Shown: positions 1 to 57,278 of the stretch, piece by piece
How positions within the stretch are numbered: the first letter of the stretch is position 1
Layout of the letters: the number at the start of each line of letters is the position of its first letter
DNA from: Pseudomonadota bacterium
GTDB lineage: Bacteria > Pseudomonadota > Gammaproteobacteria > Burkholderiales > Casimicrobiaceae
Direction of reading: 5' to 3'
Length of the DNA: 57,278 bases
NCBI GenBank assembly: GCA_018241785.1
Contig: JAFEDF010000254.1
Coordinates: forward strand, 1 to 57,278
Translations under genes and position numbers: made by a program
The notes under the pieces: model-generated
Database searches by the model: none
Told to the model about the DNA's origin: nothing
The model's input: the letters and a program-made list of their open reading frames with translations, nothing else

Positions 1-1
1 C

Positions 2-211
2 AACCTGCTGCGCTCGCGCTACGCGTTCCACAACGTCGCCCATCACGGCGAAGTGATCGCCATCGTCCCCGAGTTCCGCGAGCGCATCGGGCTCTTCGAC
101 ACCGCGCGCATCCCCTACATCATCGAGGAAGGCGAGCGCGCCACCGAGGCGATGCTGCCGCACCTCCTGCGGATGCTCGACGCGCCCGTCGGGCAGGCGG
201 GAGGCGCGTGA
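2..211 (+). CDS. 3' end of an unidentified gene (possibly ParA/MinD-like ATPase)
   Basis: This is the C-terminal 69 codons of a gene that begins before the window. The tail contains a stretch ending in a valine-alanine-isoleucine-valine strand, then a segment resembling the last strand-turn of ParA/MinD-type ATPases, where a sequence like 'tvIPrsvrlaEA' precedes the final helix; here it reads IPYIIEEGERATEA. That resemblance is weak and from memory only. The stop codon overlaps the GTG start of the next gene by four bases (GTGA), so the two are probably translationally coupled and may share a signalling function. Function not assigned. Confidence 0.45.
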   Translation, partial: NLLRSRYAFHNVAHHGEVIAIVPEFRERIGLFDTARIPYIIEEGERATEAMLPHLLRMLDAPVGQAGGA

Positions 212-1431
212 GCGTCGACGCTGCGCCCGCCCGCATCCTCGTCGCCGACGACCAGGAGCTCAACCGCGACTTGCTCTCGCGCCGGCTGCGCGCCGACGGC
301 CACCGCGTCGACCTCGCCGAGGACGGCCCCCGCGCGCTCGCGATGCTCGAGGGCGCCCCGTACGATCTCGTGCTGCTCGACATCATGATGCCGGGCATGG
401 ACGGCTACGACGTGCTCGCGCGGATCAAGGCGAGCGAAGCACTGCGCCACCTTCCGGTCGTCATGGTCTCTGCGCTCGACGAGACCGAGAGCGTCGTGCG
501 CTGCCTCGAGCTCGGGGCCGACGACTACCTGACGAAGCCCTTCAACGCGGTAGTGCTCCGCGCGCGCGTCGGCGCCTCGCTCGCGCGCAAGTGGCTGCAC
601 GACCGCGAGCAGCTCTACGCGAGGAGCCTCGCCCGCGAGCTCGAGATCGGCCGCGAGATCCAGCAGGGCTTCCTGCCCCCGGCGTGCCCCGTCCTTCCGG
701 GCTGGCAGATCGCGGCGCGCTTCGAGCCGGCGCGAAGCGTCGCCGGCGATTTCTACGACGCCTACGTCCTTCCTGGCGGGCACGTCGCACTGGTCGTCGC
801 CGACGTCTGCGACAAGGGTGTCGGCGCCGCGTTGTACATGGCGCTGTTTCGCTCGCTCTTGCGCGCGCTCGCGGTCCAGGCAGCGCTGCAGCGGCGTCCC
901 GACGACGCCATCCTCGCGGAGGTCACCGCGCATACGAGCGACTACATCGCGACGGTCCACGATCGCGCCAACATGTTCGCGACGGCGTTCTTCGCGATCC
1001 TCGATCCGGCCGACGGCCGGATCCGCTACGTGAACGCCGGGCACGACCCGCCATTCCTCGCCGGCGCCGCTGGCGCGCCGCGGCGGCTCGGTGCGACCGG
1101 GCCGGCGCTCGGCCTCGTTGCGGGAGCGCACTACGCCGTCGGCACGGACACGATCGAACCTGGCGAGCTCCTGCTCGCCTATACCGACGGCGTGACCGAC
1201 GCGCGCACCGCCGACGGCAGCGGCTTCTCGGAGGAGCGCGTCGAGGCGATCCTGCGCGAGTCCGGGCCGGCGGCGGGCGCCGGCGAGTCTGCGGCAGCGG
1301 GCGGACGTGCGGGGCGGCTGCTCGAGCGGATCGCGGCAGCGGTCACCGCCTACGCGGGCAGCGGCGAGCGCTTCGACGACGCGACGATGCTCGCCGTCGT
1401 TCGCTCGAGCTGCGCCGTACCGGCATCGTGA
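208..1431 (+). CDS. Response regulator with RsbU/SpoIIE-type PP2C phosphatase output domain
   Basis: 407 residues, GTG start coupled to the upstream gene by a GTGA overlap. The N-terminal receiver domain (about residues 8-125) has the acidic pair D14-D15, phosphoacceptor D58 in LLDIMMPGMDG and the conserved K110 in LTKPF. After a helical linker (about 130-165) the C-terminal half (about 175-400) matches the SpoIIE/RsbU phosphatase family, with FEPARSVAGDFYD, a VVADVCDKGVGAALYM metal-site motif, NAGHDPP and a terminal RFDDATMLAV. Such proteins dephosphorylate anti-anti-sigma or similar partner proteins when the receiver is phosphorylated. No partner STAS or kinase gene lies downstream, so the target is elsewhere. 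The last 89 bp overlap the convergent MauG-like gene. Confidence 0.92.
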   Translation: MSVDAAPARILVADDQELNRDLLSRRLRADGHRVDLAEDGPRALAMLEGAPYDLVLLDIMMPGMDGYDVLARIKASEALRHLPVVMVSALDETESVVRCLELGADDYLTKPFNAVVLRARVGASLARKWLHDREQLYARSLARELEIGREIQQGFLPPACPVLPGWQIAARFEPARSVAGDFYDAYVLPGGHVALVVADVCDKGVGAALYMALFRSLLRALAVQAALQRRPDDAILAEVTAHTSDYIATVHDRANMFATAFFAILDPADGRIRYVNAGHDPPFLAGAAGAPRRLGATGPALGLVAGAHYAVGTDTIEPGELLLAYTDGVTDARTADGSGFSEERVEAILRESGPAAGAGESAAAGGRAGRLLERIAAAVTAYAGSGERFDDATMLAVVRSSCAVPAS

Positions 1432-3742
1432 CGATCGCGGGCATCGACTGCGGTCGCGGCCCGGCCAGGGCCGCCTGCCGCACGGGGGTGGCCGCGGCGG
1501 CGGCGGGCGCAGCCGGTCCCGCCGTGTGAAACGATGCCGCTTCCCGGTGGTCGAGCGGCACGAGCGGCGGCAGCTGCGGAGCCGCAACCACGAGCGGATG
1601 GTCCATGCTGAGGGACTCGAGAAACGCCACCAGGTCGTGCTTTTCCTGCTCGCCGAGGTGGAGCGGGTGCAGCAGCGGCGACCGGTTCGGCCCCATCCCG
1701 CCGCCGCGATCGAAGAAGTCGACCACCTCGCCGAGCGTGGCGAATCGGCCGTTGTGCATGTAGGGTGCCGTGTACTTGAGCTCGCGCAGGCCGGGCGTGC
1801 GGAACTTGCCGATGTCGGACGGATTGCCCGTCTGGTAGTACCGTCCGAGATCGACGTCGGCATCGAGCAGTTCCGGATCGGTCACGCCCTTGGCCCGCTG
1901 TGCAAAGCTGTGGGTCGCCTGATACAGGACGCTCGAGTCGAGGATCGGATTTTCGGGCAGGCCGACCGAGTGGTAGCGCTCGTCCGAGGCGAGAGGCCCG
2001 TTGTGGCAGCTCACGCATCCCGCCTTGCCGGCGAACAGGCGATAGCCGCGGAGCGCCGCGGGTGACAGCGCGCTTTCGTCCCCGTTCATGTAGCGGTCGA
2101 AGGGTACGTCGCGCGGATTGCTGACGATCGTGCGCTCGAAGCTCGCGATCGCTCGCCAGACATCCGCCGCGCGCGGCCACGGCGTGCCGAACGCCTCCCT
2201 GAAGCGTTTCACATACTCGGGGACGAAGCGCAACCGCATCTCCATCATCGCCGGGTCGGCATTGCCCTCGACAGGGCCCGTTCCCGCCGTCTCGGCCTGT
2301 GCTTCGAGCCCGTCGGCCGAGCCCTCCCAGAACGGGTGTCGGAAGTACGCCGCGTTGAGGACCGTGAGTGCGTTGCGGTAGTTCTGGGTGCCCGGATAGC
2401 CCCGCGAAATGGCGTTGCCGTCACCCCAGCCGAGTTGCGGGAAATGGCAGGACACGCACGGGGTGCTGCCGTTGCCGCTGATGCGCGGATCCCAGAACAG
2501 CATCCTGCCGAGTTCGACCCTGGACGCCGTCATGCGATCGTCGGCAGGCACCGGTACCGGCGGCAGCGGCTGCAGCGGAGGGGGATTGCGCGCGGCGGAG
2601 ATTTCGCCGTCCGCGGCTGCGCCGCCCGCAAGCTCCGGTGCGACCGCCCGCGGATCAAATGCGCGCGCCCGCATCTCCCATTGAATCGGTTCGTCGACGA
2701 CGACGCGATCGCCGCTGAGGCTGCCCAGAAACGCCAGCAGCGACTTCTTCTCCGACGCGGCCAGGTGGAGCGGCTCGAGCTCGCTGCCTGGCCCGCCTCC
2801 GCGGTCGTAGAAGTCCACGACCTGCGCAAGGCTCGCAAAGACGCCGTTGTGCATGTAAGGCGCGGTCCACTTCAGATCGAGCAGCGACGGCGTCAGGAAT
2901 CTGCCCCGATCCTCCGGATCGCCGGTGACTGCGTAGCGGCCGAGGTCGCTGCGCACGGTCATGACGTCGGGGACCTTGGCGAGCTTGAACCGTCTCAGCA
3001 TCGAGATGGCGCGCAGCGGATCAGCCAGGATCGTCGGATTCTCCGGAACCGCGAGACGATGGAACCGCTGGTCCGAGAGGAGCGCTCCCTGGTGGCAGCG
3101 CACGCATCCGGCCTTGCCGGTGAACAGTTGCAGCCCCTGCCGCGCAGCCGGGCTGAGCGCGGTCTCATCGCCGGCGAGAAAGCGTTCGAACGGGATGTTG
3201 CGCGAGCGAACGGTCTCGAGGAACGCTGCGAGGGCTGCATCGATTCCGCGTGGCGTGATCTCGGCGTCGGCACCGTAGACCTTTCTCCACAGCGCCGCAT
3301 ACTCCGGAACGAGTTTGAGCCGCTCGGCGACGAGCAGCGGGTCAGCGTGCATCATGTCGGGACGAACGATCATGTCGTGCACGGTGCCGGCCAGGTTCCG
3401 GCCGTCGCCGCCTCCGTCCCACATGAGCCGGGCGCGTTGCGCCACGTTGAGCAGGCTTGGTGCATTGCGGAAGTAATCGCTGTTCGTATAACCCTTCGAC
3501 AGCGCGGCATCGTCACCCCAGCCGCGCTGCGGATCGTGGCAGCGCGCACACGAGCGGCCCCAGTCGCTGGAAAGCCGGGTGTCGAAGTAAAGATGCCGAC
3601 CGAGGTCGGCCAGATCCGGGCTCACCGCGGCAGCGGGCGGCAGCGGGGCGAACGGTACGCCTCCACCGTACGCAGGCGTCGCGAGCACGGCTGCCAGTGC
3701 GAGCAGGGCGGCGATCGGGAGCCTGCCGGACGAGCGCGACAT
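1343..3742 (-). CDS. Tandem-fused MauG/CcpA-family dihaem cytochrome (two modules, four c-haems)
   Basis: 799 residues with a Sec signal peptide (about 1-26). Residues about 35-345 and 400-715 are two homologous copies of a MauG/bacterial cytochrome c peroxidase dihaem module, each with two CXXCH sites: C65-H69 (CARCH) and C213-H217 (CVRCH) in the first, C429-H433 (CVSCH) and C576-H580 (CVSCH) in the second. Each copy also carries the GRYxxTG and TAPYMHNG landmarks. Normal family members have one module of about 330-390 residues. MauG oxidises two tryptophans of the light-chain precursor to form TTQ; a mauA gene lies in the same operon, so this is the natural candidate for that role. The last ~70 residues are Ala/Arg-rich and the 3' end overlaps the convergent phosphatase gene by 89 bp. 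Final gene of the minus-strand operon. Confidence 0.9.
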   Translation of the reverse strand: MSRSSGRLPIAALLALAAVLATPAYGGGVPFAPLPPAAAVSPDLADLGRHLYFDTRLSSDWGRSCARCHDPQRGWGDDAALSKGYTNSDYFRNAPSLLNVAQRARLMWDGGGDGRNLAGTVHDMIVRPDMMHADPLLVAERLKLVPEYAALWRKVYGADAEITPRGIDAALAAFLETVRSRNIPFERFLAGDETALSPAARQGLQLFTGKAGCVRCHQGALLSDQRFHRLAVPENPTILADPLRAISMLRRFKLAKVPDVMTVRSDLGRYAVTGDPEDRGRFLTPSLLDLKWTAPYMHNGVFASLAQVVDFYDRGGGPGSELEPLHLAASEKKSLLAFLGSLSGDRVVVDEPIQWEMRARAFDPRAVAPELAGGAAADGEISAARNPPPLQPLPPVPVPADDRMTASRVELGRMLFWDPRISGNGSTPCVSCHFPQLGWGDGNAISRGYPGTQNYRNALTVLNAAYFRHPFWEGSADGLEAQAETAGTGPVEGNADPAMMEMRLRFVPEYVKRFREAFGTPWPRAADVWRAIASFERTIVSNPRDVPFDRYMNGDESALSPAALRGYRLFAGKAGCVSCHNGPLASDERYHSVGLPENPILDSSVLYQATHSFAQRAKGVTDPELLDADVDLGRYYQTGNPSDIGKFRTPGLRELKYTAPYMHNGRFATLGEVVDFFDRGGGMGPNRSPLLHPLHLGEQEKHDLVAFLESLSMDHPLVVAAPQLPPLVPLDHREAASFHTAGPAAPAAAAATPVRQAALAGPRPQSMPAIVTMPVRRSSSERRRASSRRRSARRCPRRR

Positions 3743-3787
3743 GGCGTCAGACCGGTGCGCGGGACGGTGGCGCCAGCAGGCTTCGCA

Positions 3788-4195
3788 TCACTTCACGGCC
3801 ATCGGCTGCGATCCGGGCAGCTTGAGCGGCGTTCCGGGCGGCAATTGCGGACACGCCTTGGCCCAGCTCAGGATCTCGTCGAGCAGTTCGCGATTCTGCG
3901 TGCGCGAGAGCGGCTTGCTGCGCTGCGAAGGCATGCGGATGAAGAATCGGCGCTTGTCGGGATCCTCTCTGAATTGCGCCGCGTATACACCCGAGACGTG
4001 GAGGTCGCCCGTCGTTTCCGGCCGGCCGGGGTGGCAGCCCATGCAGTTCAACGCGTAGACCTCCGGCGCCGCGACTTCCGGGGCCGCCGCGGCGCTCGAC
4101 GCGCAGCCCGCGGCGAGCGCGAGCCCAGTCAGCAGCGGGAGGATCACGCTTCCGGTGCGAGGGGTTCGAGCCATGCGATGGAGATTAGCGCGCAT
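3788..4195 (-). CDS. Small monohaem cytochrome c lipoprotein
   Basis: 135 residues. The N-terminus holds a hydrophobic segment ending in LALAAGC, a good lipobox, so the mature protein is probably lipid-anchored facing the periplasm. One haem site, CMGCH, follows in the sequence ALNCMGCHPGRPE; a downstream FFIRMP methionine could be the sixth ligand. An alternative start seven codons in (MARTPRTG) would give a more usual signal peptide. It sits between the YCF48-like gene and the tandem MauG gene in the same direction, so it may deliver electrons to or from the MauG-like protein. No closer family name recognised. Confidence 0.75.
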   Translation of the reverse strand: MRANLHRMARTPRTGSVILPLLTGLALAAGCASSAAAAPEVAAPEVYALNCMGCHPGRPETTGDLHVSGVYAAQFREDPDKRRFFIRMPSQRSKPLSRTQNRELLDEILSWAKACPQLPPGTPLKLPGSQPMAVK

Positions 4196-4244
4196 CAGCG
4201 CCGCGCAACCTTGACCGGGGCAAAGGTTTACCGACGATGCTCGT

Positions 4245-5225
4245 TCAGGGTCTCACGACGCCCGCCACCGAGAACACCTGGACGCTTCCATCCGGAACGA
4301 CGGCGAGCGCCGTCAAGTCGGTGCGATCGCTCCGGGACGTCGCGCTGAAGCTGCGTCCGGCGTCGCGGCTCTCGAGCTCGACCCCGTCGAGGCCGACCGC
4401 CATCACCCGGCTGCCCACGGCCACGATGCCGGTGATCGAGCTCCTGGTTCCGCTCGCCACGGCCTGCCAGCTCTGCCCGTCGTCCGTGCTGCGATACACG
4501 CTGCCGCGGAGCCCCGCGACGAGCAGCGTTCCATCGTGCAGAGCGCAGCCCGTCCAGAGCGACCCCTTGTATCCTGTGTTGACGTACTGCCAGCTCGCAC
4601 CGCGATCGGTCGACCGCAGCACCGTGCCGCGCTCGGCCGCGATGAACAGCGTGCCGCCTGGCGCCGCAAAGATGCTGAAGAGGTTGCGATCGGTCTGCCC
4701 GCCTCCCGGAGGCGCGGGGAGGGCCAGCTTGTTCCAATGCTGCCCGCCGTCGTCCGTCATCAGCAGCAACGACCACAGCCCGGCTGCGATACCGTGCTCG
4801 CCATCGAGAAAGTACACGGCAAAGAGCGGCTGGTCGACGCTGGTGTCGCTGCGCTGCAACGTCCATGTCTCGCCGCCATCGCGGGTGTGGATCACCACGC
4901 CCCACTGGCCGACCGCCCAGCCGTTGCGTGCGTCGGAAAACGAAACGCCGGTCAGGGTCGCACGCGTCGGCACCGAGCGGGCCTGGCGGTAGCGCTTGCC
5001 TTGATCGTCCGACAGCAGCACGACTCCGTGGTCGCCGACGGCGACGAGCCTGCCTCCCGCATTCGTCGCCGCCAGCATCATTTCGCTGGTTGCCCATGGC
5101 ACGTGCAGCGCGGGCTCCTCCTGCAGCGACGCCTGATGCGCGACGGCCGCCGGGTTGGCCGCCCCCGCCGCGGGACAGCACGCGCTCGCCCAGGCCACCA
5201 GTGCGGCGAGGGCCAATCGGGTCAT
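4245..5225 (-). CDS. YCF48/BNR-repeat beta-propeller protein, exported
   Basis: 326 residues from the ATG at 5223-5225; a longer frame upstream runs into the preceding transporter gene and is rejected. A signal peptide (about 1-25, MTRLALAALVAWASACCPAAGA) is followed by repeated blades with the Asp-box-like signature SxDxGxxW, for example TRDGGETWTLQ, TDDGGQHWNKL, STDRGASWQYV and STDDGQSWQAV. This is the photosystem II assembly factor YCF48/HCF136-like propeller fold, widespread in non-photosynthetic proteobacteria. It lies 20 bp after the RND transporter gene. Genes of this type are often found beside RND, DUF1302 and DUF1329 genes, as here; it is probably a periplasmic or surface scaffold for that module (inference). 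Confidence 0.85.
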   Translation of the reverse strand: MTRLALAALVAWASACCPAAGAANPAAVAHQASLQEEPALHVPWATSEMMLAATNAGGRLVAVGDHGVVLLSDDQGKRYRQARSVPTRATLTGVSFSDARNGWAVGQWGVVIHTRDGGETWTLQRSDTSVDQPLFAVYFLDGEHGIAAGLWSLLLMTDDGGQHWNKLALPAPPGGGQTDRNLFSIFAAPGGTLFIAAERGTVLRSTDRGASWQYVNTGYKGSLWTGCALHDGTLLVAGLRGSVYRSTDDGQSWQAVASGTRSSITGIVAVGSRVMAVGLDGVELESRDAGRSFSATSRSDRTDLTALAVVPDGSVQVFSVAGVVRP

Positions 5226-5245
5226 CGCGCTCACCGGGAGTCCGA

Positions 5246-7600
5246 TCAATGGTCGAGCATCGCGAGCACCCGCGGCGGCTTGCGGCGCGGAAAGAGCCGC
5301 TCGAGCCAAACGGCCAGCGCGGGCAGCGCGGTCATCGCCATCACGAGGTTCACCATGAACATGAATGCCAAGAGCTTGCCCATGTCCGCCTGGAACTTGA
5401 GCTCCGAGAACGACCACGTCACGACGCCGATGGCGAGCGTCACCGCGGTGAAGATCGTCGCCGTCCCGACTTCGAGGATCGCGTGCTCGAGTGCCTTGAC
5501 GATCGGCTGCCCCCTGGCGAGGTGGAGCTGCAGGCGGTTGTAGATGTAGAACGCATAGTCGACGCCGATGCCTACCGCGAGCACCATCACCGGCAGCGTC
5601 GCCACGGTAAGTCCGATGCGCAGCTCCTTCATCAGCCAGTAGCCGATGAAGGTCGCCACGGTCAGCGGCAGGCAGCAGGCGATCATTGCGCGGAGATCGC
5701 GGTAGGCGAGGAAGACGAGAATCAATATTGCGGCGTACACGTAGAGCATCATCGGCACCTCGCTCTGCGCAACGACGTCGTTGATCGCCGCCTGTACACC
5801 CGCGTTGCCCGAAGCGAGCCTCACCGTGACCCCCGGCTGCCGGTGGTCCGCCCGGAATTGCTTGATTGCCTCGATCACCGTATTGATCGTCGTCGCCTTG
5901 TGGTCGGTCAGGAACAGATGTGCGGCAACCATGCTGCAGTCCTTGCGCATGTACCCGCGGAGGCGTCCGACCTCGACCGACAGCCCTGCGTAGTTACCGG
6001 GATCGATCGGCACCACGTACATCTTCGGATGGCCCTCGTTGTATCCCTCGTTGTAGGTGCGCAGGAGCTCCGAGTACGAGCTCACCGACATGACGCCGGG
6101 CACATGGCGCATCCGGTCGACGAAGCGATCCTGGTAGAGGCCGATGCGGACGTTTTCGCAGGAATCGGGCGGCGCCTCGAACATGACCGTCAGCCAGTCG
6201 AGTCCGGTGTCGTAGTTGCTCGCGATGGCGACCGCGTCGCGGTTGAAGCGCGCATCCGGCCGCAGCTCGGGGGCGCCAGGCTCCAGGCTGCCGATGACGC
6301 GGTCGCGGCTCTGCCAGAGAGCGAGCCCGAAAATCACGGCGACGCCGGCCAGCACCGCGGCGGCCGTCCGCGGCTCGGCGACGCGTGCCAGCTTGCGCAG
6401 CCACTGTGCTCGGCGGTCCCGGATGACCATCGCGCGGGCCGCATAGGCGCGGGTGAAGTTCATGAACGACGCAGCCAGCGGCAGCATCACGAGGTTCGTC
6501 CCGATCTTGTAGGCGACGCCGATCGATGCGGTGACCGCGAGCTCCCTCACCATCGGGATCGGGATCAGGACGAGCGTCATGAACGACACGAAGGCCGTGA
6601 CGAGCGCCAGTACACCCGGCACCAGCAGCCCCGAGAAGCTCGCTCGCGCCGCCTGCTCGGTGCTGTGGCCGTGCGCGATCTCGCGCACGATGTAGTTGAT
6701 CTGCTGCACCCCGTGCGACACTCCGATCGCGAAGACCAGGAAGGGCACCAGCACGGCGAGCGGGTCGAGCCCGTAGCCGAGCAGCTTCAGCGTTCCGAAC
6801 TGCCACACCAGCGAAGTCAGCGAACAGACGATCGCGAGGAGCGCGAGCCGGATCGAATGGCAGTACCAGTAGACCGCCAGCAGCGTCAGCAGCAGGGCAA
6901 TGGCGCAGAACTCGAGAACTCCCTGCGCGCCTGCGGCGATGTCGCCGATCTGCTTGGCGAACCCGATGATCCGGATCTCGAAATCCTGATCCTCGAACTT
7001 GCGGATCTTCTGCTCGAGCGTTCGGTCGAAGCGCAGGTAGTCGATCCTGACCCCGCTGGCGTCGTACTCGTTGAGTTCCGCGGTGACCATCGCGCTCGTC
7101 TGATCGCGGCCGACGAGCGTGCCATCGAACCCGCCTTCATTGGTGGCGTGCTGGATGTTCGCGATGACCTCCGGGGTCAGCTTGTCGGTGGTCACCGTTC
7201 CCGGAATGAGGGGCTCTGCGCGGAAGCCGTCCTCGGTGATTTCGTTGACGAAGGTGTTCGGTGTCCACAGCGACTGGACGCTGAGGCGCGATACGTACGG
7301 AAGAAACGTCACCGCCTGCGTGACGTCATAGAGGCGCGTCAGCGCGTTCCTGTTCCAGATCGTGCCGTGGCGCGCCTTCACGACGACGATCAGGCGGTTC
7401 GCGCCCAGCACGTCGTCCCGGTATTTCATGAACGTCCGGATGTACTCGTTGCCCACCGGCATCTGCTTGTCGAAGCCGGCGTCCATCCTGAGCTGGAGCG
7501 CAAAGAAGCCCGTGACCACGGTAAAGGCCACGAAGAGCGCGAGTACCGCCTTCCTTCTGAGGAAGAGGAAGTCCTGAAGCTCCTGGATCCAGCCGTTCAT
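5246..7600 (-). CDS. RND superfamily (MMPL-type) transporter
   Basis: 784 residues with two homologous halves, each with one transmembrane helix, a large extracytoplasmic domain, then five clustered helices. First helix about 17-37; first helix cluster about 225-400; second half begins near the IFGLALWQSRDRVIG region; last cluster near the C-terminus (ATLPVMVLAVGIGVDYAFYIYNRL, FTAVTLAIGVVTWSFSELKFQADMG). The GVSHGVQQINYIVRE and GIGVDYAFYIYNR segments match the conserved helix-4 region of MMPL/SSD-type exporters. No membrane-fusion protein or TolC gene accompanies it; instead the neighbours are DUF1302, DUF1329 and YCF48-like genes. This grouping suggests movement of hydrophobic or lipid-like molecules across the envelope (inference). 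Confidence 0.9.
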   Translation of the reverse strand: MNGWIQELQDFLFLRRKAVLALFVAFTVVTGFFALQLRMDAGFDKQMPVGNEYIRTFMKYRDDVLGANRLIVVVKARHGTIWNRNALTRLYDVTQAVTFLPYVSRLSVQSLWTPNTFVNEITEDGFRAEPLIPGTVTTDKLTPEVIANIQHATNEGGFDGTLVGRDQTSAMVTAELNEYDASGVRIDYLRFDRTLEQKIRKFEDQDFEIRIIGFAKQIGDIAAGAQGVLEFCAIALLLTLLAVYWYCHSIRLALLAIVCSLTSLVWQFGTLKLLGYGLDPLAVLVPFLVFAIGVSHGVQQINYIVREIAHGHSTEQAARASFSGLLVPGVLALVTAFVSFMTLVLIPIPMVRELAVTASIGVAYKIGTNLVMLPLAASFMNFTRAYAARAMVIRDRRAQWLRKLARVAEPRTAAAVLAGVAVIFGLALWQSRDRVIGSLEPGAPELRPDARFNRDAVAIASNYDTGLDWLTVMFEAPPDSCENVRIGLYQDRFVDRMRHVPGVMSVSSYSELLRTYNEGYNEGHPKMYVVPIDPGNYAGLSVEVGRLRGYMRKDCSMVAAHLFLTDHKATTINTVIEAIKQFRADHRQPGVTVRLASGNAGVQAAINDVVAQSEVPMMLYVYAAILILVFLAYRDLRAMIACCLPLTVATFIGYWLMKELRIGLTVATLPVMVLAVGIGVDYAFYIYNRLQLHLARGQPIVKALEHAILEVGTATIFTAVTLAIGVVTWSFSELKFQADMGKLLAFMFMVNLVMAMTALPALAVWLERLFPRRKPPRVLAMLDH

Positions 7601-7675
7601 GCGGCCGGATGGGCAGCCACCACGGGCGGCGCAGCGTGCGGCGCACCGATGCTACCGCGGCGCGCCGCAGGCTCC

Positions 7676-7690
7676 CATGCGCCGCGCATG
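7676..7690. other. Perfect inverted repeat between DUF1302 and RND genes
   Basis: CATGCGC-C-GCGCATG is a perfect 7-bp inverted repeat with a 1-nt centre, directly after the DUF1302 stop codon within a 91-bp gap. It is too tight to fold into a normal RNA hairpin without opening the centre, and has no T-tract, so it may be a protein-binding palindrome, an mRNA processing site, or chance. A GC-rich near-palindrome (CCGCGGCGCGCCGC) lies just to its left. Confidence 0.3.
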
Positions 7691-7691
7691 G

Positions 7692-9398
7692 TCAGAAGTT
7701 GCGGGTGACGTACGCGCCGAAGAAATTGCGGCCGCGCAGCGGCTGGTCGAGCACGCTCGAACCGCCCCAGAAGGCCGCATAGTTGACGGCGAACTGCCAT
7801 GTCGCGGGATTCTGCGCAAACGTCACGATGAAATTCGCGCTCTTCGCCCCCTCCATGAACAGCGCCATCGCGTTGGGCGTGCGCCCGCTGACCGCCTGGA
7901 AGTAGTAGATCTCGGGCGTCACCTGCCAGCCGGGAATCAGCTTGCCGTCGTAGGTCCAGCTGAAGTCGAAGTTGTATCCCCACGACGTGCTGGTACCCAC
8001 GCCCTGCTGTGGTGTCCCGAACGACGGATCGCTGGCGTTGAGGAAGCCCCAGCCCCAGAACCCGGGAGCGGGTGGAACTCCCTGATACGAGCTCTTGAGA
8101 TTCGGATAGCGCACGACGACGGCCTCCGCGAGGAGGGTTGCGGTGTCCGCATTGCCGAGCATCCTGAGAAGCGTTCCGTAATCGCCTGGAGTGAGGCTGA
8201 GCAGCGCGGTGACGTGTGCCTGGTATTTCTTCTCGTCCACGTAGCACTTGCCCCCGACCAGGCAGACGCCACCATCGACGTTGTTCGATGCGAGCGGATT
8301 GAGCGATACCGCGTCTTTCGGACGATACGACAGCTCGGCGCCGATCGCCCAGTCCCCCAACGGGAAGTTCGCGCTGATGCCGTACAGCGTGCGGTCTTCG
8401 AGGTACGAGTAATAGGCTCCGGAAGCAGTGGCGGGGTCGGCGTAGCTCACTACCGGCGCCTTGTCGTGGTAGCGCATCGCGTACACGCCGAAATTGACCT
8501 GCGTCGCCGCCGGCTGATAGTGGAGCGAAATCCCGAACTGGCCGCCGTTCTTCGGGTTGTGCGGCGTCGGCGTCGCGAAGATCCCGTATCCGTCGGCGCC
8601 GCTGCCGATGGTCGCGGTCGACCAGTAGCTCCCGACCGGCGGGAAGTAGTGCCCGTTCCAGTGCACCTGCACATAGCCCTCGACGTTCACGCCGTGACCG
8701 AGGCCGGTCGCCAGGCTGACGATCGGGGCGGGCAGGAACACCTCCTTGAGCTGCGTGCCCGGCTGCGCGAGGCGCATCAGATCCATCGAGTTCGTCTGGT
8801 TGATGCCGCCGGGCAGAAACAGGCTTTCGCCCCAGCTGATCACCTGGTTGCCGGCGCGCAGCCGCGCCTGCTGGCCGTTGAGGTCGAAATTCTTGTTGAT
8901 CCACAGGTCGAGGAGCCGCGGCTTGAAGCGCAGCTCGCTCGCAGAGTTGCCGGGAAACGACTGGCCGTTTCCGCCGCCGCTGAGATCGCCGGTCGAGTGC
9001 GTCGCCGCCGCATCCGCAAGCCAGTTGACGCGTCCGAAGAAGCTCCAGCTATCGGGCATCTTGACGAACAGCTCGTGCGTACCCTTCAGGTACGTCGTGA
9101 AGAAATCGCCCCTTCCGTAGTTGAGGTTGCCTTGATCGTTGTACATCGACAGCGCGTCGATGCAACCTGCCGGGGCGCCGCTTCCGGTGGGTGGAGTCGG
9201 GGTGCCGGCGGTGGTCCCGATGACGGTATCGCAGCCGGGTGATTTCGTCCGCACGCCCAAACCGAGGGTCACCGCGGAATCGAAGCTCCCGCTCACCGTT
9301 CCCGTGTCGAAGCTGAAGGCAGCCGCCGAAGTAGCGCCGAGCGCCGCGAATGCAGCCGCGAGCAGCCTGCCCTTGAAATGCACCTGGGTCGTCATCAT
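7692..9398 (-). CDS. DUF1302 family outer-membrane protein
   Basis: 568 residues. A signal peptide (about 1-27) is followed by FSFDTGTVSGSFDSAVTLGLGVR, the start typical of DUF1302 proteins. The protein has many short alternating strands with aromatic residues and ends in a C-terminal phenylalanine (AYVTRNF), as expected of an outer-membrane beta-barrel. Two possible disulphide loops are visible (GCDTVIG with a later GCIDA, and CLVGGKC). DUF1302 genes are commonly paired with DUF1329, as here (27 bp apart), in clusters for breakdown of hydrophobic compounds such as terpenoids or steroids (general knowledge of gene neighbourhoods). Likely role: outer-membrane passage of a hydrophobic substrate; unproven. 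Confidence 0.88.
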   Translation of the reverse strand: MMTTQVHFKGRLLAAAFAALGATSAAAFSFDTGTVSGSFDSAVTLGLGVRTKSPGCDTVIGTTAGTPTPPTGSGAPAGCIDALSMYNDQGNLNYGRGDFFTTYLKGTHELFVKMPDSWSFFGRVNWLADAAATHSTGDLSGGGNGQSFPGNSASELRFKPRLLDLWINKNFDLNGQQARLRAGNQVISWGESLFLPGGINQTNSMDLMRLAQPGTQLKEVFLPAPIVSLATGLGHGVNVEGYVQVHWNGHYFPPVGSYWSTATIGSGADGYGIFATPTPHNPKNGGQFGISLHYQPAATQVNFGVYAMRYHDKAPVVSYADPATASGAYYSYLEDRTLYGISANFPLGDWAIGAELSYRPKDAVSLNPLASNNVDGGVCLVGGKCYVDEKKYQAHVTALLSLTPGDYGTLLRMLGNADTATLLAEAVVVRYPNLKSSYQGVPPAPGFWGWGFLNASDPSFGTPQQGVGTSTSWGYNFDFSWTYDGKLIPGWQVTPEIYYFQAVSGRTPNAMALFMEGAKSANFIVTFAQNPATWQFAVNYAAFWGGSSVLDQPLRGRNFFGAYVTRNF

Positions 9399-9425
9399 CG
9401 GATCCCCCTCTCTCGAGCGGCGTTC

Positions 9426-10793
9426 TCAGCGTGCGCTGATCGCGCGCAGGTTGTCGGCGGTGTAGAAGTCCTGCTTGAAGCGCGGCCCGTCCGGTACCGT
9501 CACCCACCGCATGTCCTTGCTCCCGCCCACAGGATCCATGTCGAACACGTAGCGTCCCTCGGTCAGGTTGTACTGCGCGAAGGCCGTCACGTCACAGGTG
9601 CCGGTTTCGTACGCCGGGATCAGGTAGCCTTCGCGATACTTGAACAGCTTGCCCTGGGCGTCGTAGTCCTCTCCGGCCATGACGTTCCAGCTATCCTCGT
9701 CGAGGTAGTAGTAGCGCTTGGGTGCGACGTGGCGCATGCCTTTCTTCACGGTCGCCTCGAGCACCCAGACACGATGGAGCTCGTAGTGCCGGGCGGCCGG
9801 GTTGATCGAGTCGGGCTGCGCGACATCCTCGAGCTTCGTCTTGTAGTCGTAGACGCCGAACGAGTTGTAGGCGACGTACATCTCCTTCTTGCCCACGAGC
9901 TTCCAGTCGAACCGGTCGATCGTGCCGTTGAACACGAGCGGCTCGTCGAGCGTGTACTGATCCTCCATCCCGATCTGCGGCGAGTCATACGAGTAGGACG
10001 GCATGCGCCGGACGCGGCGCTGGCCGGGGAAGTAGTAATTCGTCTCGGCACCCGGCTGGTTGATGTAGACGGTGATCACCAGCGCCTGGCCCGCCAGCGC
10101 GGGCGGCGACGTATACGCGAAGTAGCCGTCGTACTCGATCGGCGGGAGCGTGCTGAGCTTGGTCGATCCCTTGAGTCCCCACGGGAAATAGAACGTCAAG
10201 TCCTGCGCCGCCTTGATCCATTCCGTGCCGCCCTTGCGGGGCGAGACCGTGGTGACGATGTGCGGGAAGTCGATCCCCACTCCGCGGTAGCGCATCTTCA
10301 TGTTCCACATCGCCTGGGCGCCGTCGGCGGGGAACGGAAACGGGAAGCCCGGAACGTAGGCCTCCTTCAGGCTCCAGCCGTTGGCGTCCATCGTCGCGAA
10401 ACCGACGTTCTTCTTCGTGTTCTCCGCGACGAAATCGGGTATGCCGCAATCGCGATGGCTGGGATAGACGTCCATCCGATAGTTCTTGATCTGCTTGATC
10501 GTCGCGATCTGCCCAGGCGAGAGCCTGTCGGCGTACTTGTCGACGTTCGACGCGTCGATCGAGAACAACGGCTTGTCGGCGTGGTACTTCCAGGAGTCGA
10601 AGCGCAGCTTGCCGTAGGTCCAGTCGCCGGGGGGCGCCGTGCCCTCCCACGCCGGGATCGTCCCGTCCTTGTTGCCGGCGCGCTCGCCGCCCGACGGCGT
10701 GAGATCCTGGCCGAGGCGCGAGACGTCCTGGGCGACGGCGATCCCCGATACGCTCGCGAGAGCTGCGAGAAAGACGAGTCCGTACTTGTTCAT
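9426..10793 (-). CDS. DUF1329 family periplasmic protein (LolB-like fold expected)
   Basis: 455 residues with a signal peptide (about 1-21, cleavage near GIAVAQ). The mature start DVSRLGQDLTPSGGERAGNKDGTIPAWEG and a later PPALAGQALV-type region are the hallmarks of DUF1329. As I recall the family is related to LolA/LolB-type lipoprotein carriers, with a half-barrel suited to binding acyl chains or other greasy ligands. Upstream of DUF1302 in the same transcript, so the pair would form a periplasm-to-outer-membrane path together with the RND protein. Ligand unknown. Confidence 0.88.
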   Translation of the reverse strand: MNKYGLVFLAALASVSGIAVAQDVSRLGQDLTPSGGERAGNKDGTIPAWEGTAPPGDWTYGKLRFDSWKYHADKPLFSIDASNVDKYADRLSPGQIATIKQIKNYRMDVYPSHRDCGIPDFVAENTKKNVGFATMDANGWSLKEAYVPGFPFPFPADGAQAMWNMKMRYRGVGIDFPHIVTTVSPRKGGTEWIKAAQDLTFYFPWGLKGSTKLSTLPPIEYDGYFAYTSPPALAGQALVITVYINQPGAETNYYFPGQRRVRRMPSYSYDSPQIGMEDQYTLDEPLVFNGTIDRFDWKLVGKKEMYVAYNSFGVYDYKTKLEDVAQPDSINPAARHYELHRVWVLEATVKKGMRHVAPKRYYYLDEDSWNVMAGEDYDAQGKLFKYREGYLIPAYETGTCDVTAFAQYNLTEGRYVFDMDPVGGSKDMRWVTVPDGPRFKQDFYTADNLRAISAR

Positions 10794-10843
10794 GGCGATC
10801 CTTTGCGATCAAAAACGAAGCGGTACCCGGAATCCGACCCCGT

Positions 10844-10881
10844 GCGTCCGCGCCGATTGCCGGATCGGCACGGCCGGACGC
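10844..10881. other. Stem-loop between ALDH and DUF1329 genes
   Basis: Outer arms GCGTCCG (10844-10850) and CGGACGC (10875-10881) enclose inner arms GCCGAT (10852-10857) and ATCGGC (10864-10869). The transcript read leftwards would form a GC-rich hairpin in the 101-bp gap between the aldehyde dehydrogenase and DUF1329 genes. The nearest T-run in that direction (five T, at 10811-10815) is about 30 nt away, so this is not a canonical terminator; it could lower or stabilise expression of the downstream transport genes. Confidence 0.35.
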
Positions 10882-10894
10882 GAAACTCCGTTCG

Positions 10895-12379
10895 TCACAG
10901 CACGATGGTGATCACTTTCTCCTCGGTCGCGGCCTCGATCCCGCTCCAGCCGAGCTCGCGTCCGATGCCGCTCGTCTTGAAGCCGCCCCACGGCAGCCGC
11001 GGATCGATCGGCGCCCAGCCGTTGACCGAGACCGCGCCGGCTCGGATGCGTGCGGCGAACTGGTGGGCCCGGCTGACGTCGCGGGTCCAGATGGTCGCGG
11101 CAAGTCCGTAGCGCGTCGCGTTCGCGAGGCCGATCGCCTCGTCGGGATCGTCGAACGCCATGACCGCGCCGACCGGGCCGAAGATCTCTTCCTGCGCGAT
11201 GCGCATGTCGTTGCTGGCATTTGCGAAGATCGTCGGCCGGAAGAAGTAGCCGGGCTCGTCGATCCGGTTCCCGCCGGCAACGATCCGCGCGCCTTCACCC
11301 AGTCCGGTGCGCACGTAGCCCGACACGCGCTCGAGCTGCTTCAGGCTGACGAGCGGACCCATGTTGGTGCCGGGGTCGAGCGGGTCGCCGAGCTTGATGG
11401 CGTTCGCTGCGCCCGCCAGCGCTTCCAGCATCCGGTCGTAGCGCGAGCGCTGAACGAAGATGCGCGTTCCGGCCGCGCAGACCTGACCCTGGTTGAAGAA
11501 CAATCCGAGTGCGACCCCGCCCACCGCGGTGTCGACGTCGGCGTCGTCGAGGATGATCTGCGGCGACTTTCCGCCGAGCTCCAGTGCGACACGCTTGAAC
11601 CCGTCCGCCGCCGCGCGCATCACCTCGCGCCCGACCTCGGGGCTGCCGGTGAAGCTGATCTTGTCGACGCCGGGATGGCGCGTCAGCGCGGCGCCCGCGA
11701 CCTCGCCGAGCCCCGGTACGACGTTCACCACCCCCGGTGGAAAGTTCGCTTCCTCGATCAGCCTCGCAAGGTAGAGCGTGGTCAGCGGCGCCTCTTCGGA
11801 CGGCTTGATGACGACCGTGCATCCGGCGGCCAGGGCCGGTGCGAGCTTCCAGCACGCGATCATCAGGGGCGTGTTCCACGGCGTGATTGCGCCGACGACG
11901 CCGACGGGCTCGCGTACGGTGTACGAGTGGGTCGGGCGCCCGAAGTAACCGGGAGTCGGGATCGTGCGGCCCTCGATCTTGTCGGCCCAGCCCGCGAAAT
12001 AGCGCACCGTATCGATCGCCATCGGGAGGTCGAGGATCGTCGGTTCCTGGAGCGGGCGTCCCAGGTTGAGCGTCTCCAGCATCGCGAGCTGCTCGCGATC
12101 GCGGTCGATCAACTCGGCGAGGCGGTAGAGCAGGCGGCCGCGCTCGACGCCGTTCATTCGCGACCACTCGCCGTGCTCGAACTGGTTGCGCGCCGCGCGA
12201 ACGGCGGCGTCGATGTCCTCCGGCTTGGCTGCGGCGACCTTTGCAAGCAGGGTTGCCAATGCCGGATTGATGACGTCGAAGGTCCCGCGGTCCACCGCGT
12301 CGACCCACCGTCCCCCGATGTACAGCCGCGCATTCGCGTCGACTGCTGCCTGGACGCGAGAAAGATCAATGGCTCCCAT
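10895..12379 (-). CDS. NAD(P)-dependent aldehyde dehydrogenase
   Basis: 494 residues, the usual length for the family. The cofactor-binding region has PWNTP (about 167-171) and the FTGSPEVG turn (243-250); catalytic general base E267 is in ELGGKSP and nucleophile C301 in FNQGQVCAAGTR. The C-terminal EEIFGPVGAV motif is also present. Placed directly after the amine dehydrogenase and cytochrome genes, it would oxidise the aldehyde released by oxidative deamination to the carboxylic acid. Aldehyde dehydrogenases of this group include phenylacetaldehyde and betaine-aldehyde enzymes; specificity cannot be read from the sequence. Confidence 0.92.
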   Translation of the reverse strand: MGAIDLSRVQAAVDANARLYIGGRWVDAVDRGTFDVINPALATLLAKVAAAKPEDIDAAVRAARNQFEHGEWSRMNGVERGRLLYRLAELIDRDREQLAMLETLNLGRPLQEPTILDLPMAIDTVRYFAGWADKIEGRTIPTPGYFGRPTHSYTVREPVGVVGAITPWNTPLMIACWKLAPALAAGCTVVIKPSEEAPLTTLYLARLIEEANFPPGVVNVVPGLGEVAGAALTRHPGVDKISFTGSPEVGREVMRAAADGFKRVALELGGKSPQIILDDADVDTAVGGVALGLFFNQGQVCAAGTRIFVQRSRYDRMLEALAGAANAIKLGDPLDPGTNMGPLVSLKQLERVSGYVRTGLGEGARIVAGGNRIDEPGYFFRPTIFANASNDMRIAQEEIFGPVGAVMAFDDPDEAIGLANATRYGLAATIWTRDVSRAHQFAARIRAGAVSVNGWAPIDPRLPWGGFKTSGIGRELGWSGIEAATEEKVITIVL

Positions 12380-12438
12380 GTTCCCGTGACCCCCTTCCGA
12401 TTTCGATGCCTTGAGCGCGGCTGCCCGGCGCCATCGGA

Positions 12439-12915
12439 TCAGCGATGCTTGCCGGCCCGGGCGAGCTCGTCGATCAATGCCTGCCGCGCCGCGTGCAGCT
12501 CGATGGCCGACACCTTTTCCTGCCTTGCGCCGTGCACCTCCCCGGCGGTGAACGGCTTGAACTGCGCCGGAAGACTCTTCGTGTTGAACTGGGTGAGCAC
12601 GTAGTTGAGCGCGTCGGCCGCCTGCTGATCGCTGAGCGGCGCGTAGAGCGCCATCGTCGCGTCGTAGGCGACCCCTGCGACGGTGATCGGTCCGGTCAGG
12701 CCGTAGCTCACCACCCGGACGAGATACGCGCGGCCGCCGTCCGCAGCGACGTAATAGCCGAGCGTGTCGGTCAGCGGCGGCACGAACCCCGGGGAGCCGG
12801 TGGCGCTCTCCAGATGGCAGACGGCACAGCGCTGCACGAAGATGCTTCCGTCGGCTGCGTTCGCGCAGATGGCGATTGCGAGCGCGGCGAGCCCGACGAT
12901 GCAGCGCCCGATCAT
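12439..12915 (-). CDS. Periplasmic monohaem cytochrome c, probable electron acceptor of the amine dehydrogenase
   Basis: 158 residues from the ATG at 12913-12915, which overlaps the mauA stop by four bases (ATGA); a longer in-frame extension is only the antisense of mauA. Signal peptide about 1-20 (ending CANAAD), one haem site CAVCH in FVQRCAVCHLES, and a plausible methionine ligand in YDATMALYAPLSDQ, followed by the ADALNYVLTQFN helix typical of class I cytochromes c. In classical mau clusters mauC, after mauA, encodes the blue-copper protein amicyanin; here a cytochrome occupies that slot. It is the obvious candidate to take electrons from TTQ. Confidence 0.85.
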   Translation of the reverse strand: MIGRCIVGLAALAIAICANAADGSIFVQRCAVCHLESATGSPGFVPPLTDTLGYYVAADGGRAYLVRVVSYGLTGPITVAGVAYDATMALYAPLSDQQAADALNYVLTQFNTKSLPAQFKPFTAGEVHGARQEKVSAIELHAARQALIDELARAGKHR

Positions 12916-13445
12916 CGCTTGGCTGCGCCGAGGATCACCGCCGTCGAGCAGTGGTACGACATGCTCGAGGTGCCGAGACACCAGTCCATGTCGTTGTTCG
13001 ACTGCGGCCGGTACAGCGGCTTGTCTTCCTCGTTGCGGTTGCAGAAGCACTGGCCGCAGCTCCCCTTTGCGCAGCAGTCGTTGTACGAGATGACGTAGTC
13101 GATGCCGTCGGCCGGATTCCTGCACGTACCGACCCAGGTGAGCGGAGAGGGCTCCGCACCCGGCGGGCACGTATGCGCGCTGCCGCCGCAGCACGCGCAG
13201 AGCCAGCCGTCGATTCCGCAGTAACGCCAGTAGCTGCACGTCGTCGGATCGCCGGGATCGGCCTGCGAGCCTGCCGTCTTCGCCGCAGCCGCCCACGCCT
13301 TGCCGGTCACGCGATCGATCGGCAGCAGCGGCCACAGCGCCCCCCCGACCAGCACGCGCCCGAGACGGGCGAGCGCGCTTCGACGCGACGTCACCTGCGC
13401 GACTCGGCGCACCGAGTGCTCAGACCACCGATCGAGCCAATTCAT
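12912..13445 (-). CDS. mauA: TTQ amine dehydrogenase light (beta) chain
   Basis: 177 residues. The long leader has a twin-arginine motif (TSRRSALARLG, about 19-29) and a hydrophobic stretch, as in known MauA/AauA precursors exported folded. The mature part, from about residue 60, has the MauA cysteine pattern CSYWRYC, LCACC, TCPPG, GTCRNP, YNDCC, CNRNE, DWC and YHC. The two tryptophans that form tryptophan tryptophylquinone correspond to W104 (PLTWVGTC) and W155 (DMDWCLG); both are present, as are acidic residues D79 and D123. Fourteen cysteines are visible in the mature part. Whether the enzyme acts on methylamine or an aralkylamine is not decidable from this chain alone; the nearby aldehyde dehydrogenase favours a non-C1 amine. 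Confidence 0.95.
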   Translation of the reverse strand: MNWLDRWSEHSVRRVAQVTSRRSALARLGRVLVGGALWPLLPIDRVTGKAWAAAAKTAGSQADPGDPTTCSYWRYCGIDGWLCACCGGSAHTCPPGAEPSPLTWVGTCRNPADGIDYVISYNDCCAKGSCGQCFCNRNEEDKPLYRPQSNNDMDWCLGTSSMSYHCSTAVILGAAKR

Positions 13446-13461
13446 CGAATCTCCCCGGCCG

Positions 13462-14058
13462 CTACGCGCGTTCGGCGCGCAGGTAGTCCTGCAGCGAGCC
13501 GACCCCGTGCTCGCTCGCCACGAACAGGCTCTCGAAATGCTCGCGTGTGTTGACGAGACCCTTGGCGCGAATCACGCCGTCTGCGTCGATCAGCACCGCG
13601 TACGGGAGCTTGCCGACCTGATAGGCCATTCCGAGCTCGCGCGACAGGAGATACGGGAACTGCTCCAGCTTCTCCCGCCGCACGAACGCGCGCTGCTCGG
13701 CCTCGTCGCCGTCGCTGGCGAGAACCAGGGCGGCCGCCGGTTCGCTGCGCAGAATCGATCTCACGATCGGAAGGAGCTTCTTGCACATCGGGCAGCTCGG
13801 CGACACGAACAGGAGCACCGTGTTCTTGCGGTCTCCCCGCAGGCCTCCGAGCTTCACCGCACGTCCGAGGAGGTCGCGCATCTCGAACAGCGGCGCCGCG
13901 GCGCCGACGCCGGGGCCGCGGTCGATGACCAGGGCGCCGGCGGGGGCGATGCGCTCGTAGAGGATTCCGAGCTGCCGCGCCAATGCGACGGCGATCACCC
14001 CGAGTGCGATCACCGCGACCCAGAGGACCGCGTTCGATACCAGCAAGGCTTCAGTCAT
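13462..14058 (-). CDS. mauD: Amine dehydrogenase accessory protein MauD (thioredoxin-like)
   Basis: 198 residues from the ATG at 14056-14058, which overlaps the mauE stop by four bases. One N-terminal membrane helix (about 5-27) anchors a periplasmic thioredoxin/redoxin fold with active-site motif C-P-M-C in FVSPSCPMCKKLLP and a cis-proline segment KLPYAVLI. MauD and MauE are needed to form the many disulphides of the light chain before TTQ can be made (known from Paracoccus). Position between mauE and mauA matches the canonical order B-E-D-A. Confidence 0.93.
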   Translation of the reverse strand: MTEALLVSNAVLWVAVIALGVIAVALARQLGILYERIAPAGALVIDRGPGVGAAAPLFEMRDLLGRAVKLGGLRGDRKNTVLLFVSPSCPMCKKLLPIVRSILRSEPAAALVLASDGDEAEQRAFVRREKLEQFPYLLSRELGMAYQVGKLPYAVLIDADGVIRAKGLVNTREHFESLFVASEHGVGSLQDYLRAERA

Positions 14059-14600
14059 GCGCCCCTCCTCATTTTGGCGAGCCCGGGTACCGCGGCGATG
14101 AGTCGATTCACGGCGGTGAGCACGAGCAGCGAGGCGACGGTCGCGAAACCAATCGTCACGTAGTCGAGCCAGACCACCGGACGCGGCGAAACGGGCAACC
14201 ACAGCGCAGCCGCCATGGCGGCCACGGCGACGTTGCGCACCACGATCCAGCCACTCAGCCCGGCACCGGAAGCCTCGGCAGGTCCCCAGCATCCGCATTC
14301 GAGGTCACGCCGTCCCCGCGCCAGGTTGATCGTCACGGCGGCCGAGAAGACGAGCAGCAGCGTGACCATGCCGCCTGCAGCGAGCGTGCGCGCGGGCGCC
14401 CACAGCACACCGAGCGCGCAGCCGAACTCGGCCAGCGTCACCACGATGGCGACGGGTGCCGCGGCCCACGGCGCGAGAAGGTCGTATTCGCGGACCGCGC
14501 GTCCGAACCATGCCGGGTGGCGCGCTTTCTGCACGGCGCCGGCAAGAAAGATCAGCGCGAGGTCCGCCTCGAGAAGACCGCCGACGACGGGGTCGAGCAT
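14055..14600 (-). CDS. mauE: Amine dehydrogenase accessory membrane protein MauE (DoxX-like)
   Basis: 181 residues, start at the ATG 14598-14600, 11 bp after the heavy-chain stop. At least four hydrophobic helices are visible, in the regions about 5-25, 42-65, 68-92 and 108-150. Features typical of the MauE family include the QKARHPAWFGRAVREY segment after the first helix and the cytoplasm/periplasm-facing ECGCWGP cysteine pair, which could pass electrons to MauD for disulphide formation. A longer in-frame extension is antisense or overlaps the heavy chain and is rejected. Confidence 0.9.
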   Translation of the reverse strand: MLDPVVGGLLEADLALIFLAGAVQKARHPAWFGRAVREYDLLAPWAAAPVAIVVTLAEFGCALGVLWAPARTLAAGGMVTLLLVFSAAVTINLARGRRDLECGCWGPAEASGAGLSGWIVVRNVAVAAMAAALWLPVSPRPVVWLDYVTIGFATVASLLVLTAVNRLIAAVPGLAKMRRGA

Positions 14601-14611
14601 TCCGGAAATCC

Positions 14612-15772
14612 TCAGGGGTTGGCGAGCACGACGCTCGTTTGCAGCAGGCCCTTCGCCGATCCACGGTAGGTGCCGGTGCGCGCGTCGTAGACCTGCACCG
14701 AGCTGTCTGCGCCCAGCCCGTACAGCAGCGGCTGATCGTCGAGGCTGGTCAGGACGCCGGTCACCGGGGTCTTCATGCGGATGCGCTGAATCCGCCTGTG
14801 GGTCGCGAGGTCGTAGCTCCACACTTCGGGACCCGGATCCTTGTGCGTTCCATTGCCCCCTCGGTGCATGACGACGTAGAGCCGGTTGAGCGCCCGGTTC
14901 ACCGCGGACTCCTGCCAGCCGCCGGGTCGCCACCCCGCGCGCCGGTCGGCGTCGCTCAGCAGTGACCAGGGCTCATCGAAGGCCGGAGCGACACCCGACA
15001 GGTCGAGGCCATGTACGAGGCCGAGAAACGAGATGAAGAAATAGTGCGCACCGAGCCGGGCCGGGGTCACGTTCAGCGATTCCTTCTCCGGATCGAAGAA
15101 GCGGCGATCGCTCACCTTCTGGCCAGTGCTCGCGCCTGTGTCGTCCAGACGCACCGTCAGCAGATGTCCGTCGGCGCACAGCATCGAGAATCCGCGGCTG
15201 TCCTGCGCAGGGTAGGCAAGCGAGCAGCCCGGCGTCGCGATCTCGCCGACGAACTTGCGGCTCTTCAGGTCGACGACGCTCACCGACGTTGCCGGCGTGA
15301 AGTTGAATACGAGCAGAAACCTGCCGTCGGGGGTCGTGATCGTCCCGTACGGAACGGTGAGCGAGAGAAAGCGCTTTGGCGGGATCGGGACTTCCGCGAT
15401 CGGCTTCAGCTCGTCGGTGCTCACGATGGTCACCACATCGGTGCGATCGCCGCGCGTTCCCCGCGAATAGAACGTATCCGTTACGTAGAGCTCCTTCTGG
15501 TCGGGCGACGGGGCAAAGCCGACCGTCATGCCGGTGCTGATCATGCCGAGCATGCGTCTCGTGTCGCCGTCGATGAGGACGATCTTGCCCTCGGTCATCT
15601 CGCCGAAGACGATATCGACGGCGTAGACCCAATGCGGATGGGGCGGGCTGGGGAGAACCTCGGCCTTGAGGTGATCGGCCGGCAGCACGGCCCCCGCTGG
15701 CGCGGCCGCGATCCACAGTGCGAACGAGGCCGCCGCTGCGCAGGTCCGCAACGAGAGCGAAGGAGTACTCAA
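14612..15772 (-). CDS. mauB: TTQ amine dehydrogenase heavy (alpha) chain
   Basis: 386 residues, close to the usual size. Signal peptide about 1-28 (cleavage near APAGAVLP), then a seven-bladed propeller sequence with the family landmarks HPHWVYAVD, GKIVLIDGDTRRMLGMISTG, TDTFYSRGTRGDRTDVV and, near the C-terminus, RLYVVMHRGGNGTHKDPGPEVWSYD, the conserved region of MADH/aralkylamine dehydrogenase heavy chains. It forms the alpha2-beta2 periplasmic enzyme with mauA. First gene of the minus-strand operon and directly downstream of the predicted sigma-54 promoter. The symbol follows the mau scheme; aauB would apply if the substrate is an aralkylamine. Confidence 0.93.
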   Translation of the reverse strand: MSTPSLSLRTCAAAASFALWIAAAPAGAVLPADHLKAEVLPSPPHPHWVYAVDIVFGEMTEGKIVLIDGDTRRMLGMISTGMTVGFAPSPDQKELYVTDTFYSRGTRGDRTDVVTIVSTDELKPIAEVPIPPKRFLSLTVPYGTITTPDGRFLLVFNFTPATSVSVVDLKSRKFVGEIATPGCSLAYPAQDSRGFSMLCADGHLLTVRLDDTGASTGQKVSDRRFFDPEKESLNVTPARLGAHYFFISFLGLVHGLDLSGVAPAFDEPWSLLSDADRRAGWRPGGWQESAVNRALNRLYVVMHRGGNGTHKDPGPEVWSYDLATHRRIQRIRMKTPVTGVLTSLDDQPLLYGLGADSSVQVYDARTGTYRGSAKGLLQTSVVLANP

Positions 15773-15930
15773 GCCGATGTTCCTCCCGCCTTGATGAAAA
15801 TCAAGCCATCGGAGGAAAGGCCGTCGCGCGTCTTGATCCGGCCGCGCGGACAGCGCACAGTCTTCGTCTTCCTGAACGGCTCGTCGGGCATGCGGATACT
15901 GGTGGACGTGGCTGCGACCCGCGCTTCAAT

Positions 15931-15947
15931 CGCAAGCACCATGCCAC
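15931..15947 (-). promoter_or_regulatory. Sigma-54 (-24/-12) promoter of the TTQ amine dehydrogenase operon
   Basis: On the minus strand the sequence is TGGCAT-GGTGC-TTGC, matching the RpoN consensus TGGCAC-N5-TTGC with the essential GG and GC dinucleotides ten bases apart. It faces the heavy-chain gene and lies opposite a sigma-54 activator gene. Transcription should start near 15920. Confidence 0.75.
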
Positions 15948-16043
15948 GCGAAATCGCGGCGGCCGCGGTCGCGCGGATCACTGCGACGCGCGCTCGCATG
16001 CGCGGCGGCTCGCGGCGCGGGAGTGGCGCGGGAGTCTTGGAAC

Positions 16044-16061
16044 GAGACAGTGGCGTGTCTC
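16044..16061. promoter_or_regulatory. Inverted repeat, probable upstream activator site
   Basis: GAGACA-N6-TGTCTC is a perfect 6-bp inverted repeat centred about 107 bp upstream of the -24/-12 element, the normal distance for a sigma-54 activator site. It also covers the -35 area of the activator's own weak promoter (-10 TACAAT at 16069-16074), which would allow autoregulation. Confidence 0.6.
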
Positions 16062-16104
16062 AGAACGATACAATCCGCGATCCCCGGCAACCGGAGGGGC
16101 GCCG

Positions 16105-18075
16105 ATGACGACGGCCGGCGAACGATCTCCGCTCGAGGCCGACGCGCGCACCATCCTTGCGCGCGCTCATCTGGTCCGCGGCGACGTCATCCCCGCGGGG
16201 CTGGTCGACAGCGTCATCGAGCGGTCGTGGAAACGCAGCGTGAGCTTCGGGCTCGATGTCGCCGCGCCGCCGAATCTCGAGCCTGTCTCCGCGCACGAGC
16301 TGCGGGCGCTGCGGGAGCGCAACCGGCTGCTCGTCGAGGTCGCGCAGCCCGAGCTGGAGAACCTGTTTCAGCAGATCGCGAACACGCGCAGCATCGTGAT
16401 GCTCACCGATGCCGAAGCGACCATTCTCGCCTCGATGTCGGTCGACGCTTCGCTGAAGCGCTGGGCCGGGCTTCCCGGCATGTGCTGGTCGGAGCAGCGC
16501 ACCGGCACCAACGCCATGGGAACCTCGATCGCCGAACGGCGAACCGTCAGCGTATTCGGGCACGAACATTACCTGGAGCGGATCCAGCCGTTCTCGTGCC
16601 TGGCTGTCCCGCTTCTCGATCCGTTCGGCAATCTGCTCGGCGTGCTCGACATTTCCGGCGGCGACTCGGTGCGGCAGAACCACATCCGCTCGCTTGCCGC
16701 GATGTCCGGACAGATGATCGAGAACCGGCTGATCTCCACCCAGCTCGAAGCGCGGGCATTCGTGAAGTTTCACAGCCGCCCCGAGTTTCTCGGCACTCTC
16801 TGGGAGGCCATCGCGGCGTTCGACGACAGCGGTACGCTGATCGCCGCCAACCGCGCGGCGCTGTCACTGCTCGAGATCGACCGCCAGCAGTTCGGCGTTC
16901 GCCTCTTCCCGGCGCTGTTCGACTGCCCGTATGACCGTCTGCTCGACCACTTCTCGGTGTCCGGAAGGTCGCCGCTGCTGCTGCACCTGCATTGCGGCGT
17001 GCGCGTCTACGTCAGCGCCGGCGCGGCGGCGGACCGGCGCTGCGCCGCGAACGGCGTCGCAGTAACGCGTGCCGCCATACGGACGGGCCTCGCGCCCCCG
17101 CACAAGCCCGACCGGTGCCTGGCCGACGTCACGTTCGGCGACGGGGCATTGCACAACCTCCTGCATCGGGCGAAGCTCGCGTTCGCGGCGGGCCTTGCGA
17201 TCGTGCTCGAGGGGGAGACCGGGAGCGGCAAGGAAGTGCTCGCGAAGGCGCTCCATCGCGAATCTCCGCGCAAAGACGGTCCCTTCGTCGCGATCAACTG
17301 CGCGTCGATTCCCGAGAACCTGATCGAGTCCGAACTGTTCGGCTATGGCGACGGCGCGTTCACCGGAGCGAGGCGCGGAGGTGCGTGCGGGAGGGTGCAG
17401 CTCGCGCATTCGGGTACGCTCTTCCTGGACGAGATCGGAGACATGCCGCTGTCGCAGCAGGCGCGGCTGCTGCGCGTGCTGCAGGAGCGGGAGGTCACTC
17501 CGCTGGGAGGCGGCAAGCCGGTTCGCGTCGACATCGCCGTCATCTGCGCGACGCACACGAACCTCAAGGAGCAGGTCGAGCAGGGCCGGTTCCGCAGCGA
17601 TCTCTACTACCGTCTCAACGGCCTGCGTGTCGAGCTCCCTCCGCTGCGCCGGCGCGACAATCTGCGCGAGATCGTGCTGCGGGTCCTCGCCGACAAGTCA
17701 GGCAGTCGTGCGCCGGTGACGGTATCCGACGAGGTGATGGACGTCTTCCTCGATCATCCCTGGCCCGGCAACATGCGCCAGCTGTGCAACGTGATCTCGA
17801 CGGCGCTCGCATTGCTCGGCGCGGACGGCGAGATCGAGCTTCGTCACCTGGCCGATGACTTCCTGAGCGAGATGCTCGAGCGGCCGGCCGGCGAGGGCAA
17901 CGGCGCCGCCGCGCTTCCGATCGGCACGCTGATGTCGATGGAGGTGCGGGCGGTGCAAAGCGCACTGGAGCGCCACCGCGGCAACATTTCCGCCGCCGCG
18001 TCGGCACTGGGAATCAGCCGCGCGACGCTGTACCGCAAGATCAAGCAGTACCTGCCGCACCTGCAGCACGGCTGA
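16105..18075 (+). CDS. Sigma-54-dependent transcriptional activator, AcoR-like
   Basis: 656 residues from the ATG at 16105, preceded by GGAGGGG; the longer frame to the left crosses the promoter region and is rejected. A GAF-type sensor (about 80-200, with RTGTNAMGTSIAERR and LDISGG) and a PAS-like segment (about 225-300) precede the AAA+ domain: Walker A GETGSGKE at 370-377, GAFTGA sigma-54 contact loop at 417-422, Walker B TLFLDEIGD. A Fis-type helix-turn-helix ends the protein (AASALGISRATLYRKIKQY). This is the AcoR/AcxR layout, in which the GAF domain senses a small organic inducer. Divergent from the amine dehydrogenase operon, whose promoter matches sigma-54; it should activate that operon in response to the amine or a breakdown product. 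Confidence 0.93.
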   Translation: MTTAGERSPLEADARTILARAHLVRGDVIPAGLVDSVIERSWKRSVSFGLDVAAPPNLEPVSAHELRALRERNRLLVEVAQPELENLFQQIANTRSIVMLTDAEATILASMSVDASLKRWAGLPGMCWSEQRTGTNAMGTSIAERRTVSVFGHEHYLERIQPFSCLAVPLLDPFGNLLGVLDISGGDSVRQNHIRSLAAMSGQMIENRLISTQLEARAFVKFHSRPEFLGTLWEAIAAFDDSGTLIAANRAALSLLEIDRQQFGVRLFPALFDCPYDRLLDHFSVSGRSPLLLHLHCGVRVYVSAGAAADRRCAANGVAVTRAAIRTGLAPPHKPDRCLADVTFGDGALHNLLHRAKLAFAAGLAIVLEGETGSGKEVLAKALHRESPRKDGPFVAINCASIPENLIESELFGYGDGAFTGARRGGACGRVQLAHSGTLFLDEIGDMPLSQQARLLRVLQEREVTPLGGGKPVRVDIAVICATHTNLKEQVEQGRFRSDLYYRLNGLRVELPPLRRRDNLREIVLRVLADKSGSRAPVTVSDEVMDVFLDHPWPGNMRQLCNVISTALALLGADGEIELRHLADDFLSEMLERPAGEGNGAAALPIGTLMSMEVRAVQSALERHRGNISAAASALGISRATLYRKIKQYLPHLQHG

Positions 18076-18124
18076 CGCCGCCGCGCCGCGCGTGCGTGGC
18101 GAGCGGGGCTCGTTCCGGCACCCG

Positions 18125-19186
18125 TCAGGGCTTCTTCGCGACCAGCTGTTCGGCCGGCGGCGTGACCGGAGACTGCTGCGAAAAATATCCTTCGGTGTGG
18201 ATCTGCTCGGCACGCGCTCCCAGCGCCCGCGCAGCGGCGACGCAGGCATCGACGAAGTCCGGGCTGCCGGCGGCGAAAATGCTGAAGGTCGAGAGGCTCT
18301 TGAACAGCGTTGGCAGGAGCGCGGGAATGCGCCCGTGCAGGCCGCCCCAATCAGCGGGCCTGGGACCGGTCAGCGTCGGCAGGTAACGAAAGCCGCGGTG
18401 CCTGGCCTCCCACCAGGCCATCACGCCGGCGTCGTACAGGTCCTGCGGCTCGCGGCCCGAGAACATCAGCGTCACCGGCTCCTTGTAGCCGCGGCGCAGT
18501 GCCGCCTCGGCGAGCGAGAGGATCGGCGCCAGGCCGGACCCGGCCGCCATGCACAACACCGGGGTCTGCGAGGTCGTGTCCCCGATGAACGTCCCGTACG
18601 GTCCGGACAGCGTGACCTTCACGCCGGGAGTCAGCGACTCGTGCGCCCACTTGCTCGTCGTACCGTCGTCGTGGCAGGTGATCTGCAGGACGATCTCGCC
18701 GTCCTCGCGCGGGGCGTTCGCGACCGAGTAGTTGCGCGCGGGAACGCCGGCCGATGCGCCTCCCAGGGTCACGTACTGGCCGGGCCAGTACCGCATCGGC
18801 TCGCCGAGCGGGCGCAGGCGCAATTCGACGATGCGCGCGGTCCGCATGATCCGGTCGGTCACGACGTACCACTGGTTCTCCCGTGGCGGGAAGAGCCGTG
18901 GCTTCGCATTGGCGGTCCCGTACTCGATGACGAGTTCCTCGGACAGCGGCTTGGCCATGCACATGAGGCCGCAGCCCTGGCGCCGTTCGTCCTGCGACAG
19001 CGCCATGTCCATCACGAAGCCCTGGTCGAACTGCCCTGCGAGGACCTTGACCTTGCATTCGCCGCACGCGCCGGCACGGCAGTTGTTCGGCAGCGCGTAG
19101 CCGGCCTTCTCGAGCGCCTCGAGCACCGTGCGACCGTCTTCGCATTCGACGATGCGCCCGGAAGGATGCAGGCGGATGGTGCTCAC
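18125..19186 (-). CDS. 2Fe-2S ferredoxin/flavin NAD(P)H oxidoreductase (oxygenase reductase component)
   Basis: 353 residues, GTG start. An N-terminal plant-type ferredoxin domain (about 1-90) binds 2Fe-2S through C36, C41, C44 and C76 (NCRAGACGEC, GLMCMAKP). The FAD domain follows, with the RNYSVAN flavin motif near 155 and YWPGQYV before it; the NAD(P) domain has AAGSGLAPILSL and a terminal GYFSQQ-type tail. This is the architecture of phenol hydroxylase, toluene and BoxA-like reductases. It lies 38 bp downstream of a ferritin-like di-iron gene in the same direction, so it most likely supplies electrons to that oxygenase. It converges on the sigma-54 activator gene with a 49-bp gap. Confidence 0.9.
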   Translation of the reverse strand: MSTIRLHPSGRIVECEDGRTVLEALEKAGYALPNNCRAGACGECKVKVLAGQFDQGFVMDMALSQDERRQGCGLMCMAKPLSEELVIEYGTANAKPRLFPPRENQWYVVTDRIMRTARIVELRLRPLGEPMRYWPGQYVTLGGASAGVPARNYSVANAPREDGEIVLQITCHDDGTTSKWAHESLTPGVKVTLSGPYGTFIGDTTSQTPVLCMAAGSGLAPILSLAEAALRRGYKEPVTLMFSGREPQDLYDAGVMAWWEARHRGFRYLPTLTGPRPADWGGLHGRIPALLPTLFKSLSTFSIFAAGSPDFVDACVAAARALGARAEQIHTEGYFSQQSPVTPPAEQLVAKKP

Positions 19187-19224
19187 GGCGTCGGTCCCAT
19201 GCGCGTTGGCACAGACTCCCCCGA

Positions 19225-20250
19225 TCAGAACACCGGAATGATATCGACCATCTCGGCGTCGGTGACTTCCTGGCCGGTGATGCCGACTTCAGGAATCGCC
19301 GGAAACGGGATGCCGTACTTGTCGAGGACACCCTTGAGATTCAGCATCGCGGTCTTCCAGTTCGCCCGCTTCGCTTCGAACTCGGGGATCGAGAAACCGG
19401 CGTTGCGCGCCACGCCCTCGATTTCGCGCTGCCAGGCAACGAAGTCCGCCGGGATATCCCAGAACTCCTCGGGTGGCTCGTACAGCACGCCGGACAGGAA
19501 CAGGAAGCCGGCACGGATCTGCTTGGTGATCAGCGGCTTGTCCGCGAGATCCATCTTCGGGTAGTCGCGCTCCATCAGCGACAGGCAGATCGCCATGTGA
19601 CGGCCCTCGTCGCGGCCGATGTTGCGGAACGCCTCCTTGAACACCGGCTCGGTGCATTGCGCCGCCATCTGATGAAAGATCGTGGCCGCGGCGATCTCGC
19701 CCATCAGGAACGAGCTGAACAGCACCGCGAGGCTGTACCTCGGCACCGCGTTCTTGTAGCCGTTCCAGTAGCGCCCGCCGTTGTAGTACAGCCAGTGGGC
19801 GTTGCGCCGGGCCTTGCGCCCGATCTCGGTCTTGGGCGCATAGGTGAGCGGATCCGCGTGTTCGAGCAGCTTGGTGATCGACAGGCCGCAGACCTGCTCG
19901 TGGTTCTGCTCGTCGCGGGTGACGCTGAAGAAGCAGCGGCGCACCGGGTCTTCCTCGTGCGCTTCGTAGGCCTTGATGAGCGCCGCGGCGAACACGGGAG
20001 GGGCCGATGCGTCGAACACCGACAGGATGGTCCACCAGTACGCGATCGCCTCGCGCTCCTCCCACGAGAACTTCGACGGATCGAAGCTATCCCAGGGGAG
20101 CTTCTTCGGATCCCAGTATTCGCGCTGCGAGGCGTCCCAGATCTCCTCGAGCTTCGCGGTATGCGCGTGCCAGCTCAGCGGATAGATGTTTGGCTGCTCG
20201 GTTGCCGGCGGCAGTGCGGCCTTCTCGGCCAATCGCTCGTGCTTTGCCAT
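19225..20250 (-). CDS. Ferritin-like di-iron oxygenase component
   Basis: 341 residues from the ATG at 20248-20250, fixed by a strong AGGAGGA site. Four-helix-bundle di-iron ligands are visible: E114 and H117 (DEQNHE), E185 (GEIAAATIFH) and E215 and H218 (DEGRHM), plus an early glutamate among residues 64-67 or 96-100. Two ExxH motifs are typical of di-iron monooxygenases, BoxB/AurF-like enzymes and ribonucleotide reductase R2-like proteins. No radical-site environment for a true R2 or catalytic R1 gene is nearby. With the adjacent reductase it resembles a two-component monooxygenase, perhaps acting on an aromatic or CoA-linked compound; substrate unknown. Confidence 0.85.
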   Translation of the reverse strand: MAKHERLAEKAALPPATEQPNIYPLSWHAHTAKLEEIWDASQREYWDPKKLPWDSFDPSKFSWEEREAIAYWWTILSVFDASAPPVFAAALIKAYEAHEEDPVRRCFFSVTRDEQNHEQVCGLSITKLLEHADPLTYAPKTEIGRKARRNAHWLYYNGGRYWNGYKNAVPRYSLAVLFSSFLMGEIAAATIFHQMAAQCTEPVFKEAFRNIGRDEGRHMAICLSLMERDYPKMDLADKPLITKQIRAGFLFLSGVLYEPPEEFWDIPADFVAWQREIEGVARNAGFSIPEFEAKRANWKTAMLNLKGVLDKYGIPFPAIPEVGITGQEVTDAEMVDIIPVF

Positions 20251-20254
20251 GGAA

Positions 20255-20261
20255 TCCTCCT
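20255..20261 (-). promoter_or_regulatory. Strong ribosome binding site of the di-iron gene
   Basis: On the minus strand AGGAGGA sits four bases before the ATG at 20250 and decides the start against a long upstream in-frame extension of low-complexity, arginine-rich sequence. Confidence 0.7.
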
Positions 20262-20518
20262 GTCGGACCAGGGTGAACGTCGACGCTTCATCATAGCGAA
20301 GTGCGCGAAAGCGATCCGGCCGGCATGACGCTGGCGGTGCCTTCGTGCCCCGGCTGCGGATGCGCGCGGCGGCCGGTTGGCGCCGGCACGACGCCTCGCG
20401 CGCCGGCTGCCTCGCGCGCATCCATCCCTGGAAGCTGCTCGCGCGAACTGTGAAATAATCGGCCGGCACGGCCGCTTCGCACCATTGCCGGACCGGCTCC
20501 GCGCCCGCAGCTGGCACG

Positions 20519-22009
20519 ATGGCGGGGCGAGCCCGTTGCGCGACCCGCGATTCGATGCTCGATCCCGCCTTCACCTCCGCACTTGCCGCGATCGTTCCCG
20601 GCGAGGCGCTCTTGACCAGTGCCGAGGACACGCGGCCCTACGAGTGCGACGGCCTGACGCTCTACCGCGAGTTGCCCGCCGCGGTCGTGCTGCCCGACGA
20701 CGAGGCGCAGGTCGTGCGCATCCTCGAGCTCTGCCACGCCGCACGCGTCCCGGTCGTCGCCCGCGGCGCCGGGACGAGCCTCTCGGGCGGCGCTCTCCCG
20801 ATCGCCGACGGCGTGGTGCTCTCGCTCGCCAAGTTCCGCCGCATCGTGTCGATCGACCCGCTGTCGCGCACCGCGGTCGTCGAGCCCGGGGTGCGCAACC
20901 TCGCCGTTTCCGAGGCGGCAGCGGCCTGCGGACTGTTCTATGCTCCCGATCCGTCGTCGCAGATCGCGTGCTCGATCGGCGGCAACGTCGCCGAAAACGC
21001 CGGCGGCGTGCACTGCCTCAAGTACGGCTTGACCGTGCACAACGTGCGCAAGGTCCGCGGCGTCCTCGTGACCGGCGAGATCGTCGAGTTCGGCTCTGAC
21101 GCGCTCGACGCGCCGGGCTACGATCTCCTCGCGCTCGTCACCGGGAGCGAGGGCCTGCTCGCGGTGATCACCCAGGTCACCGTCAAGCTGCTGCCGAAAC
21201 CGCGCGAGGCCCGCGTCGTGCTCGCCGCATTCGACGATCTCGAGAAGGCGGGCGCGGCGGTCGGGGCGGTGATCGGCGCCGGCATCATCCCGGGCGGGCT
21301 CGAGATGATGGACCAGCCGGCCACGCGCGCCGTCGAGCCCTTCGTGCACGCCGGCTATCCGCTGGATGCGGCAGCGGTGCTGCTGGTCGAGGCCGACGGC
21401 ACCCCGGAGGAGGTCGAAAGCGAGATCGCCGAGATCCGCCAAGTCCTCACGGCCGGCGGCGCGACCTCGCTTCGCGTGTCGGCCGACGAAGCCGAGCGCC
21501 TGCTCCTCTGGTCCGGGCGCAAGGCCGCGTTCCCCGCCGTCGGACGCATCTCACCCGACTACTACTGCATCGACGGCACCATCCCGCGCGCGGCGCTGCC
21601 TCGCGTGCTGGCGCAGATCGAGGCGTGGTCGCGCGACTACGGGCTGCCGTGCGCGAACGTGTTCCACGCCGGCGACGGCAACCTGCATCCGCTGATCCTG
21701 TTCGACGCCGAGAAGCCCGGCGACAAGGAGCGCACGATCGAGTTCGGCGACCGGATCCTGGAGCTCTGCATCGAAGTCGGCGGCACGATCACCGGCGAGC
21801 ACGGCGTCGGCATCGAGAAGATCCGCGGCATGTGCGCGCAGTTCCCGCCCGGAGCGCTCGAGCGCTTCCATGGCGTCAAGCGCGCGTTCGACGAGCGCGC
21901 ATTGCTGAATCCGGGGAAGGGCGTGCCGACGCTCGCGCGCTGTGCCGAATTCGGCCGCATGCACGTTCATGCCGGAGCGCTGCCGCACCCCGACCTTCCG
22001 CGGTTCTAG
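20519..22009 (+). CDS. glcD: Glycolate oxidase subunit GlcD (FAD-linked)
   Basis: 496 residues. Strong match to GlcD: PYECDGLTLYR, the FAD-binding RGAGTSLSGGALP, YAPDPSSQIACSIGGNVAENAGG and the HCLKYGLTVHN run, then the C-terminal vanillyl-alcohol-oxidase cap with HAGDGNLHPLIL and GEHGVGIEK. The first 12 residues are not conserved; a start at MLDPAF (20555) is also plausible. With GlcE and GlcF it oxidises glycolate (and some other 2-hydroxy acids) to glyoxylate at the membrane. First gene of a rightward operon; two other genes separate it from glcE. Confidence 0.95.
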   Translation: MAGRARCATRDSMLDPAFTSALAAIVPGEALLTSAEDTRPYECDGLTLYRELPAAVVLPDDEAQVVRILELCHAARVPVVARGAGTSLSGGALPIADGVVLSLAKFRRIVSIDPLSRTAVVEPGVRNLAVSEAAAACGLFYAPDPSSQIACSIGGNVAENAGGVHCLKYGLTVHNVRKVRGVLVTGEIVEFGSDALDAPGYDLLALVTGSEGLLAVITQVTVKLLPKPREARVVLAAFDDLEKAGAAVGAVIGAGIIPGGLEMMDQPATRAVEPFVHAGYPLDAAAVLLVEADGTPEEVESEIAEIRQVLTAGGATSLRVSADEAERLLLWSGRKAAFPAVGRISPDYYCIDGTIPRAALPRVLAQIEAWSRDYGLPCANVFHAGDGNLHPLILFDAEKPGDKERTIEFGDRILELCIEVGGTITGEHGVGIEKIRGMCAQFPPGALERFHGVKRAFDERALLNPGKGVPTLARCAEFGRMHVHAGALPHPDLPRF

Positions 22010-22019
22010 GGAGACGACG

Positions 22020-23456
22020 ATGAATGCTGCGACGGGCACACGCGGGCGCCCCACTGCCGAGGCGATCCGCTCGGTCACCGAGGGCCTGCGCCTCACTTGC
22101 GGCGATCGCGTGGCGACCGGCCAGGCGATCCGCGACCAGCACGGCCACGGCGAGGGACTCGCCGACGGGGCGCTGCCCGACGTCGTCGTGTTCCCGCAGA
22201 GCAACGACGAGGTCGCCGCCGTCGTTCGCCTCTGCGCCGCGGCACGGATGCCGGTGATTGCGTTCGGGGTCGGCACCTCGCTCGAAGGCCACGTTGCCGC
22301 GCTGTACGGCGGAGTCTGCATCGACCTGTCGCAGATGAATCGCGTGCTCGAAGTGCACGCCGAGGATCTCGATTGCCGCGTGCAGGCCGGGGTCACGCGC
22401 GAGCAGTTGAACGCCGAGCTGAAGGGCACCGGCCTCTTCTTCCCGATCGACCCCGGCGCGAACGCGACCCTCGGCGGCATGGCTTCGACGCGCGCCTCGG
22501 GGACCAACGCGGTGCGCTACGGAACCATGCGCGAGAACGTGCTCGGCCTCACCGTCGTCACGGCCGACGGACGCATCGTCCACACCGGCGGGCGCGCGCG
22601 CAAGTCGAGCGCCGGCTACGACCTGACCCGCCTCTTCGTCGGGGCCGAAGGGACGCTCGGAGTCATCACCGAGGTTGCCGTGCGGCTCTACGGCATCCCC
22701 GAGGCGATCTCGGCCGCGGTGTGCCAGTTTCCGGATCTCAAGAGCGCCGTCGACAGCGTGATCGTCGCGATGCAGCTCGGCGTCCCGGTCGCGCGCATCG
22801 AGCTCCTCGACGCGGTGCAGATGGACGCGTCGATCCGCTATTCCAGGCTCGACGGCTTCGCGGCCAAGCCGACGCTCTTCTTCGAGTTCCACGGCACCGA
22901 GGCCTCCGTGCGCGAGCAGGCGGAGACGATCGAGTCGATCACCGGCGACCACGGCGGCAGCGCGTTCAGGTGGACGAGTTCGCCCGAGGAGCGCTCGAAA
23001 CTGTGGAAGGCGCGGCACAACGCGTACTATGCCGCGCTGGCGCTCGCGCCAGGAAGCCAGGCGTTCGCGACCGATGCCTGCGTGCCGATCTCGCGGCTCG
23101 CCGACTGCGTGATGGAAACGCAGGCGGACATCGATGCGACCGGGCTCATCGCGCCGATCCTCGGCCACGTCGGCGACGGCAACTTCCACCTGGTGATCGT
23201 CTTCGACCCGGCGAGGCCGGGCGACCGCGAGAAGGCCGAGGGCCTCGCGGCGCGCGCGAGCCTGCGCGCGATCGCGATGGGGGGCACCTGCACCGGCGAG
23301 CACGGCATCGGGGTGCACAAGCTCGACGCGCTCGTCGTCGAGCACGGCGAGGCGGTGTCGCTGATGCAGGCCGTCAAGCGCGCGCTCGATCCTCTCGACA
23401 TCATGAATCCCGGCAAGACGGTGCCGCACGCGGGCCCGGTCGCGGGGCGGCCATGA
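22020..23456 (+). CDS. FAD-binding oxidase, D-lactate dehydrogenase (cytochrome)-like
   Basis: 478 residues, ATG at 22020, ten bases after the glcD stop. It is a distant relative of GlcD, closer to the D-lactate/2-hydroxyacid dehydrogenases (DLD/LDHD type): PP-loop FGVGTSLEGHVAA, DPGANATLGGMASTRASGTNAVRYG, and C-terminal HVGDGNFHLVI with GEHGIGVHK. It probably oxidises a D-2-hydroxyacid with FAD. Overlaps the next gene by four bases (ATGA). The pairing with glcD makes two substrate-oxidising FAD subunits upstream of one glcE/glcF set. Confidence 0.9.
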   Translation: MNAATGTRGRPTAEAIRSVTEGLRLTCGDRVATGQAIRDQHGHGEGLADGALPDVVVFPQSNDEVAAVVRLCAAARMPVIAFGVGTSLEGHVAALYGGVCIDLSQMNRVLEVHAEDLDCRVQAGVTREQLNAELKGTGLFFPIDPGANATLGGMASTRASGTNAVRYGTMRENVLGLTVVTADGRIVHTGGRARKSSAGYDLTRLFVGAEGTLGVITEVAVRLYGIPEAISAAVCQFPDLKSAVDSVIVAMQLGVPVARIELLDAVQMDASIRYSRLDGFAAKPTLFFEFHGTEASVREQAETIESITGDHGGSAFRWTSSPEERSKLWKARHNAYYAALALAPGSQAFATDACVPISRLADCVMETQADIDATGLIAPILGHVGDGNFHLVIVFDPARPGDREKAEGLAARASLRAIAMGGTCTGEHGIGVHKLDALVVEHGEAVSLMQAVKRALDPLDIMNPGKTVPHAGPVAGRP

Positions 23457-24127
23457 AGCTCTACATCGGCAACCGCAACTACTCGTCGTGGTCGCTGCGC
23501 GGGTGGCTCGCTGCGAGGCTCTCGGGTCTTCCGTTCGAGACCGTGCAGCTGTCGCTCGCCGGGGGGAGCCCCAATCCGGGCTTTCTCGCGATCTCGCCGT
23601 CGGGGCTCGTGCCGTGCCTGCACGACGGCGACGTCGTCGTGTGGGACTCGCTCGCGATCGCCGAGACGCTCGCCGAGCGCGTGCCCTCGATTTGGCCCGC
23701 CGGCCGCGCGGCGCGCGCGCATGCGCGCTCGGCCGCCGCCGAGATGCACGCGGGCTTTGCCGCGCTGCGAAGCGGCATGACGATGTGCATCCGCGAGCGC
23801 GTCGACGTCCGCCCATGGGCGCCGGCGCTCGCGCGCGATGTCGCGCGCATCGAGGCGATCTTCGGCGATGCGCGGCGCCGCTTCGGCGGCGGCGGGGACT
23901 TCCTCTACGGAACGCTCTCGATCGCCGACTGCTTCTACGCCCCTGTCGCGTTCCGTTTCCGGACCTACGGGGTGTCGCTTGCCGGCGGGGCCGGCGAATA
24001 CGTGTCGGCCCTGCTCGCGCATCCGCTCCTGCGCGAGTGGGAACAGGCGGCACTCGCCGAGACCGAGGTGATCGAGGCCGACGAGCCGCGCATCGTCTAC
24101 CGCGACCTCCTCGCGCGCGCCAGGTGA
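23453..24127 (+). CDS. Glutathione S-transferase family protein
   Basis: 224 residues. N-terminal thioredoxin-like domain starts MKLYIGNRNYSSWSLRGWLA with the likely catalytic serine in the YSSWS segment, followed by the cis-proline site GLVPCLHDG and DSLAIAETLAE; the C-terminal helical domain includes FLYGTLSIADCFYAPVAFR. This is the form common in betaproteobacteria for GSTs next to maleylacetoacetate-isomerase-like proteins. It is coupled on both sides by 4-nt overlaps (ATGA with the oxidase, GTGA with glcE), so it is co-expressed with glycolate oxidation; its job there is unknown. Confidence 0.88.
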   Translation: MKLYIGNRNYSSWSLRGWLAARLSGLPFETVQLSLAGGSPNPGFLAISPSGLVPCLHDGDVVVWDSLAIAETLAERVPSIWPAGRAARAHARSAAAEMHAGFAALRSGMTMCIRERVDVRPWAPALARDVARIEAIFGDARRRFGGGGDFLYGTLSIADCFYAPVAFRFRTYGVSLAGGAGEYVSALLAHPLLREWEQAALAETEVIEADEPRIVYRDLLARAR

Positions 24128-25200
24128 CCGCGGCCGCGATCGATGCGCTGCAAGACGCGGTGCGCGCTGCGGCGAGCGGCGGCGGGCGCCTTCGCATCCG
24201 CGGCAGCGGCAGCAAGGATTTCTACGGCGGCGCGCTCGAAGGCGACGTCCTCGACACGCGCGCGCTCCGCGGCATCGTCGCCTACGCGCCGACCGAGCTC
24301 GTCGTCACCGCGCGCGCGGGAACGCAGCTCGCCGAGATCGAGGACGAGCTCGCCCGTCACGGGCAGATGCTCGCCTTCGAGCCGCCGCGCCACGGACCCG
24401 GGGCGACGCTGGGAGGCGTCGTCGCCTGCGGCTTCTCGGGGCCGCGGCGCGCCGCCGCGGGGGCGGTGCGCGATTTCGTGCTCGGCGTGCGCATCGTCGA
24501 CGGCACCGGCGAGGCGCTCGCCTTCGGCGGGCAGGTGATCAAGAACGTGGCGGGCTTCGACGTCTCGCGGTTGATGGCGGGCGCGCTCGGCACGCTCGGC
24601 GTGCTGACCGAGATCTCGCTGAAGTGCGTGCCGTTGCCGCGCGTCGAGCGAACGCGTGCGATCGACTGCGACGCCGCCGACGCGATCCGCCGGTGCAACG
24701 AGTGGGGCGGCCGGCCGCTGCCGATCTCGGCGACCTGCCACGTCGCCGGACGTCTCTGGGTGCGGCTCTCGGGGGCCGGGCCGGCGGTCAGCGCGGCCGC
24801 GGTGGAGATCGGCGGGGCCGATGCCGACGACGCTGCGCCGTGGCGGGCGATTCGCGACCAGACGCATCCGTTCTTCGCACCCGCAGTCACCGGCCCGGTG
24901 CCGCTGTGGCGGCTCTCGGTGCGCTCGACCGCGCCCTGCGACGATCTCGGATGCGACACACTCGTCGAATGGGGCGGCGCACTGCGCTGGCTCGTGCCGC
25001 GTGCACCCGTCGAAGCGTCGCGGCTTCGCGCGTGGGCGGCCGCGCACGGCGGACACGCGACGCTCTACCGTGCGCAGGACAAGTCGCCGGGTGTCTTCCA
25101 GCCGCTTGCGCCGGCGATGGCGGGATTGCACGAGCGGCTGAAGCGCACGTTCGATCCGCACGGCATTCTCAACCACGGCCGGCTCTATCCGGCGTTCTGA
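24124..25200 (+). CDS. glcE: Glycolate oxidase subunit GlcE (FAD-binding)
   Basis: 358 residues with a GTG start in a GTGA overlap with the GST gene. Typical GlcE features: RIRGSGSKDFYGG, the early LDTRALRGIVAYAPTELVVTA, GGVVACGFSGPRRAAAG, VRDFVLGVRIV and GQVIKNVAGFDVSRLMAGALGTLGVLTEISLKC, and the C-terminal LHERLKRTFDPHGILNHGRLY. GlcE is the shorter second flavin subunit lacking the full cap domain, required for glycolate oxidase activity. Confidence 0.93.
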   Translation: MTAAAIDALQDAVRAAASGGGRLRIRGSGSKDFYGGALEGDVLDTRALRGIVAYAPTELVVTARAGTQLAEIEDELARHGQMLAFEPPRHGPGATLGGVVACGFSGPRRAAAGAVRDFVLGVRIVDGTGEALAFGGQVIKNVAGFDVSRLMAGALGTLGVLTEISLKCVPLPRVERTRAIDCDAADAIRRCNEWGGRPLPISATCHVAGRLWVRLSGAGPAVSAAAVEIGGADADDAAPWRAIRDQTHPFFAPAVTGPVPLWRLSVRSTAPCDDLGCDTLVEWGGALRWLVPRAPVEASRLRAWAAAHGGHATLYRAQDKSPGVFQPLAPAMAGLHERLKRTFDPHGILNHGRLYPAF

Positions 25201-25227
25201 TCCGGGAACCGTCAAAGCACAACGTCG

Positions 25228-26445
25228 ATGGAGATACGACTCGCGCCGCAGTACGCAGGGACCCCGCAAGGAGAGGAGGCCGAGGCGATCGTGCGCACCT
25301 GCGTGCACTGCGGCTTCTGCCTCGCGACCTGTCCGACCTACCAGCTCCTCGGCGACGAGCTCGACAGCCCCCGTGGACGCATCTATCTGATGAAGCAGGT
25401 GCTCGAAGGCGCCGCACCGACCGCGAAGACGCAGCTCCATCTCGATCGCTGTCTCACCTGCCGAAGCTGCGAGACGACCTGTCCTTCGGGTGTTCGCTAC
25501 GGGCGTCTCGTCGACATCGGGCGCCGCGTGGTCGAGGAGCGCGTCGCGAGGAGTCCGTTCGCGGACGCGAAGCGCGCGGCGCTGCGGCGCGGGCTGCTGT
25601 CGAAGTCGCTTTTCGGCGCGGCGCTGTCGGTCGGCCGGTACATGAAGGCGTGGCTTCCCGCAGGTGTCGCGGCATCGGTGCCCGACGCCCGGCCTGCCGG
25701 GCCGTGGCCCGCCCCGCGGCACGCTCGCCGGGTGCTGATCATGAAGGGCTGCGTGCAGCCCGCGCTCGCACCCGACATCGACGCGGCGACTGCGCGCGTG
25801 CTCGACCGCGCGGGCATCTCGGCCATCGGCATCGAGGCAGGCGGGTGCTGCGGGGCGGTGTCGTACCACCTCTCGGCGCACGACGAAGCGCGCGCGATCG
25901 CGCGGCGCAACGTCGACGCCTGGTGGCCGGAGATCGAGCGCGGGGCGGAGGCGATCGTCGTCACCGCGAGCGGTTGCGGCGTGATGTTGCACGAATACGA
26001 TCACCTGCTCGCCGGCGATGCGGCGTACGCGGAGAAGGGCCGCCGGATCGCCGCGCTCGCGCGCGACCCCGCCGAGATCGTGCGCGACGCGTGGCCTGCC
26101 CTGCACCCGCGCGGCAGCGACCCGTCGCCGGTCGCGTTCCACTCGCCGTGCACGCTGCAGCACGGCCTGGCGATCCGCGGGCTCGTCGAGCGGATCCTCG
26201 CGGACTGCGGCTACCGGCTGACGCCGGTTGCCGACGCACATCTTTGCTGCGGCTCGGCCGGAACCTATTCGCTTCTGCAGCCGGCGCTCGCCCGGCAGCT
26301 GAAGTCGAACAAGCTGCATGCGCTCGAGGCGGGAGCCCCGCAGACGATCGCAACCGCCAACATCGGCTGCCTCACCCACCTGCAATCGGGCACGCAGCTT
26401 CCGGTGCGGCACTGGATCGAGCTCGTCGACCGGGCGCTCGCATGA
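25228..26445 (+). CDS. glcF: Glycolate oxidase iron-sulphur subunit GlcF
   Basis: 405 residues. Two 4Fe-4S ferredoxin motifs near the N-terminus: C25-C28-C31-C35 (CVHCGFCLATCP) and C75-C78-C81-C85 (CLTCRSCETTCP). Two CCG domains follow (EAGGCCGAV about 208-216, LCCGSAGTY near 340). It passes electrons from GlcDE to the quinone pool. Its stop overlaps the start of the thioesterase gene (ATGA). Confidence 0.95.
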   Translation: MEIRLAPQYAGTPQGEEAEAIVRTCVHCGFCLATCPTYQLLGDELDSPRGRIYLMKQVLEGAAPTAKTQLHLDRCLTCRSCETTCPSGVRYGRLVDIGRRVVEERVARSPFADAKRAALRRGLLSKSLFGAALSVGRYMKAWLPAGVAASVPDARPAGPWPAPRHARRVLIMKGCVQPALAPDIDAATARVLDRAGISAIGIEAGGCCGAVSYHLSAHDEARAIARRNVDAWWPEIERGAEAIVVTASGCGVMLHEYDHLLAGDAAYAEKGRRIAALARDPAEIVRDAWPALHPRGSDPSPVAFHSPCTLQHGLAIRGLVERILADCGYRLTPVADAHLCCGSAGTYSLLQPALARQLKSNKLHALEAGAPQTIATANIGCLTHLQSGTQLPVRHWIELVDRALA

Positions 26446-26897
26446 GCGCGAACCTTGCGCCGCCGTTCAGGCGCGCCTATCCGCTCTTCATCGCGATTCC
26501 GACGCGCTGGATGGACAACGACACCTACGGGCACGTCAACAACGTCGTCTATTACTCGTACTTCGACACGGCGGTGAACCGCCATCTGATCGAGGCGGGG
26601 CACCTCGACATCCGCTCCGGAGCGTGCGTCGGCCTCGTCGTCGAGACGGCTTGCCAGTTCCACAAGGCGCTGTCGTTTCCCGAGACGATCGATGCGGGGC
26701 TGCGCGTCGTGCACCTGGGGCGCTCGTCGGTCGTCTACGAGATCGGCCTCTTCAGGAGCGGTGACGACGACGCTGCGGCAACCGGGCGCTTCGTCCACGT
26801 CTGGGTCGATCGCGCGACGCGCCGGCCGGTCGCCGTCCCGGAGCCGATCCGCGCGGCGCTCGCTCCGCTCATCGCCGCCGGCGACGCGGCGAACTGA
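26442..26897 (+). CDS. 4-hydroxybenzoyl-CoA thioesterase-family hotdog protein
   Basis: 151 residues, ATG overlapping the glcF stop. Hotdog-fold motif TRWMDNDTYGHVNNVVYYSYFDTA contains the catalytic-type aspartate followed by GHVNN, as in YbgC/4-HBT thioesterases; the later LGRSSVVYEIGLF strand fits. It hydrolyses an acyl-CoA; which one is unknown. Its place at the end of the glc operon may be historical rather than functional. Confidence 0.9.
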   Translation: MSANLAPPFRRAYPLFIAIPTRWMDNDTYGHVNNVVYYSYFDTAVNRHLIEAGHLDIRSGACVGLVVETACQFHKALSFPETIDAGLRVVHLGRSSVVYEIGLFRSGDDDAAATGRFVHVWVDRATRRPVAVPEPIRAALAPLIAAGDAAN

Positions 26898-26899
26898 AC

Positions 26900-27394
26900 G
26901 TGGAGGCGGCTCCGGACGCGAGCGCGGTACGCTGCACGACGATGACGGCGGCGACGCGCGACGGCGCGTTTCGCGTGCTTGCCGCATTCCTCGGCGGCGA
27001 CACGCATTACCGCGCGTCCGCGGCGGCATACGGCGACGGTGGAGCGCAGGCGCTCGGTCGAGCGCTGGATCTCTTCGTCGTGCGTCCCGAGCTCGGCTTC
27101 GTCTGGGTCGCGCAGGTTCAGGCGGCCGTCGTCGGAGCTTGCGTCGCCTGCTACGCGATCTCGACCGCGCGCGGCGCGCTGGTCGCGAAGCTCGACGACG
27201 TCGCGGTCGATCACGGCTGGCATGGACGCGGAATCGGCTCGACCATGCTCGCCGCGCTCGCCGGGCACCTGCGCGCGCGCGGCGTCACGCGCATCGATTC
27301 GTCGTGCCACGACGGCAATGCGGCGGCGCTGCGCTTCTACCAGCGGCTCGGCTTCAGGCGGCTCGGCGAGGAGCGGATCGCGCTGATCCTCTAG
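26900..27394 (+). CDS. GNAT family N-acetyltransferase
   Basis: 164 residues with a GTG start two bases after the thioesterase stop; the ATG at 26942 (MTAATRDG) is an equally good start. Acetyl-CoA-binding motif A is VDHGWHGRGIGSTMLAAL (about 102-119), followed by NAAALRFYQRLGFRRLGEERI, the usual GNAT C-terminal strand-helix. Substrate not predictable. Confidence 0.85.
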   Translation: MEAAPDASAVRCTTMTAATRDGAFRVLAAFLGGDTHYRASAAAYGDGGAQALGRALDLFVVRPELGFVWVAQVQAAVVGACVACYAISTARGALVAKLDDVAVDHGWHGRGIGSTMLAALAGHLRARGVTRIDSSCHDGNAAALRFYQRLGFRRLGEERIALIL

Positions 27395-27448
27395 AATCGG
27401 GCTCTCGCGGCACCGCCGGCGCCGCGGCCAAGCTGCGGAGCCTTGCCG

Positions 27449-29284
27449 ATGACGATTCCGATGCGCGATTTCTTCCGCCTGCCGGATCGCGCGCACTACC
27501 GCATTTCGCCCGACGGCGCGACGCTCGCGTTCATGCAGCCGTGGGAGCGGCGGATGAACATCTTCGTGCAGCCGGCGTCGGGAGGGGATGCCGTGCGCAT
27601 CACGTCGGAGCGCGACCGCGACATCCCCGACTATCTGTGGAAGGGACCGGACCGGCTCGTCTACACGAAGGACATCGGCGGCGACGAGAACGACCACTTC
27701 ATCGTCGCCGATCGCCGCGGCGGCGAGGCGCGCGACGTGACTCCGTTTGCCGGCGTCAAGGCCGTCCTCGTCGATCCTCTCGACGACTTTCCCGACCGGA
27801 TGCTGATCGGGCTCAATCGGCGCGTGCCCGAGGTGTTCGACGTCTACGACCTCGACCTCGCTTCGGGGGAGCTCACCCTCGTCGCCGAGAATCCGGGCGG
27901 GGTCACGTCGTGGGGTGCCGACCACGCCGGGCGCATCCGCTACGCGATCGCCACCGACGGCGTCGACAACACCTACCTGTACCGCGAGGACGGCAGCAGT
28001 GCGTTGCGCGAAGTGCTGAAGACGAGCTTTCGCGATGCGTTCGCCCCGCAGTGCTTCACCGCCGACAACCGCAGGCTCTACGCGGCGTCGAACCTCGGCC
28101 GCGACAAGCTCGCGATCGTGCTCGTCGACCCGGCGACCGCGCAGGAGGAGGAAGAGGTCTACGCGCGCGACGACGTCGACGTCGCCGGGCTTGCGTGGTC
28201 GAAGGCGCGCCGGCGTGCGTCCTTCGTCGCCTTCCAGACGGCCAAGCCCGGGCGCCACTACCTCGACGAAGATGCGCGCGCCCTCTACGAGGCGCTCGAG
28301 GCGAAGCTCCCCGGCTACGAGATCACGATCCAGTCGGCGACCGACGACGAGACGAGGATGATCGTCGCGGCGTCGAGCGACCGCACGCAGGGTACGCGCT
28401 ACGTCTACGACCGCGCCTCGGACCGGCTGACGACGCTGGGCGAGGTGGCGCCGTGGCTTCCCGAGGCGAGCCTCGCGTCGGTGCGCCCGATCTCCTATCG
28501 CGCGCGCGACGGGCTGGTGATCCACGGCTATCTGACGCTGCCCAATGGCGTCCCGCCGTCGGCGCTGCCCGTGGTCGTCAACCCGCACGGCGGGCCGTGG
28601 CATCGCGACGCCTGGGGCTTCAATCCCGAGGTGCAGTTCCTCGCCAATCGCGGGTACGCCGTGCTGCAGATGAACTTTCGCGGATCGACCGGCTACGGGC
28701 GGGCATTCTGGGAGGCGTCGTTCCGCCAGTGGGGCGGCACGATGCAGGACGACATCACCGACGCGGTCCTGTGGCTGATCGGCGAGGGCATTGCCGATCC
28801 GCGCCGCGTCGCGATCTACGGCGGCAGCTACGGTGGCTACGCGGTGCTCGCGGGGCTCACCAAGACACCCGAGCTCTACGCCTGCGGGATCGACTACGTC
28901 GGCGTGTCGAACCTGTTCACGTTCATGCAGACGATTCCGCCGTACTGGAAGCCGTTCCTCGCGATGATGCACGAGATGGTCGGCGACCCGGAGCGCGACC
29001 GCACGATGCTCACCGAGCGCTCGCCCGCGCTGAACGCGGGGCGGATCCGCGCGCCGCTCCTGATCGCGCAGGGCGCGCGCGACCCGCGCGTCAAGAAGGA
29101 CGAGTCCGACCAGATGGTCGCGGCGCTGAAGGCGCGCGGCATCGACGTGCCGTATATCGTGAAGGACAACGAGGGGCATGGCTTCCACAACGAGGAGAAC
29201 CGCTTCGAGTTCTACGAGGCGATGGAAGCGTTCCTCGCGCGCCACCTGGGGGCCCCCGACCCCCCGCAGCGTGCCGGCGGGTAG
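27449..29284 (+). CDS. S9 family prolyl oligopeptidase-type serine peptidase
   Basis: 611 residues from the ATG at 27449 (a TTG two codons earlier is possible). No signal peptide, so cytoplasmic. The N-terminal part (to about 335) is a beta-propeller; the C-terminal alpha/beta-hydrolase domain has VNPHGGPWHRD, the nucleophile S460 in YGGSYGGYAVL, an acid in ARDPRVKKDESD and the histidine in NEGHGFHNEENR. This is the acylaminoacyl-peptidase/DPP-like group that trims short peptides. Confidence 0.92.
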   Translation: MTIPMRDFFRLPDRAHYRISPDGATLAFMQPWERRMNIFVQPASGGDAVRITSERDRDIPDYLWKGPDRLVYTKDIGGDENDHFIVADRRGGEARDVTPFAGVKAVLVDPLDDFPDRMLIGLNRRVPEVFDVYDLDLASGELTLVAENPGGVTSWGADHAGRIRYAIATDGVDNTYLYREDGSSALREVLKTSFRDAFAPQCFTADNRRLYAASNLGRDKLAIVLVDPATAQEEEEVYARDDVDVAGLAWSKARRRASFVAFQTAKPGRHYLDEDARALYEALEAKLPGYEITIQSATDDETRMIVAASSDRTQGTRYVYDRASDRLTTLGEVAPWLPEASLASVRPISYRARDGLVIHGYLTLPNGVPPSALPVVVNPHGGPWHRDAWGFNPEVQFLANRGYAVLQMNFRGSTGYGRAFWEASFRQWGGTMQDDITDAVLWLIGEGIADPRRVAIYGGSYGGYAVLAGLTKTPELYACGIDYVGVSNLFTFMQTIPPYWKPFLAMMHEMVGDPERDRTMLTERSPALNAGRIRAPLLIAQGARDPRVKKDESDQMVAALKARGIDVPYIVKDNEGHGFHNEENRFEFYEAMEAFLARHLGAPDPPQRAGG

Positions 29285-29297
29285 TCGCCTCGCGACG

Positions 29298-30074
29298 ATG
29301 CGCCCCACCGGCAACGCGGCGGCACGGACCTGGATCGTCGTGGCCGCCGCCGGCCGCGGCACGCGCTTCGACGCGCCGATGCCCAAGCAGTACGCTGACC
29401 TCGGCGGCAAACCCGTGCTCGCCCGCACGCTCGACCGGCTTGCCGTCCTCGAGTCCGCCGGAATCTTCGTTGCGATCGCCGCCGACGATTCGCGCTATGA
29501 CGCGGCGATCGGCGAGCGAGCGGGTGTCGTCGCGCTGCGCTGCGGCGGGGCGACGCGGGGCTCGACGGTGCGCGCTGCGCTCGCAGCGCTCGCGTCGCGC
29601 TGCGCACCCGGCGACTGGATCGCCGTGCACGATGCGGCGCGACCCTGCGTTCCGCGCGAAGCGCTGGCGCGGCTCGCCGGCGAGCTCGCGGATGACGCGA
29701 CGGGCGGCCTCCTCGCGCTGCCGGTCGCCGACACGCTGAAGCGGGCCGACGCGCCGGGCGCGCGCTCGGCCGACGCCGCTGCGCGGTCCGGGCGGGCCGG
29801 CGTCGTGCCGCGCGTGCTGCGCACGGAGGCGCGCGACGGCTGGTGGCTCGCGCAGACGCCGCAGATGTTCCGTTACCGCGTGCTGGGCGAAGCCTACTGC
29901 CGCGACGGCGCGGCGGCGTGCACCGACGAGGCCGAGGCGGTCGAGCGGCTCGCCGCAGCCGGGCGCTGCGGCCAGCCGCGGCTCGTCATCGGCAGCGCCG
30001 AGAACATCAAGATCACGCGGGCGGCCGACCTCGCGCTCGCCCGGTCGATCCTGGCATCGCAGGGGGAGGCATGA
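29298..30074 (+). CDS. ispD: 2-C-methyl-D-erythritol 4-phosphate cytidylyltransferase
   Basis: 258 residues from the ATG at 29298; the longer frame overlaps the peptidase gene. CTP-binding [11 protein letters not shown] and [13 protein letters not shown] at the N-terminus, VHDAARPCV in the middle and the C-terminal [19 protein letters not shown] are diagnostic. Third step of the MEP isoprenoid pathway. Coupled to ispF by an ATGA overlap. Confidence 0.96.
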
Positions 30075-30565
30075 ACCTTCGCATCGGCAGCGGCTTCGAC
30101 GCGCACGCCTTCGCGGCCGGGAGGCCGCTCGTCCTCGGTGGCGTCACCGTTCCGTTCGATCGCGGGCTTGCGGGGCATTCGGACGCCGACGTGCTGCTCC
30201 ATGCAATCGCCGACGCAATCCTCGGAGCGCTCGCGCTCGGCGATCTCGGCACGCACTTTCCCGACGGCGATCCGCGGTGGAAGGATGCCGACAGCCGCCG
30301 GATCCTCCGGCAGGCGGGATCGCTCGCTGCGTCGGCGCGATACGCGATCGTGAACGTCGATGCGACGGTGATCGCGCAGGCGCCGCGGCTCGCGCCCTAC
30401 GTGGCGGCGATGCGCGCGAACGTCGCCGCGGATCTCGGCTGCGAGACGGGGGCGGTCAGCGTCAAGGCGACGACGACGGACCACCTCGGCTTCACCGGGC
30501 GCGGGGAGGGCATCGCCGCATCGGCGGTCGTGCTCCTCTCCGCCGTGGTCGTGGCCGGGGCCTGA
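30071..30565 (+). CDS. ispF: 2-C-methyl-D-erythritol 2,4-cyclodiphosphate synthase
   Basis: 164 residues. Metal and substrate site GSGFDAHAF with D and H ligands, [32 protein letters not shown], and [19 protein letters not shown] at the C-terminus match IspF throughout. Fifth step of the MEP pathway, next to ispD as in most proteobacteria. It converges on the sensor kinase gene with no room for more than one base between stops. Confidence 0.97.
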
Positions 30566-30566
30566 C

Positions 30567-31907
30567 TCAGGCGGTGCGCGGCGACGAGGGCGCGTCGCCG
30601 GCGGGCGCGGCGATCGTCACCCGCGCGACGGTGCCGCCGCCTTCGCGCGCCTCGAGGTCGAGATGGCCGCCGTGCAGCCGCGCGATGCGCTCGACGATCG
30701 CGAGCCCGAGCCCTGCGCCGGGGGCGCCGTCTTCGCGGCTGCGTGCCGCACCGGCGCGCGTGAACGGCTGCTTCAGCCGCTCGACGTCGGCAGCGGCAAT
30801 TCCCGCGCCGCGATCGGCGACCTCGATGACGACGCGGCCGTCGTCGCCGCGCGTGCTCACCTCGACCGGCGGTGCACCGTACGCGAGCGCGTTGTCGACG
30901 AGGTTGGCGACGATCCGCGACACCGATGCAGGCTGGATGCGCGCCATCACCGGCACGGCGCGCGCGCAACGGACGTCGCGCCCGGCGCTCCGGTAGCGCT
31001 CGACCGAGGCGGCGACGAACGCCGCGACGTCGATCGGCTCGCCGGCGCCGGCGGGAACGTCACGCGCGAAGTCGAGGAACTGGCCGATGATGCGGTCCAT
31101 CTCCTCGATGTCGGCGACCATCCCTGCGCGCGTCGCCGCACCGTCGTCGTGCAGTTCGATGCCGAGGCGAAGCCGGGCGAGCGGGGTGCGCAGGTCGTGC
31201 GACACGCCGGCGAGCAGCAGAGCCCGGTCGCGTTCGCTCTGGCGCAGGCTGGCGAGCATCGTGTTGAAGCCGCGATTGACGGCGGCGATCTCCGACGTGC
31301 CCGATTCGGGGAGCGCCGGCGGGGTCTCGCCGCGGCCGACCTTGTCGACGGCGAGCTTCAGTTCGCGCAGCGGCCGCGCGAGATAGCGCGCGAACGCGAA
31401 CGCCGCGACGAGGAGCAGCGCGGCGATGACGAGCGCCCACGCGAGCGCGCGCGTCGGTGCGCTTTCGCGTGGAGGGGGTGGCAGCGCGAAGCCGATCCAG
31501 TAGCCGCGATCGCGTGCCGTCACGTGGACGAAAAGCAGGTGGAGGCGGGGAGCGATGCGGACCTCGGTCGGCTCGCCAAGACCCTCGCGCAGGCGCTCCT
31601 CGAGTCCGCGCATCGCCGGGCCGTGCACGGCGAGCCCGATGTGCGGCCTCTGCTCCTCGGATACGACGTGGACGCGGTACTCGCGGTCGAGCCGCGCGAG
31701 CGCCTCGCGCTCGCCCGCGGGGTCGATCGCCTCGAGCGCAGCGCGGATCGCCCTGACTTCGACGAGCTTGGTGTCGTTGAACTGCTGCGCGATCAATGCT
31801 GCGCGGTCGCGGTTGAACAGGAGGGCGGTCGTGACGACCACCAGCGCGACGACGGCGACCAGCAGCAGCATCAGGCGCCCGAACAGCGAGCGGGGCCAGA
31901 GCGTCAC
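30567..31907 (-). CDS. envZ: EnvZ-like sensor histidine kinase
   Basis: 446 residues from a GTG at 31905-31907 overlapping the ompR stop (GTGA). Transmembrane helix about 10-31, periplasmic sensor about 32-150, second helix about 155-175, HAMP (ARPLRELKLAVDKVGRGE), then the kinase core with phosphoacceptor H237 in GVSHDLRTPLARLRL, N box (IVANLVDNALAYG), G1 (VADRGAGI) and G2 (GAGLGLAIVERIA). Forms a two-component system with the upstream ompR. The stimulus is not shown by the sequence; the nearby Spy-like gene suggests envelope stress. Confidence 0.9.
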   Translation of the reverse strand: MTLWPRSLFGRLMLLLVAVVALVVVTTALLFNRDRAALIAQQFNDTKLVEVRAIRAALEAIDPAGEREALARLDREYRVHVVSEEQRPHIGLAVHGPAMRGLEERLREGLGEPTEVRIAPRLHLLFVHVTARDRGYWIGFALPPPPRESAPTRALAWALVIAALLLVAAFAFARYLARPLRELKLAVDKVGRGETPPALPESGTSEIAAVNRGFNTMLASLRQSERDRALLLAGVSHDLRTPLARLRLGIELHDDGAATRAGMVADIEEMDRIIGQFLDFARDVPAGAGEPIDVAAFVAASVERYRSAGRDVRCARAVPVMARIQPASVSRIVANLVDNALAYGAPPVEVSTRGDDGRVVIEVADRGAGIAAADVERLKQPFTRAGAARSREDGAPGAGLGLAIVERIARLHGGHLDLEAREGGGTVARVTIAAPAGDAPSSPRTA

Positions 31908-32677
31908 TGCGAGGTTTCGTTGCCCGCCGATGCCGCAGCGGCCGCCCCGGCGAGCGTCTCGCCATCGGGCACGTAGACGTAGCCGAAGCCCCACACCGTC
32001 TGGATGTAGCGCGGCGACGACGGGTCGGGCTCGACCAGCTTGCGCAGGCGCGAGACCTGGACGTCGATCGCGCGGTCGAACACCTCGTGATCGCGCCCGC
32101 GCGCGAGCAGCATGAGCTTCTCGCGCGCGAGCGGCTGGCGCGGATGGTTGACGAACACGCTGATGAGCGAGAACTCGCCGGTGGTCAGCGTTTCGGCCAC
32201 GCCGTCGCGTTCGAGCGTGCGGGCGGCAAGGTCGAGCGTGTGCCGGCCGAACGGCACCCGCTTCGCGTCACCGGGCGCCCCCGGTACGACGTGCTCGCCG
32301 TGGCGGCGCAGCACGGCGTGGATGCGTGCGACGAGCTCGCGCGGATTGAACGGCTTCGGAAGGTAGTCGTCGGCGCCCATCTCGAGGCCGACGATGCGAT
32401 CGACGTCGTCGCCCTTCGCGGTCAGCATGATGATGGGAACCGTTTCGCCCGCCGCGCGCAGCCTGCGGCAGATCGACAGTCCGTCCTCACCGGGAAGCAT
32501 CAGGTCGAGCACGAGCAGCCGCGGCGGGTCGCGCTGGAGGCGGCGGTCGAGCAGCGATGCGTCGGGCAGCGCCGAAACCTGGAAGCCCTGCTCGGCAAGG
32601 TAGCGCGTGAGGAGATCGCGCAGGCGCACGTCGTCGTCGACGACGAGGATCTTCACGCCGGGCGTGCGTGCGGTCAT
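31904..32677 (-). CDS. ompR: OmpR family response regulator
   Basis: 257 residues. Receiver domain with D58 as phosphoacceptor (LVLDLMLPGEDG) and K in YLPKPF, then a winged-helix DNA-binding domain (about 150-250) including LTTGEFSLISVFVNHPRQPLAREKL and DVQVSRLRKLVEPDP, and the conserved end YIQTVWGFGYVYVPDG. The sequence agrees closely with betaproteobacterial OmpR proteins. Faces away from the Spy-like gene across a 220-bp shared control region. Confidence 0.95.
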   Translation of the reverse strand: MTARTPGVKILVVDDDVRLRDLLTRYLAEQGFQVSALPDASLLDRRLQRDPPRLLVLDLMLPGEDGLSICRRLRAAGETVPIIMLTAKGDDVDRIVGLEMGADDYLPKPFNPRELVARIHAVLRRHGEHVVPGAPGDAKRVPFGRHTLDLAARTLERDGVAETLTTGEFSLISVFVNHPRQPLAREKLMLLARGRDHEVFDRAIDVQVSRLRKLVEPDPSSPRYIQTVWGFGYVYVPDGETLAGAAAAASAGNETSQ

Positions 32678-32722
32678 GGCAGCCGATTAGATCGGTTCGG
32701 GGGGCTCGCGTCTGCCGGAAGC

Positions 32723-32738
32723 TGTAACGGATTGTATC
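32723..32738. promoter_or_regulatory. Cpx/OmpR-like direct repeat between ompR and the Spy-like gene
   Basis: TGTAAC-GGAT-TGTATC: two half sites at a 10-bp period, so that GTAAC-N5-GTATC resembles the CpxR box GTAAA-N5-GTAAA. Direct repeats at one helical turn are what OmpR-family dimers bind. Sits between the two divergent genes. Confidence 0.45.
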
Positions 32739-32751
32739 GCCTGCGCCGCCG

Positions 32752-32768
32752 TGCAACGACCCGTTGCA
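32752..32768. promoter_or_regulatory. Perfect inverted repeat upstream of the Spy-like gene
   Basis: TGCAACG-ACC-CGTTGCA, 7-bp arms with a 3-bp centre, about 130 bp before the Spy-like start codon. Likely an operator for an unidentified regulator; a transcript hairpin is also possible. Confidence 0.4.
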
Positions 32769-32897
32769 ATGGCAGGCTCGACGTGGCGAACGGACCCCGA
32801 CAATGCCGGACGAAGCGACAGGCGCCGCAATTCAGCGCGCGCTTCCGGTCACCGCAGCGATTTGCGCCGGCGGGCCGGCACCGACGAAAGGATACTC

Positions 32898-33389
32898 ATG
32901 AAGCACGCCACCCCCCGTCGCCTCGCGGTCGTCGCCGCGGCGGCGTTCCTCGGCGCCGGCCTCACCGCGGCTGTCGCGCAACCGATGGGCCACGCCGGGT
33001 ACGGCGGAGGCGATGTCGTCGGAGCGATCGCCCGCGTGAAGAGCGAGCTCAATCTCGACACGTCGCAGCAGGCGATGTGGGACAGCGCGGTCGCCGCGTC
33101 GAAATCCGCTCGCGCGGCGATGCGCAGCAATCGGGACAGCGTCCGTGCCGCGTTGAACGCCGAGCTCGCGAAGCCCGAGCCCGATCTCGCAGCCGTCTCG
33201 GCGGCTGCCGACAGCGCGCAGACGCAGTCGATCGCCCTGCGCCACCAGGCGCGTGCCGCGTGGCTCAATCTCTACGGCACGTTCACGCCCGGGCAGAAGG
33301 CGGTCGTCAAGACGCAGATCCAGAACCGGCTCGCGCGTGCCGATGAGTGGCGCGCGAAGATGCTGCAGCGGCACGGATCGGGCCAGTGA
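32898..33389 (+). CDS. Spy/CpxP-like periplasmic LTxxQ-motif protein
   Basis: 163 residues, ATG at 32898 preceded by GAAAGGA. Signal peptide about 1-28 (ending AAVAQP). The mature protein is almost all helical and basic/alanine-rich, with LNLDTSQQAMWDSA and FTPGQKAVVKTQI, two degenerate copies of the LTxxQ motif of Spy, CpxP and ZraP chaperones. Such proteins prevent periplasmic protein aggregation or damp a two-component kinase. The divergent ompR/envZ pair and the Cpx-like repeat between them support a link. The last 83 bp overlap the convergent hybrid kinase gene. Confidence 0.75.
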   Translation: MKHATPRRLAVVAAAAFLGAGLTAAVAQPMGHAGYGGGDVVGAIARVKSELNLDTSQQAMWDSAVAASKSARAAMRSNRDSVRAALNAELAKPEPDLAAVSAAADSAQTQSIALRHQARAAWLNLYGTFTPGQKAVVKTQIQNRLARADEWRAKMLQRHGSGQ

Positions 33390-35196
33390 GGTCTGCCGGC
33401 GCCGCACGCGCGAGCGTCGCAATCGCGGCGGTCTCGAGGGCCGCCGCAACGACGGGCTTGCGCAGCAGCGTGAGACCGGCTGCGCGTGTTTCGCGATCGG
33501 CGGACGTTCCGGTGTCGCCCGAGACGATGAGCGCGGGCACCGGGTAGCCCAGCTCGTCGCGGAGCCTCCTTACTGCGCGGATTCCCGAGTCGCCGTCGGC
33601 GAGGCGCAGGTCGGCGACGACGAGGTCGGGGTAACGCTCGAGCGCACCGAGGCTCGCGATCAGTGTCTCCAGCGTGCCCGCGCCGATGACCGCCGCGCCC
33701 CAGGTCTCGAACAGCGCCGACATGGCGTCGACCGCCGCCGGATCGTCGTCGACGACCGCCACGAGGTTCCCGGCGAGTGCTCCGTCGCGCGACCGCGCGA
33801 CGCCGATCGTCCTCTGGGCGTCGTCCCGCCGCAGTCGGCGCGGCAGCGCGACGCGCGGGACCATCACGCGAAAGCGGGATCCGCTTCCGGGGCGCGAGTC
33901 GAGCAGGATCTCGTGGCCGAGGAGTCCCGCGAACCTGCGCACGATGGCGAGACCGAGCCCCATGCCGCGATGCGTGGCGGAGGAGGCCTCGCCCGCGCCG
34001 ATCCGGTAGAACTCCTCGAAGACGCGCTCGCGCTGGTCCGGCGCAATCCCTACGCCGGTATCGACGATGTCGATCGCGACCTGGCCGCGACACCGCCGCA
34101 CCCCGACCAGGACGCCGCCGTGCCGCGTGTAGCGGATCGCGTTCGACACGAGGTTGCCGACGATGCGCTCGAGGAGGCCCGCGTCGCTGTCGACGGCGAG
34201 TGAGGTCGCGACGGTCCGCAGCCTCAGACCACGCGCTTCGGCCTGCGGCGCGAACTCGGCGGCGATTCTCCCGAACAGCGCGCCGAGCGCGACCGGGCTG
34301 CGCTCGGGCGTCAGCGCCCCGGCATCGAGGCGCGAAAGATCGATCAGCTGGCCGAACTGGAGCTCGAGCGCATTGGCGGCCGACTGGACGTTGGCGACGA
34401 GCGCGCGCCAGTCGGCGTTTCGTGCGCGCGCGGCGAGCGCCGCGACGTAGAGGCCGAGCGCGTGCAGCGGCTGGCGCAGGTCGTGACTCGCCGCGGCGAG
34501 CAGCTGGCTCTTCGCGCGGTTGGCCGACTCGGCCGCCTCGCGCGCCTCGAGCGCCGCGCGGTTGCGCTCCTTGAGCCCGGCGATGAGGTCGACGTTCTCG
34601 TAGCGGATCACCAGCGAGCGCGTCAGGACGTCGTTCAACCGGTGTCCGAATCCGAGCACGAACACGACGACGATCGCGAGCACGGCGGCGATGAACACGT
34701 GGACCTGGTCGCCGACCACGGCGACGCGCACGATCAGCGGGATGAGCGCCGGGAGGAGAAAGCCGTACAGCGAGGGCTTGTAGACGCCGGTGAGGTAGAG
34801 CCCGCCCATGGCGACGCCGAAGATGCAGACGATGAGGAGCGCCTGCCATGCAGTCGACTCGGGGAAGGTCGCGATCGACGCGGCACCCCACAGCGCACCC
34901 GCGACGACCGAACCCGCCGCCCAGTAGGTGCCCCAGCGAGGGGCGGCCGCGACACCGGGCCGCATCCGCGCCCACGCGCGCGCGAGCAGCGTGCGCCAGA
35001 GCTGGTTCGCGCCGATCAGCGCCCACCACAGGGCGGCGAGCGCCGGCGTGCTCTCGCCCCACATCGCAATGGTCAGGATCAGTGCGCCGAGTCCCATCGA
35101 CAGCGACGTGTAGTGGACGTGCGCGTAGAGTGTCGCGACCTGGTCGGCGCGCGCCCGCGCGAGGAGTTCGGGGCTCGGCGAGCACGGCGGATACAT
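33307..35196 (-). CDS. Membrane hybrid histidine kinase with C-terminal receiver
   Basis: 629 residues. About six transmembrane helices in residues 33-185 form the sensor with almost no extracytoplasmic loops, followed by a coiled coil, kinase core with H238 (AAASHDLRQPLHAL), N box (VGNLVSNAIRYT), G1 (VDTGVGIAPD) and G2 (GMGLGLAIVRRF), and a receiver domain (about 477-600) with D529 (LVVADLRLADG). The following ~30 residues are Ala/Arg/Ser-rich and overlap the convergent Spy-like gene, so the natural end may be unusual. Downstream of the LuxR-type regulator gene by 42 bp; these should form one phosphorelay. Confidence 0.9.
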   Translation of the reverse strand: MYPPCSPSPELLARARADQVATLYAHVHYTSLSMGLGALILTIAMWGESTPALAALWWALIGANQLWRTLLARAWARMRPGVAAAPRWGTYWAAGSVVAGALWGAASIATFPESTAWQALLIVCIFGVAMGGLYLTGVYKPSLYGFLLPALIPLIVRVAVVGDQVHVFIAAVLAIVVVFVLGFGHRLNDVLTRSLVIRYENVDLIAGLKERNRAALEAREAAESANRAKSQLLAAASHDLRQPLHALGLYVAALAARARNADWRALVANVQSAANALELQFGQLIDLSRLDAGALTPERSPVALGALFGRIAAEFAPQAEARGLRLRTVATSLAVDSDAGLLERIVGNLVSNAIRYTRHGGVLVGVRRCRGQVAIDIVDTGVGIAPDQRERVFEEFYRIGAGEASSATHRGMGLGLAIVRRFAGLLGHEILLDSRPGSGSRFRVMVPRVALPRRLRRDDAQRTIGVARSRDGALAGNLVAVVDDDPAAVDAMSALFETWGAAVIGAGTLETLIASLGALERYPDLVVADLRLADGDSGIRAVRRLRDELGYPVPALIVSGDTGTSADRETRAAGLTLLRKPVVAAALETAAIATLARAAPADLTGPIRAAAASSRATHRHARAGSGSAS

Positions 35197-35238
35197 GGAA
35201 GGGCTCGCGCGGCGCAGGCCGGCAGCGGGCGGCCGCGG

Positions 35239-35889
35239 TCAGTGGGTTGTCGGCGACGCCGGCGTGCCGGGCAGCGCGCCGCGGCGCGACAGCTCGACGA
35301 TCGCCTCGGCGCGCGTGCGCACGTTGAGCGCCTTCAGGATCGCGCTGACGTGCACTTTGACCGTTCCCTCGGAGAGCGCGAGGTCGCGGCAGATGAGCTT
35401 GTTGGGCTTGCCCTGGATCAGCAGGTGCAGCACGTCGGCCTGGCGCTGGGTGAGCCCGTACACCGGGAGCGGCAAGCCGGCGATCGCGGTGCGCGGCCGC
35501 TCGAAGTCGGAGGTCACGCTGCGTCCGCCGCCGAGGACCGTGCGGATGGCGTCGATGAGCTCGGCGGGAGTCGAGGTCTTGGCGATGTAGCCGCGTGCGC
35601 CAGCGGCGAGCGCGGTCGCCACCGTCGCCCGGTCGTGCGTCGCCGACAGCACGACGACGGGGATGCGCCGGTAGTCGCGAACGAGCTCGGCGAGCAGATC
35701 GAAGCCGTGCGCCCCCGGAAGGGCCAGGTCGAGCAGCACGAGTGCGCAGTCCGGATGGCGCGCGAGCATCGCGCGCGTGTCGTCGCGGTCGAGAGCTGCG
35801 AGAACGTCGATCGCGCCGTCGATCTGCGGCAGCGCCGCAGCGAGCGCCTGCTGGATCAACGGGTGGTCGTCGACTACGAGGATCTTCAT
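35239..35889 (-). CDS. NarL/FixJ-type response regulator (receiver + LuxR HTH)
   Basis: 216 residues. Receiver domain with D54 (LVLLDLALPGAHG) and K in YIAKTS, then a LuxR-type helix-turn-helix about 143-205 (LTQRQADVLHLLIQGKPNKLICRDLALSEGTVKVHVSAILKAL). Cotranscribed with the hybrid kinase. The membrane-kinase-plus-LuxR arrangement is common in betaproteobacteria but the regulated genes are not known here. Confidence 0.93.
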   Translation of the reverse strand: MKILVVDDHPLIQQALAAALPQIDGAIDVLAALDRDDTRAMLARHPDCALVLLDLALPGAHGFDLLAELVRDYRRIPVVVLSATHDRATVATALAAGARGYIAKTSTPAELIDAIRTVLGGGRSVTSDFERPRTAIAGLPLPVYGLTQRQADVLHLLIQGKPNKLICRDLALSEGTVKVHVSAILKALNVRTRAEAIVELSRRGALPGTPASPTTH

Positions 35890-35980
35890 CGGCCCTCCGG
35901 CGCGCCGCGTCGCGCGATCGCGGACGGAGGCAATCTAGGCCGGCCGCGCCACCCGCGCAGCTGGCATAAAGCGCAGGGGT

Positions 35981-37519
35981 TCAGCCGGAGCGGCCGAAGG
36001 CGGGCTTCGTCTGCTCGGCGGCTTCGCGCTTGTACTGGCGCAGCCGTGAATCGACCATCGAGGCCTGGTAGAAATCTCCGTCGCGATCCTTCGAGGCGAT
36101 CTGCAGCTGGTCGATGGCGCCCTTGAGGTTGCCCTGCCACGCGTAGTACTCGGCCTGGTGCAGGTGCGAGAGCATCTCCTTGCCCTGCGCCGCGTACGCC
36201 CGCGCCGCAATGAGCTGCAGCGGTCCGTCGTGCGGGAAGCGGTCGATCTGGCGCTCGGTGAACTTCGCCGCCTCGACGGCGCGTCCGGCCTTCAGCAGCG
36301 CGTCGGGATAGTCGTAGATCATCTGCATCTTGTTCGGGTAGCGGTCGACGCCCTTGCGGAAGCGCGCGATCGCCTCGTCGAGGTGACCCGTCTCCTCGAG
36401 GATGTGCCCGGCGATCGAGTCGACCATCGGGTGCGGCGGCGCGATCTTCTCGAGCTTGGCGAGTGCGCTCGTCATGCGCTCCTTGTCGTGCGTGCGCAGG
36501 AGCGCGGCGACGAGCCCGTAGCGCGTCGCGATCTCGTTGTTGTAGCGGTGCTGCGCGAGGGCGTCGTCGAAATACCTGACGGCGTCATGCGGGCTGCCCT
36601 GGTAGCTGCGCAGCAGGGCGCGCACCATGTCGTAGTCGAGCGAATCGGGCACCTGGCGGTAGGGGACGTTGGCAGCACGCGCCTTCGCTTCGGCGATCCG
36701 CTCGTAGGTCACGGGGTGATCCTGCAGATAGGCCGGGACGTCGCCTTCAGCGAAGCGCGTCGCGCGCTGCATCCGCTCGAGCATCGTCGCCATCGCGTTC
36801 GGATCGAAGCCGGCGGCGACGAGGCGCTGGAAGCCGATGCGGTCGGCCTCGGCCTCCTGCGAGCGCGTGAAGTTGATCTGGTGCTGGATGGCGAGCGCCT
36901 GCGAGCCGGCGATCGCCGCCGTCGCGGCGTCGCCCGAGCTCGAACCTCCGCGCGCTGCGAGGATCGCGAGCGCGAGCCCGGCGAGCGACAGCAGCATCGA
37001 GTCCTTCTGGGCGGCGATCGAGCGCGCGATGTGGTGCTGCGTGACGTGGGTGATCTCGTGCGCCAGCACGCTGGCAAGCTCCGATTCGGTCTGCGTCATC
37101 AGGATGAGGCCGACGTTGACGCCGACGAACCCCCCGGGAAGCGCGAAGGCGTTGATCTCGGGGCTGTTGACGGCGAAGAACGTGAAGTCGGTATGCACGT
37201 CGGTCGACGCCGCGATCAGCCGGTGGCCGAGCATGTTGACGTAGTCGTTCACCTCGGGGTCGTCGAGGTACTGGCCCGAAGCGCGAATCTGGCGCACGAC
37301 CTCTTCGCCGAGCTTCTTCTCCTGCATCGGCGAGAGGCTGACCTGCGACACGTCGCCGAGGTCGGGTAGGACCTGCGCGGCTGCAGGCCGCACTGGGGCC
37401 GGAAACCACGACCCGGCCGGGCCGAGCGGCATTACGGCGAGCGCCGCCACGACGCACGCCGACACGCGCTTCAGGTGCCGCGGGGAGAGGAACGCTCGGG
37501 GGGCCATCGGCCGCGTCAT
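35981..37519 (-). CDS. bepA: M48 family periplasmic metallopeptidase/chaperone BepA
   Basis: 512 residues. Signal peptide about 1-48. The zinc-binding HExxH is H154-E155-I-T-H158 (VLAHEITHVTQHH), with the third ligand glutamate in SQEAEADRIGF; C-terminal half (about 300-490) has TPR-like helices. BepA (YfgC) degrades or assists assembly of the outer-membrane LPS transporter LptD and BamA. Divergent from moaC. Confidence 0.92.
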   Translation of the reverse strand: MTRPMAPRAFLSPRHLKRVSACVVAALAVMPLGPAGSWFPAPVRPAAAQVLPDLGDVSQVSLSPMQEKKLGEEVVRQIRASGQYLDDPEVNDYVNMLGHRLIAASTDVHTDFTFFAVNSPEINAFALPGGFVGVNVGLILMTQTESELASVLAHEITHVTQHHIARSIAAQKDSMLLSLAGLALAILAARGGSSSGDAATAAIAGSQALAIQHQINFTRSQEAEADRIGFQRLVAAGFDPNAMATMLERMQRATRFAEGDVPAYLQDHPVTYERIAEAKARAANVPYRQVPDSLDYDMVRALLRSYQGSPHDAVRYFDDALAQHRYNNEIATRYGLVAALLRTHDKERMTSALAKLEKIAPPHPMVDSIAGHILEETGHLDEAIARFRKGVDRYPNKMQMIYDYPDALLKAGRAVEAAKFTERQIDRFPHDGPLQLIAARAYAAQGKEMLSHLHQAEYYAWQGNLKGAIDQLQIASKDRDGDFYQASMVDSRLRQYKREAAEQTKPAFGRSG

Positions 37520-37635
37520 GAGAGAGGATGATGCTAAGATCGAACGCGCGCCGCCGAGTTCATGGCCCCTCCGGTGCCGAGGGAGGCTCCGCGCGAGCCG
37601 AGCGGGTTCTTCCTGTCGAAGCAGCGTTACCGATC

Positions 37636-38184
37636 ATGCCACGCTCACCTCGTCCGGTTCCGGCAGCGGGCCCCGTCCACCGCCGCGCTGCGCACAGCCG
37701 CAAGCCGGGGGCACATTTTACCCACTTCGACGCCGGCGGGCAGGCGCATATGGTCGACGTCGGCGCCAAGCCGGTGACGCGGCGCGTTGCGCGCGCCGCC
37801 GGGCGCATCGCGATGAACCGCGCGACGCTCGAACTCGTGAGGAGCGGGTCGGCCAGGAAAGGCGACGTGCTCGGCATCGCGCGGATCGCCGCGATCCAGG
37901 CGGCGAAGCGGACGGCCGAACTCATTCCCCTCGCTCACCCGTTGATGCTGACGCACATCGCCGTCGACTTCAGCTTTCCGGCGGACTCGAGCGCGCTCGC
38001 GATCGAGGTGACGGTCGAGACGCGCGAGCGCACCGGGGTCGAGATGGAGGCGCTGACTGCGGTCGCCGCGGGATTGCTCACCGTCTACGACATGTGCAAG
38101 GCGGTCGATCGCGGCATGCGCATCGGCGAGATGCGCCTGGTCGAGAAGCAGGGCGGCCGCTCCGGGCATTACGTTGGCGAGTGA
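37636..38184 (+). CDS. moaC: Cyclic pyranopterin monophosphate synthase MoaC
   Basis: 182 residues from the ATG at 37636; MoaC is usually about 160, and homology begins only near [22 protein letters not shown] longer frame back to 37528 exists, so the start is uncertain. Diagnostic parts: [29 protein letters not shown] and the C-terminal [28 protein letters not shown], with catalytic K and D. Second step of molybdopterin synthesis. Confidence 0.92.
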
Positions 38185-38218
38185 CGAGCGGAAAGCGCCG
38201 AGCGCGGAGGAGGACACG

Positions 38219-38422
38219 ATGACAGCTGCAACGGGTTGGCTGGGACGCATCGCTGGCATCGCCGGCCTGCTGCTCTGCGCGCTCGCGGTCGTTGCGCGGA
38301 TCACCGGCCACTACACGCTCGGAGGCTTCCAGGTGGGAACGCTCCTCGAGGCCGGAATCGCCGGGCTCGCGGCGGGTTGCTTCCTGCTCCTGTGGAACGC
38401 GGGCGGCGCACGGTCGCCGTGA
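38219..38422 (+). CDS. Small two-helix membrane protein, unknown function
   Basis: 67 residues, ATG at 38219 with a good GGAGGAGGAC ribosome site. Two hydrophobic helices (about 8-27 and 38-60) joined by a short polar loop, with no recognised motif. It lies 34 bp after moaC in the same direction. No function inferred. Confidence 0.6.
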   Translation: MTAATGWLGRIAGIAGLLLCALAVVARITGHYTLGGFQVGTLLEAGIAGLAAGCFLLLWNAGGARSP

Positions 38423-38459
38423 CGCGGCGTGCGGTCGCCGCGACGCGGCGCCGCGCGCG

Positions 38460-39668
38460 TCACCAGTTCCACATCGTCCCGTCCTCGAGACGGTTCACCG
38501 GCAGCGCGCTCGGCCGGTACGGGTGGCGCGCGGCCTGCGCCTCGTCGATCCCGACGCCGTGGCCCGGCGCGTCACCGGGGTGCAGGAAGCCCGCCTCGAA
38601 GCGCCACGCGTGCGGAAACACCGCCTCGGTCTCGGGCGTGTGACGCATGTACTCCTGGATGCCGAAGTTCGGCACCCAAAGGTCGAAGTGCAGCGCGGCG
38701 CCCATGCACACCGGCGACAGGTCGGTGGCACCGTGCGATCCGGTGCGCACCTGCCAAAGCTCGGCGAGCTGCGCGATCCGTCTCAGGTGGGTGATGCCTC
38801 CGGCGTGGACGACGGTCGTGCGGATGTAGTCGATGAGCTGCTCGGCGATCAGCGCCTGGCAGTCGTGGATCGTGTTGAACACCTCGCCGACCGCGAGCGG
38901 GGTCACCGTGTGGCGGCGAATGAGCCGGAACGCCTCCTGGTTCTCGGCCGGAGTCGGATCCTCCAGCCAGAAGAGGCGGAATGGCTCGAGGCTGCGCCCC
39001 AGGCGGGCCGCCTCGATCGGCGTCAGCCGATGGTGGACGTCGTGCAGGAGGTGCGGCTCGAAGCCGAAGCGCGCGCGCAGCGCGTCGAAGAGCTTCGGCA
39101 CGTGGTCGAGGTAGCGGGTCGTCGACCAGCGGTTCTCGGTGGCGATCGCCGCGTCGGCGGGCTCGTAGAACATCTTGTCGCGCGCGACGCCGTAGGTCGA
39201 GGCGAGCCCCGGGATGCCGCACTGCGCGCGCACCGCGCGATAGCCGAGGTCGAGGTAGCGGGCGACCTCGTCGACGGTCTCGGCGATGTCGCCGCCGTTG
39301 GCGTGCCCGTAGACCATCACGGCGTCACGGCTCGCGCCGCCCAGAAGCTGGTAGAGCGGCATCCCGGCGGCCTTCGCCTTGATGTCCCAGAGCGCCGTGT
39401 CGACGGCGGCGATCGCGCACATCGTCACCGGGCCGCGCCGCCAGTACGCTCCGCGGTAGAAGTACTGCCACGTATCCTCGATGCGCGTGGCGTCGCGGCC
39501 GATCAGCGCGGGGACGACGTGCTCGTCGAGATAGGCGGCGACGGCGAGCTCGCGGCCGTTCAGGGTCGCGTCGCCGATGCCGCTGATCCCCTCGTCGGTC
39601 TCGATCTTCAGCGTGACGAAGTTGCGTCCGGGCGAGCAGACGATGACGCGCGCGGAGGTGATCTTCAT
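38460..39668 (-). CDS. manD: D-mannonate dehydratase (enolase superfamily, ManD/RspA type)
   Basis: 402 residues from the ATG at 39666-39668, exactly the usual ManD length. Enolase-superfamily capping domain (about 1-110) and barrel domain; typical parts are [60 protein letters not shown] with barrel metal ligands, [16 protein letters not shown] and the ManD-specific C-terminus [13 protein letters not shown]. Converts D-mannonate to 2-keto-3-deoxy-D-gluconate; here it replaces the unrelated UxuA. Transcribed away from the GntR regulator gene. The start codon lies in a 17-bp tandem duplication (see the repeat entry). Confidence 0.93.
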
Positions 39669-39685
39669 GCGGAGGTGATCCTCAT
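39652..39685. repeat. 17-bp tandem duplication covering the manD start, creating an overlapping six-codon ORF
   Basis: GCGGAGGTGATCTTCAT (39652-39668) is followed at once by GCGGAGGTGATCCTCAT (39669-39685), one mismatch in 17. On the minus strand each unit starts with ATG. The second, upstream, ATG opens a micro-ORF MRITSA whose TGA overlaps the true manD ATG (ATGA). Because 17 is not a multiple of three, the two starts are in different frames. Confidence 0.8.
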
Positions 39686-39705
39686 GGAGTGGCTCGGGGG
39701 CTGGG

Positions 39706-39724
39706 TGGTCTGACCACTTGACCA
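39706..39724. promoter_or_regulatory. GntR-type operator in the manD/gntR gap
   Basis: TGGTCTGACCA is a perfect palindrome (39706-39716), and a third half site GACCA follows at 39720-39724. TGGTC/GACCA palindromes are the style of site bound by FadR/UxuR-type GntR proteins. It overlaps the -35 of the gntR promoter and falls around the predicted manD transcription start, so one bound dimer could repress both directions. Confidence 0.6.
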
Positions 39725-39747
39725 CAGTATAGCGGCGTCGCTATGAT
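39718..39747 (+). promoter_or_regulatory. Sigma-70 promoter for the GntR regulator
   Basis: TTGACC (39718-39723), 18-bp spacer, TATGAT (39742-39747). Both hexamers are five-sixths of consensus. The -35 overlaps the operator half site GACCA, pointing to autorepression. Confidence 0.6.
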
Positions 39748-39753
39748 GCGTCA
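39726..39753 (-). promoter_or_regulatory. Sigma-70-like promoter for manD
   Basis: On the minus strand TGACGC (39748-39753) is separated by 16 bp from TATACT (39726-39731). The -10 is good, the -35 weak. Transcription would start near 39719, inside the operator. Confidence 0.45.
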
Positions 39754-39785
39754 CGCGCCGGCCCCCCGCCCGCAGGAGAACCAGG

Positions 39786-40580
39786 TTGCCACTCACGGCC
39801 GTCGAACCGCGGCGCCTCTACCGGCAGATCGCCGACCAGCTCGCGCAGCTCATCGCGAGCGGCGAATACCCTCCCGGCTCGCGGCTGCCTGCCGAGCGCG
39901 AGCTCGCCGCACAGCTTCGCGTGAGCCGCACGTCGGTGCGTGAGGCGATCATCTCGCTCGAGATGAGCGGGCTCGTCGAGGTTCGCGTTGGAACGGGCGT
40001 GTTCGTCGTCGCTCCGGCGGCGGGTATTGCGCGCGCCGGCAGCGACGGCGGGCCCGGCCCGTTCGAGCTCCTCGCCGCGCGCAGCCTCGTCGAGGGCGAG
40101 ATCGCCGCGGTCGCGGCGGCGAAGGCCGAGGCGGGCGATGCCGCTGCGCTGCGCGAGAGCGTCGCACGGATGGACGCCGGGCTCGACGATTTCCAGGCGC
40201 GGGAGGCCGAGGATCGCGCGTTCCATCTCTGCATTGCGCGCATCACCGGCAACGGCTCGCTCGAGCTCGTCGTCGAGGGACTGTGGAACCAGCGCGCGGG
40301 CCTGTGGGGGCGCCTGCAGCAGCACTTCCACACGCGCGAGCTCGCCGTGCAGACAGTGCGCGATCATGCGGCGATCGCGCGCGCGATCGCCGCCCACGAC
40401 GCCGAAGGCGCGCGCGCGGCGATGCACCGCCATCTGGCGCGCGTCGCGCGGCAATTCCAGCGCGCCGTCGACGTTGCGGTGACTCCGCCGGCCGAAGCTG
40501 ACGCAGCCGCCGCGAGGCCACAGCCGGCACCCGCCGCACTCGCGCGCGCGGCGCGGCCGCGCCGCGCCGCGCGTTCCTGA
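39786..40580 (+). CDS. GntR family regulator, FadR/UxuR subgroup
   Basis: 264 residues, TTG start with AGGAGAACCAGG just before; no ATG or GTG gives the full HTH. Winged helix at about 8-75 (LYRQIADQLAQLIASGEYPPGSRLPAERELAAQLRVSRTSVREAI in the GntR pattern) and a C-terminal all-helical FCD ligand domain (about 95-240) with the metal-type histidines in FHLCIARITGN and the DHAAIARAIAAHDAEGA segment. Divergent from manD and followed by the uptake and catabolic genes; it most likely represses the hexuronate genes and responds to mannonate or fructuronate. Confidence 0.88.
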   Translation: MPLTAVEPRRLYRQIADQLAQLIASGEYPPGSRLPAERELAAQLRVSRTSVREAIISLEMSGLVEVRVGTGVFVVAPAAGIARAGSDGGPGPFELLAARSLVEGEIAAVAAAKAEAGDAAALRESVARMDAGLDDFQAREAEDRAFHLCIARITGNGSLELVVEGLWNQRAGLWGRLQQHFHTRELAVQTVRDHAAIARAIAAHDAEGARAAMHRHLARVARQFQRAVDVAVTPPAEADAAAARPQPAPAALARAARPRRAARS

Positions 40581-40583
40581 TCA

Positions 40584-40647
40584 CCCGCTCGCCGCTCCCC
40601 GCTCGCCGCTCGTCGATCCCAGATCCCCGATCCCAGGTCCACGATCC
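40584..40647. repeat. Short 14-bp-period tandem repeat tract
   Basis: CCCGCTCGCCGCTC occurs twice back to back (40584-40597, 40598-40611), followed after two bases by CGATCCCAGATCCC (40614-40627), CGATCCCAGGTCCA (40628-40641) and a partial third unit. It fills most of the 98-bp gap between the GntR gene and the ABC substrate-binding gene. Confidence 0.8.
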
Positions 40648-40678
40648 TCGCTCCGCCCACTGCCAAGGAGAAGCCCCG

Positions 40679-41890
40679 ATGAAGAACCCGACTCGCCCGT
40701 TCGACGATCGCCGCCGCCAGTGCCTGCGTCTCGCCGCAGGTGGTACCGCTGCACTGCTCGTACCCTTTGCGCGCAGCGCGGGCGCCCAGATGCCCGCGAT
40801 GCCGAAGAGCGCCGTCGCGATCAACATCGTCGACGTCGCCGGCAACCTCGCGCTTACCCAGGATGCGATCGAGGCGTACCAGAAGGCGCATCCGCAGTGG
40901 GTGTCGAAGTTCGTGTTCGGCAAGATGCCCGCCCCCGAGCTTCCGGGGAAGTTGAAGGCGATGCAGGCGGCCGGGCGCAGCGACATCGACATGGTGCTGA
41001 CCGGAACCGATTTCCTCGCCGCCGGCATCGAACAGGGCGAACTCGTCAAGCTGATGCCCGGGTACGCGTCGAAGTTTCCGGACCTGATGGCGAACTATCA
41101 GCCGCCGGCGGCGAAGATGCAGGAGCTCGCGGGAGACTACGGCATCGAGGTCACCTTCATGCCGGCGGGGCCGCTCCTCGAATACAACCCCGACAAGGTG
41201 AAGGACGTGCCGACGACACCGCAGGAGCTGCTCGCCTGGTGCAAGGCGCATCCGAACCGCTTCATCTACGCGCGTCCGGCGAACTCGGGCCCCGGCCGTA
41301 CCTTCCTCATGGGCCTTCCCTATCTGCTTGGCGACAAGGATCCGAAGGATCCCGCGCACGGCTGGGACAAGACCTGGGCGTACCTGAAGGAGCTCGGCGC
41401 GTACGTCGAGTACTACCCGACCGGAACCGGGGCGGTGATGAAGGAGCTGGGCGAGGGCTCGCGCGACATGACGCCGACGGTGACCGGATGGGACCTCAAC
41501 CCGCGCGCGCTCGGCATCGTGCCGAAGAGCTTCAAGGTGGCGCCGTTCCAGCACATGACGTGGGTGAACGACGCGCACTACATGGTCATTCCGAAGGGTG
41601 TCGCGCCCGAGAAAGTCGCCGTCGTCCTCGACCTCATGGCCTATCTTCTGACGCCGCATGCGCAGGCCTACACCTACGATCAGGGCTACTTCTATCCGGG
41701 TCCGGCGGTGAAGGGCGTCACGCTCGCGATGGCGCCGGCGAAGAGCCAGGAGTCGATCAGGGAATACGGCCGGCCCGAGTACGAAAAGTGGCTCGGCGAG
41801 TTTCCGCACACGCAATCGCTGCCGTCGAAGGCACAGGTCGAGGCGTTCCGCATCTGGGACCAGCAGGTCGGCGCCCAGAAGACCAAGTGA
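40679..41890 (+). CDS. ABC transporter extracellular solute-binding protein
   Basis: 403 residues, ATG with AAGGAGA seven bases before it. The leader DRRRQCLRLAAGGTAALL fits a Sec or Tat signal, cleaved near AGAQ. The mature protein has the type II periplasmic-binding fold of the family containing spermidine/putrescine, iron(III) and thiamine binders (AINIVDVAGNLALTQDAIEAYQ, an extracellular-type YNPDKVKDVPTTPQELLAWCKA hinge). First gene of a four-gene importer within a hexuronate locus, so the ligand is probably a uronate or related sugar acid; not proven. Confidence 0.88.
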   Translation: MKNPTRPFDDRRRQCLRLAAGGTAALLVPFARSAGAQMPAMPKSAVAINIVDVAGNLALTQDAIEAYQKAHPQWVSKFVFGKMPAPELPGKLKAMQAAGRSDIDMVLTGTDFLAAGIEQGELVKLMPGYASKFPDLMANYQPPAAKMQELAGDYGIEVTFMPAGPLLEYNPDKVKDVPTTPQELLAWCKAHPNRFIYARPANSGPGRTFLMGLPYLLGDKDPKDPAHGWDKTWAYLKELGAYVEYYPTGTGAVMKELGEGSRDMTPTVTGWDLNPRALGIVPKSFKVAPFQHMTWVNDAHYMVIPKGVAPEKVAVVLDLMAYLLTPHAQAYTYDQGYFYPGPAVKGVTLAMAPAKSQESIREYGRPEYEKWLGEFPHTQSLPSKAQVEAFRIWDQQVGAQKTK

Positions 41891-41894
41891 CCCA

Positions 41895-42971
41895 GTGCGC
41901 CACGATTTCCGGGAGCTCAAGCTCGAGCGGGTGACGCGGAGCTTCGCCGCGGCGGGGGGGCACGCGTTTAACGCGCTCGACGAGCTCACGATGACGATCC
42001 GGCGCGGCGAGTTCGTCGCGCTGCTTGGTCCTTCGGGCTGCGGCAAGTCGACGGCGCTTAACTGCATCGCGGGATTGCTCGCGCTTTCGGGGGGCGCGAT
42101 CAGCCTCGACGAGCAGCGCATCGACACGCTGCCGCCCGAGAAGCGCGGGTTCGGCATGGTGTTCCAGAACTACGCGCTGTTCCCGCACATGACGGTCGAG
42201 CGCAACGTCGGTTTCGGCCTGCGGATGCGTGGCATGTCCGCCGCCGAGATCGCACCGCGCGTTGCGCGCGCGCTCTCGCTCGTGCAGCTCTCGGGACAGG
42301 CGGGCAAGCTTCCCGGGCAGCTCTCCGGGGGCCAGCAGCAGCGCGTCGCGATCGCGCGCGCAATCGTCATCGAGCCGCCGCTCGTGCTGATGGATGAGCC
42401 GCTGTCGAACCTCGATGCGAAGCTCAGGATCGAGACGCGCGCCGAGATCCGCCGCATCCACGGCGAGCTTGGGCGCGCGACGATCTACGTCACCCACGAT
42501 CAGGACGAGGCGCTGTCGCTCGCCGACCGCATCGTCGTGATGAAGGACGGCGTCGTCCAGCAGATCGATTCGCCGCAGCGGATCTACGCGCAGCCGGCGA
42601 ACCTGCACGTCGCGCACTTCATGGGGTATCGCAACGTGCTCGAGTTCGAAGTCACTGCGGTAAACGCTGAGCGTGTCGAGCTCTCGGGCGGGGCGGTGCG
42701 CATCGTCGGCACGCTCTGCCAGCCGCTCGATGGCCGGCGCGCGGTCGTCGCGATCCGCCCGGAGGAGATCGTCGTCGGCACGCGCGACGGCGGCGCCAAC
42801 TCGGTACGCGGAAGCGTCACCGGCGTCGAATACGGCGGGCGTGACTCGCTGATCGAGGTGCTGCTCGACGGCGGGCTGCGCCTTCTCGCGCGAAGCGATG
42901 TTCCGGCGGAACGCGGGGACGCGATCACCCTTTCCATCCCTCCCGAGCGGGCGCTCGTCTACCCGGCGTGA
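41895..42971 (+). CDS. ABC transporter ATP-binding protein (PotA/FbpC-like)
   Basis: 358 residues with a GTG start four bases after the binding-protein stop. Walker A GPSGCGKS (45-52), signature LSGGQQQR (143-150), Walker B LVLMDEP (164-170) and the switch histidine in THDQDEALSLADR. A C-terminal TOBE-type domain (about 275-355) follows. It energises the two permeases downstream; stop overlaps the first permease start (GTGA). Confidence 0.95.
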   Translation: MRHDFRELKLERVTRSFAAAGGHAFNALDELTMTIRRGEFVALLGPSGCGKSTALNCIAGLLALSGGAISLDEQRIDTLPPEKRGFGMVFQNYALFPHMTVERNVGFGLRMRGMSAAEIAPRVARALSLVQLSGQAGKLPGQLSGGQQQRVAIARAIVIEPPLVLMDEPLSNLDAKLRIETRAEIRRIHGELGRATIYVTHDQDEALSLADRIVVMKDGVVQQIDSPQRIYAQPANLHVAHFMGYRNVLEFEVTAVNAERVELSGGAVRIVGTLCQPLDGRRAVVAIRPEEIVVGTRDGGANSVRGSVTGVEYGGRDSLIEVLLDGGLRLLARSDVPAERGDAITLSIPPERALVYPA

Positions 42972-43867
42972 GCGCGGCGGCACTCGCGGGGCGAGGCGGG
43001 CCGGCGGTTGCCGTCGGCCGCCGCGGCTTCGACCGCGCGCTCCTGCTCGCGATCCCGGCGACGCTCTTCATGGTGCTGCTGTTCGTCTACCCGTTCCTCT
43101 ACGGGCTGTGGCTGTCGTTCGCGCCGGCGAAAGGCGGCGCCCTCGCCAACTACCGCACGTTCTTCACCACGCCCGACCTCTGGCCGACGATCGGCATCAC
43201 GCTGAAGCTGGCACTCCCGGCGACGCTCATCAACGTCGGCATCGCGCTGCCGATCGCGTTCCGGATGCGCGTCCGCGGCCGCTGGCAGCGCGTCGTGACG
43301 ACGCTCCTCGTCGTGCCGATCACGCTCGGCACGGTGCTGATCGCCGAGGGAATGCTGAACTACTTCGGTCCGAAGGGATGGCTGTCGCATACGCTGCAGC
43401 TCCTCCATCTCTACGACGGCCCGATCCGCCTGACGCACAACTACTGGGGCGTGCTGATCTCGCTCGTGATCTCGGGCTTCCCGTTCGCGTTCCTGCTGAT
43501 CCTTTCCTACGTGACGGGAATCGATCCGGTGCTCGCGCGCGCGGCTGCGACGCTCGGCGCCGGCACGTTCGCGCAGTTCCGCCACATCTACCTGCCGCTC
43601 CTCGCCCCCGGGCTCGCGATGTGCTTCTGCCTCGCATTCGTGCAGGCCTTCTCGGTGTTCCCGTCGGCCGTGCTGGTCGGTGCGCCGGCAGGCCCGACGC
43701 GGGTCATCTCGATCGCCGCCTACCAGGCCGCGTTCGAGCAGTACGACTACTCGCTCGCCTCCGCGATCGCGATGATCATGGGCTTCGTGCAGCTCGTCAT
43801 CGTCGCGGCGGTGCTCGGCCTGCGCGGGCTCTTCTATCGGGGACCGGTGGCGGGAGGAAAGGGGTGA
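42968..43867 (+). CDS. ABC transporter permease 1 (PotB-like)
   Basis: 299 residues, GTG start in a GTGA overlap. Six membrane helices; binding-protein-dependent transport signature EAA-like loop SYVTGIDPVLARAAATLGAGTFAQFRHIYLPLLAPG (about 180-214). Paired with the next gene as a heterodimer. Confidence 0.93.
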   Translation: MSAAALAGRGGPAVAVGRRGFDRALLLAIPATLFMVLLFVYPFLYGLWLSFAPAKGGALANYRTFFTTPDLWPTIGITLKLALPATLINVGIALPIAFRMRVRGRWQRVVTTLLVVPITLGTVLIAEGMLNYFGPKGWLSHTLQLLHLYDGPIRLTHNYWGVLISLVISGFPFAFLLILSYVTGIDPVLARAAATLGAGTFAQFRHIYLPLLAPGLAMCFCLAFVQAFSVFPSAVLVGAPAGPTRVISIAAYQAAFEQYDYSLASAIAMIMGFVQLVIVAAVLGLRGLFYRGPVAGGKG

Positions 43868-44757
43868 GTGCCGCAGCCATCGGTGCGCAACCGACGCGGC
43901 ACGCGAGCGCGGGCGGCGCCGCGAAGCTCCTCGACCGCGCGTGGCGGGGGCTCCTCGCCGGCCTGATGGTGCTCTTCGTCGTCAACGTGGCGCTGCTGAT
44001 CGCCGCGGTGGCGGTCAATTCGGTGGCGACGCGCTGGCTTGGCACCTGGCTCCCCGCCGGCTGGACGCTGTCGTGGTACCAGCAGTCGTGGAGCGATTTC
44101 CAGCTCGCCGGCATCCTCTGGGTGACCTTCGAGGTCGTGGTCGCCGTCGTCGTGCTGTCGCTCGCCATCGGCGTGCCGGCGGCCTACACGCTCGCACGCC
44201 GCGATTTTCCGGGCAAGCGCGCGTTGCTGCTCCTCTTCCTGCTGCCGCTGATGGTGCCGCCGATGACCTACGGCATCCCGCTCGCGACGGTGCTCTACCA
44301 GATGCACCTCGCCGGAACGATCTGGGGCGTGATCCTCGCCAACCTGATTCCGGCCGCGCCGTTCGTGATCCTCGTGATGACGCCGTTCATCGAGCAGATC
44401 GATCCCAACCTCGAGTCCGCTGCGCGCGTGTTCGGCGCCGGCACAGGGCGCATGTTCACCAGCGTGCTGGTGCCCTTGCTCGCGCCGGGGATCCTCGCCG
44501 CGTCGCTCCTCGTGCTCGTGCGCACGATCGCACTCTTCGAGCTTACGTTCCTCACCGCCGGACCCGACTCGCAGACGCTGGTCGTCGCGCTCTACTACGC
44601 GGTGTTCGCCGCCGGAGTGCGCGCGCCGCAGTCGATCGACGCGATGGCGATGATCTACATGCTGGTCACGCTCGTGTGGCTGCTGATCGCGCTGCGCTTC
44701 GTCAACCCGACTCAGCTCGTGAGCCGCGTGAAGGAGCACCCGGTCCCGGCCGGTTGA
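43864..44757 (+). CDS. ABC transporter permease 2 (PotC-like)
   Basis: 297 residues, GTG start in a GTGA overlap with permease 1. Six helices and the EAA loop EQIDPNLESAARVFGAGTGRMFTSVLVPLLAPG. Completes the importer; the uxuB-like gene begins 18 bp later, which links transport and catabolism in one transcript. Confidence 0.93.
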   Translation: MSAAAIGAQPTRHASAGGAAKLLDRAWRGLLAGLMVLFVVNVALLIAAVAVNSVATRWLGTWLPAGWTLSWYQQSWSDFQLAGILWVTFEVVVAVVVLSLAIGVPAAYTLARRDFPGKRALLLLFLLPLMVPPMTYGIPLATVLYQMHLAGTIWGVILANLIPAAPFVILVMTPFIEQIDPNLESAARVFGAGTGRMFTSVLVPLLAPGILAASLLVLVRTIALFELTFLTAGPDSQTLVVALYYAVFAAGVRAPQSIDAMAMIYMLVTLVWLLIALRFVNPTQLVSRVKEHPVPAG

Positions 44758-44775
44758 CGCGGGGCACGATCGTCG

Positions 44776-46254
44776 ATGGCCCGGCTCGCCCTCGCCACCC
44801 TCGATCGCGTTCCGCACGCGATCGCGCGCCCGCGCTACCGCCCGCAGGACGTGCCGGTCGGCATCGTCCATCTCGGTTTGGGCGCGTTCCATCGCGCACA
44901 CCAGGCGATCGCCACCGACGACGTGCTCGCGGAGGGTGGTGGGAACTGGGGCATCTGCGGGGTCAGCCTGCGCTCGCCCGGCGTGCGCGACCGGCTCGCC
45001 CCGCAGGACGGGCTCTACACGGCGATCGAGCGCTCGCCCGCAGGAATGCGACGCCGCATCGTCGGCAGCGTGCGCGAGGTGCTCTGCCTTGCCGGCGAGC
45101 GCGACGCGGTGCTGCGCCGGCTCGCGTCTCCCGAGGTTGCCGTCGTGACGCTGACCGTGACCGAGAAGGGCTACTGCCACCGTCCATCGACCGGGACGCT
45201 CGACTTCGCGCATCCGGCGATCGTCCACGATCTCGCCCATCCTGGCGCGCCGGTGAGCACGCTCGGCGTCCTCGTTTGCGCGCTCGGCCTTCGGCGCGCG
45301 AGCCACGGCGTGCCGATGACCGTCGTCTGCTGCGACAACCTCCCGCACAACGGCGCGCTCGTCGCATCGCTCGCCGGCGAGTTCGCCGCGGCGCGCGACG
45401 CGACGCTCGCCGCGTGGATCGGCCGCGAGGTCGCGTTTCCGGCGACGATGGTCGATCGCATCGTTCCGGCCGCGACCGGCGCGGACCGCGACGAGAACGA
45501 TGCCGCGCTCGGCTGCGACGACCTCGCGCCGGTCGTCCACGAGCCGTTCATGCAATGGGTGATCGAGGATCGCTTCGCAGGCAAGCGCCCGGCGTGGGAG
45601 CGCGCCGGAGCGACGCTCACCGCCGACGTCGAGCCGTGGGAGACGATGAAGCTTCGCATGCTGAACGGCACCCACTCGGCGCTCGCCTACCTCGGCTGCC
45701 TCGCGGGGCACCGGTACGTGCACGAGGTCGTCGCACAGCCGGAATTCGCGGCGTGGGCGCGCCGCTACCTGGAGCGCGAGGTGGCGCCGACGCTCGCCGT
45801 CCCTCCGGGCGCCGACCTCGCCCGTTATCGCGAGTCGCTGCTCACGCGCTTCGCCAACCCGGCGCTTGGCCACCGCACGTCGCAGATTGCGATGGACGGC
45901 TCGCAGAAACTCCCGCAGCGCATCCTCGCCACGGTGCGCGCGAACCTCGCACGCGGGCGCGACGTCGGTTTCGCTGCGCTCGCCGTCGCCGGCTGGATGC
46001 GCTACGTCCGCGGCGACGACGAGGCGGGCCGGCCGATCGAAGTGTCCGATCCGCTGGCGCCGCGATTCGCCGCGATCGCCTCGCGCTGCGGCAGCGAGCC
46101 TGCCGCGTACGCACGTGCGCTCCTCGCCTTGAGCGAAGTATTCGGCGACGATCTCGCGCGGGAGCCGCGCTTCGTGTCCGCCGTGTCAGAATGGCTCGCC
46201 ACGCTCTGCCGCGAAGGCGCTGCGCGCGCCGTCGCGCACGCACTCAACCGATGA
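44776..46254 (+). CDS. uxuB: Mannitol dehydrogenase family protein, probable D-fructuronate reductase
   Basis: 492 residues. Rossmann start VGIVHLGLGAFHRAHQA, catalytic lysine region VTLTVTEKGYCH and the family signature EPWETMKLRMLNGTHSALAYLG. Mannitol dehydrogenases, tagaturonate and fructuronate reductases share these; the neighbouring manD and uxaC genes make fructuronate to D-mannonate the likely reaction. Overlaps uxaC by four bases (ATGA). Confidence 0.9.
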   Translation: MARLALATLDRVPHAIARPRYRPQDVPVGIVHLGLGAFHRAHQAIATDDVLAEGGGNWGICGVSLRSPGVRDRLAPQDGLYTAIERSPAGMRRRIVGSVREVLCLAGERDAVLRRLASPEVAVVTLTVTEKGYCHRPSTGTLDFAHPAIVHDLAHPGAPVSTLGVLVCALGLRRASHGVPMTVVCCDNLPHNGALVASLAGEFAAARDATLAAWIGREVAFPATMVDRIVPAATGADRDENDAALGCDDLAPVVHEPFMQWVIEDRFAGKRPAWERAGATLTADVEPWETMKLRMLNGTHSALAYLGCLAGHRYVHEVVAQPEFAAWARRYLEREVAPTLAVPPGADLARYRESLLTRFANPALGHRTSQIAMDGSQKLPQRILATVRANLARGRDVGFAALAVAGWMRYVRGDDEAGRPIEVSDPLAPRFAAIASRCGSEPAAYARALLALSEVFGDDLAREPRFVSAVSEWLATLCREGAARAVAHALNR

Positions 46255-47663
46255 TTCCACTCGTCCTCGACCCCGATCGCCTGTTTCCGTCCGATCCCGC
46301 GACACGCGCTGTCGCGCGCGCGCTCTACGACTCCGTCCGCGACCTGCCGATCGTGAGTCCGCACGGGCATACGGAGGCGCGCTGGTTCGCCGACAACGCA
46401 CCCTTTCCCGATCCTGCCGCGCTTTTCATCGTTCCGGATCACTACGTGTTCCGGATGCTCTACAGCCAGGGCGTTTCGATGGACGACCTCGGCGTTCCTG
46501 CGCGCGACGGCAGCCGGCTTCCCTACGATGCGCGGGCGATCTGGAGGCGCTTCGCCTCGCGCTATCACCTCTTTCGCGGCACGCCGACACGCCTGTGGCT
46601 CGATCACGCGTTCCACGATGTGTTCGGCATCGACGAGCGCCTCACGGCCGAGAGCGCCGATCGCTGCTTCGATAAGATCGAGACCTGCCTCGGCGAGGAT
46701 GCGTTCCGGCCCCGCGCGCTCTTCGAGCGCTTCAACATCGAAGTGATCGCAACGACCGAGTCGCCGCTCGATCCGCTCGATTGCCACCGTGCGATCCGCG
46801 CGAGCGGGTGGGAGGGGCGCGTGGTCACCGCGTATCGCCCCGACCCCGTCGTCGATCCCGAGTTCGACGGATTCGCCGACAACGTCGCGCAGCTCGGCGA
46901 GATGACCGGCGAGAATGCGGCGACATGGACGGGCTACCTCGCCGCGCACCGCGCGCGCCGGGCATTCTTCAAGTCGATGGGGGCGACGTCGACCGACCAC
47001 GGTCATCCGACGGCGCGCACGGCCGACCTCGACCCCGCCCAGTGCCAGTGTCTTCTCGACCGCGCGCTCGCGGGGACGCTCGCAGCGGGAGAAGCCGAGC
47101 TCTTCCGCGCGCAGGTGCTGACCGAGATGGCGGCGATGAGCCAGGACGACGGACTCCTCATGCAGATCCATCCGGGGAGCTTTCGCAACCACAACCCCGC
47201 CGTGTACGCCCGTTTCGGGCGTGACAAGGGTGCCGACATCCCGACGCCGACGGGCTACGTCGACGCGCTGAAGCCGCTCCTCGACCGCTTCGGCAACGCG
47301 CGCGACTTCACGCTGATCCTGTTCACCCTCGACGAGACGACCTACGCTCGCGAGCTCGCGCCGCTCGCCGGCCATTACCCTGCGCTGCGTCTCGGCCCGC
47401 CGTGGTGGTTCCACGACAGCTTTCAGGGGATGCTGCGCTTTCTCGAGCAGGCGATCGAGACGGCGGGCTTCTACAACACGGTGGGCTTCAACGACGACAC
47501 ACGCGCATTCCTCTCGATTCCCGCGAGGCACGACGTATGGCGGCGCGTCACCTGCCGCTTCCTCGCCAACGCGGCCGTCGAGTATCGGATGGGTGAGGAC
47601 GAGGCCTTCGAGCTCGCGCCGCTCCTCGCGCGCGACCTCGCCAGGGCCGCCTACAAGCTGTAG
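46251..47663 (+). CDS. uxaC: Glucuronate (uronate) isomerase
   Basis: 470 residues, ATG overlapping the uxuB-like stop. Amidohydrolase-fold metal site SPHGHTEARWFADN at the N-terminus, ATTESPLDPLDCH, and RNHN with LGPPWWFHDSFQGM and GFYNTVGFNDDTRAFLSIPARHD are characteristic of UxaC. Converts D-glucuronate to D-fructuronate (and galacturonate to tagaturonate), the entry step of the pathway completed by uxuB and manD. Confidence 0.96.
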   Translation: MIPLVLDPDRLFPSDPATRAVARALYDSVRDLPIVSPHGHTEARWFADNAPFPDPAALFIVPDHYVFRMLYSQGVSMDDLGVPARDGSRLPYDARAIWRRFASRYHLFRGTPTRLWLDHAFHDVFGIDERLTAESADRCFDKIETCLGEDAFRPRALFERFNIEVIATTESPLDPLDCHRAIRASGWEGRVVTAYRPDPVVDPEFDGFADNVAQLGEMTGENAATWTGYLAAHRARRAFFKSMGATSTDHGHPTARTADLDPAQCQCLLDRALAGTLAAGEAELFRAQVLTEMAAMSQDDGLLMQIHPGSFRNHNPAVYARFGRDKGADIPTPTGYVDALKPLLDRFGNARDFTLILFTLDETTYARELAPLAGHYPALRLGPPWWFHDSFQGMLRFLEQAIETAGFYNTVGFNDDTRAFLSIPARHDVWRRVTCRFLANAAVEYRMGEDEAFELAPLLARDLARAAYKL

Positions 47664-47683
47664 CATTCGCCGGGCGCCGCGGC

Positions 47684-49189
47684 GTGTGCCGCAGCCATGC
47701 CGCGACGAGTCCCTCCCTGAAAGCCGAATCGTTCATCGATCCTGCGAATCGGCTTCCCGCAGCCGACGACGTTCCGCTCTGCGTCGATCTCGACGGTACG
47801 CTCGCGGCAACCGATGTGCTCGCCGAAGGGCTGGTCGTCCTGGTGACGCGAGCACCGTGGCTCGCACCGCTCGTGCCATGGTGGCTCGGGCACGGCCGGG
47901 CGCGCCTCAAGCGCGAGGTGGAGCGGCGTTTCCCGGTGTGTGCGGAGCGGCTGCCGTATCGCGCCGAGGTGGTCGATCTCGTGCGGCGCGCGGCGGCGGA
48001 CGGCCGCAGCGTGTATCTGGCGACCGGGGCCGACGCCGCAGCGGCCAGCGCCGTCACCGCGCATCTCGGCGGGTTTGCGGGGGTCTTCGCCAGCGACGGC
48101 GTCACCAACCTCACCGGGACGCGCAAGGCCGATGCGCTTCGCAGCCGCTTCGGCGTTCGCGGCTTCGATTACGCCGGCAACGACGCGATCGACGCCGCAG
48201 TCTGGCGTGTCGCACGCAGGGCGTACGTGATGGGCTCCGACCGGATCGCGAAGCATGCCGCCGCCGTGGCGCCCATCGCCATGCACTGGCGGCCGCCTGA
48301 TGCCGGCGTCGCCGGGCGGCTGGCGGCTGCCTGGGCAGCGCTGCGCCCGCACCAGTGGATCAAGAATCTGCTGGTGTTCGTGCCGATGCTTGCAGCGCAT
48401 CGGATCGGCGACCTGTCGCTCTGGCGGCAGGCCATCGCAGCGTGGGCCGCGTTCTCGATGGCGGCTTCCGCCGCATACGTGCTAAACGACCTCGCCGACC
48501 TCGGCAGCGACCGCCGCCATCCGAGGAAGCGCAGGCGGCCGTTCGCCTCGGGACGCCTGCCGGTCGCGGCCGGAGCGGCGCTGGTGCCGCTCGTGCTGGC
48601 CGCCGCCGCGCTCCTCGCATGGGCGTTGCCGCACGCGTTCGGCGCCTGGCTATTCATCTACCTGGTGTTGACGACCGCATACTCGATGGGCGTGAAGCGC
48701 CTCGGTGGCGTCGACGTGGTGGTCCTCGCCGCGCTGTACGCGCTGCGCGTCGTCGCGGGTGCGGCCGCCACAGGGATCGTGCTGTCGGGCTGGCTGATCG
48801 CGTTCTCGGCGTGCATGTTCCTGTCGCTCGCGCTGGTCAAGCGCGAGGTCGAACTCCATTCGGTGCGGCGCGCCGGAGGCGAGCGCACTCCGGGGCGCGC
48901 CTATCGGCTGAGCCACCTGCGCCACGTGCGGATCGCCGGATGGTTTGCCGCGTTGGGCGCAGTCGGCGTGCTCGGGGTCTACGTGCTGCGTCCCGATGTC
49001 ACGGCGCTGTACCGTCATCCGGGCTGGCTGTGGGCCGGGTGCGCGCTGATCGCCGCGTGGCTCGCGCACATCTGGCGCCGCGCCGCTCACGGCCACATGC
49101 ACGACGACCCGCTGGTCTTCGCGCTGAGCGACCGATGGAGTTACGCGACCCTCGTGGTGCTCGTGCTGACGGTCATCGCCGCGACATGA
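47684..49189 (+). CDS. HAD-UbiA fusion: membrane prenyltransferase with N-terminal HAD-like phosphatase domain
   Basis: 501 residues, GTG start 20 bp after uxaC (start uncertain). Residues about 25-215 form a HAD-like domain (LCVDLDGTLAATD nucleophile motif; YLATGADAAAA; FDYAGNDAIDAAVW for the acid). From about 225 onwards it is a UbiA prenyltransferase with eight to nine helices and the DxxD-type diphosphate sites NDLADLGSDRRHPRKRRRP and, later, YSMGVKRLGGVDV. Fusions of this kind resemble decaprenyl-phosphate phosphoribose synthase relatives and probably modify polyprenyl phosphate with a sugar phosphate, then dephosphorylate it. Coupled to the next gene by an ATGA overlap. Confidence 0.9.
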   Translation: MCRSHAATSPSLKAESFIDPANRLPAADDVPLCVDLDGTLAATDVLAEGLVVLVTRAPWLAPLVPWWLGHGRARLKREVERRFPVCAERLPYRAEVVDLVRRAAADGRSVYLATGADAAAASAVTAHLGGFAGVFASDGVTNLTGTRKADALRSRFGVRGFDYAGNDAIDAAVWRVARRAYVMGSDRIAKHAAAVAPIAMHWRPPDAGVAGRLAAAWAALRPHQWIKNLLVFVPMLAAHRIGDLSLWRQAIAAWAAFSMAASAAYVLNDLADLGSDRRHPRKRRRPFASGRLPVAAGAALVPLVLAAAALLAWALPHAFGAWLFIYLVLTTAYSMGVKRLGGVDVVVLAALYALRVVAGAAATGIVLSGWLIAFSACMFLSLALVKREVELHSVRRAGGERTPGRAYRLSHLRHVRIAGWFAALGAVGVLGVYVLRPDVTALYRHPGWLWAGCALIAAWLAHIWRRAAHGHMHDDPLVFALSDRWSYATLVVLVLTVIAAT

Positions 49190-51114
49190 CCGTGGCCGGC
49201 TCGCGCGGACGGTTGCCCGTTCGCGCCATCGACCTCGCATGCGCCGTGTTGCTGTGCCTCGGCGCCGTGCGGCTCTTCGGTGTGGTTCTGCAGTCGCCGC
49301 TCATCGGGTATGCGAACCAGTACGACATGGTGCGAACGTCGGCCTGTGTCGATCTGTGGCCGGCGCTTCCGTCGCCCGAGCGCTACGGGGCACACCAGAT
49401 TGCGCCGGTCGAGCGCTACGTCGCCGAAACCCTCCCCGGCGGACCGTGCTATCCGTCGACGGTCGTCGCCTTCGTGACCCTCGCGAAAGCGGTGGTCGGA
49501 GCCGCCGACGCGCTCCATCTGCGCGATGCCGGGACGTTTCCGCTGCGCATGGTGGGCATCGTGCAGGCGCTCGCGCTCGCCGCATCGGTATTGTGGTTCT
49601 GCATGCTCGAGCGCCGGCGCCCGTGGGCGCGCCTCGCCCACGCGGCGGTGTTCGCGCTCGTGCTGGCCGATCCCGTCAACGCGCTGTGGCTGAACACCCT
49701 GTACACCGAGCCGGGTGCGCTCCTTTGCGCCTACGTCGCGATCGGGCTCGCTGTGTTGCCGGCCGCGCGCGTGTCTCGCTGGCCCGTGATCGTCGCGGCG
49801 GTTGCCGCGGCGGCCGGGCTCGCGTGGTCGCGCCAGCAGTACGCCCCGTTTGCAGTGGTACCGCTCCTCGTGCTGATGCCGTATTGGTGGCACAGGAAGC
49901 GCGCAGCCTGCGCCGTGGCGGCGATGGTGCTGATGGCGACCTGGGTGCTGCAGCCATGGGCCTTGTCGCGCCTGCCTGCCATCGCCGCGGCCAACGCGCA
50001 CGACTTCTATCTCGGAGCGGCGCTGCCCGCCGTGCGCGACGAGGCGGGCGCGCTGCGGGCGCTCGGTCTTCCGGCGAATTGCCGCGATGCGATCGGCTCG
50101 ACCTGGTATGTCGGCATGGGTCGCGATCCACAGTCACAGTGCCCTGCGGTGGCGAGGCTGGGCCGAACCGCTTTTCTCGCACTCGCGTGGCATGATCCGA
50201 TGCTCCCGTGGCGCATTCTCCTGCGCGGGCTCCCACAGGCGCAGGTAGGGTGGATGCATTACCTCGGCATGGTCGCCGGAGGACGTTTCGTCGACCTGTC
50301 GCATGAACACGGGCTCGCCGCGGCGTCGATCGCGACCGTTATCGAGGCACTGCCGCTCGACGCCTATTTCGCGCTGCTGGCGGCGTTCGCCGCGGCGTTC
50401 GCGATCTCGACCGTCGCGTGGGCGCGCGGTCTGGCCGGCAATCCGGACGACGACGGATGGCTTCGCGCCATGGCGCTGACGGGGGCGACCGGAGCCTATG
50501 CGCTGGCGAGCGCGATCTTCGGCGACGGATACGTCGAGGTGGCTCGGCACGCGCTTCTCATGCACGCGGCGCTTGCGTCGCTCGCGCTCCTGTGCGGCGG
50601 TCGCGGGTGGAGGTGGCTGCGCAGCGCGCCGCTTCGCGCCGCCGCGGGGGCTTGGCCTCGTCGCCTCGTCACGAACCTTGCGCCGGTCATGATCGGCGTT
50701 GCGCTGGCAGCGGCGCTCGCCGCCAGCATGTCGCTCGCCGCCCGTCGATGGCCACTCGCGCACGGTGTGCTCGGTATGCCGGCGACACGCGAATTCGCCG
50801 GTCCGGTACTCGATGTGCGCGGGTGGGCGGTCGACCCCTTCGGGGTGGCGACGGTGCAGGTCGCCGCGTACCGCGACTGGAACGACCGTCATCCCGCAGC
50901 TTCCTGGGATGCGTCTTTCGCGGGCCCCGTCTACGGGCCGCTCGGCGAGTCGCTCGCCCGCTACTTTCCGACCTTCCGGGACGCTGCGCACGGCAGCTTC
51001 GAGCTTCGCATCGCGCGCTCGGCGTGGCCGGCCGCAGCACCCTGCCTGCGCACGCGCGTCCTGAACGGTGCCGGCGTGTGGACCGAGATCGACCGCCGCT
51101 GCATGGAACGATGA
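49186..51114 (+). CDS. Polytopic membrane protein, probable GT-C-type glycosyltransferase
   Basis: 642 residues with about 10-12 hydrophobic helices. The first extracytoplasmic loop, after helix 1, has acidic residues (GYANQYDMVRTSACVDLW) where GT-C enzymes place their catalytic aspartate; the C-terminal ~140 residues are a soluble domain after the last helix (FAGPVLDVRGWAVDPFGVATVQV). I do not recognise a named family. Its place between a polyprenyl-sugar synthase-like gene and a second GT-C-like gene suggests it uses a polyprenyl-linked sugar donor. Confidence 0.7.
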   Translation: MTVAGSRGRLPVRAIDLACAVLLCLGAVRLFGVVLQSPLIGYANQYDMVRTSACVDLWPALPSPERYGAHQIAPVERYVAETLPGGPCYPSTVVAFVTLAKAVVGAADALHLRDAGTFPLRMVGIVQALALAASVLWFCMLERRRPWARLAHAAVFALVLADPVNALWLNTLYTEPGALLCAYVAIGLAVLPAARVSRWPVIVAAVAAAAGLAWSRQQYAPFAVVPLLVLMPYWWHRKRAACAVAAMVLMATWVLQPWALSRLPAIAAANAHDFYLGAALPAVRDEAGALRALGLPANCRDAIGSTWYVGMGRDPQSQCPAVARLGRTAFLALAWHDPMLPWRILLRGLPQAQVGWMHYLGMVAGGRFVDLSHEHGLAAASIATVIEALPLDAYFALLAAFAAAFAISTVAWARGLAGNPDDDGWLRAMALTGATGAYALASAIFGDGYVEVARHALLMHAALASLALLCGGRGWRWLRSAPLRAAAGAWPRRLVTNLAPVMIGVALAAALAASMSLAARRWPLAHGVLGMPATREFAGPVLDVRGWAVDPFGVATVQVAAYRDWNDRHPAASWDASFAGPVYGPLGESLARYFPTFRDAAHGSFELRIARSAWPAAAPCLRTRVLNGAGVWTEIDRRCMER

Positions 51115-52796
51115 TGCACGGCGCGACTCCGGGCAGCCTCGTTCGCGGCGGACTGTCCGCGCGCTTCGCCGGCATCGAGTGCGGCCTGTGGCTCGCGTGG
51201 ATCGCCGTGGCCGTGGTCTACGCACCGGGCCTCGTGCACGCAGCGTTCCTGAGCGACGATGCCGCGATCCTCGCGACCGTTTACCAGTGGCATCGTGCCG
51301 ACGCGTTGTGGCAGCACGTCGGGAGCCTCTTCCTCGGCAGGCTGCCGACCGGGAACAACTACTATCGTCCAATCCCCTTCGTGAGCTTCGCGCTCGACTG
51401 GGTGTGGTTCGGAACGAATGCCGCCGGCTGGCGGCTGACGAGCCTCGTCTTGCACCTGCTGTCGACCGCATGCGTCTACGCCCTTGCGCGCGGGCTGATC
51501 GGCGACCCGTCACCCGCTGCGGCGAAGTCGAGTGGCGCACCGCTCGCCGCGGCCTTGCTGTTCGGATTGTCTCCGGCAGGCCCCGAAGTCGTGACGTGGA
51601 TCGCCGGGCGCTACGACGCGCTGGCCACGGCGGCCGTGCTGGTGTCGCTGTGGGCGTGGTCGCGAAGCCGCAGCGTCATCGATCGCTGGATGGTTGCGAG
51701 CTGGGTTGCCGCCGCGGCGGGATTCGCATGCAAGGAATCGGCTGCGCTGGTCATTCCGGCGATCGCCCTGCTTGCATTGCAGCGGGTGAGCTCGACCCAT
51801 CCGCGCCTCGACCGCGCGTTCGCAAGCCGCGTCGCCGCATACTGGCTGCCGCTCGCCGCGCTGACGGCGATCTACATGGCCTGGCGCTGGCACGTCTTCC
51901 ATGCGGTGTTCCAGGTCTACACGGGCGAGCCCGTCGAATGGCGCTTTCCGCTCGGTGCGTCGATCGAGTCGATCGTGCACTGGTTCGGCGGCCTCGTGCC
52001 GGAGGTCGCGCTGCGCGTGCTGATTCTCGCGGCGACGGCAGTGATTCTCGCGTGCGCGCTCGCGTTGGCACGCACGCTGGCGCGCGTGGCAGCCGTCGCC
52101 GCGGGGTCGCTCGTCCTGGCCGCGCTCGCGATTGCGCTGGTCCTGCCGCACAAGCCGATCTTCGCCGCCACCGGCGAGGATGCACGCCTCGTCTATACGG
52201 CGTCGGCGTTCATGGCCGTCGCAGTGGCCGCTGCGCTCGCGGTGCTCGCGGTCTCGGCCAGGCGCGCGGCGCAGGCGCTCGCGCTCGTCGTCGTTGCCGC
52301 GACGGCGCTGGCGACCGTGCACAACGCCGGCAAGTGGGCGGCAGCGTCGCGCAGCATGAGCGTGCTGCTGACCGCAATCCGCGCACAGGTTGCCGCCATC
52401 CCGCACGGCGGCTACGCGCTCCTCATCGTTCCCGATCATCTTGGCGCGGTGCCGTTCGCCCGCAACGCGCAGGGCGCGCTGGTGTCCCCGCCGCTGCAGC
52501 CCTCCGCGCTTTCGACGAGCCTCGTGCCGTCGATCCCGGACGACATCGACGCGTGGTATGTCAAGCTGGGGCAGGGCGCAGTGCCGGCGCTGCGCACGCT
52601 CCCGCTCGCGCGCGTGCCCCACGCCCTCCGCGGTGCCCCGGCCGACCCGCTGCCCGCAGCCTTCTTGCCGACCGAGTTCGCGTGCTGGAACGATCCGCTG
52701 CGCCGGATCGTCGCTCTCGACGGCATCGCCACCGCGACGGCCGATCGCTGGCACGCGAGCATGCAGCGTGCGCTGGCGGCCGCCGGTTGCGATTGA
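51111..52796 (+). CDS. Polytopic membrane protein, GT-C/PMT-like glycosyltransferase
   Basis: 561 residues, ATG overlapping the previous stop. About 10 helices; the first loop FLSDDAAILATVYQW contains a DD pair, the usual GT-C catalytic signature, followed by YYRPIPFVSFALDWVWFG, the pattern seen in dolichyl-phosphate-mannose-type transferases of the TMTC/O-mannosyl group. A C-terminal region of about 130 residues is soluble. Target protein or glycan unknown. Confidence 0.78.
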   Translation: MMHGATPGSLVRGGLSARFAGIECGLWLAWIAVAVVYAPGLVHAAFLSDDAAILATVYQWHRADALWQHVGSLFLGRLPTGNNYYRPIPFVSFALDWVWFGTNAAGWRLTSLVLHLLSTACVYALARGLIGDPSPAAAKSSGAPLAAALLFGLSPAGPEVVTWIAGRYDALATAAVLVSLWAWSRSRSVIDRWMVASWVAAAAGFACKESAALVIPAIALLALQRVSSTHPRLDRAFASRVAAYWLPLAALTAIYMAWRWHVFHAVFQVYTGEPVEWRFPLGASIESIVHWFGGLVPEVALRVLILAATAVILACALALARTLARVAAVAAGSLVLAALAIALVLPHKPIFAATGEDARLVYTASAFMAVAVAAALAVLAVSARRAAQALALVVVAATALATVHNAGKWAAASRSMSVLLTAIRAQVAAIPHGGYALLIVPDHLGAVPFARNAQGALVSPPLQPSALSTSLVPSIPDDIDAWYVKLGQGAVPALRTLPLARVPHALRGAPADPLPAAFLPTEFACWNDPLRRIVALDGIATATADRWHASMQRALAAAGCD

Positions 52797-52887
52797 AATC
52801 ATTGTTTGCGAGACTCGCCGCGTTCGCGGTGACCGCGGTATGCTGCGTGACCTCGATCATCCGGTCGATCTACGCAGGAGCGAATCC

Positions 52888-53364
52888 GTGACTCCAAGCA
52901 TGCCGCGCGGGCGGCTGACGGCAGCGATCGCTGCGGTGTGCGCGGCGATGGCGGCTGCAATCGCTTCCCCGTCGCACGCCGCGCTCGGCGAGTACGAGGC
53001 GAGCGTCGCCGTCGACCGGGCCCACATGCACGCGACGCTCTCCACGACGACGACGCAGCACTTCACCGTGCACGAGCTCGCGTCGCCGTCGCATGCGACG
53101 GTCCGTGAGTACGCAGCGCCTTCGGGGATCGTCTTCGCCGTCGCATGGCAGGGCCGCGGGCAGCCCGACCTGCGTCAACTGCTGGGTCCCTATTTCCCGC
53201 AGTACGCCGACGCGCTCGCAAAGCGCCGCGCCCGGCGCTCGCCGGTGACGGTGTCGCTGCCCGGGCTCGTCGTCCAGTCGGGGGGGCACATGCGGGCGTT
53301 CGCGGGCAAGGCGTGGCTTCCTGCCGAGCTGCCGGCGGGCGTGCTGCCGGGGGACATCCGGTGA
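52888..53364 (+). CDS. DUF2844 family exported protein
   Basis: 158 residues from a GTG at 52888 with AGGAG eight bases before it. Signal peptide about 1-31 (ending SPSHAALGEYE). The mature sequence ASVAVDRAHMHATLSTTTT, HELASPSHATVREYAAPSGIVFAVAWQG and FPQYADAL is the DUF2844 pattern. These are almost always followed by DUF3443, as here with a 4-nt overlap. Function unknown. Confidence 0.85.
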   Translation: MTPSMPRGRLTAAIAAVCAAMAAAIASPSHAALGEYEASVAVDRAHMHATLSTTTTQHFTVHELASPSHATVREYAAPSGIVFAVAWQGRGQPDLRQLLGPYFPQYADALAKRRARRSPVTVSLPGLVVQSGGHMRAFAGKAWLPAELPAGVLPGDIR

Positions 53365-54566
53365 GCCGCGCCGGGGGCTGGGCACTCGCAGTCGCGGCCG
53401 CGTTATCGCTGGCGCTCGCCGCGTGTGGCGGCGGCGGGGGAGGCTCGTCGAATCCACCGGCGCCGACGCAGAACGTCGTGCCGATCATCGTCGACGGGGG
53501 CCCGGCGCAGGTTCCCGACCTCGCCTACGTCAGCGTCACGATTTGCACGCCCGGATCGACCACGTCGTGCCAGACGATCGATCACGTGCAGATCGACACC
53601 GGTTCCGAGGGCTTGCGCATCCTCGCGTCGGTGCTCTCGCCGACCATCGCGCTCCCGCAGCGGACCGACTCCAACGGCAATGCGATTGGCGCGTGCGCGC
53701 AGTTCGTCGACGGCTACAGCTGGGGAACCGTGCGCAGCGCCGACGTCAGGATCGCCGGCGAGGCCGCGCAGGGCATCGCCATCCAGGTGATCGGCGATCC
53801 GGCGCTGCCGAACGTACCCGCATCGTGCTCGTCGAGCGGCCCTCCGGAGAATACCGTCGAGAGCTTCGGCGCCAATGGACTCTTGGGCGTCGGCGTGTTC
53901 GCTCAGGATTGCGGCAGCGCCTGTGCACAGGCCGCGGTCCCTGGCACCTACTACAGCTGCGCTTCCGCAGCATGCACGCCGCTGCAGCTCGCCGTCGCGC
54001 TGCAGCTGCAGAACCCGGTGACGCTGTTCGCGTCCGACAACAACGGCGTCGTGATCGAGCTGCCGACGGTCGCCGCCGGCGGCGCGGCGACCGCGAGCGG
54101 CTCGCTCATCTTCGGCATCGGCACCCAGGCCGACAACGCGCTCGGCAGCGCCACGGTGCTCACCACCGACCCTGCAACCGGCAACATCGTGACGACCTAC
54201 AACGGAAAGTCGTACACCAACAGCTACGTCGACGCGGGCACCAACTTCGTCGCGTTCGGCGCTGCGGCGTACCCGCTTTGCACCGGCATCGCGAGCGGGT
54301 TCTATTGTCCGGCAACCACGCAGACCGTCGCGGCGACGCTGAAGGGCGTGAACCTCGCGACGGGCGCAGTCACGTTCAGCTTCGGCAATGCCGACGTGCT
54401 GATGGGGGCGAACCCCACGTTCTACGCGTTCGACAACATCGCGGGTCCTGGCGGCGACGATACAACGTTCGCCTGGGGCCTGCCGTTCTTCTACGGGCGC
54501 AGCGTCTACACGGCGATCGAGGGTCGAGCGACGCCGGGCGGCACCGGACCGTACGTCGCGTTCTGA
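53361..54566 (+). CDS. DUF3443 lipoprotein, pepsin-like aspartic protease fold (predicted)
   Basis: 401 residues, GTG start in a GTGA overlap with DUF2844. Lipobox LALAAC at about 17-22, then a Gly-rich linker. Two lobes are visible: DTGS at residues 79-82 (HVQIDTGSEGLRI) with ANGLLGVGVFAQD near 171-183, and DAGT at 291-294 (SYVDAGTNFVAFG) preceded by SLIFGIGTQADNALG. These correspond in order and spacing to the DTGS, GILGLG and second DTGT sites of A1 aspartic proteases. The second site has alanine for threonine. Known as a DUF; protease activity is my inference. Confidence 0.85.
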   Translation: MSRAGGWALAVAAALSLALAACGGGGGGSSNPPAPTQNVVPIIVDGGPAQVPDLAYVSVTICTPGSTTSCQTIDHVQIDTGSEGLRILASVLSPTIALPQRTDSNGNAIGACAQFVDGYSWGTVRSADVRIAGEAAQGIAIQVIGDPALPNVPASCSSSGPPENTVESFGANGLLGVGVFAQDCGSACAQAAVPGTYYSCASAACTPLQLAVALQLQNPVTLFASDNNGVVIELPTVAAGGAATASGSLIFGIGTQADNALGSATVLTTDPATGNIVTTYNGKSYTNSYVDAGTNFVAFGAAAYPLCTGIASGFYCPATTQTVAATLKGVNLATGAVTFSFGNADVLMGANPTFYAFDNIAGPGGDDTTFAWGLPFFYGRSVYTAIEGRATPGGTGPYVAF

Positions 54567-54572
54567 TGGCGC

Positions 54573-55025
54573 TCAGCCGCGGTCGCGCGAATCGAGCCAG
54601 AGCGTGACCGGCCCGTCGTTGACGAGCGAGACGCGCATATGCGCGCCGAAGACTCCGGTCGCGACCGGCTTGCCGAGCCGCACGGCAAGCTCATGGACGA
54701 AGGCGTCGAAGCGCGGCCGTGCCGCCTCGGGCGGAGCCGCGGAAGACCATGACGGCCGGTTGCCCTTCCTGACCGAGCCGTAGAGCGTGAACTGCGACAC
54801 GGCGAGGATCGACCCCCCGATCTCGCGCAGCGACCGGTTCATCACGCCGGCGTCGTCGTCGAAGACGCGCAGGTCGACGACCTTCTTCGCGATCCAGAGG
54901 ATCTCGTCGTCGGTGTCGTCGGCGCCGATCCCGGCGAGCACGAGGAGCCCCGGGCCGATCGCTCCGGCGATCGCGCCATCGACGGCAACGCTTGCCTCGC
55001 GCACGCGCTGGACGAGCGCCCTCAC
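54573..55025 (-). CDS. dtd: D-aminoacyl-tRNA deacylase
   Basis: 150 residues, GTG start at 55023-55025 overlapping the stop of the DUF4124 gene (GTGA). Starts [13 protein letters not shown]; the catalytic-type [17 protein letters not shown] motif and the C-terminal [18 protein letters not shown](L)WLDS pattern identify Dtd. Hydrolyses D-amino acids from mischarged tRNA. Confidence 0.96.
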
Positions 55026-55558
55026 CGCGCGTGCACGACCTTGCGCTCGACTTCGATCAGCCTGCCTTCCTGGAAGGTGAGCGTGGTGATCGTCGCCGGA
55101 TCATCGGGCGCAGGCAGGTAGGTCCAGCGCATCGTCTTGCGGCCGCTGCCGGACTTGAGGTCGGGTGCGCCGACGCGGGCGAGCACCTCGCCTTGGTAGA
55201 TGCCGGGAATGAGGAACTTGCGCTCGGCGGCCTTCTTCGCCGCGTCGGCGCCCTTGCCCGGCTTCGCATTCGCCGGTGCCCGCGTGGTCGTTGCCGGCGC
55301 CCGTGCGGTCGGCGCCGGCGGGATTCGGCGCGTGTCGTCCTGGGGCGAGACACTGAACGGCACCACCGAGACGGTTGCGGGGTTGCGCTCGAAGTCGCGC
55401 AGCTCGCGGCCCGGCGGGCACGGGGTCTGCTGGTAGGTGATCCCGCTGTCAAGCTCGCACTTGTAGAGTCCCGCCGCCGCGCTGCCGGGCAGGGCGGCGA
55501 AAGCGAACGCCAGCGCGACAGCCGCCGTCGTGCGCCCGGGAGCGTCGATCGTCTTCAT
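55022..55558 (-). CDS. DUF4124-domain exported protein
   Basis: 178 residues from the ATG at 55556-55558; the longer frame overlaps the divergent aminotransferase. Signal peptide about 1-29 (ending [10 protein letters not shown]). DUF4124 hallmark [20 protein letters not shown] with two cysteines, then a Pro/Ala/Thr linker and a C-terminal [25 protein letters not shown] domain resembling SmpA/OmlA-type folds. Function unknown; probably shares a promoter with dtd. Confidence 0.82.
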
Positions 55559-55607
55559 CACCGCGCTACGATAGCGCCTTTCCCCCAGCCGATCACTACC
55601 ACTTTCG

Positions 55608-56777
55608 ATGGATGCCGAGCTGCCGGTCGCGGCGCGCGTGCGCGCCATCGCGCCGTTCCATGTGATGGAGGTCCAGACCGCGGCGCGCGCATTGGAGGCG
55701 CAAGGACGGACCGTCGTCCACATGGAGATCGGCGAGCCCGACTTCCCGACACCCGAACCCGTGCTCGAGGCGGCCCGCGCCACGCTCGCGCGGGGCGACA
55801 TCTACTACACGTCGGCGCTCGGCCTCCCCGAACTGCGCGTCGCGATCGCGCGCCACTATGCGGCCGCACTCGGCGCTGCGATCGATCCCGAGCGGGTGAT
55901 CGTCACCGCGGGGTCGTCGGCGGCGCTGCTCCTCGTGATGGCGCTCATCGTCGACCGCGGGCGCGAGATCCTGCTGGCCGATCCCGGCTATCCGTGCAAC
56001 CGCCATTTCGTGCGCGTGTTCGAAGGCGAGCCGGTCGGCATCGCGGTCGGCGCCGCGTCGTCCTACCAGCTCACTGCCGACGCGGTCGAGCGGCACTGGC
56101 GCGCCGCGACCTCGGGCGTGCTCGTCGCATCGCCTTCGAACCCGACCGGGACGACGGTGCCGCGGGACGAGATGGCGAGGATCGCCGCCACCGTGCGTGC
56201 GCGTCGCGGGCACCTCATCGTCGACGAGATCTACCTCGGGCTCACCTACGGCGAGCGGCCGGCGAGCGTGCTCGCGTCGATCGACGACGCCTTCGTCGTG
56301 TCGAGCTTCTCGAAGTACTTCAACATGACCGGATGGCGGCTCGGCTGGATCGTCGCACCGCAGCGGTACGTGCGCGATCTCGAGAAGCTCGCGCAGAACC
56401 TCTTCATCTCGCCGCCGACGCTGTCGCAGCGCGCTGCGCTCGCGTGTTTCGAACCCGCGACGCTCGCGCTGGTCGAATCGAGGCGGCGCGCGTTCGAGGC
56501 GCGGCGCGATCTCCTGGTGCCCGCACTGCGCTCGCTCGGCTTCGGCGTTCCGGTGCTGCCCGATGGCGGCTTTTTCGTCTATGCGGACAGCAGCCGGTTC
56601 TCCGACGACAGCGAGGCATTCTGCCGCGCGATGCTCGAAGGCGCCGGCGTGGCGGCGACTCCGGGCGTCGACTTCGGCGTCCATCGCGCGCGCGAGCACG
56701 TCCGCTTTGCCTACACGATCGACGAGGAGAAACTCGAAGATGGCGTCGAACGGCTCGCCCGGTTCCTCGCGCGCTGA
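55608..56777 (+). CDS. PLP-dependent class I/II aminotransferase
   Basis: 389 residues. Fold-type I features: MEIGEPDFPTP near 40, YTSALGLPELRVAIA, N178 (SPSNPTGT), D206 (IVDEIYLGLTY) and the PLP lysine K236 in SSFSKYFNMTGWRLGW, with R in VRFAYT near the C-terminus. Common annotation in this position is aspartate/aromatic or MalY-like aminotransferase; substrate cannot be fixed. Its end overlaps the next gene by 38 bp. Confidence 0.93.
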   Translation: MDAELPVAARVRAIAPFHVMEVQTAARALEAQGRTVVHMEIGEPDFPTPEPVLEAARATLARGDIYYTSALGLPELRVAIARHYAAALGAAIDPERVIVTAGSSAALLLVMALIVDRGREILLADPGYPCNRHFVRVFEGEPVGIAVGAASSYQLTADAVERHWRAATSGVLVASPSNPTGTTVPRDEMARIAATVRARRGHLIVDEIYLGLTYGERPASVLASIDDAFVVSSFSKYFNMTGWRLGWIVAPQRYVRDLEKLAQNLFISPPTLSQRAALACFEPATLALVESRRRAFEARRDLLVPALRSLGFGVPVLPDGGFFVYADSSRFSDDSEAFCRAMLEGAGVAATPGVDFGVHRAREHVRFAYTIDEEKLEDGVERLARFLAR

Positions 56778-57278
56778 TGCCGCTGGTCGGCCCGCTGGCC
56801 GCGCCTCCGGCCGGGCCGCTTTCGGCCGCCTGCCGCGAGCGATCGCCGGGGCGGCGCTCGCGGTGTCGCTGGCGCTCGCCGGATGCACGACCCTCGACGG
56901 CGCCGGCTACTACTGGCAGGGGGCGATCGGGCAGTGGAAGATCCTCGCGGAGAGCGAGCCGATGTCCGCGGCGATCGATCATGCGAATCCGCAGCTCGCG
57001 GCGCGGCTGAAGGAGGTCGAGGCAATCCGTGCCTACGCGAGCCGGGCGCTGGCGCTTCCCGACAACGCGAGCTACAAGCGTTACGCCGACCTCGGCCGGC
57101 GTTTCGTCACCTGGAACGTGTTCGCGGCGCCCCGGCTCGACCTCGCTCCGCGGCAGTGGTGCTTCCCGGTCGCGGGCTGCGTCGACTACCGCGGCTACTT
57201 CGACGAGAACGCTGCGCACCGCGAGGCGGCGAAGCTCGCTGCCGCCGGCGACGACGTCTACGTCGGCGGGGTTCCCGC
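56740..57278 (+). CDS. Predicted aminopeptidase lipoprotein (PF10023), 3'-truncated by the window
   Basis: 179 codons visible, open at the right edge. The start at ATG 56740 lies inside the aminotransferase gene, giving a long N-terminal lead to a good lipobox (LALAGC), so the true start may be a little later. After the lipobox, TLDGAGYYWQGAIGQWKIL, LPDNASYKRYADLGRRFVTWNVFAAP and QWCFPVAGCVDYRGYFDE match the PF10023 putative zinc aminopeptidase family. The metal site would be further on. Confidence 0.8.
   Translation, partial: MASNGSPGSSRADAAGRPAGRASGRAAFGRLPRAIAGAALAVSLALAGCTTLDGAGYYWQGAIGQWKILAESEPMSAAIDHANPQLAARLKEVEAIRAYASRALALPDNASYKRYADLGRRFVTWNVFAAPRLDLAPRQWCFPVAGCVDYRGYFDENAAHREAAKLAAAGDDVYVGGVP

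Follow-up and report, generated by a model that had tools for sequence, protein, structure and literature searches.

The nearest described counterpart of the envelope module examined here is AmeABCD of Castellaniella defragrans, a tetrapartite HAE3-type RND system that lies in a catabolic island and was assigned an export function (PMC6394551, excerpt). Deletion of AmeABCD lowered monoterpene tolerance and raised Nile Red accumulation (PMC6394551, excerpt). Its components are a DUF1302 protein, a DUF1329 protein, a YCF48-like protein (COG4447) and an HAE3 RND permease, and their names and accession order give the gene order DUF1302-DUF1329-YCF48-RND. The same four families make up the COG1033-PF07044-DUF1302-COG4447 operons of Betaproteobacteria that are regulated by AphR, AphS or AphT, and these families were proposed to help cope with toxic aromatic compounds (PMC6449761, excerpt). 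The Aph-regulated operons are described as part of phenol/toluene regulons and as having a stress role, the listing for Burkholderia sp. 383 puts the module under AphR (XylR/DmpR group) along with aminotransferases and an aldehyde dehydrogenase, and amine dehydrogenase goes unmentioned in the excerpted text (PMC6449761).

All four AmeABCD-type components are encoded side by side in the operon described here, where the partner pathway is amine rather than monoterpene metabolism. In the reading we prefer, to which we give about even weight, a TTQ amine dehydrogenase, predicted to be of aromatic type, shares the operon with an amine-associated module that likely exports a hydrophobic amine or the derived aldehyde.

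Gene content of the operon

The window is the whole 57,278-nt stretch of DNA that was analysed, and positions are counted from its first letter. Gene calling and Pfam searches of the window placed twelve minus-strand genes between 1343 and 15772, and the coordinates in this section all refer to that strand. The spacing between called genes is -4 to 101 bp (gaps worked out by hand). Of 11 terminator-like matches, 6 are on the minus strand, all of them within genes and none in the gaps. The first-pass annotation had described a twelve-gene TTQ amine dehydrogenase operon that includes an envelope module and runs from 1343 to 16104. Every named gene is present on the minus strand, and the terminator-free gaps and predicted sigma-54 promoter support a single transcription unit for enzyme and module. 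The upstream boundary was misplaced: the heavy-chain gene starts at a TTG near 15772, and the region around 16104 is the beginning of a divergent regulator.

The TTQ amine dehydrogenase is identified by a heavy chain (mauB/aauB, 14612..15772, TTG start; PF06433, E = 3.9e-53) encoded together with a light chain (mauA/aauA, 12912..13445; PF02975, 3.7e-50). Between them lie mauE (14055..14600; PF07291, 3.7e-19) and the thioredoxin-like mauD (13462..14058), which exceeds the NCBIfam equivalog cut-off for TIGR02661 (222.6 versus 188.6 bits). The best PDB match of the heavy chain is the aromatic amine dehydrogenase (AADH) 2h3x_A at 193 bits, compared to 165 bits for the top methylamine dehydrogenase (MADH). 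The mature light chain scores 151 bits against AADH and 114 bits against the best MADH; with the leader included the top match is an MADH precursor (156 versus 151 bits). The light chain falls short of the MADH equivalog TIGR02659 (167 bits, cut-off 196.85). Light-chain residues Trp104 and Trp155 align with tryptophans of 3c75_L and are invariant across 25 sequences; we take them to be the positions that form the TTQ cofactor. Both chains are nearer to AADH, and the enzyme is predicted from these scores to be of the aromatic rather than the methylamine type.

The AADH (aau) system of Alcaligenes faecalis has the nearest solved structures for the heavy chain and the mature light chain, and MauE and MauD are present here. 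To the known gene content of the aau cluster the operon adds the transport module, a tandem MauG-like protein, an aldehyde dehydrogenase and predicted sigma-54 control. The Paracoccus methylamine dehydrogenase mau cluster has in common with it a TTQ-type enzyme, MauE, MauD and a MauG-superfamily protein; the differences are that Pfam searches find no cupredoxin among the twelve genes, the light chain is under the MADH cut-off and the MauG halves are under the MauG cut-off.

A monohaem cytochrome c of 158 residues with one CXXCH (12439..12915) is the likely electron acceptor of the enzyme. A cytochrome matching this profile or that of the small haem protein follows MauA at a distance of no more than 1.5 kb in 73 of 80 named loci and 22 of 30 order-sample loci. 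The aldehyde dehydrogenase (10895..12379; PF00171 (Aldedh), 1.3e-176) is StyD-like, scoring 799.6 bits against the phenylacetaldehyde dehydrogenase model NF045736 (cut-off 800, a shortfall of 0.4), and no signal peptide was seen by eye. The window's genome has paa-family genes for phenylacetate or an analogue, including one adjoining paaA/paaC-family pair. Two strong paaA/paaC-family matches were found in 7 of the 12 genomes with mau genes and the module, among them the window's genome and those of its two closest relatives. The AADH-type subunits, the StyD-like dehydrogenase and the adjacent paaA/paaC-family genes support a hydrophobic aralkylamine as substrate, in line with the hydrophobic primary amine proposed earlier.

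The module begins with the LolA-like DUF1329 protein, the AmeB counterpart (9426..10793; PF07044, 1.7e-123), which is the sole copy found in the window's genome. The DUF1302 protein, the AmeA counterpart (7692..9398; PF06980, 1.9e-128), is a predicted outer-membrane barrel. Its structure was predicted to decide the direction of transport, and the AF2 model is porin-like (pTM 0.78), a result that does not discriminate between uptake and export. The AmeD counterpart is an HAE3-like RND/MMPL permease (5246..7600; MMPL, 2.9e-20) whose best NCBIfam match, HAE3 TIGR00921 (E = 2.5e-43), has 148 bits and is below the 351.9-bit cut-off. The AmeC counterpart is a YCF48-like propeller (4245..5225, start at 5225 or 5249; PF14870, 7.4e-23). 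The resulting gene order, DUF1329-DUF1302-RND-YCF48, is not that of AmeABCD.

The last two genes encode haem proteins. The small monohaem protein (3788..4195, 135 residues, one CXXCH) gave no match in a Pfam search, and a domain resembling it is fused to the following protein in P0122-P0125 and L146. Its earlier designation as a haem lipoprotein is doubtful, the strict lipobox not fitting by eye. The final gene (1343..3742; PF03150 (CCP_MauG), 5.5e-77) encodes a tandem MauG/CCP-like protein with four CXXCH motifs. The MauG equivalog TIGR03791 was reached neither by the whole tandem (395 bits) nor by its halves (187 and 214 bits; cut-off 443.85), and on these scores the reading as a true MauG was rejected. 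In 5 of the 12 searched mau-plus-module genomes the tandem, or its two halves side by side, is located at or close to the operon: the window's, G400, G399 (split over contigs), G401 (about 6 kb past YCF48) and G083. The best tandem matches in G058, G111, G363, G388, G402, G403 and G404 are weak and away from the operon. In a scan of 110 MauA loci, MauG-like proteins adjoin only L002, L003 and the window's. Tandem homologues are widespread, for example in Elusimicrobiota and Planctomycetota records, so its presence does not mark a TTQ system.

Predicted sigma-54 promoter and divergent regulator

The gene divergent from the operon (16105..18075, plus strand) encodes a 656-residue sigma-54-dependent activator with GAF, weak PAS, AAA+ and Fis HTH regions (Pfam Sigma54_activat 8.6e-64, GAF, HTH_8). 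The activator is 82% identical in L002 and L003 and 57% identical in L013. A -24/-12 promoter-like site, TGGCATGGTGCTTGCG (15931..15946, minus strand), was located by pattern scan upstream of the heavy-chain gene. A candidate activator-binding repeat, TGTATCGTTCTGAGACAC, lies at 16055..16072 on the minus strand. A repeat resembling TGTATCGTTCTGAGACAC sits at equal offset in L002 and L003. The sigma-54-type site is TGGCACAGCGCTTGCA in L002 and TGGCACGCGTGTTGCA in L013, the latter out of register with the sites of the other loci in alignment A2.

A loose sigma-54 pattern is not above chance across the window (13 found, 15.9 expected). A stricter pattern, composed only after these sites were known, occurs between the divergent genes in 4 of 4 loci that carry the regulator and matches in 0-3 of 2000 shuffles; it is present in none of the 5 other mau-plus-module loci tested. 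TGGCATGGTGCTTGCG was retained as the predicted promoter site because the stricter pattern recurs in all four homologous promoters, and on the same ground the reading as a chance match was rejected despite the null loose scan. The operon has a predicted -24/-12 promoter upstream and an activator alongside, the arrangement of a sigma-54-controlled operon, which supports the original proposal that enzyme and transporter stand behind one sigma-54 switch.

Recurrence of the pairing and two module subfamilies

The first-pass annotation had suggested searching genomes for mauA near DUF1329/DUF1302 genes, and the neighbourhood proved conserved across the sampled loci and genomes; the absence of conservation that it had named as refuting its reading is therefore not observed. 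The pairing was seen again at 12 other loci, on plasmid p1 of Cupriavidus pinatubonensis and at one locus, L236, that belongs to a different family within the class. It is present in 7 of 80 named MauA loci and in 6 of the 22 order-sample genomes with a strong MauA match, a count that leaves out G194 and G208 (weak MauA matches); these six are 6 of the 7 with full-length DUF1329. The genome of L056 was not among the genomes searched.

Sequence comparison indicates that DUF1329-DUF1302-RND-YCF48 modules fall into two subfamilies that differ in gene order, a division that is new here. Subfamily 1 has the window's order and subfamily 2 the AmeABCD order, and the two are separate in the DUF1329 tree. 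This tree has 70 rows and leaves out L036 (partial) and L211 (under the score limit). An amine-oxidising gene of the TTQ, copper or QHNDH kind (PF02975, PF01179 or PF09098) lies within 10 kb of 8 of 14 subfamily-1 copies and 0 of 33 subfamily-2 copies in the order sample (tallied by hand; Fisher p = 9.5e-6), where the 33 include L206 and L219, whose stretches showed neither RND nor YCF48, and the truncated L200 and L210. Counted by genera, the test gives 6 of 12 for subfamily 1 and 0 of 16 for subfamily 2 (p = 0.0025). L185 and L190 were poorly gene-called, and their status as lacking an amine gene rests mainly on family searches. Beyond the order sample, some subfamily-1 copies flank flavin amine oxidases; the class sample held 55 DUF1329 places besides the window's, of which 20 were examined (both subfamily-1 places and 18 of the 53 others). 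The module of a congener of the window's organism is paired with QHNDH.

Mapped onto the DUF1329 tree, the TTQ label requires 10 changes, which points to re-pairing. Two very long rows of the RND tree, L030 and L037, were wrongly included, are not module RNDs and were not used. The combination of TTQ enzyme and module singled out by the first-pass annotation is upheld as a conserved pairing and not as a TTQ-specific one, the module also lying beside copper, QHNDH and flavin oxidisers. Among the matches listed in a literature search, which covered open-access articles and left subscription journals mostly outside, none linked the module to amine dehydrogenases.

Proposed role of the module

In the pathway we envisage, the sigma-54 activator would sense the amine or a derived signal and switch on one long transcript, as strand, gaps and promoter site suggest. 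By homology, the heavy and light chain enzyme would act in the periplasm on a primary aralkylamine, for instance phenylethylamine, oxidising it and passing the electrons to the adjacently encoded cytochrome c. The aldehyde would enter the cytoplasm for conversion by the StyD-like dehydrogenase to phenylacetate or an analogue. Maturation or redox balancing of the enzyme is the likely task of the small haem protein and the tandem MauG-like protein. The proton-driven RND permease, the LolA-like carrier and the porin-like outer barrel would together prevent compound build-up in the membranes. We infer both the direction of transport and the substrate of the module.

The first-pass annotation read the module as an uptake system, in which the DUF1302 barrel and the DUF1329 carrier would deliver a hydrophobic amine through the outer membrane to the enzyme in the periplasm. 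We demoted this to a rival because AmeABCD, the one studied system of like make-up found, was assigned export (PMC6394551, excerpt), and we consider it improbable. The DUF1302 model does resemble substrate-specific porins of the OccK/OpdK group, yet its top Foldseek rank is AlgE, an exporter. A Delftia phenanthrene cluster contains DUF1329/DUF1302 genes (PMC3110197, excerpt), and Delftia grew less well on phenanthrene after losing a DUF1329 gene (quoted in PMC13101534, excerpt). Growth on limonene was reduced by an ameB insertion, a phenotype compatible with lost uptake, but loss of AmeABCD led to more Nile Red accumulation and less tolerance (PMC6394551, excerpt). An inner-membrane RND permease would also be unnecessary for reaching a periplasmic enzyme.

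The module could instead perform a general envelope service, such as lipid or solvent-stress repair, for any pathway that handles membrane-active compounds, the amine link being a by-product of sampling. We regard this as unlikely, though worth some weight: the module families occur in AphR/AphS/AphT aromatic regulons, for which coping with toxic aromatics was proposed (PMC6449761, excerpt), hopanoid transporters fall within HAE3 (PMC6394551, excerpt), and some subfamily-1 copies have no evident amine gene. Against it, the amine link is limited to one subfamily within the same order sample (the 8/14 and 0/33 above) and covers unrelated enzymes. It is very improbable that a mobile island placed the module beside mau genes with no functional tie. 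Modules do occur on plasmids, one of which carries a mau cluster, and the RND and mau trees conflict, the window's mau genes being sister to L013 and its RND in another clade; however, order and strand repeat with differing module lineages, as if the link had been re-formed, and the sole DUF1329 gene of the window's genome sits in the operon. From copy numbers and genome sizes, a hand calculation gives about 0.1 co-localised genomes expected by chance among the seven, and 6 were observed.

Export of a hydrophobic amine or aldehyde, the reading we prefer, would account for the range of partners. The subfamily is observed near TTQ, copper, QHNDH and flavin oxidisers, we suggest because periplasmic amine oxidation would free a reactive hydrophobic aldehyde within the envelope whatever the cofactor. 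We propose tentatively, and at slightly less than even confidence, that a distinct HAE3-type subfamily is dedicated to periplasmic amine oxidation and has been repeatedly recruited, as a cofactor-blind partner, to whichever oxidiser a bacterium has (TTQ, QHNDH, copper or flavin), clearing toxic amine or aldehyde from the envelope. No function is assigned to the DUF1302 and DUF1329 domains, and AmeABCD is the one transporter study found for the four-part system. Dividing the modules into two subfamilies, of which one is linked with amine oxidation, would give that half a specific, testable substrate class and may answer a neglected problem, the fate of the reactive aldehyde released by periplasmic amine oxidisers.

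Layout and predicted control of the operon

The amine dehydrogenase operon consists of minus-strand genes for the heavy chain (14612-15772), mauE (14055-14600), mauD (13462-14058), mauA (12912-13445), a cytochrome c (12439-12915), an aldehyde dehydrogenase (10895-12379), the envelope module DUF1329 (9426-10793), DUF1302 (7692-9398), RND (5246-7600) and YCF48 (4245-5225), a small haem protein (3788-4195) and a tandem MauG-like protein (1343-3742). The first-pass annotation had placed these twelve genes at 1343..16104; domain matches bore out the gene set and its named domains, and the span was corrected to 15772 down to 1343. Intergenic gaps are 101 bp at most, and no terminator-like site on the operon strand lies inside any of them. 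The window (57,278 bases, 69.6% GC) belongs to a 3.49 Mb assembly in 262 contigs, and the single MauA and single DUF1329 found in that genome are both in the operon.

A GAF/AAA+/Fis-type activator (16105-18075) is divergent from the operon and is kept together with it in loci L002, L003 and L013 of other genomes; a partial activator match also lies alongside the moduleless locus L077. A -24/-12 site is present in the promoter region of all four activator-bearing loci, two of them with a perfect TGGCACN5TTGCA, and in none of five mau+module loci without the activator in the stretch examined. A sigma-54 promoter is predicted upstream of the operon. The operon is real, conserved and of a known enzyme type, with this predicted promoter and an unusual passenger, the module.

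Other genes in the window include a SpoIIE phosphatase-fused response regulator adjoining the operon 3' end (208-1431, plus strand). On the minus strand, a 2Fe-2S/FAD/NAD reductase (18125-19186) lies behind a 468-aa protein (19225-20631) with ferritin-like/AurF matches, all sub-threshold; the two are perhaps a di-iron oxygenase with its own reductase, and the pair was not found in the L002, L003 and L013 stretches examined. The plus strand carries two FAD-linked oxidase genes and, by eye, a GlcF-like gene, together glycolate oxidase-like (22020-26445), and a sugar-acid set including a solute-binding protein, mannitol dehydrogenase and glucuronate isomerase (40679-47663).

Enzyme, likely substrate and haem proteins

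Among solved structures, aromatic amine dehydrogenase matched the heavy chain at 193 bits and the mature light chain at 151 bits; for methylamine dehydrogenase the scores were 165 and 114 bits, respectively. With the leader included, the best light-chain match was a leader-bearing methylamine dehydrogenase precursor (156 vs 151 bits). Two light-chain tryptophans, which we take to be the TTQ cofactor positions, are invariant across 25 aligned light chains. The aldehyde dehydrogenase scored 799.6 bits against the NCBIfam phenylacetaldehyde dehydrogenase (StyD), 0.4 short of the cut-off of 800, and its second-ranked NCBIfam family is another StyD model (562 bits). Paa-type genes (PF05138) were sought in 12 mau+module genomes, and two strong matches were found in seven; the window's genome and G400 have strong adjacent pairs, G399 has two strong matches on separate contigs, G401 has one weak match, and no match in G083, G058, G111 or G363 passes the cut-off. 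Homogentisate dioxygenase is present in G401 and the window's genome. On this evidence, the substrate in the window is likely phenylethylamine-like and may differ among relatives.

The small haem protein and two MauG-like halves are encoded by three genes in G083 (L144 3507-9167) and two in the window, and are merged into one five-haem protein in P0122-P0125 and L146 (5870-8338, G400). These forms make up a fusion series, which links the small cytochrome with the tandem MauG-like enzyme. One aligned position in P0121-P0127 keeps Tyr in the N-half and Phe in the C-half, and our reading of the alignment makes it a putative distal axial ligand position. MauG and BthA have a six-coordinate haem with Tyr-His ligation, according to an excerpt of PMC6405878. 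In L144, the haem genes are followed by an arsenite-oxidase-like molybdopterin/Rieske_3 large subunit.

Module subfamilies and their amine-oxidising neighbours

The first-pass annotation had suggested searching genomes for mauA near DUF1329/DUF1302, and such neighbourhoods exist. One scan of genome contigs yielded 80 named MauA loci, the best 80 of 570 confirmed, and seven of these have the module within 10 kb: L002, L003, L013, L036 (Trinickia), L043 and L056 (Paraburkholderia) and L051 (P. oxyphila). In a 399-genome sample of the window's order, 24 genomes matched MauA, 22 of them strongly, and the module is present at five of the 30 strong MauA places besides the window (G388, G083, G111, G363 and G058). 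Full-length DUF1329 occurs in 7/22 strong-MauA genomes, and six of these seven have one copy no more than 10 kb from MauA. By contrast, in 16 further MauA genomes reached via named moduleless loci, DUF1329 was unmatched in 12 and elsewhere in the genome in four. The module is ~5 kb from a mau cluster on Cupriavidus pinatubonensis HN-2 plasmid p1, and in L236, which belongs to a different family of the class, it immediately follows mauBEDA and a cytochrome c gene; its position relative to mau may be downstream, upstream or divergent. Upstream of the G111 cluster are a phenol/toluene-type hydroxylase (PF02332), a small protein and a reductase (L127 1614-4658). The G401 cluster also has, by Pfam, a HAD-like protein, an amino-acid permease and a class III aminotransferase (L142 5568-9052); G083 has proteins resembling this set by their sequence starts, plus a UPF0261 protein (L125 2229-5478).

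The window's DUF1329 retrieved 47 copies in 38 of the 399 order genomes, and their scores split into 14 copies of at least 353 bits (subfamily 1, the window's type) and 33 of at most 278 bits (subfamily 2), a division also seen in a DUF1329 tree of 70 proteins. In 12/14 subfamily-1 copies the genes run DUF1329-DUF1302-RND-YCF48; L187 has the first three genes and then the contig end, and L186 is permuted. Subfamily 2 is ordered DUF1302-DUF1329-YCF48-RND in 31/33 copies (two incomplete), with only the first two genes found in the remaining two. The export-assigned AmeABCD of Castellaniella defragrans has the subfamily-2 order, judging by how its genes are named and how their accessions are numbered.

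Companion genes found within 10 kb were a TTQ light chain at 6/14 subfamily-1 copies (window, G058, G111, G363, G083 and G388), a copper amine oxidase at one (G178, the sole PF01179 match in the 38 genomes) and a QHNDH alpha subunit at one (G317, same genus as the window). Such companions thus accompany 8/14 subfamily-1 copies versus 0/33 of subfamily 2 (Fisher p 9.5e-6), or by genus 6/12 versus 0/16 (p 0.0025); we compiled these counts manually, and both tests ignore relatedness. Adding flavin amine oxidase (PF01593) gives 8/14 versus 2/33 (p 3.2e-4). The G166 copy adjoins ethanolamine ammonia-lyase and an amino-acid permease, the G133 copy adjoins a class III aminotransferase, and near those of G007, G132, G290 and G037 we recognised no amine-related gene. 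Outside the order sample, 11 further subfamily-1 copies came from MauA-positive named genomes, a biased set; PF01593 proteins with N-termini that look exported by eye flank four (L150, L151, L154 and L156), and L159 adjoins an aminotransferase, an aldehyde dehydrogenase and a permease. Trinickia G402 C7 (L181/L150) carries two subfamily-1 modules ~10 kb apart, one beside mau and the other beside flavin amine oxidase and aldehyde dehydrogenase genes.

Six plasmid records were examined among 39 matches: one has mau, one an amine-oxidase-like gene (local profile), one an APC permease and alanine dehydrogenase, one is unannotated and two have no evident amine gene. Among 369 genomes sampled across the class, subfamily 1 occurs besides the window in G632, alongside mau, and in G511, with nothing evidently amine-related nearby; local profiles found TTQ, copper or QHNDH-type enzymes at 0/18 subfamily-2 loci examined. 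Subfamily 1 tracks amine oxidation across unrelated enzymes, a link of which our open-access literature search found no description; we infer the module's mechanism and transport direction.

Re-pairing of module and enzyme

On the DUF1329 tree (short search), the TTQ label requires 10 changes, all 10 forced by starred branches and each either a gain or a loss; since the shuffled mean is 13.1, clustering of the label is no more than mild. On this tree, the QHNDH-linked G317 module and the TTQ-linked L013 module are sisters. On the MauB-D-A tree, the enzymes of the window and L013 are sisters, while the RND proteins of the two fall in different deep clades. Module and enzyme were thus brought together repeatedly, or modules were swapped, which argues for selection acting on the pairing of enzyme and module.
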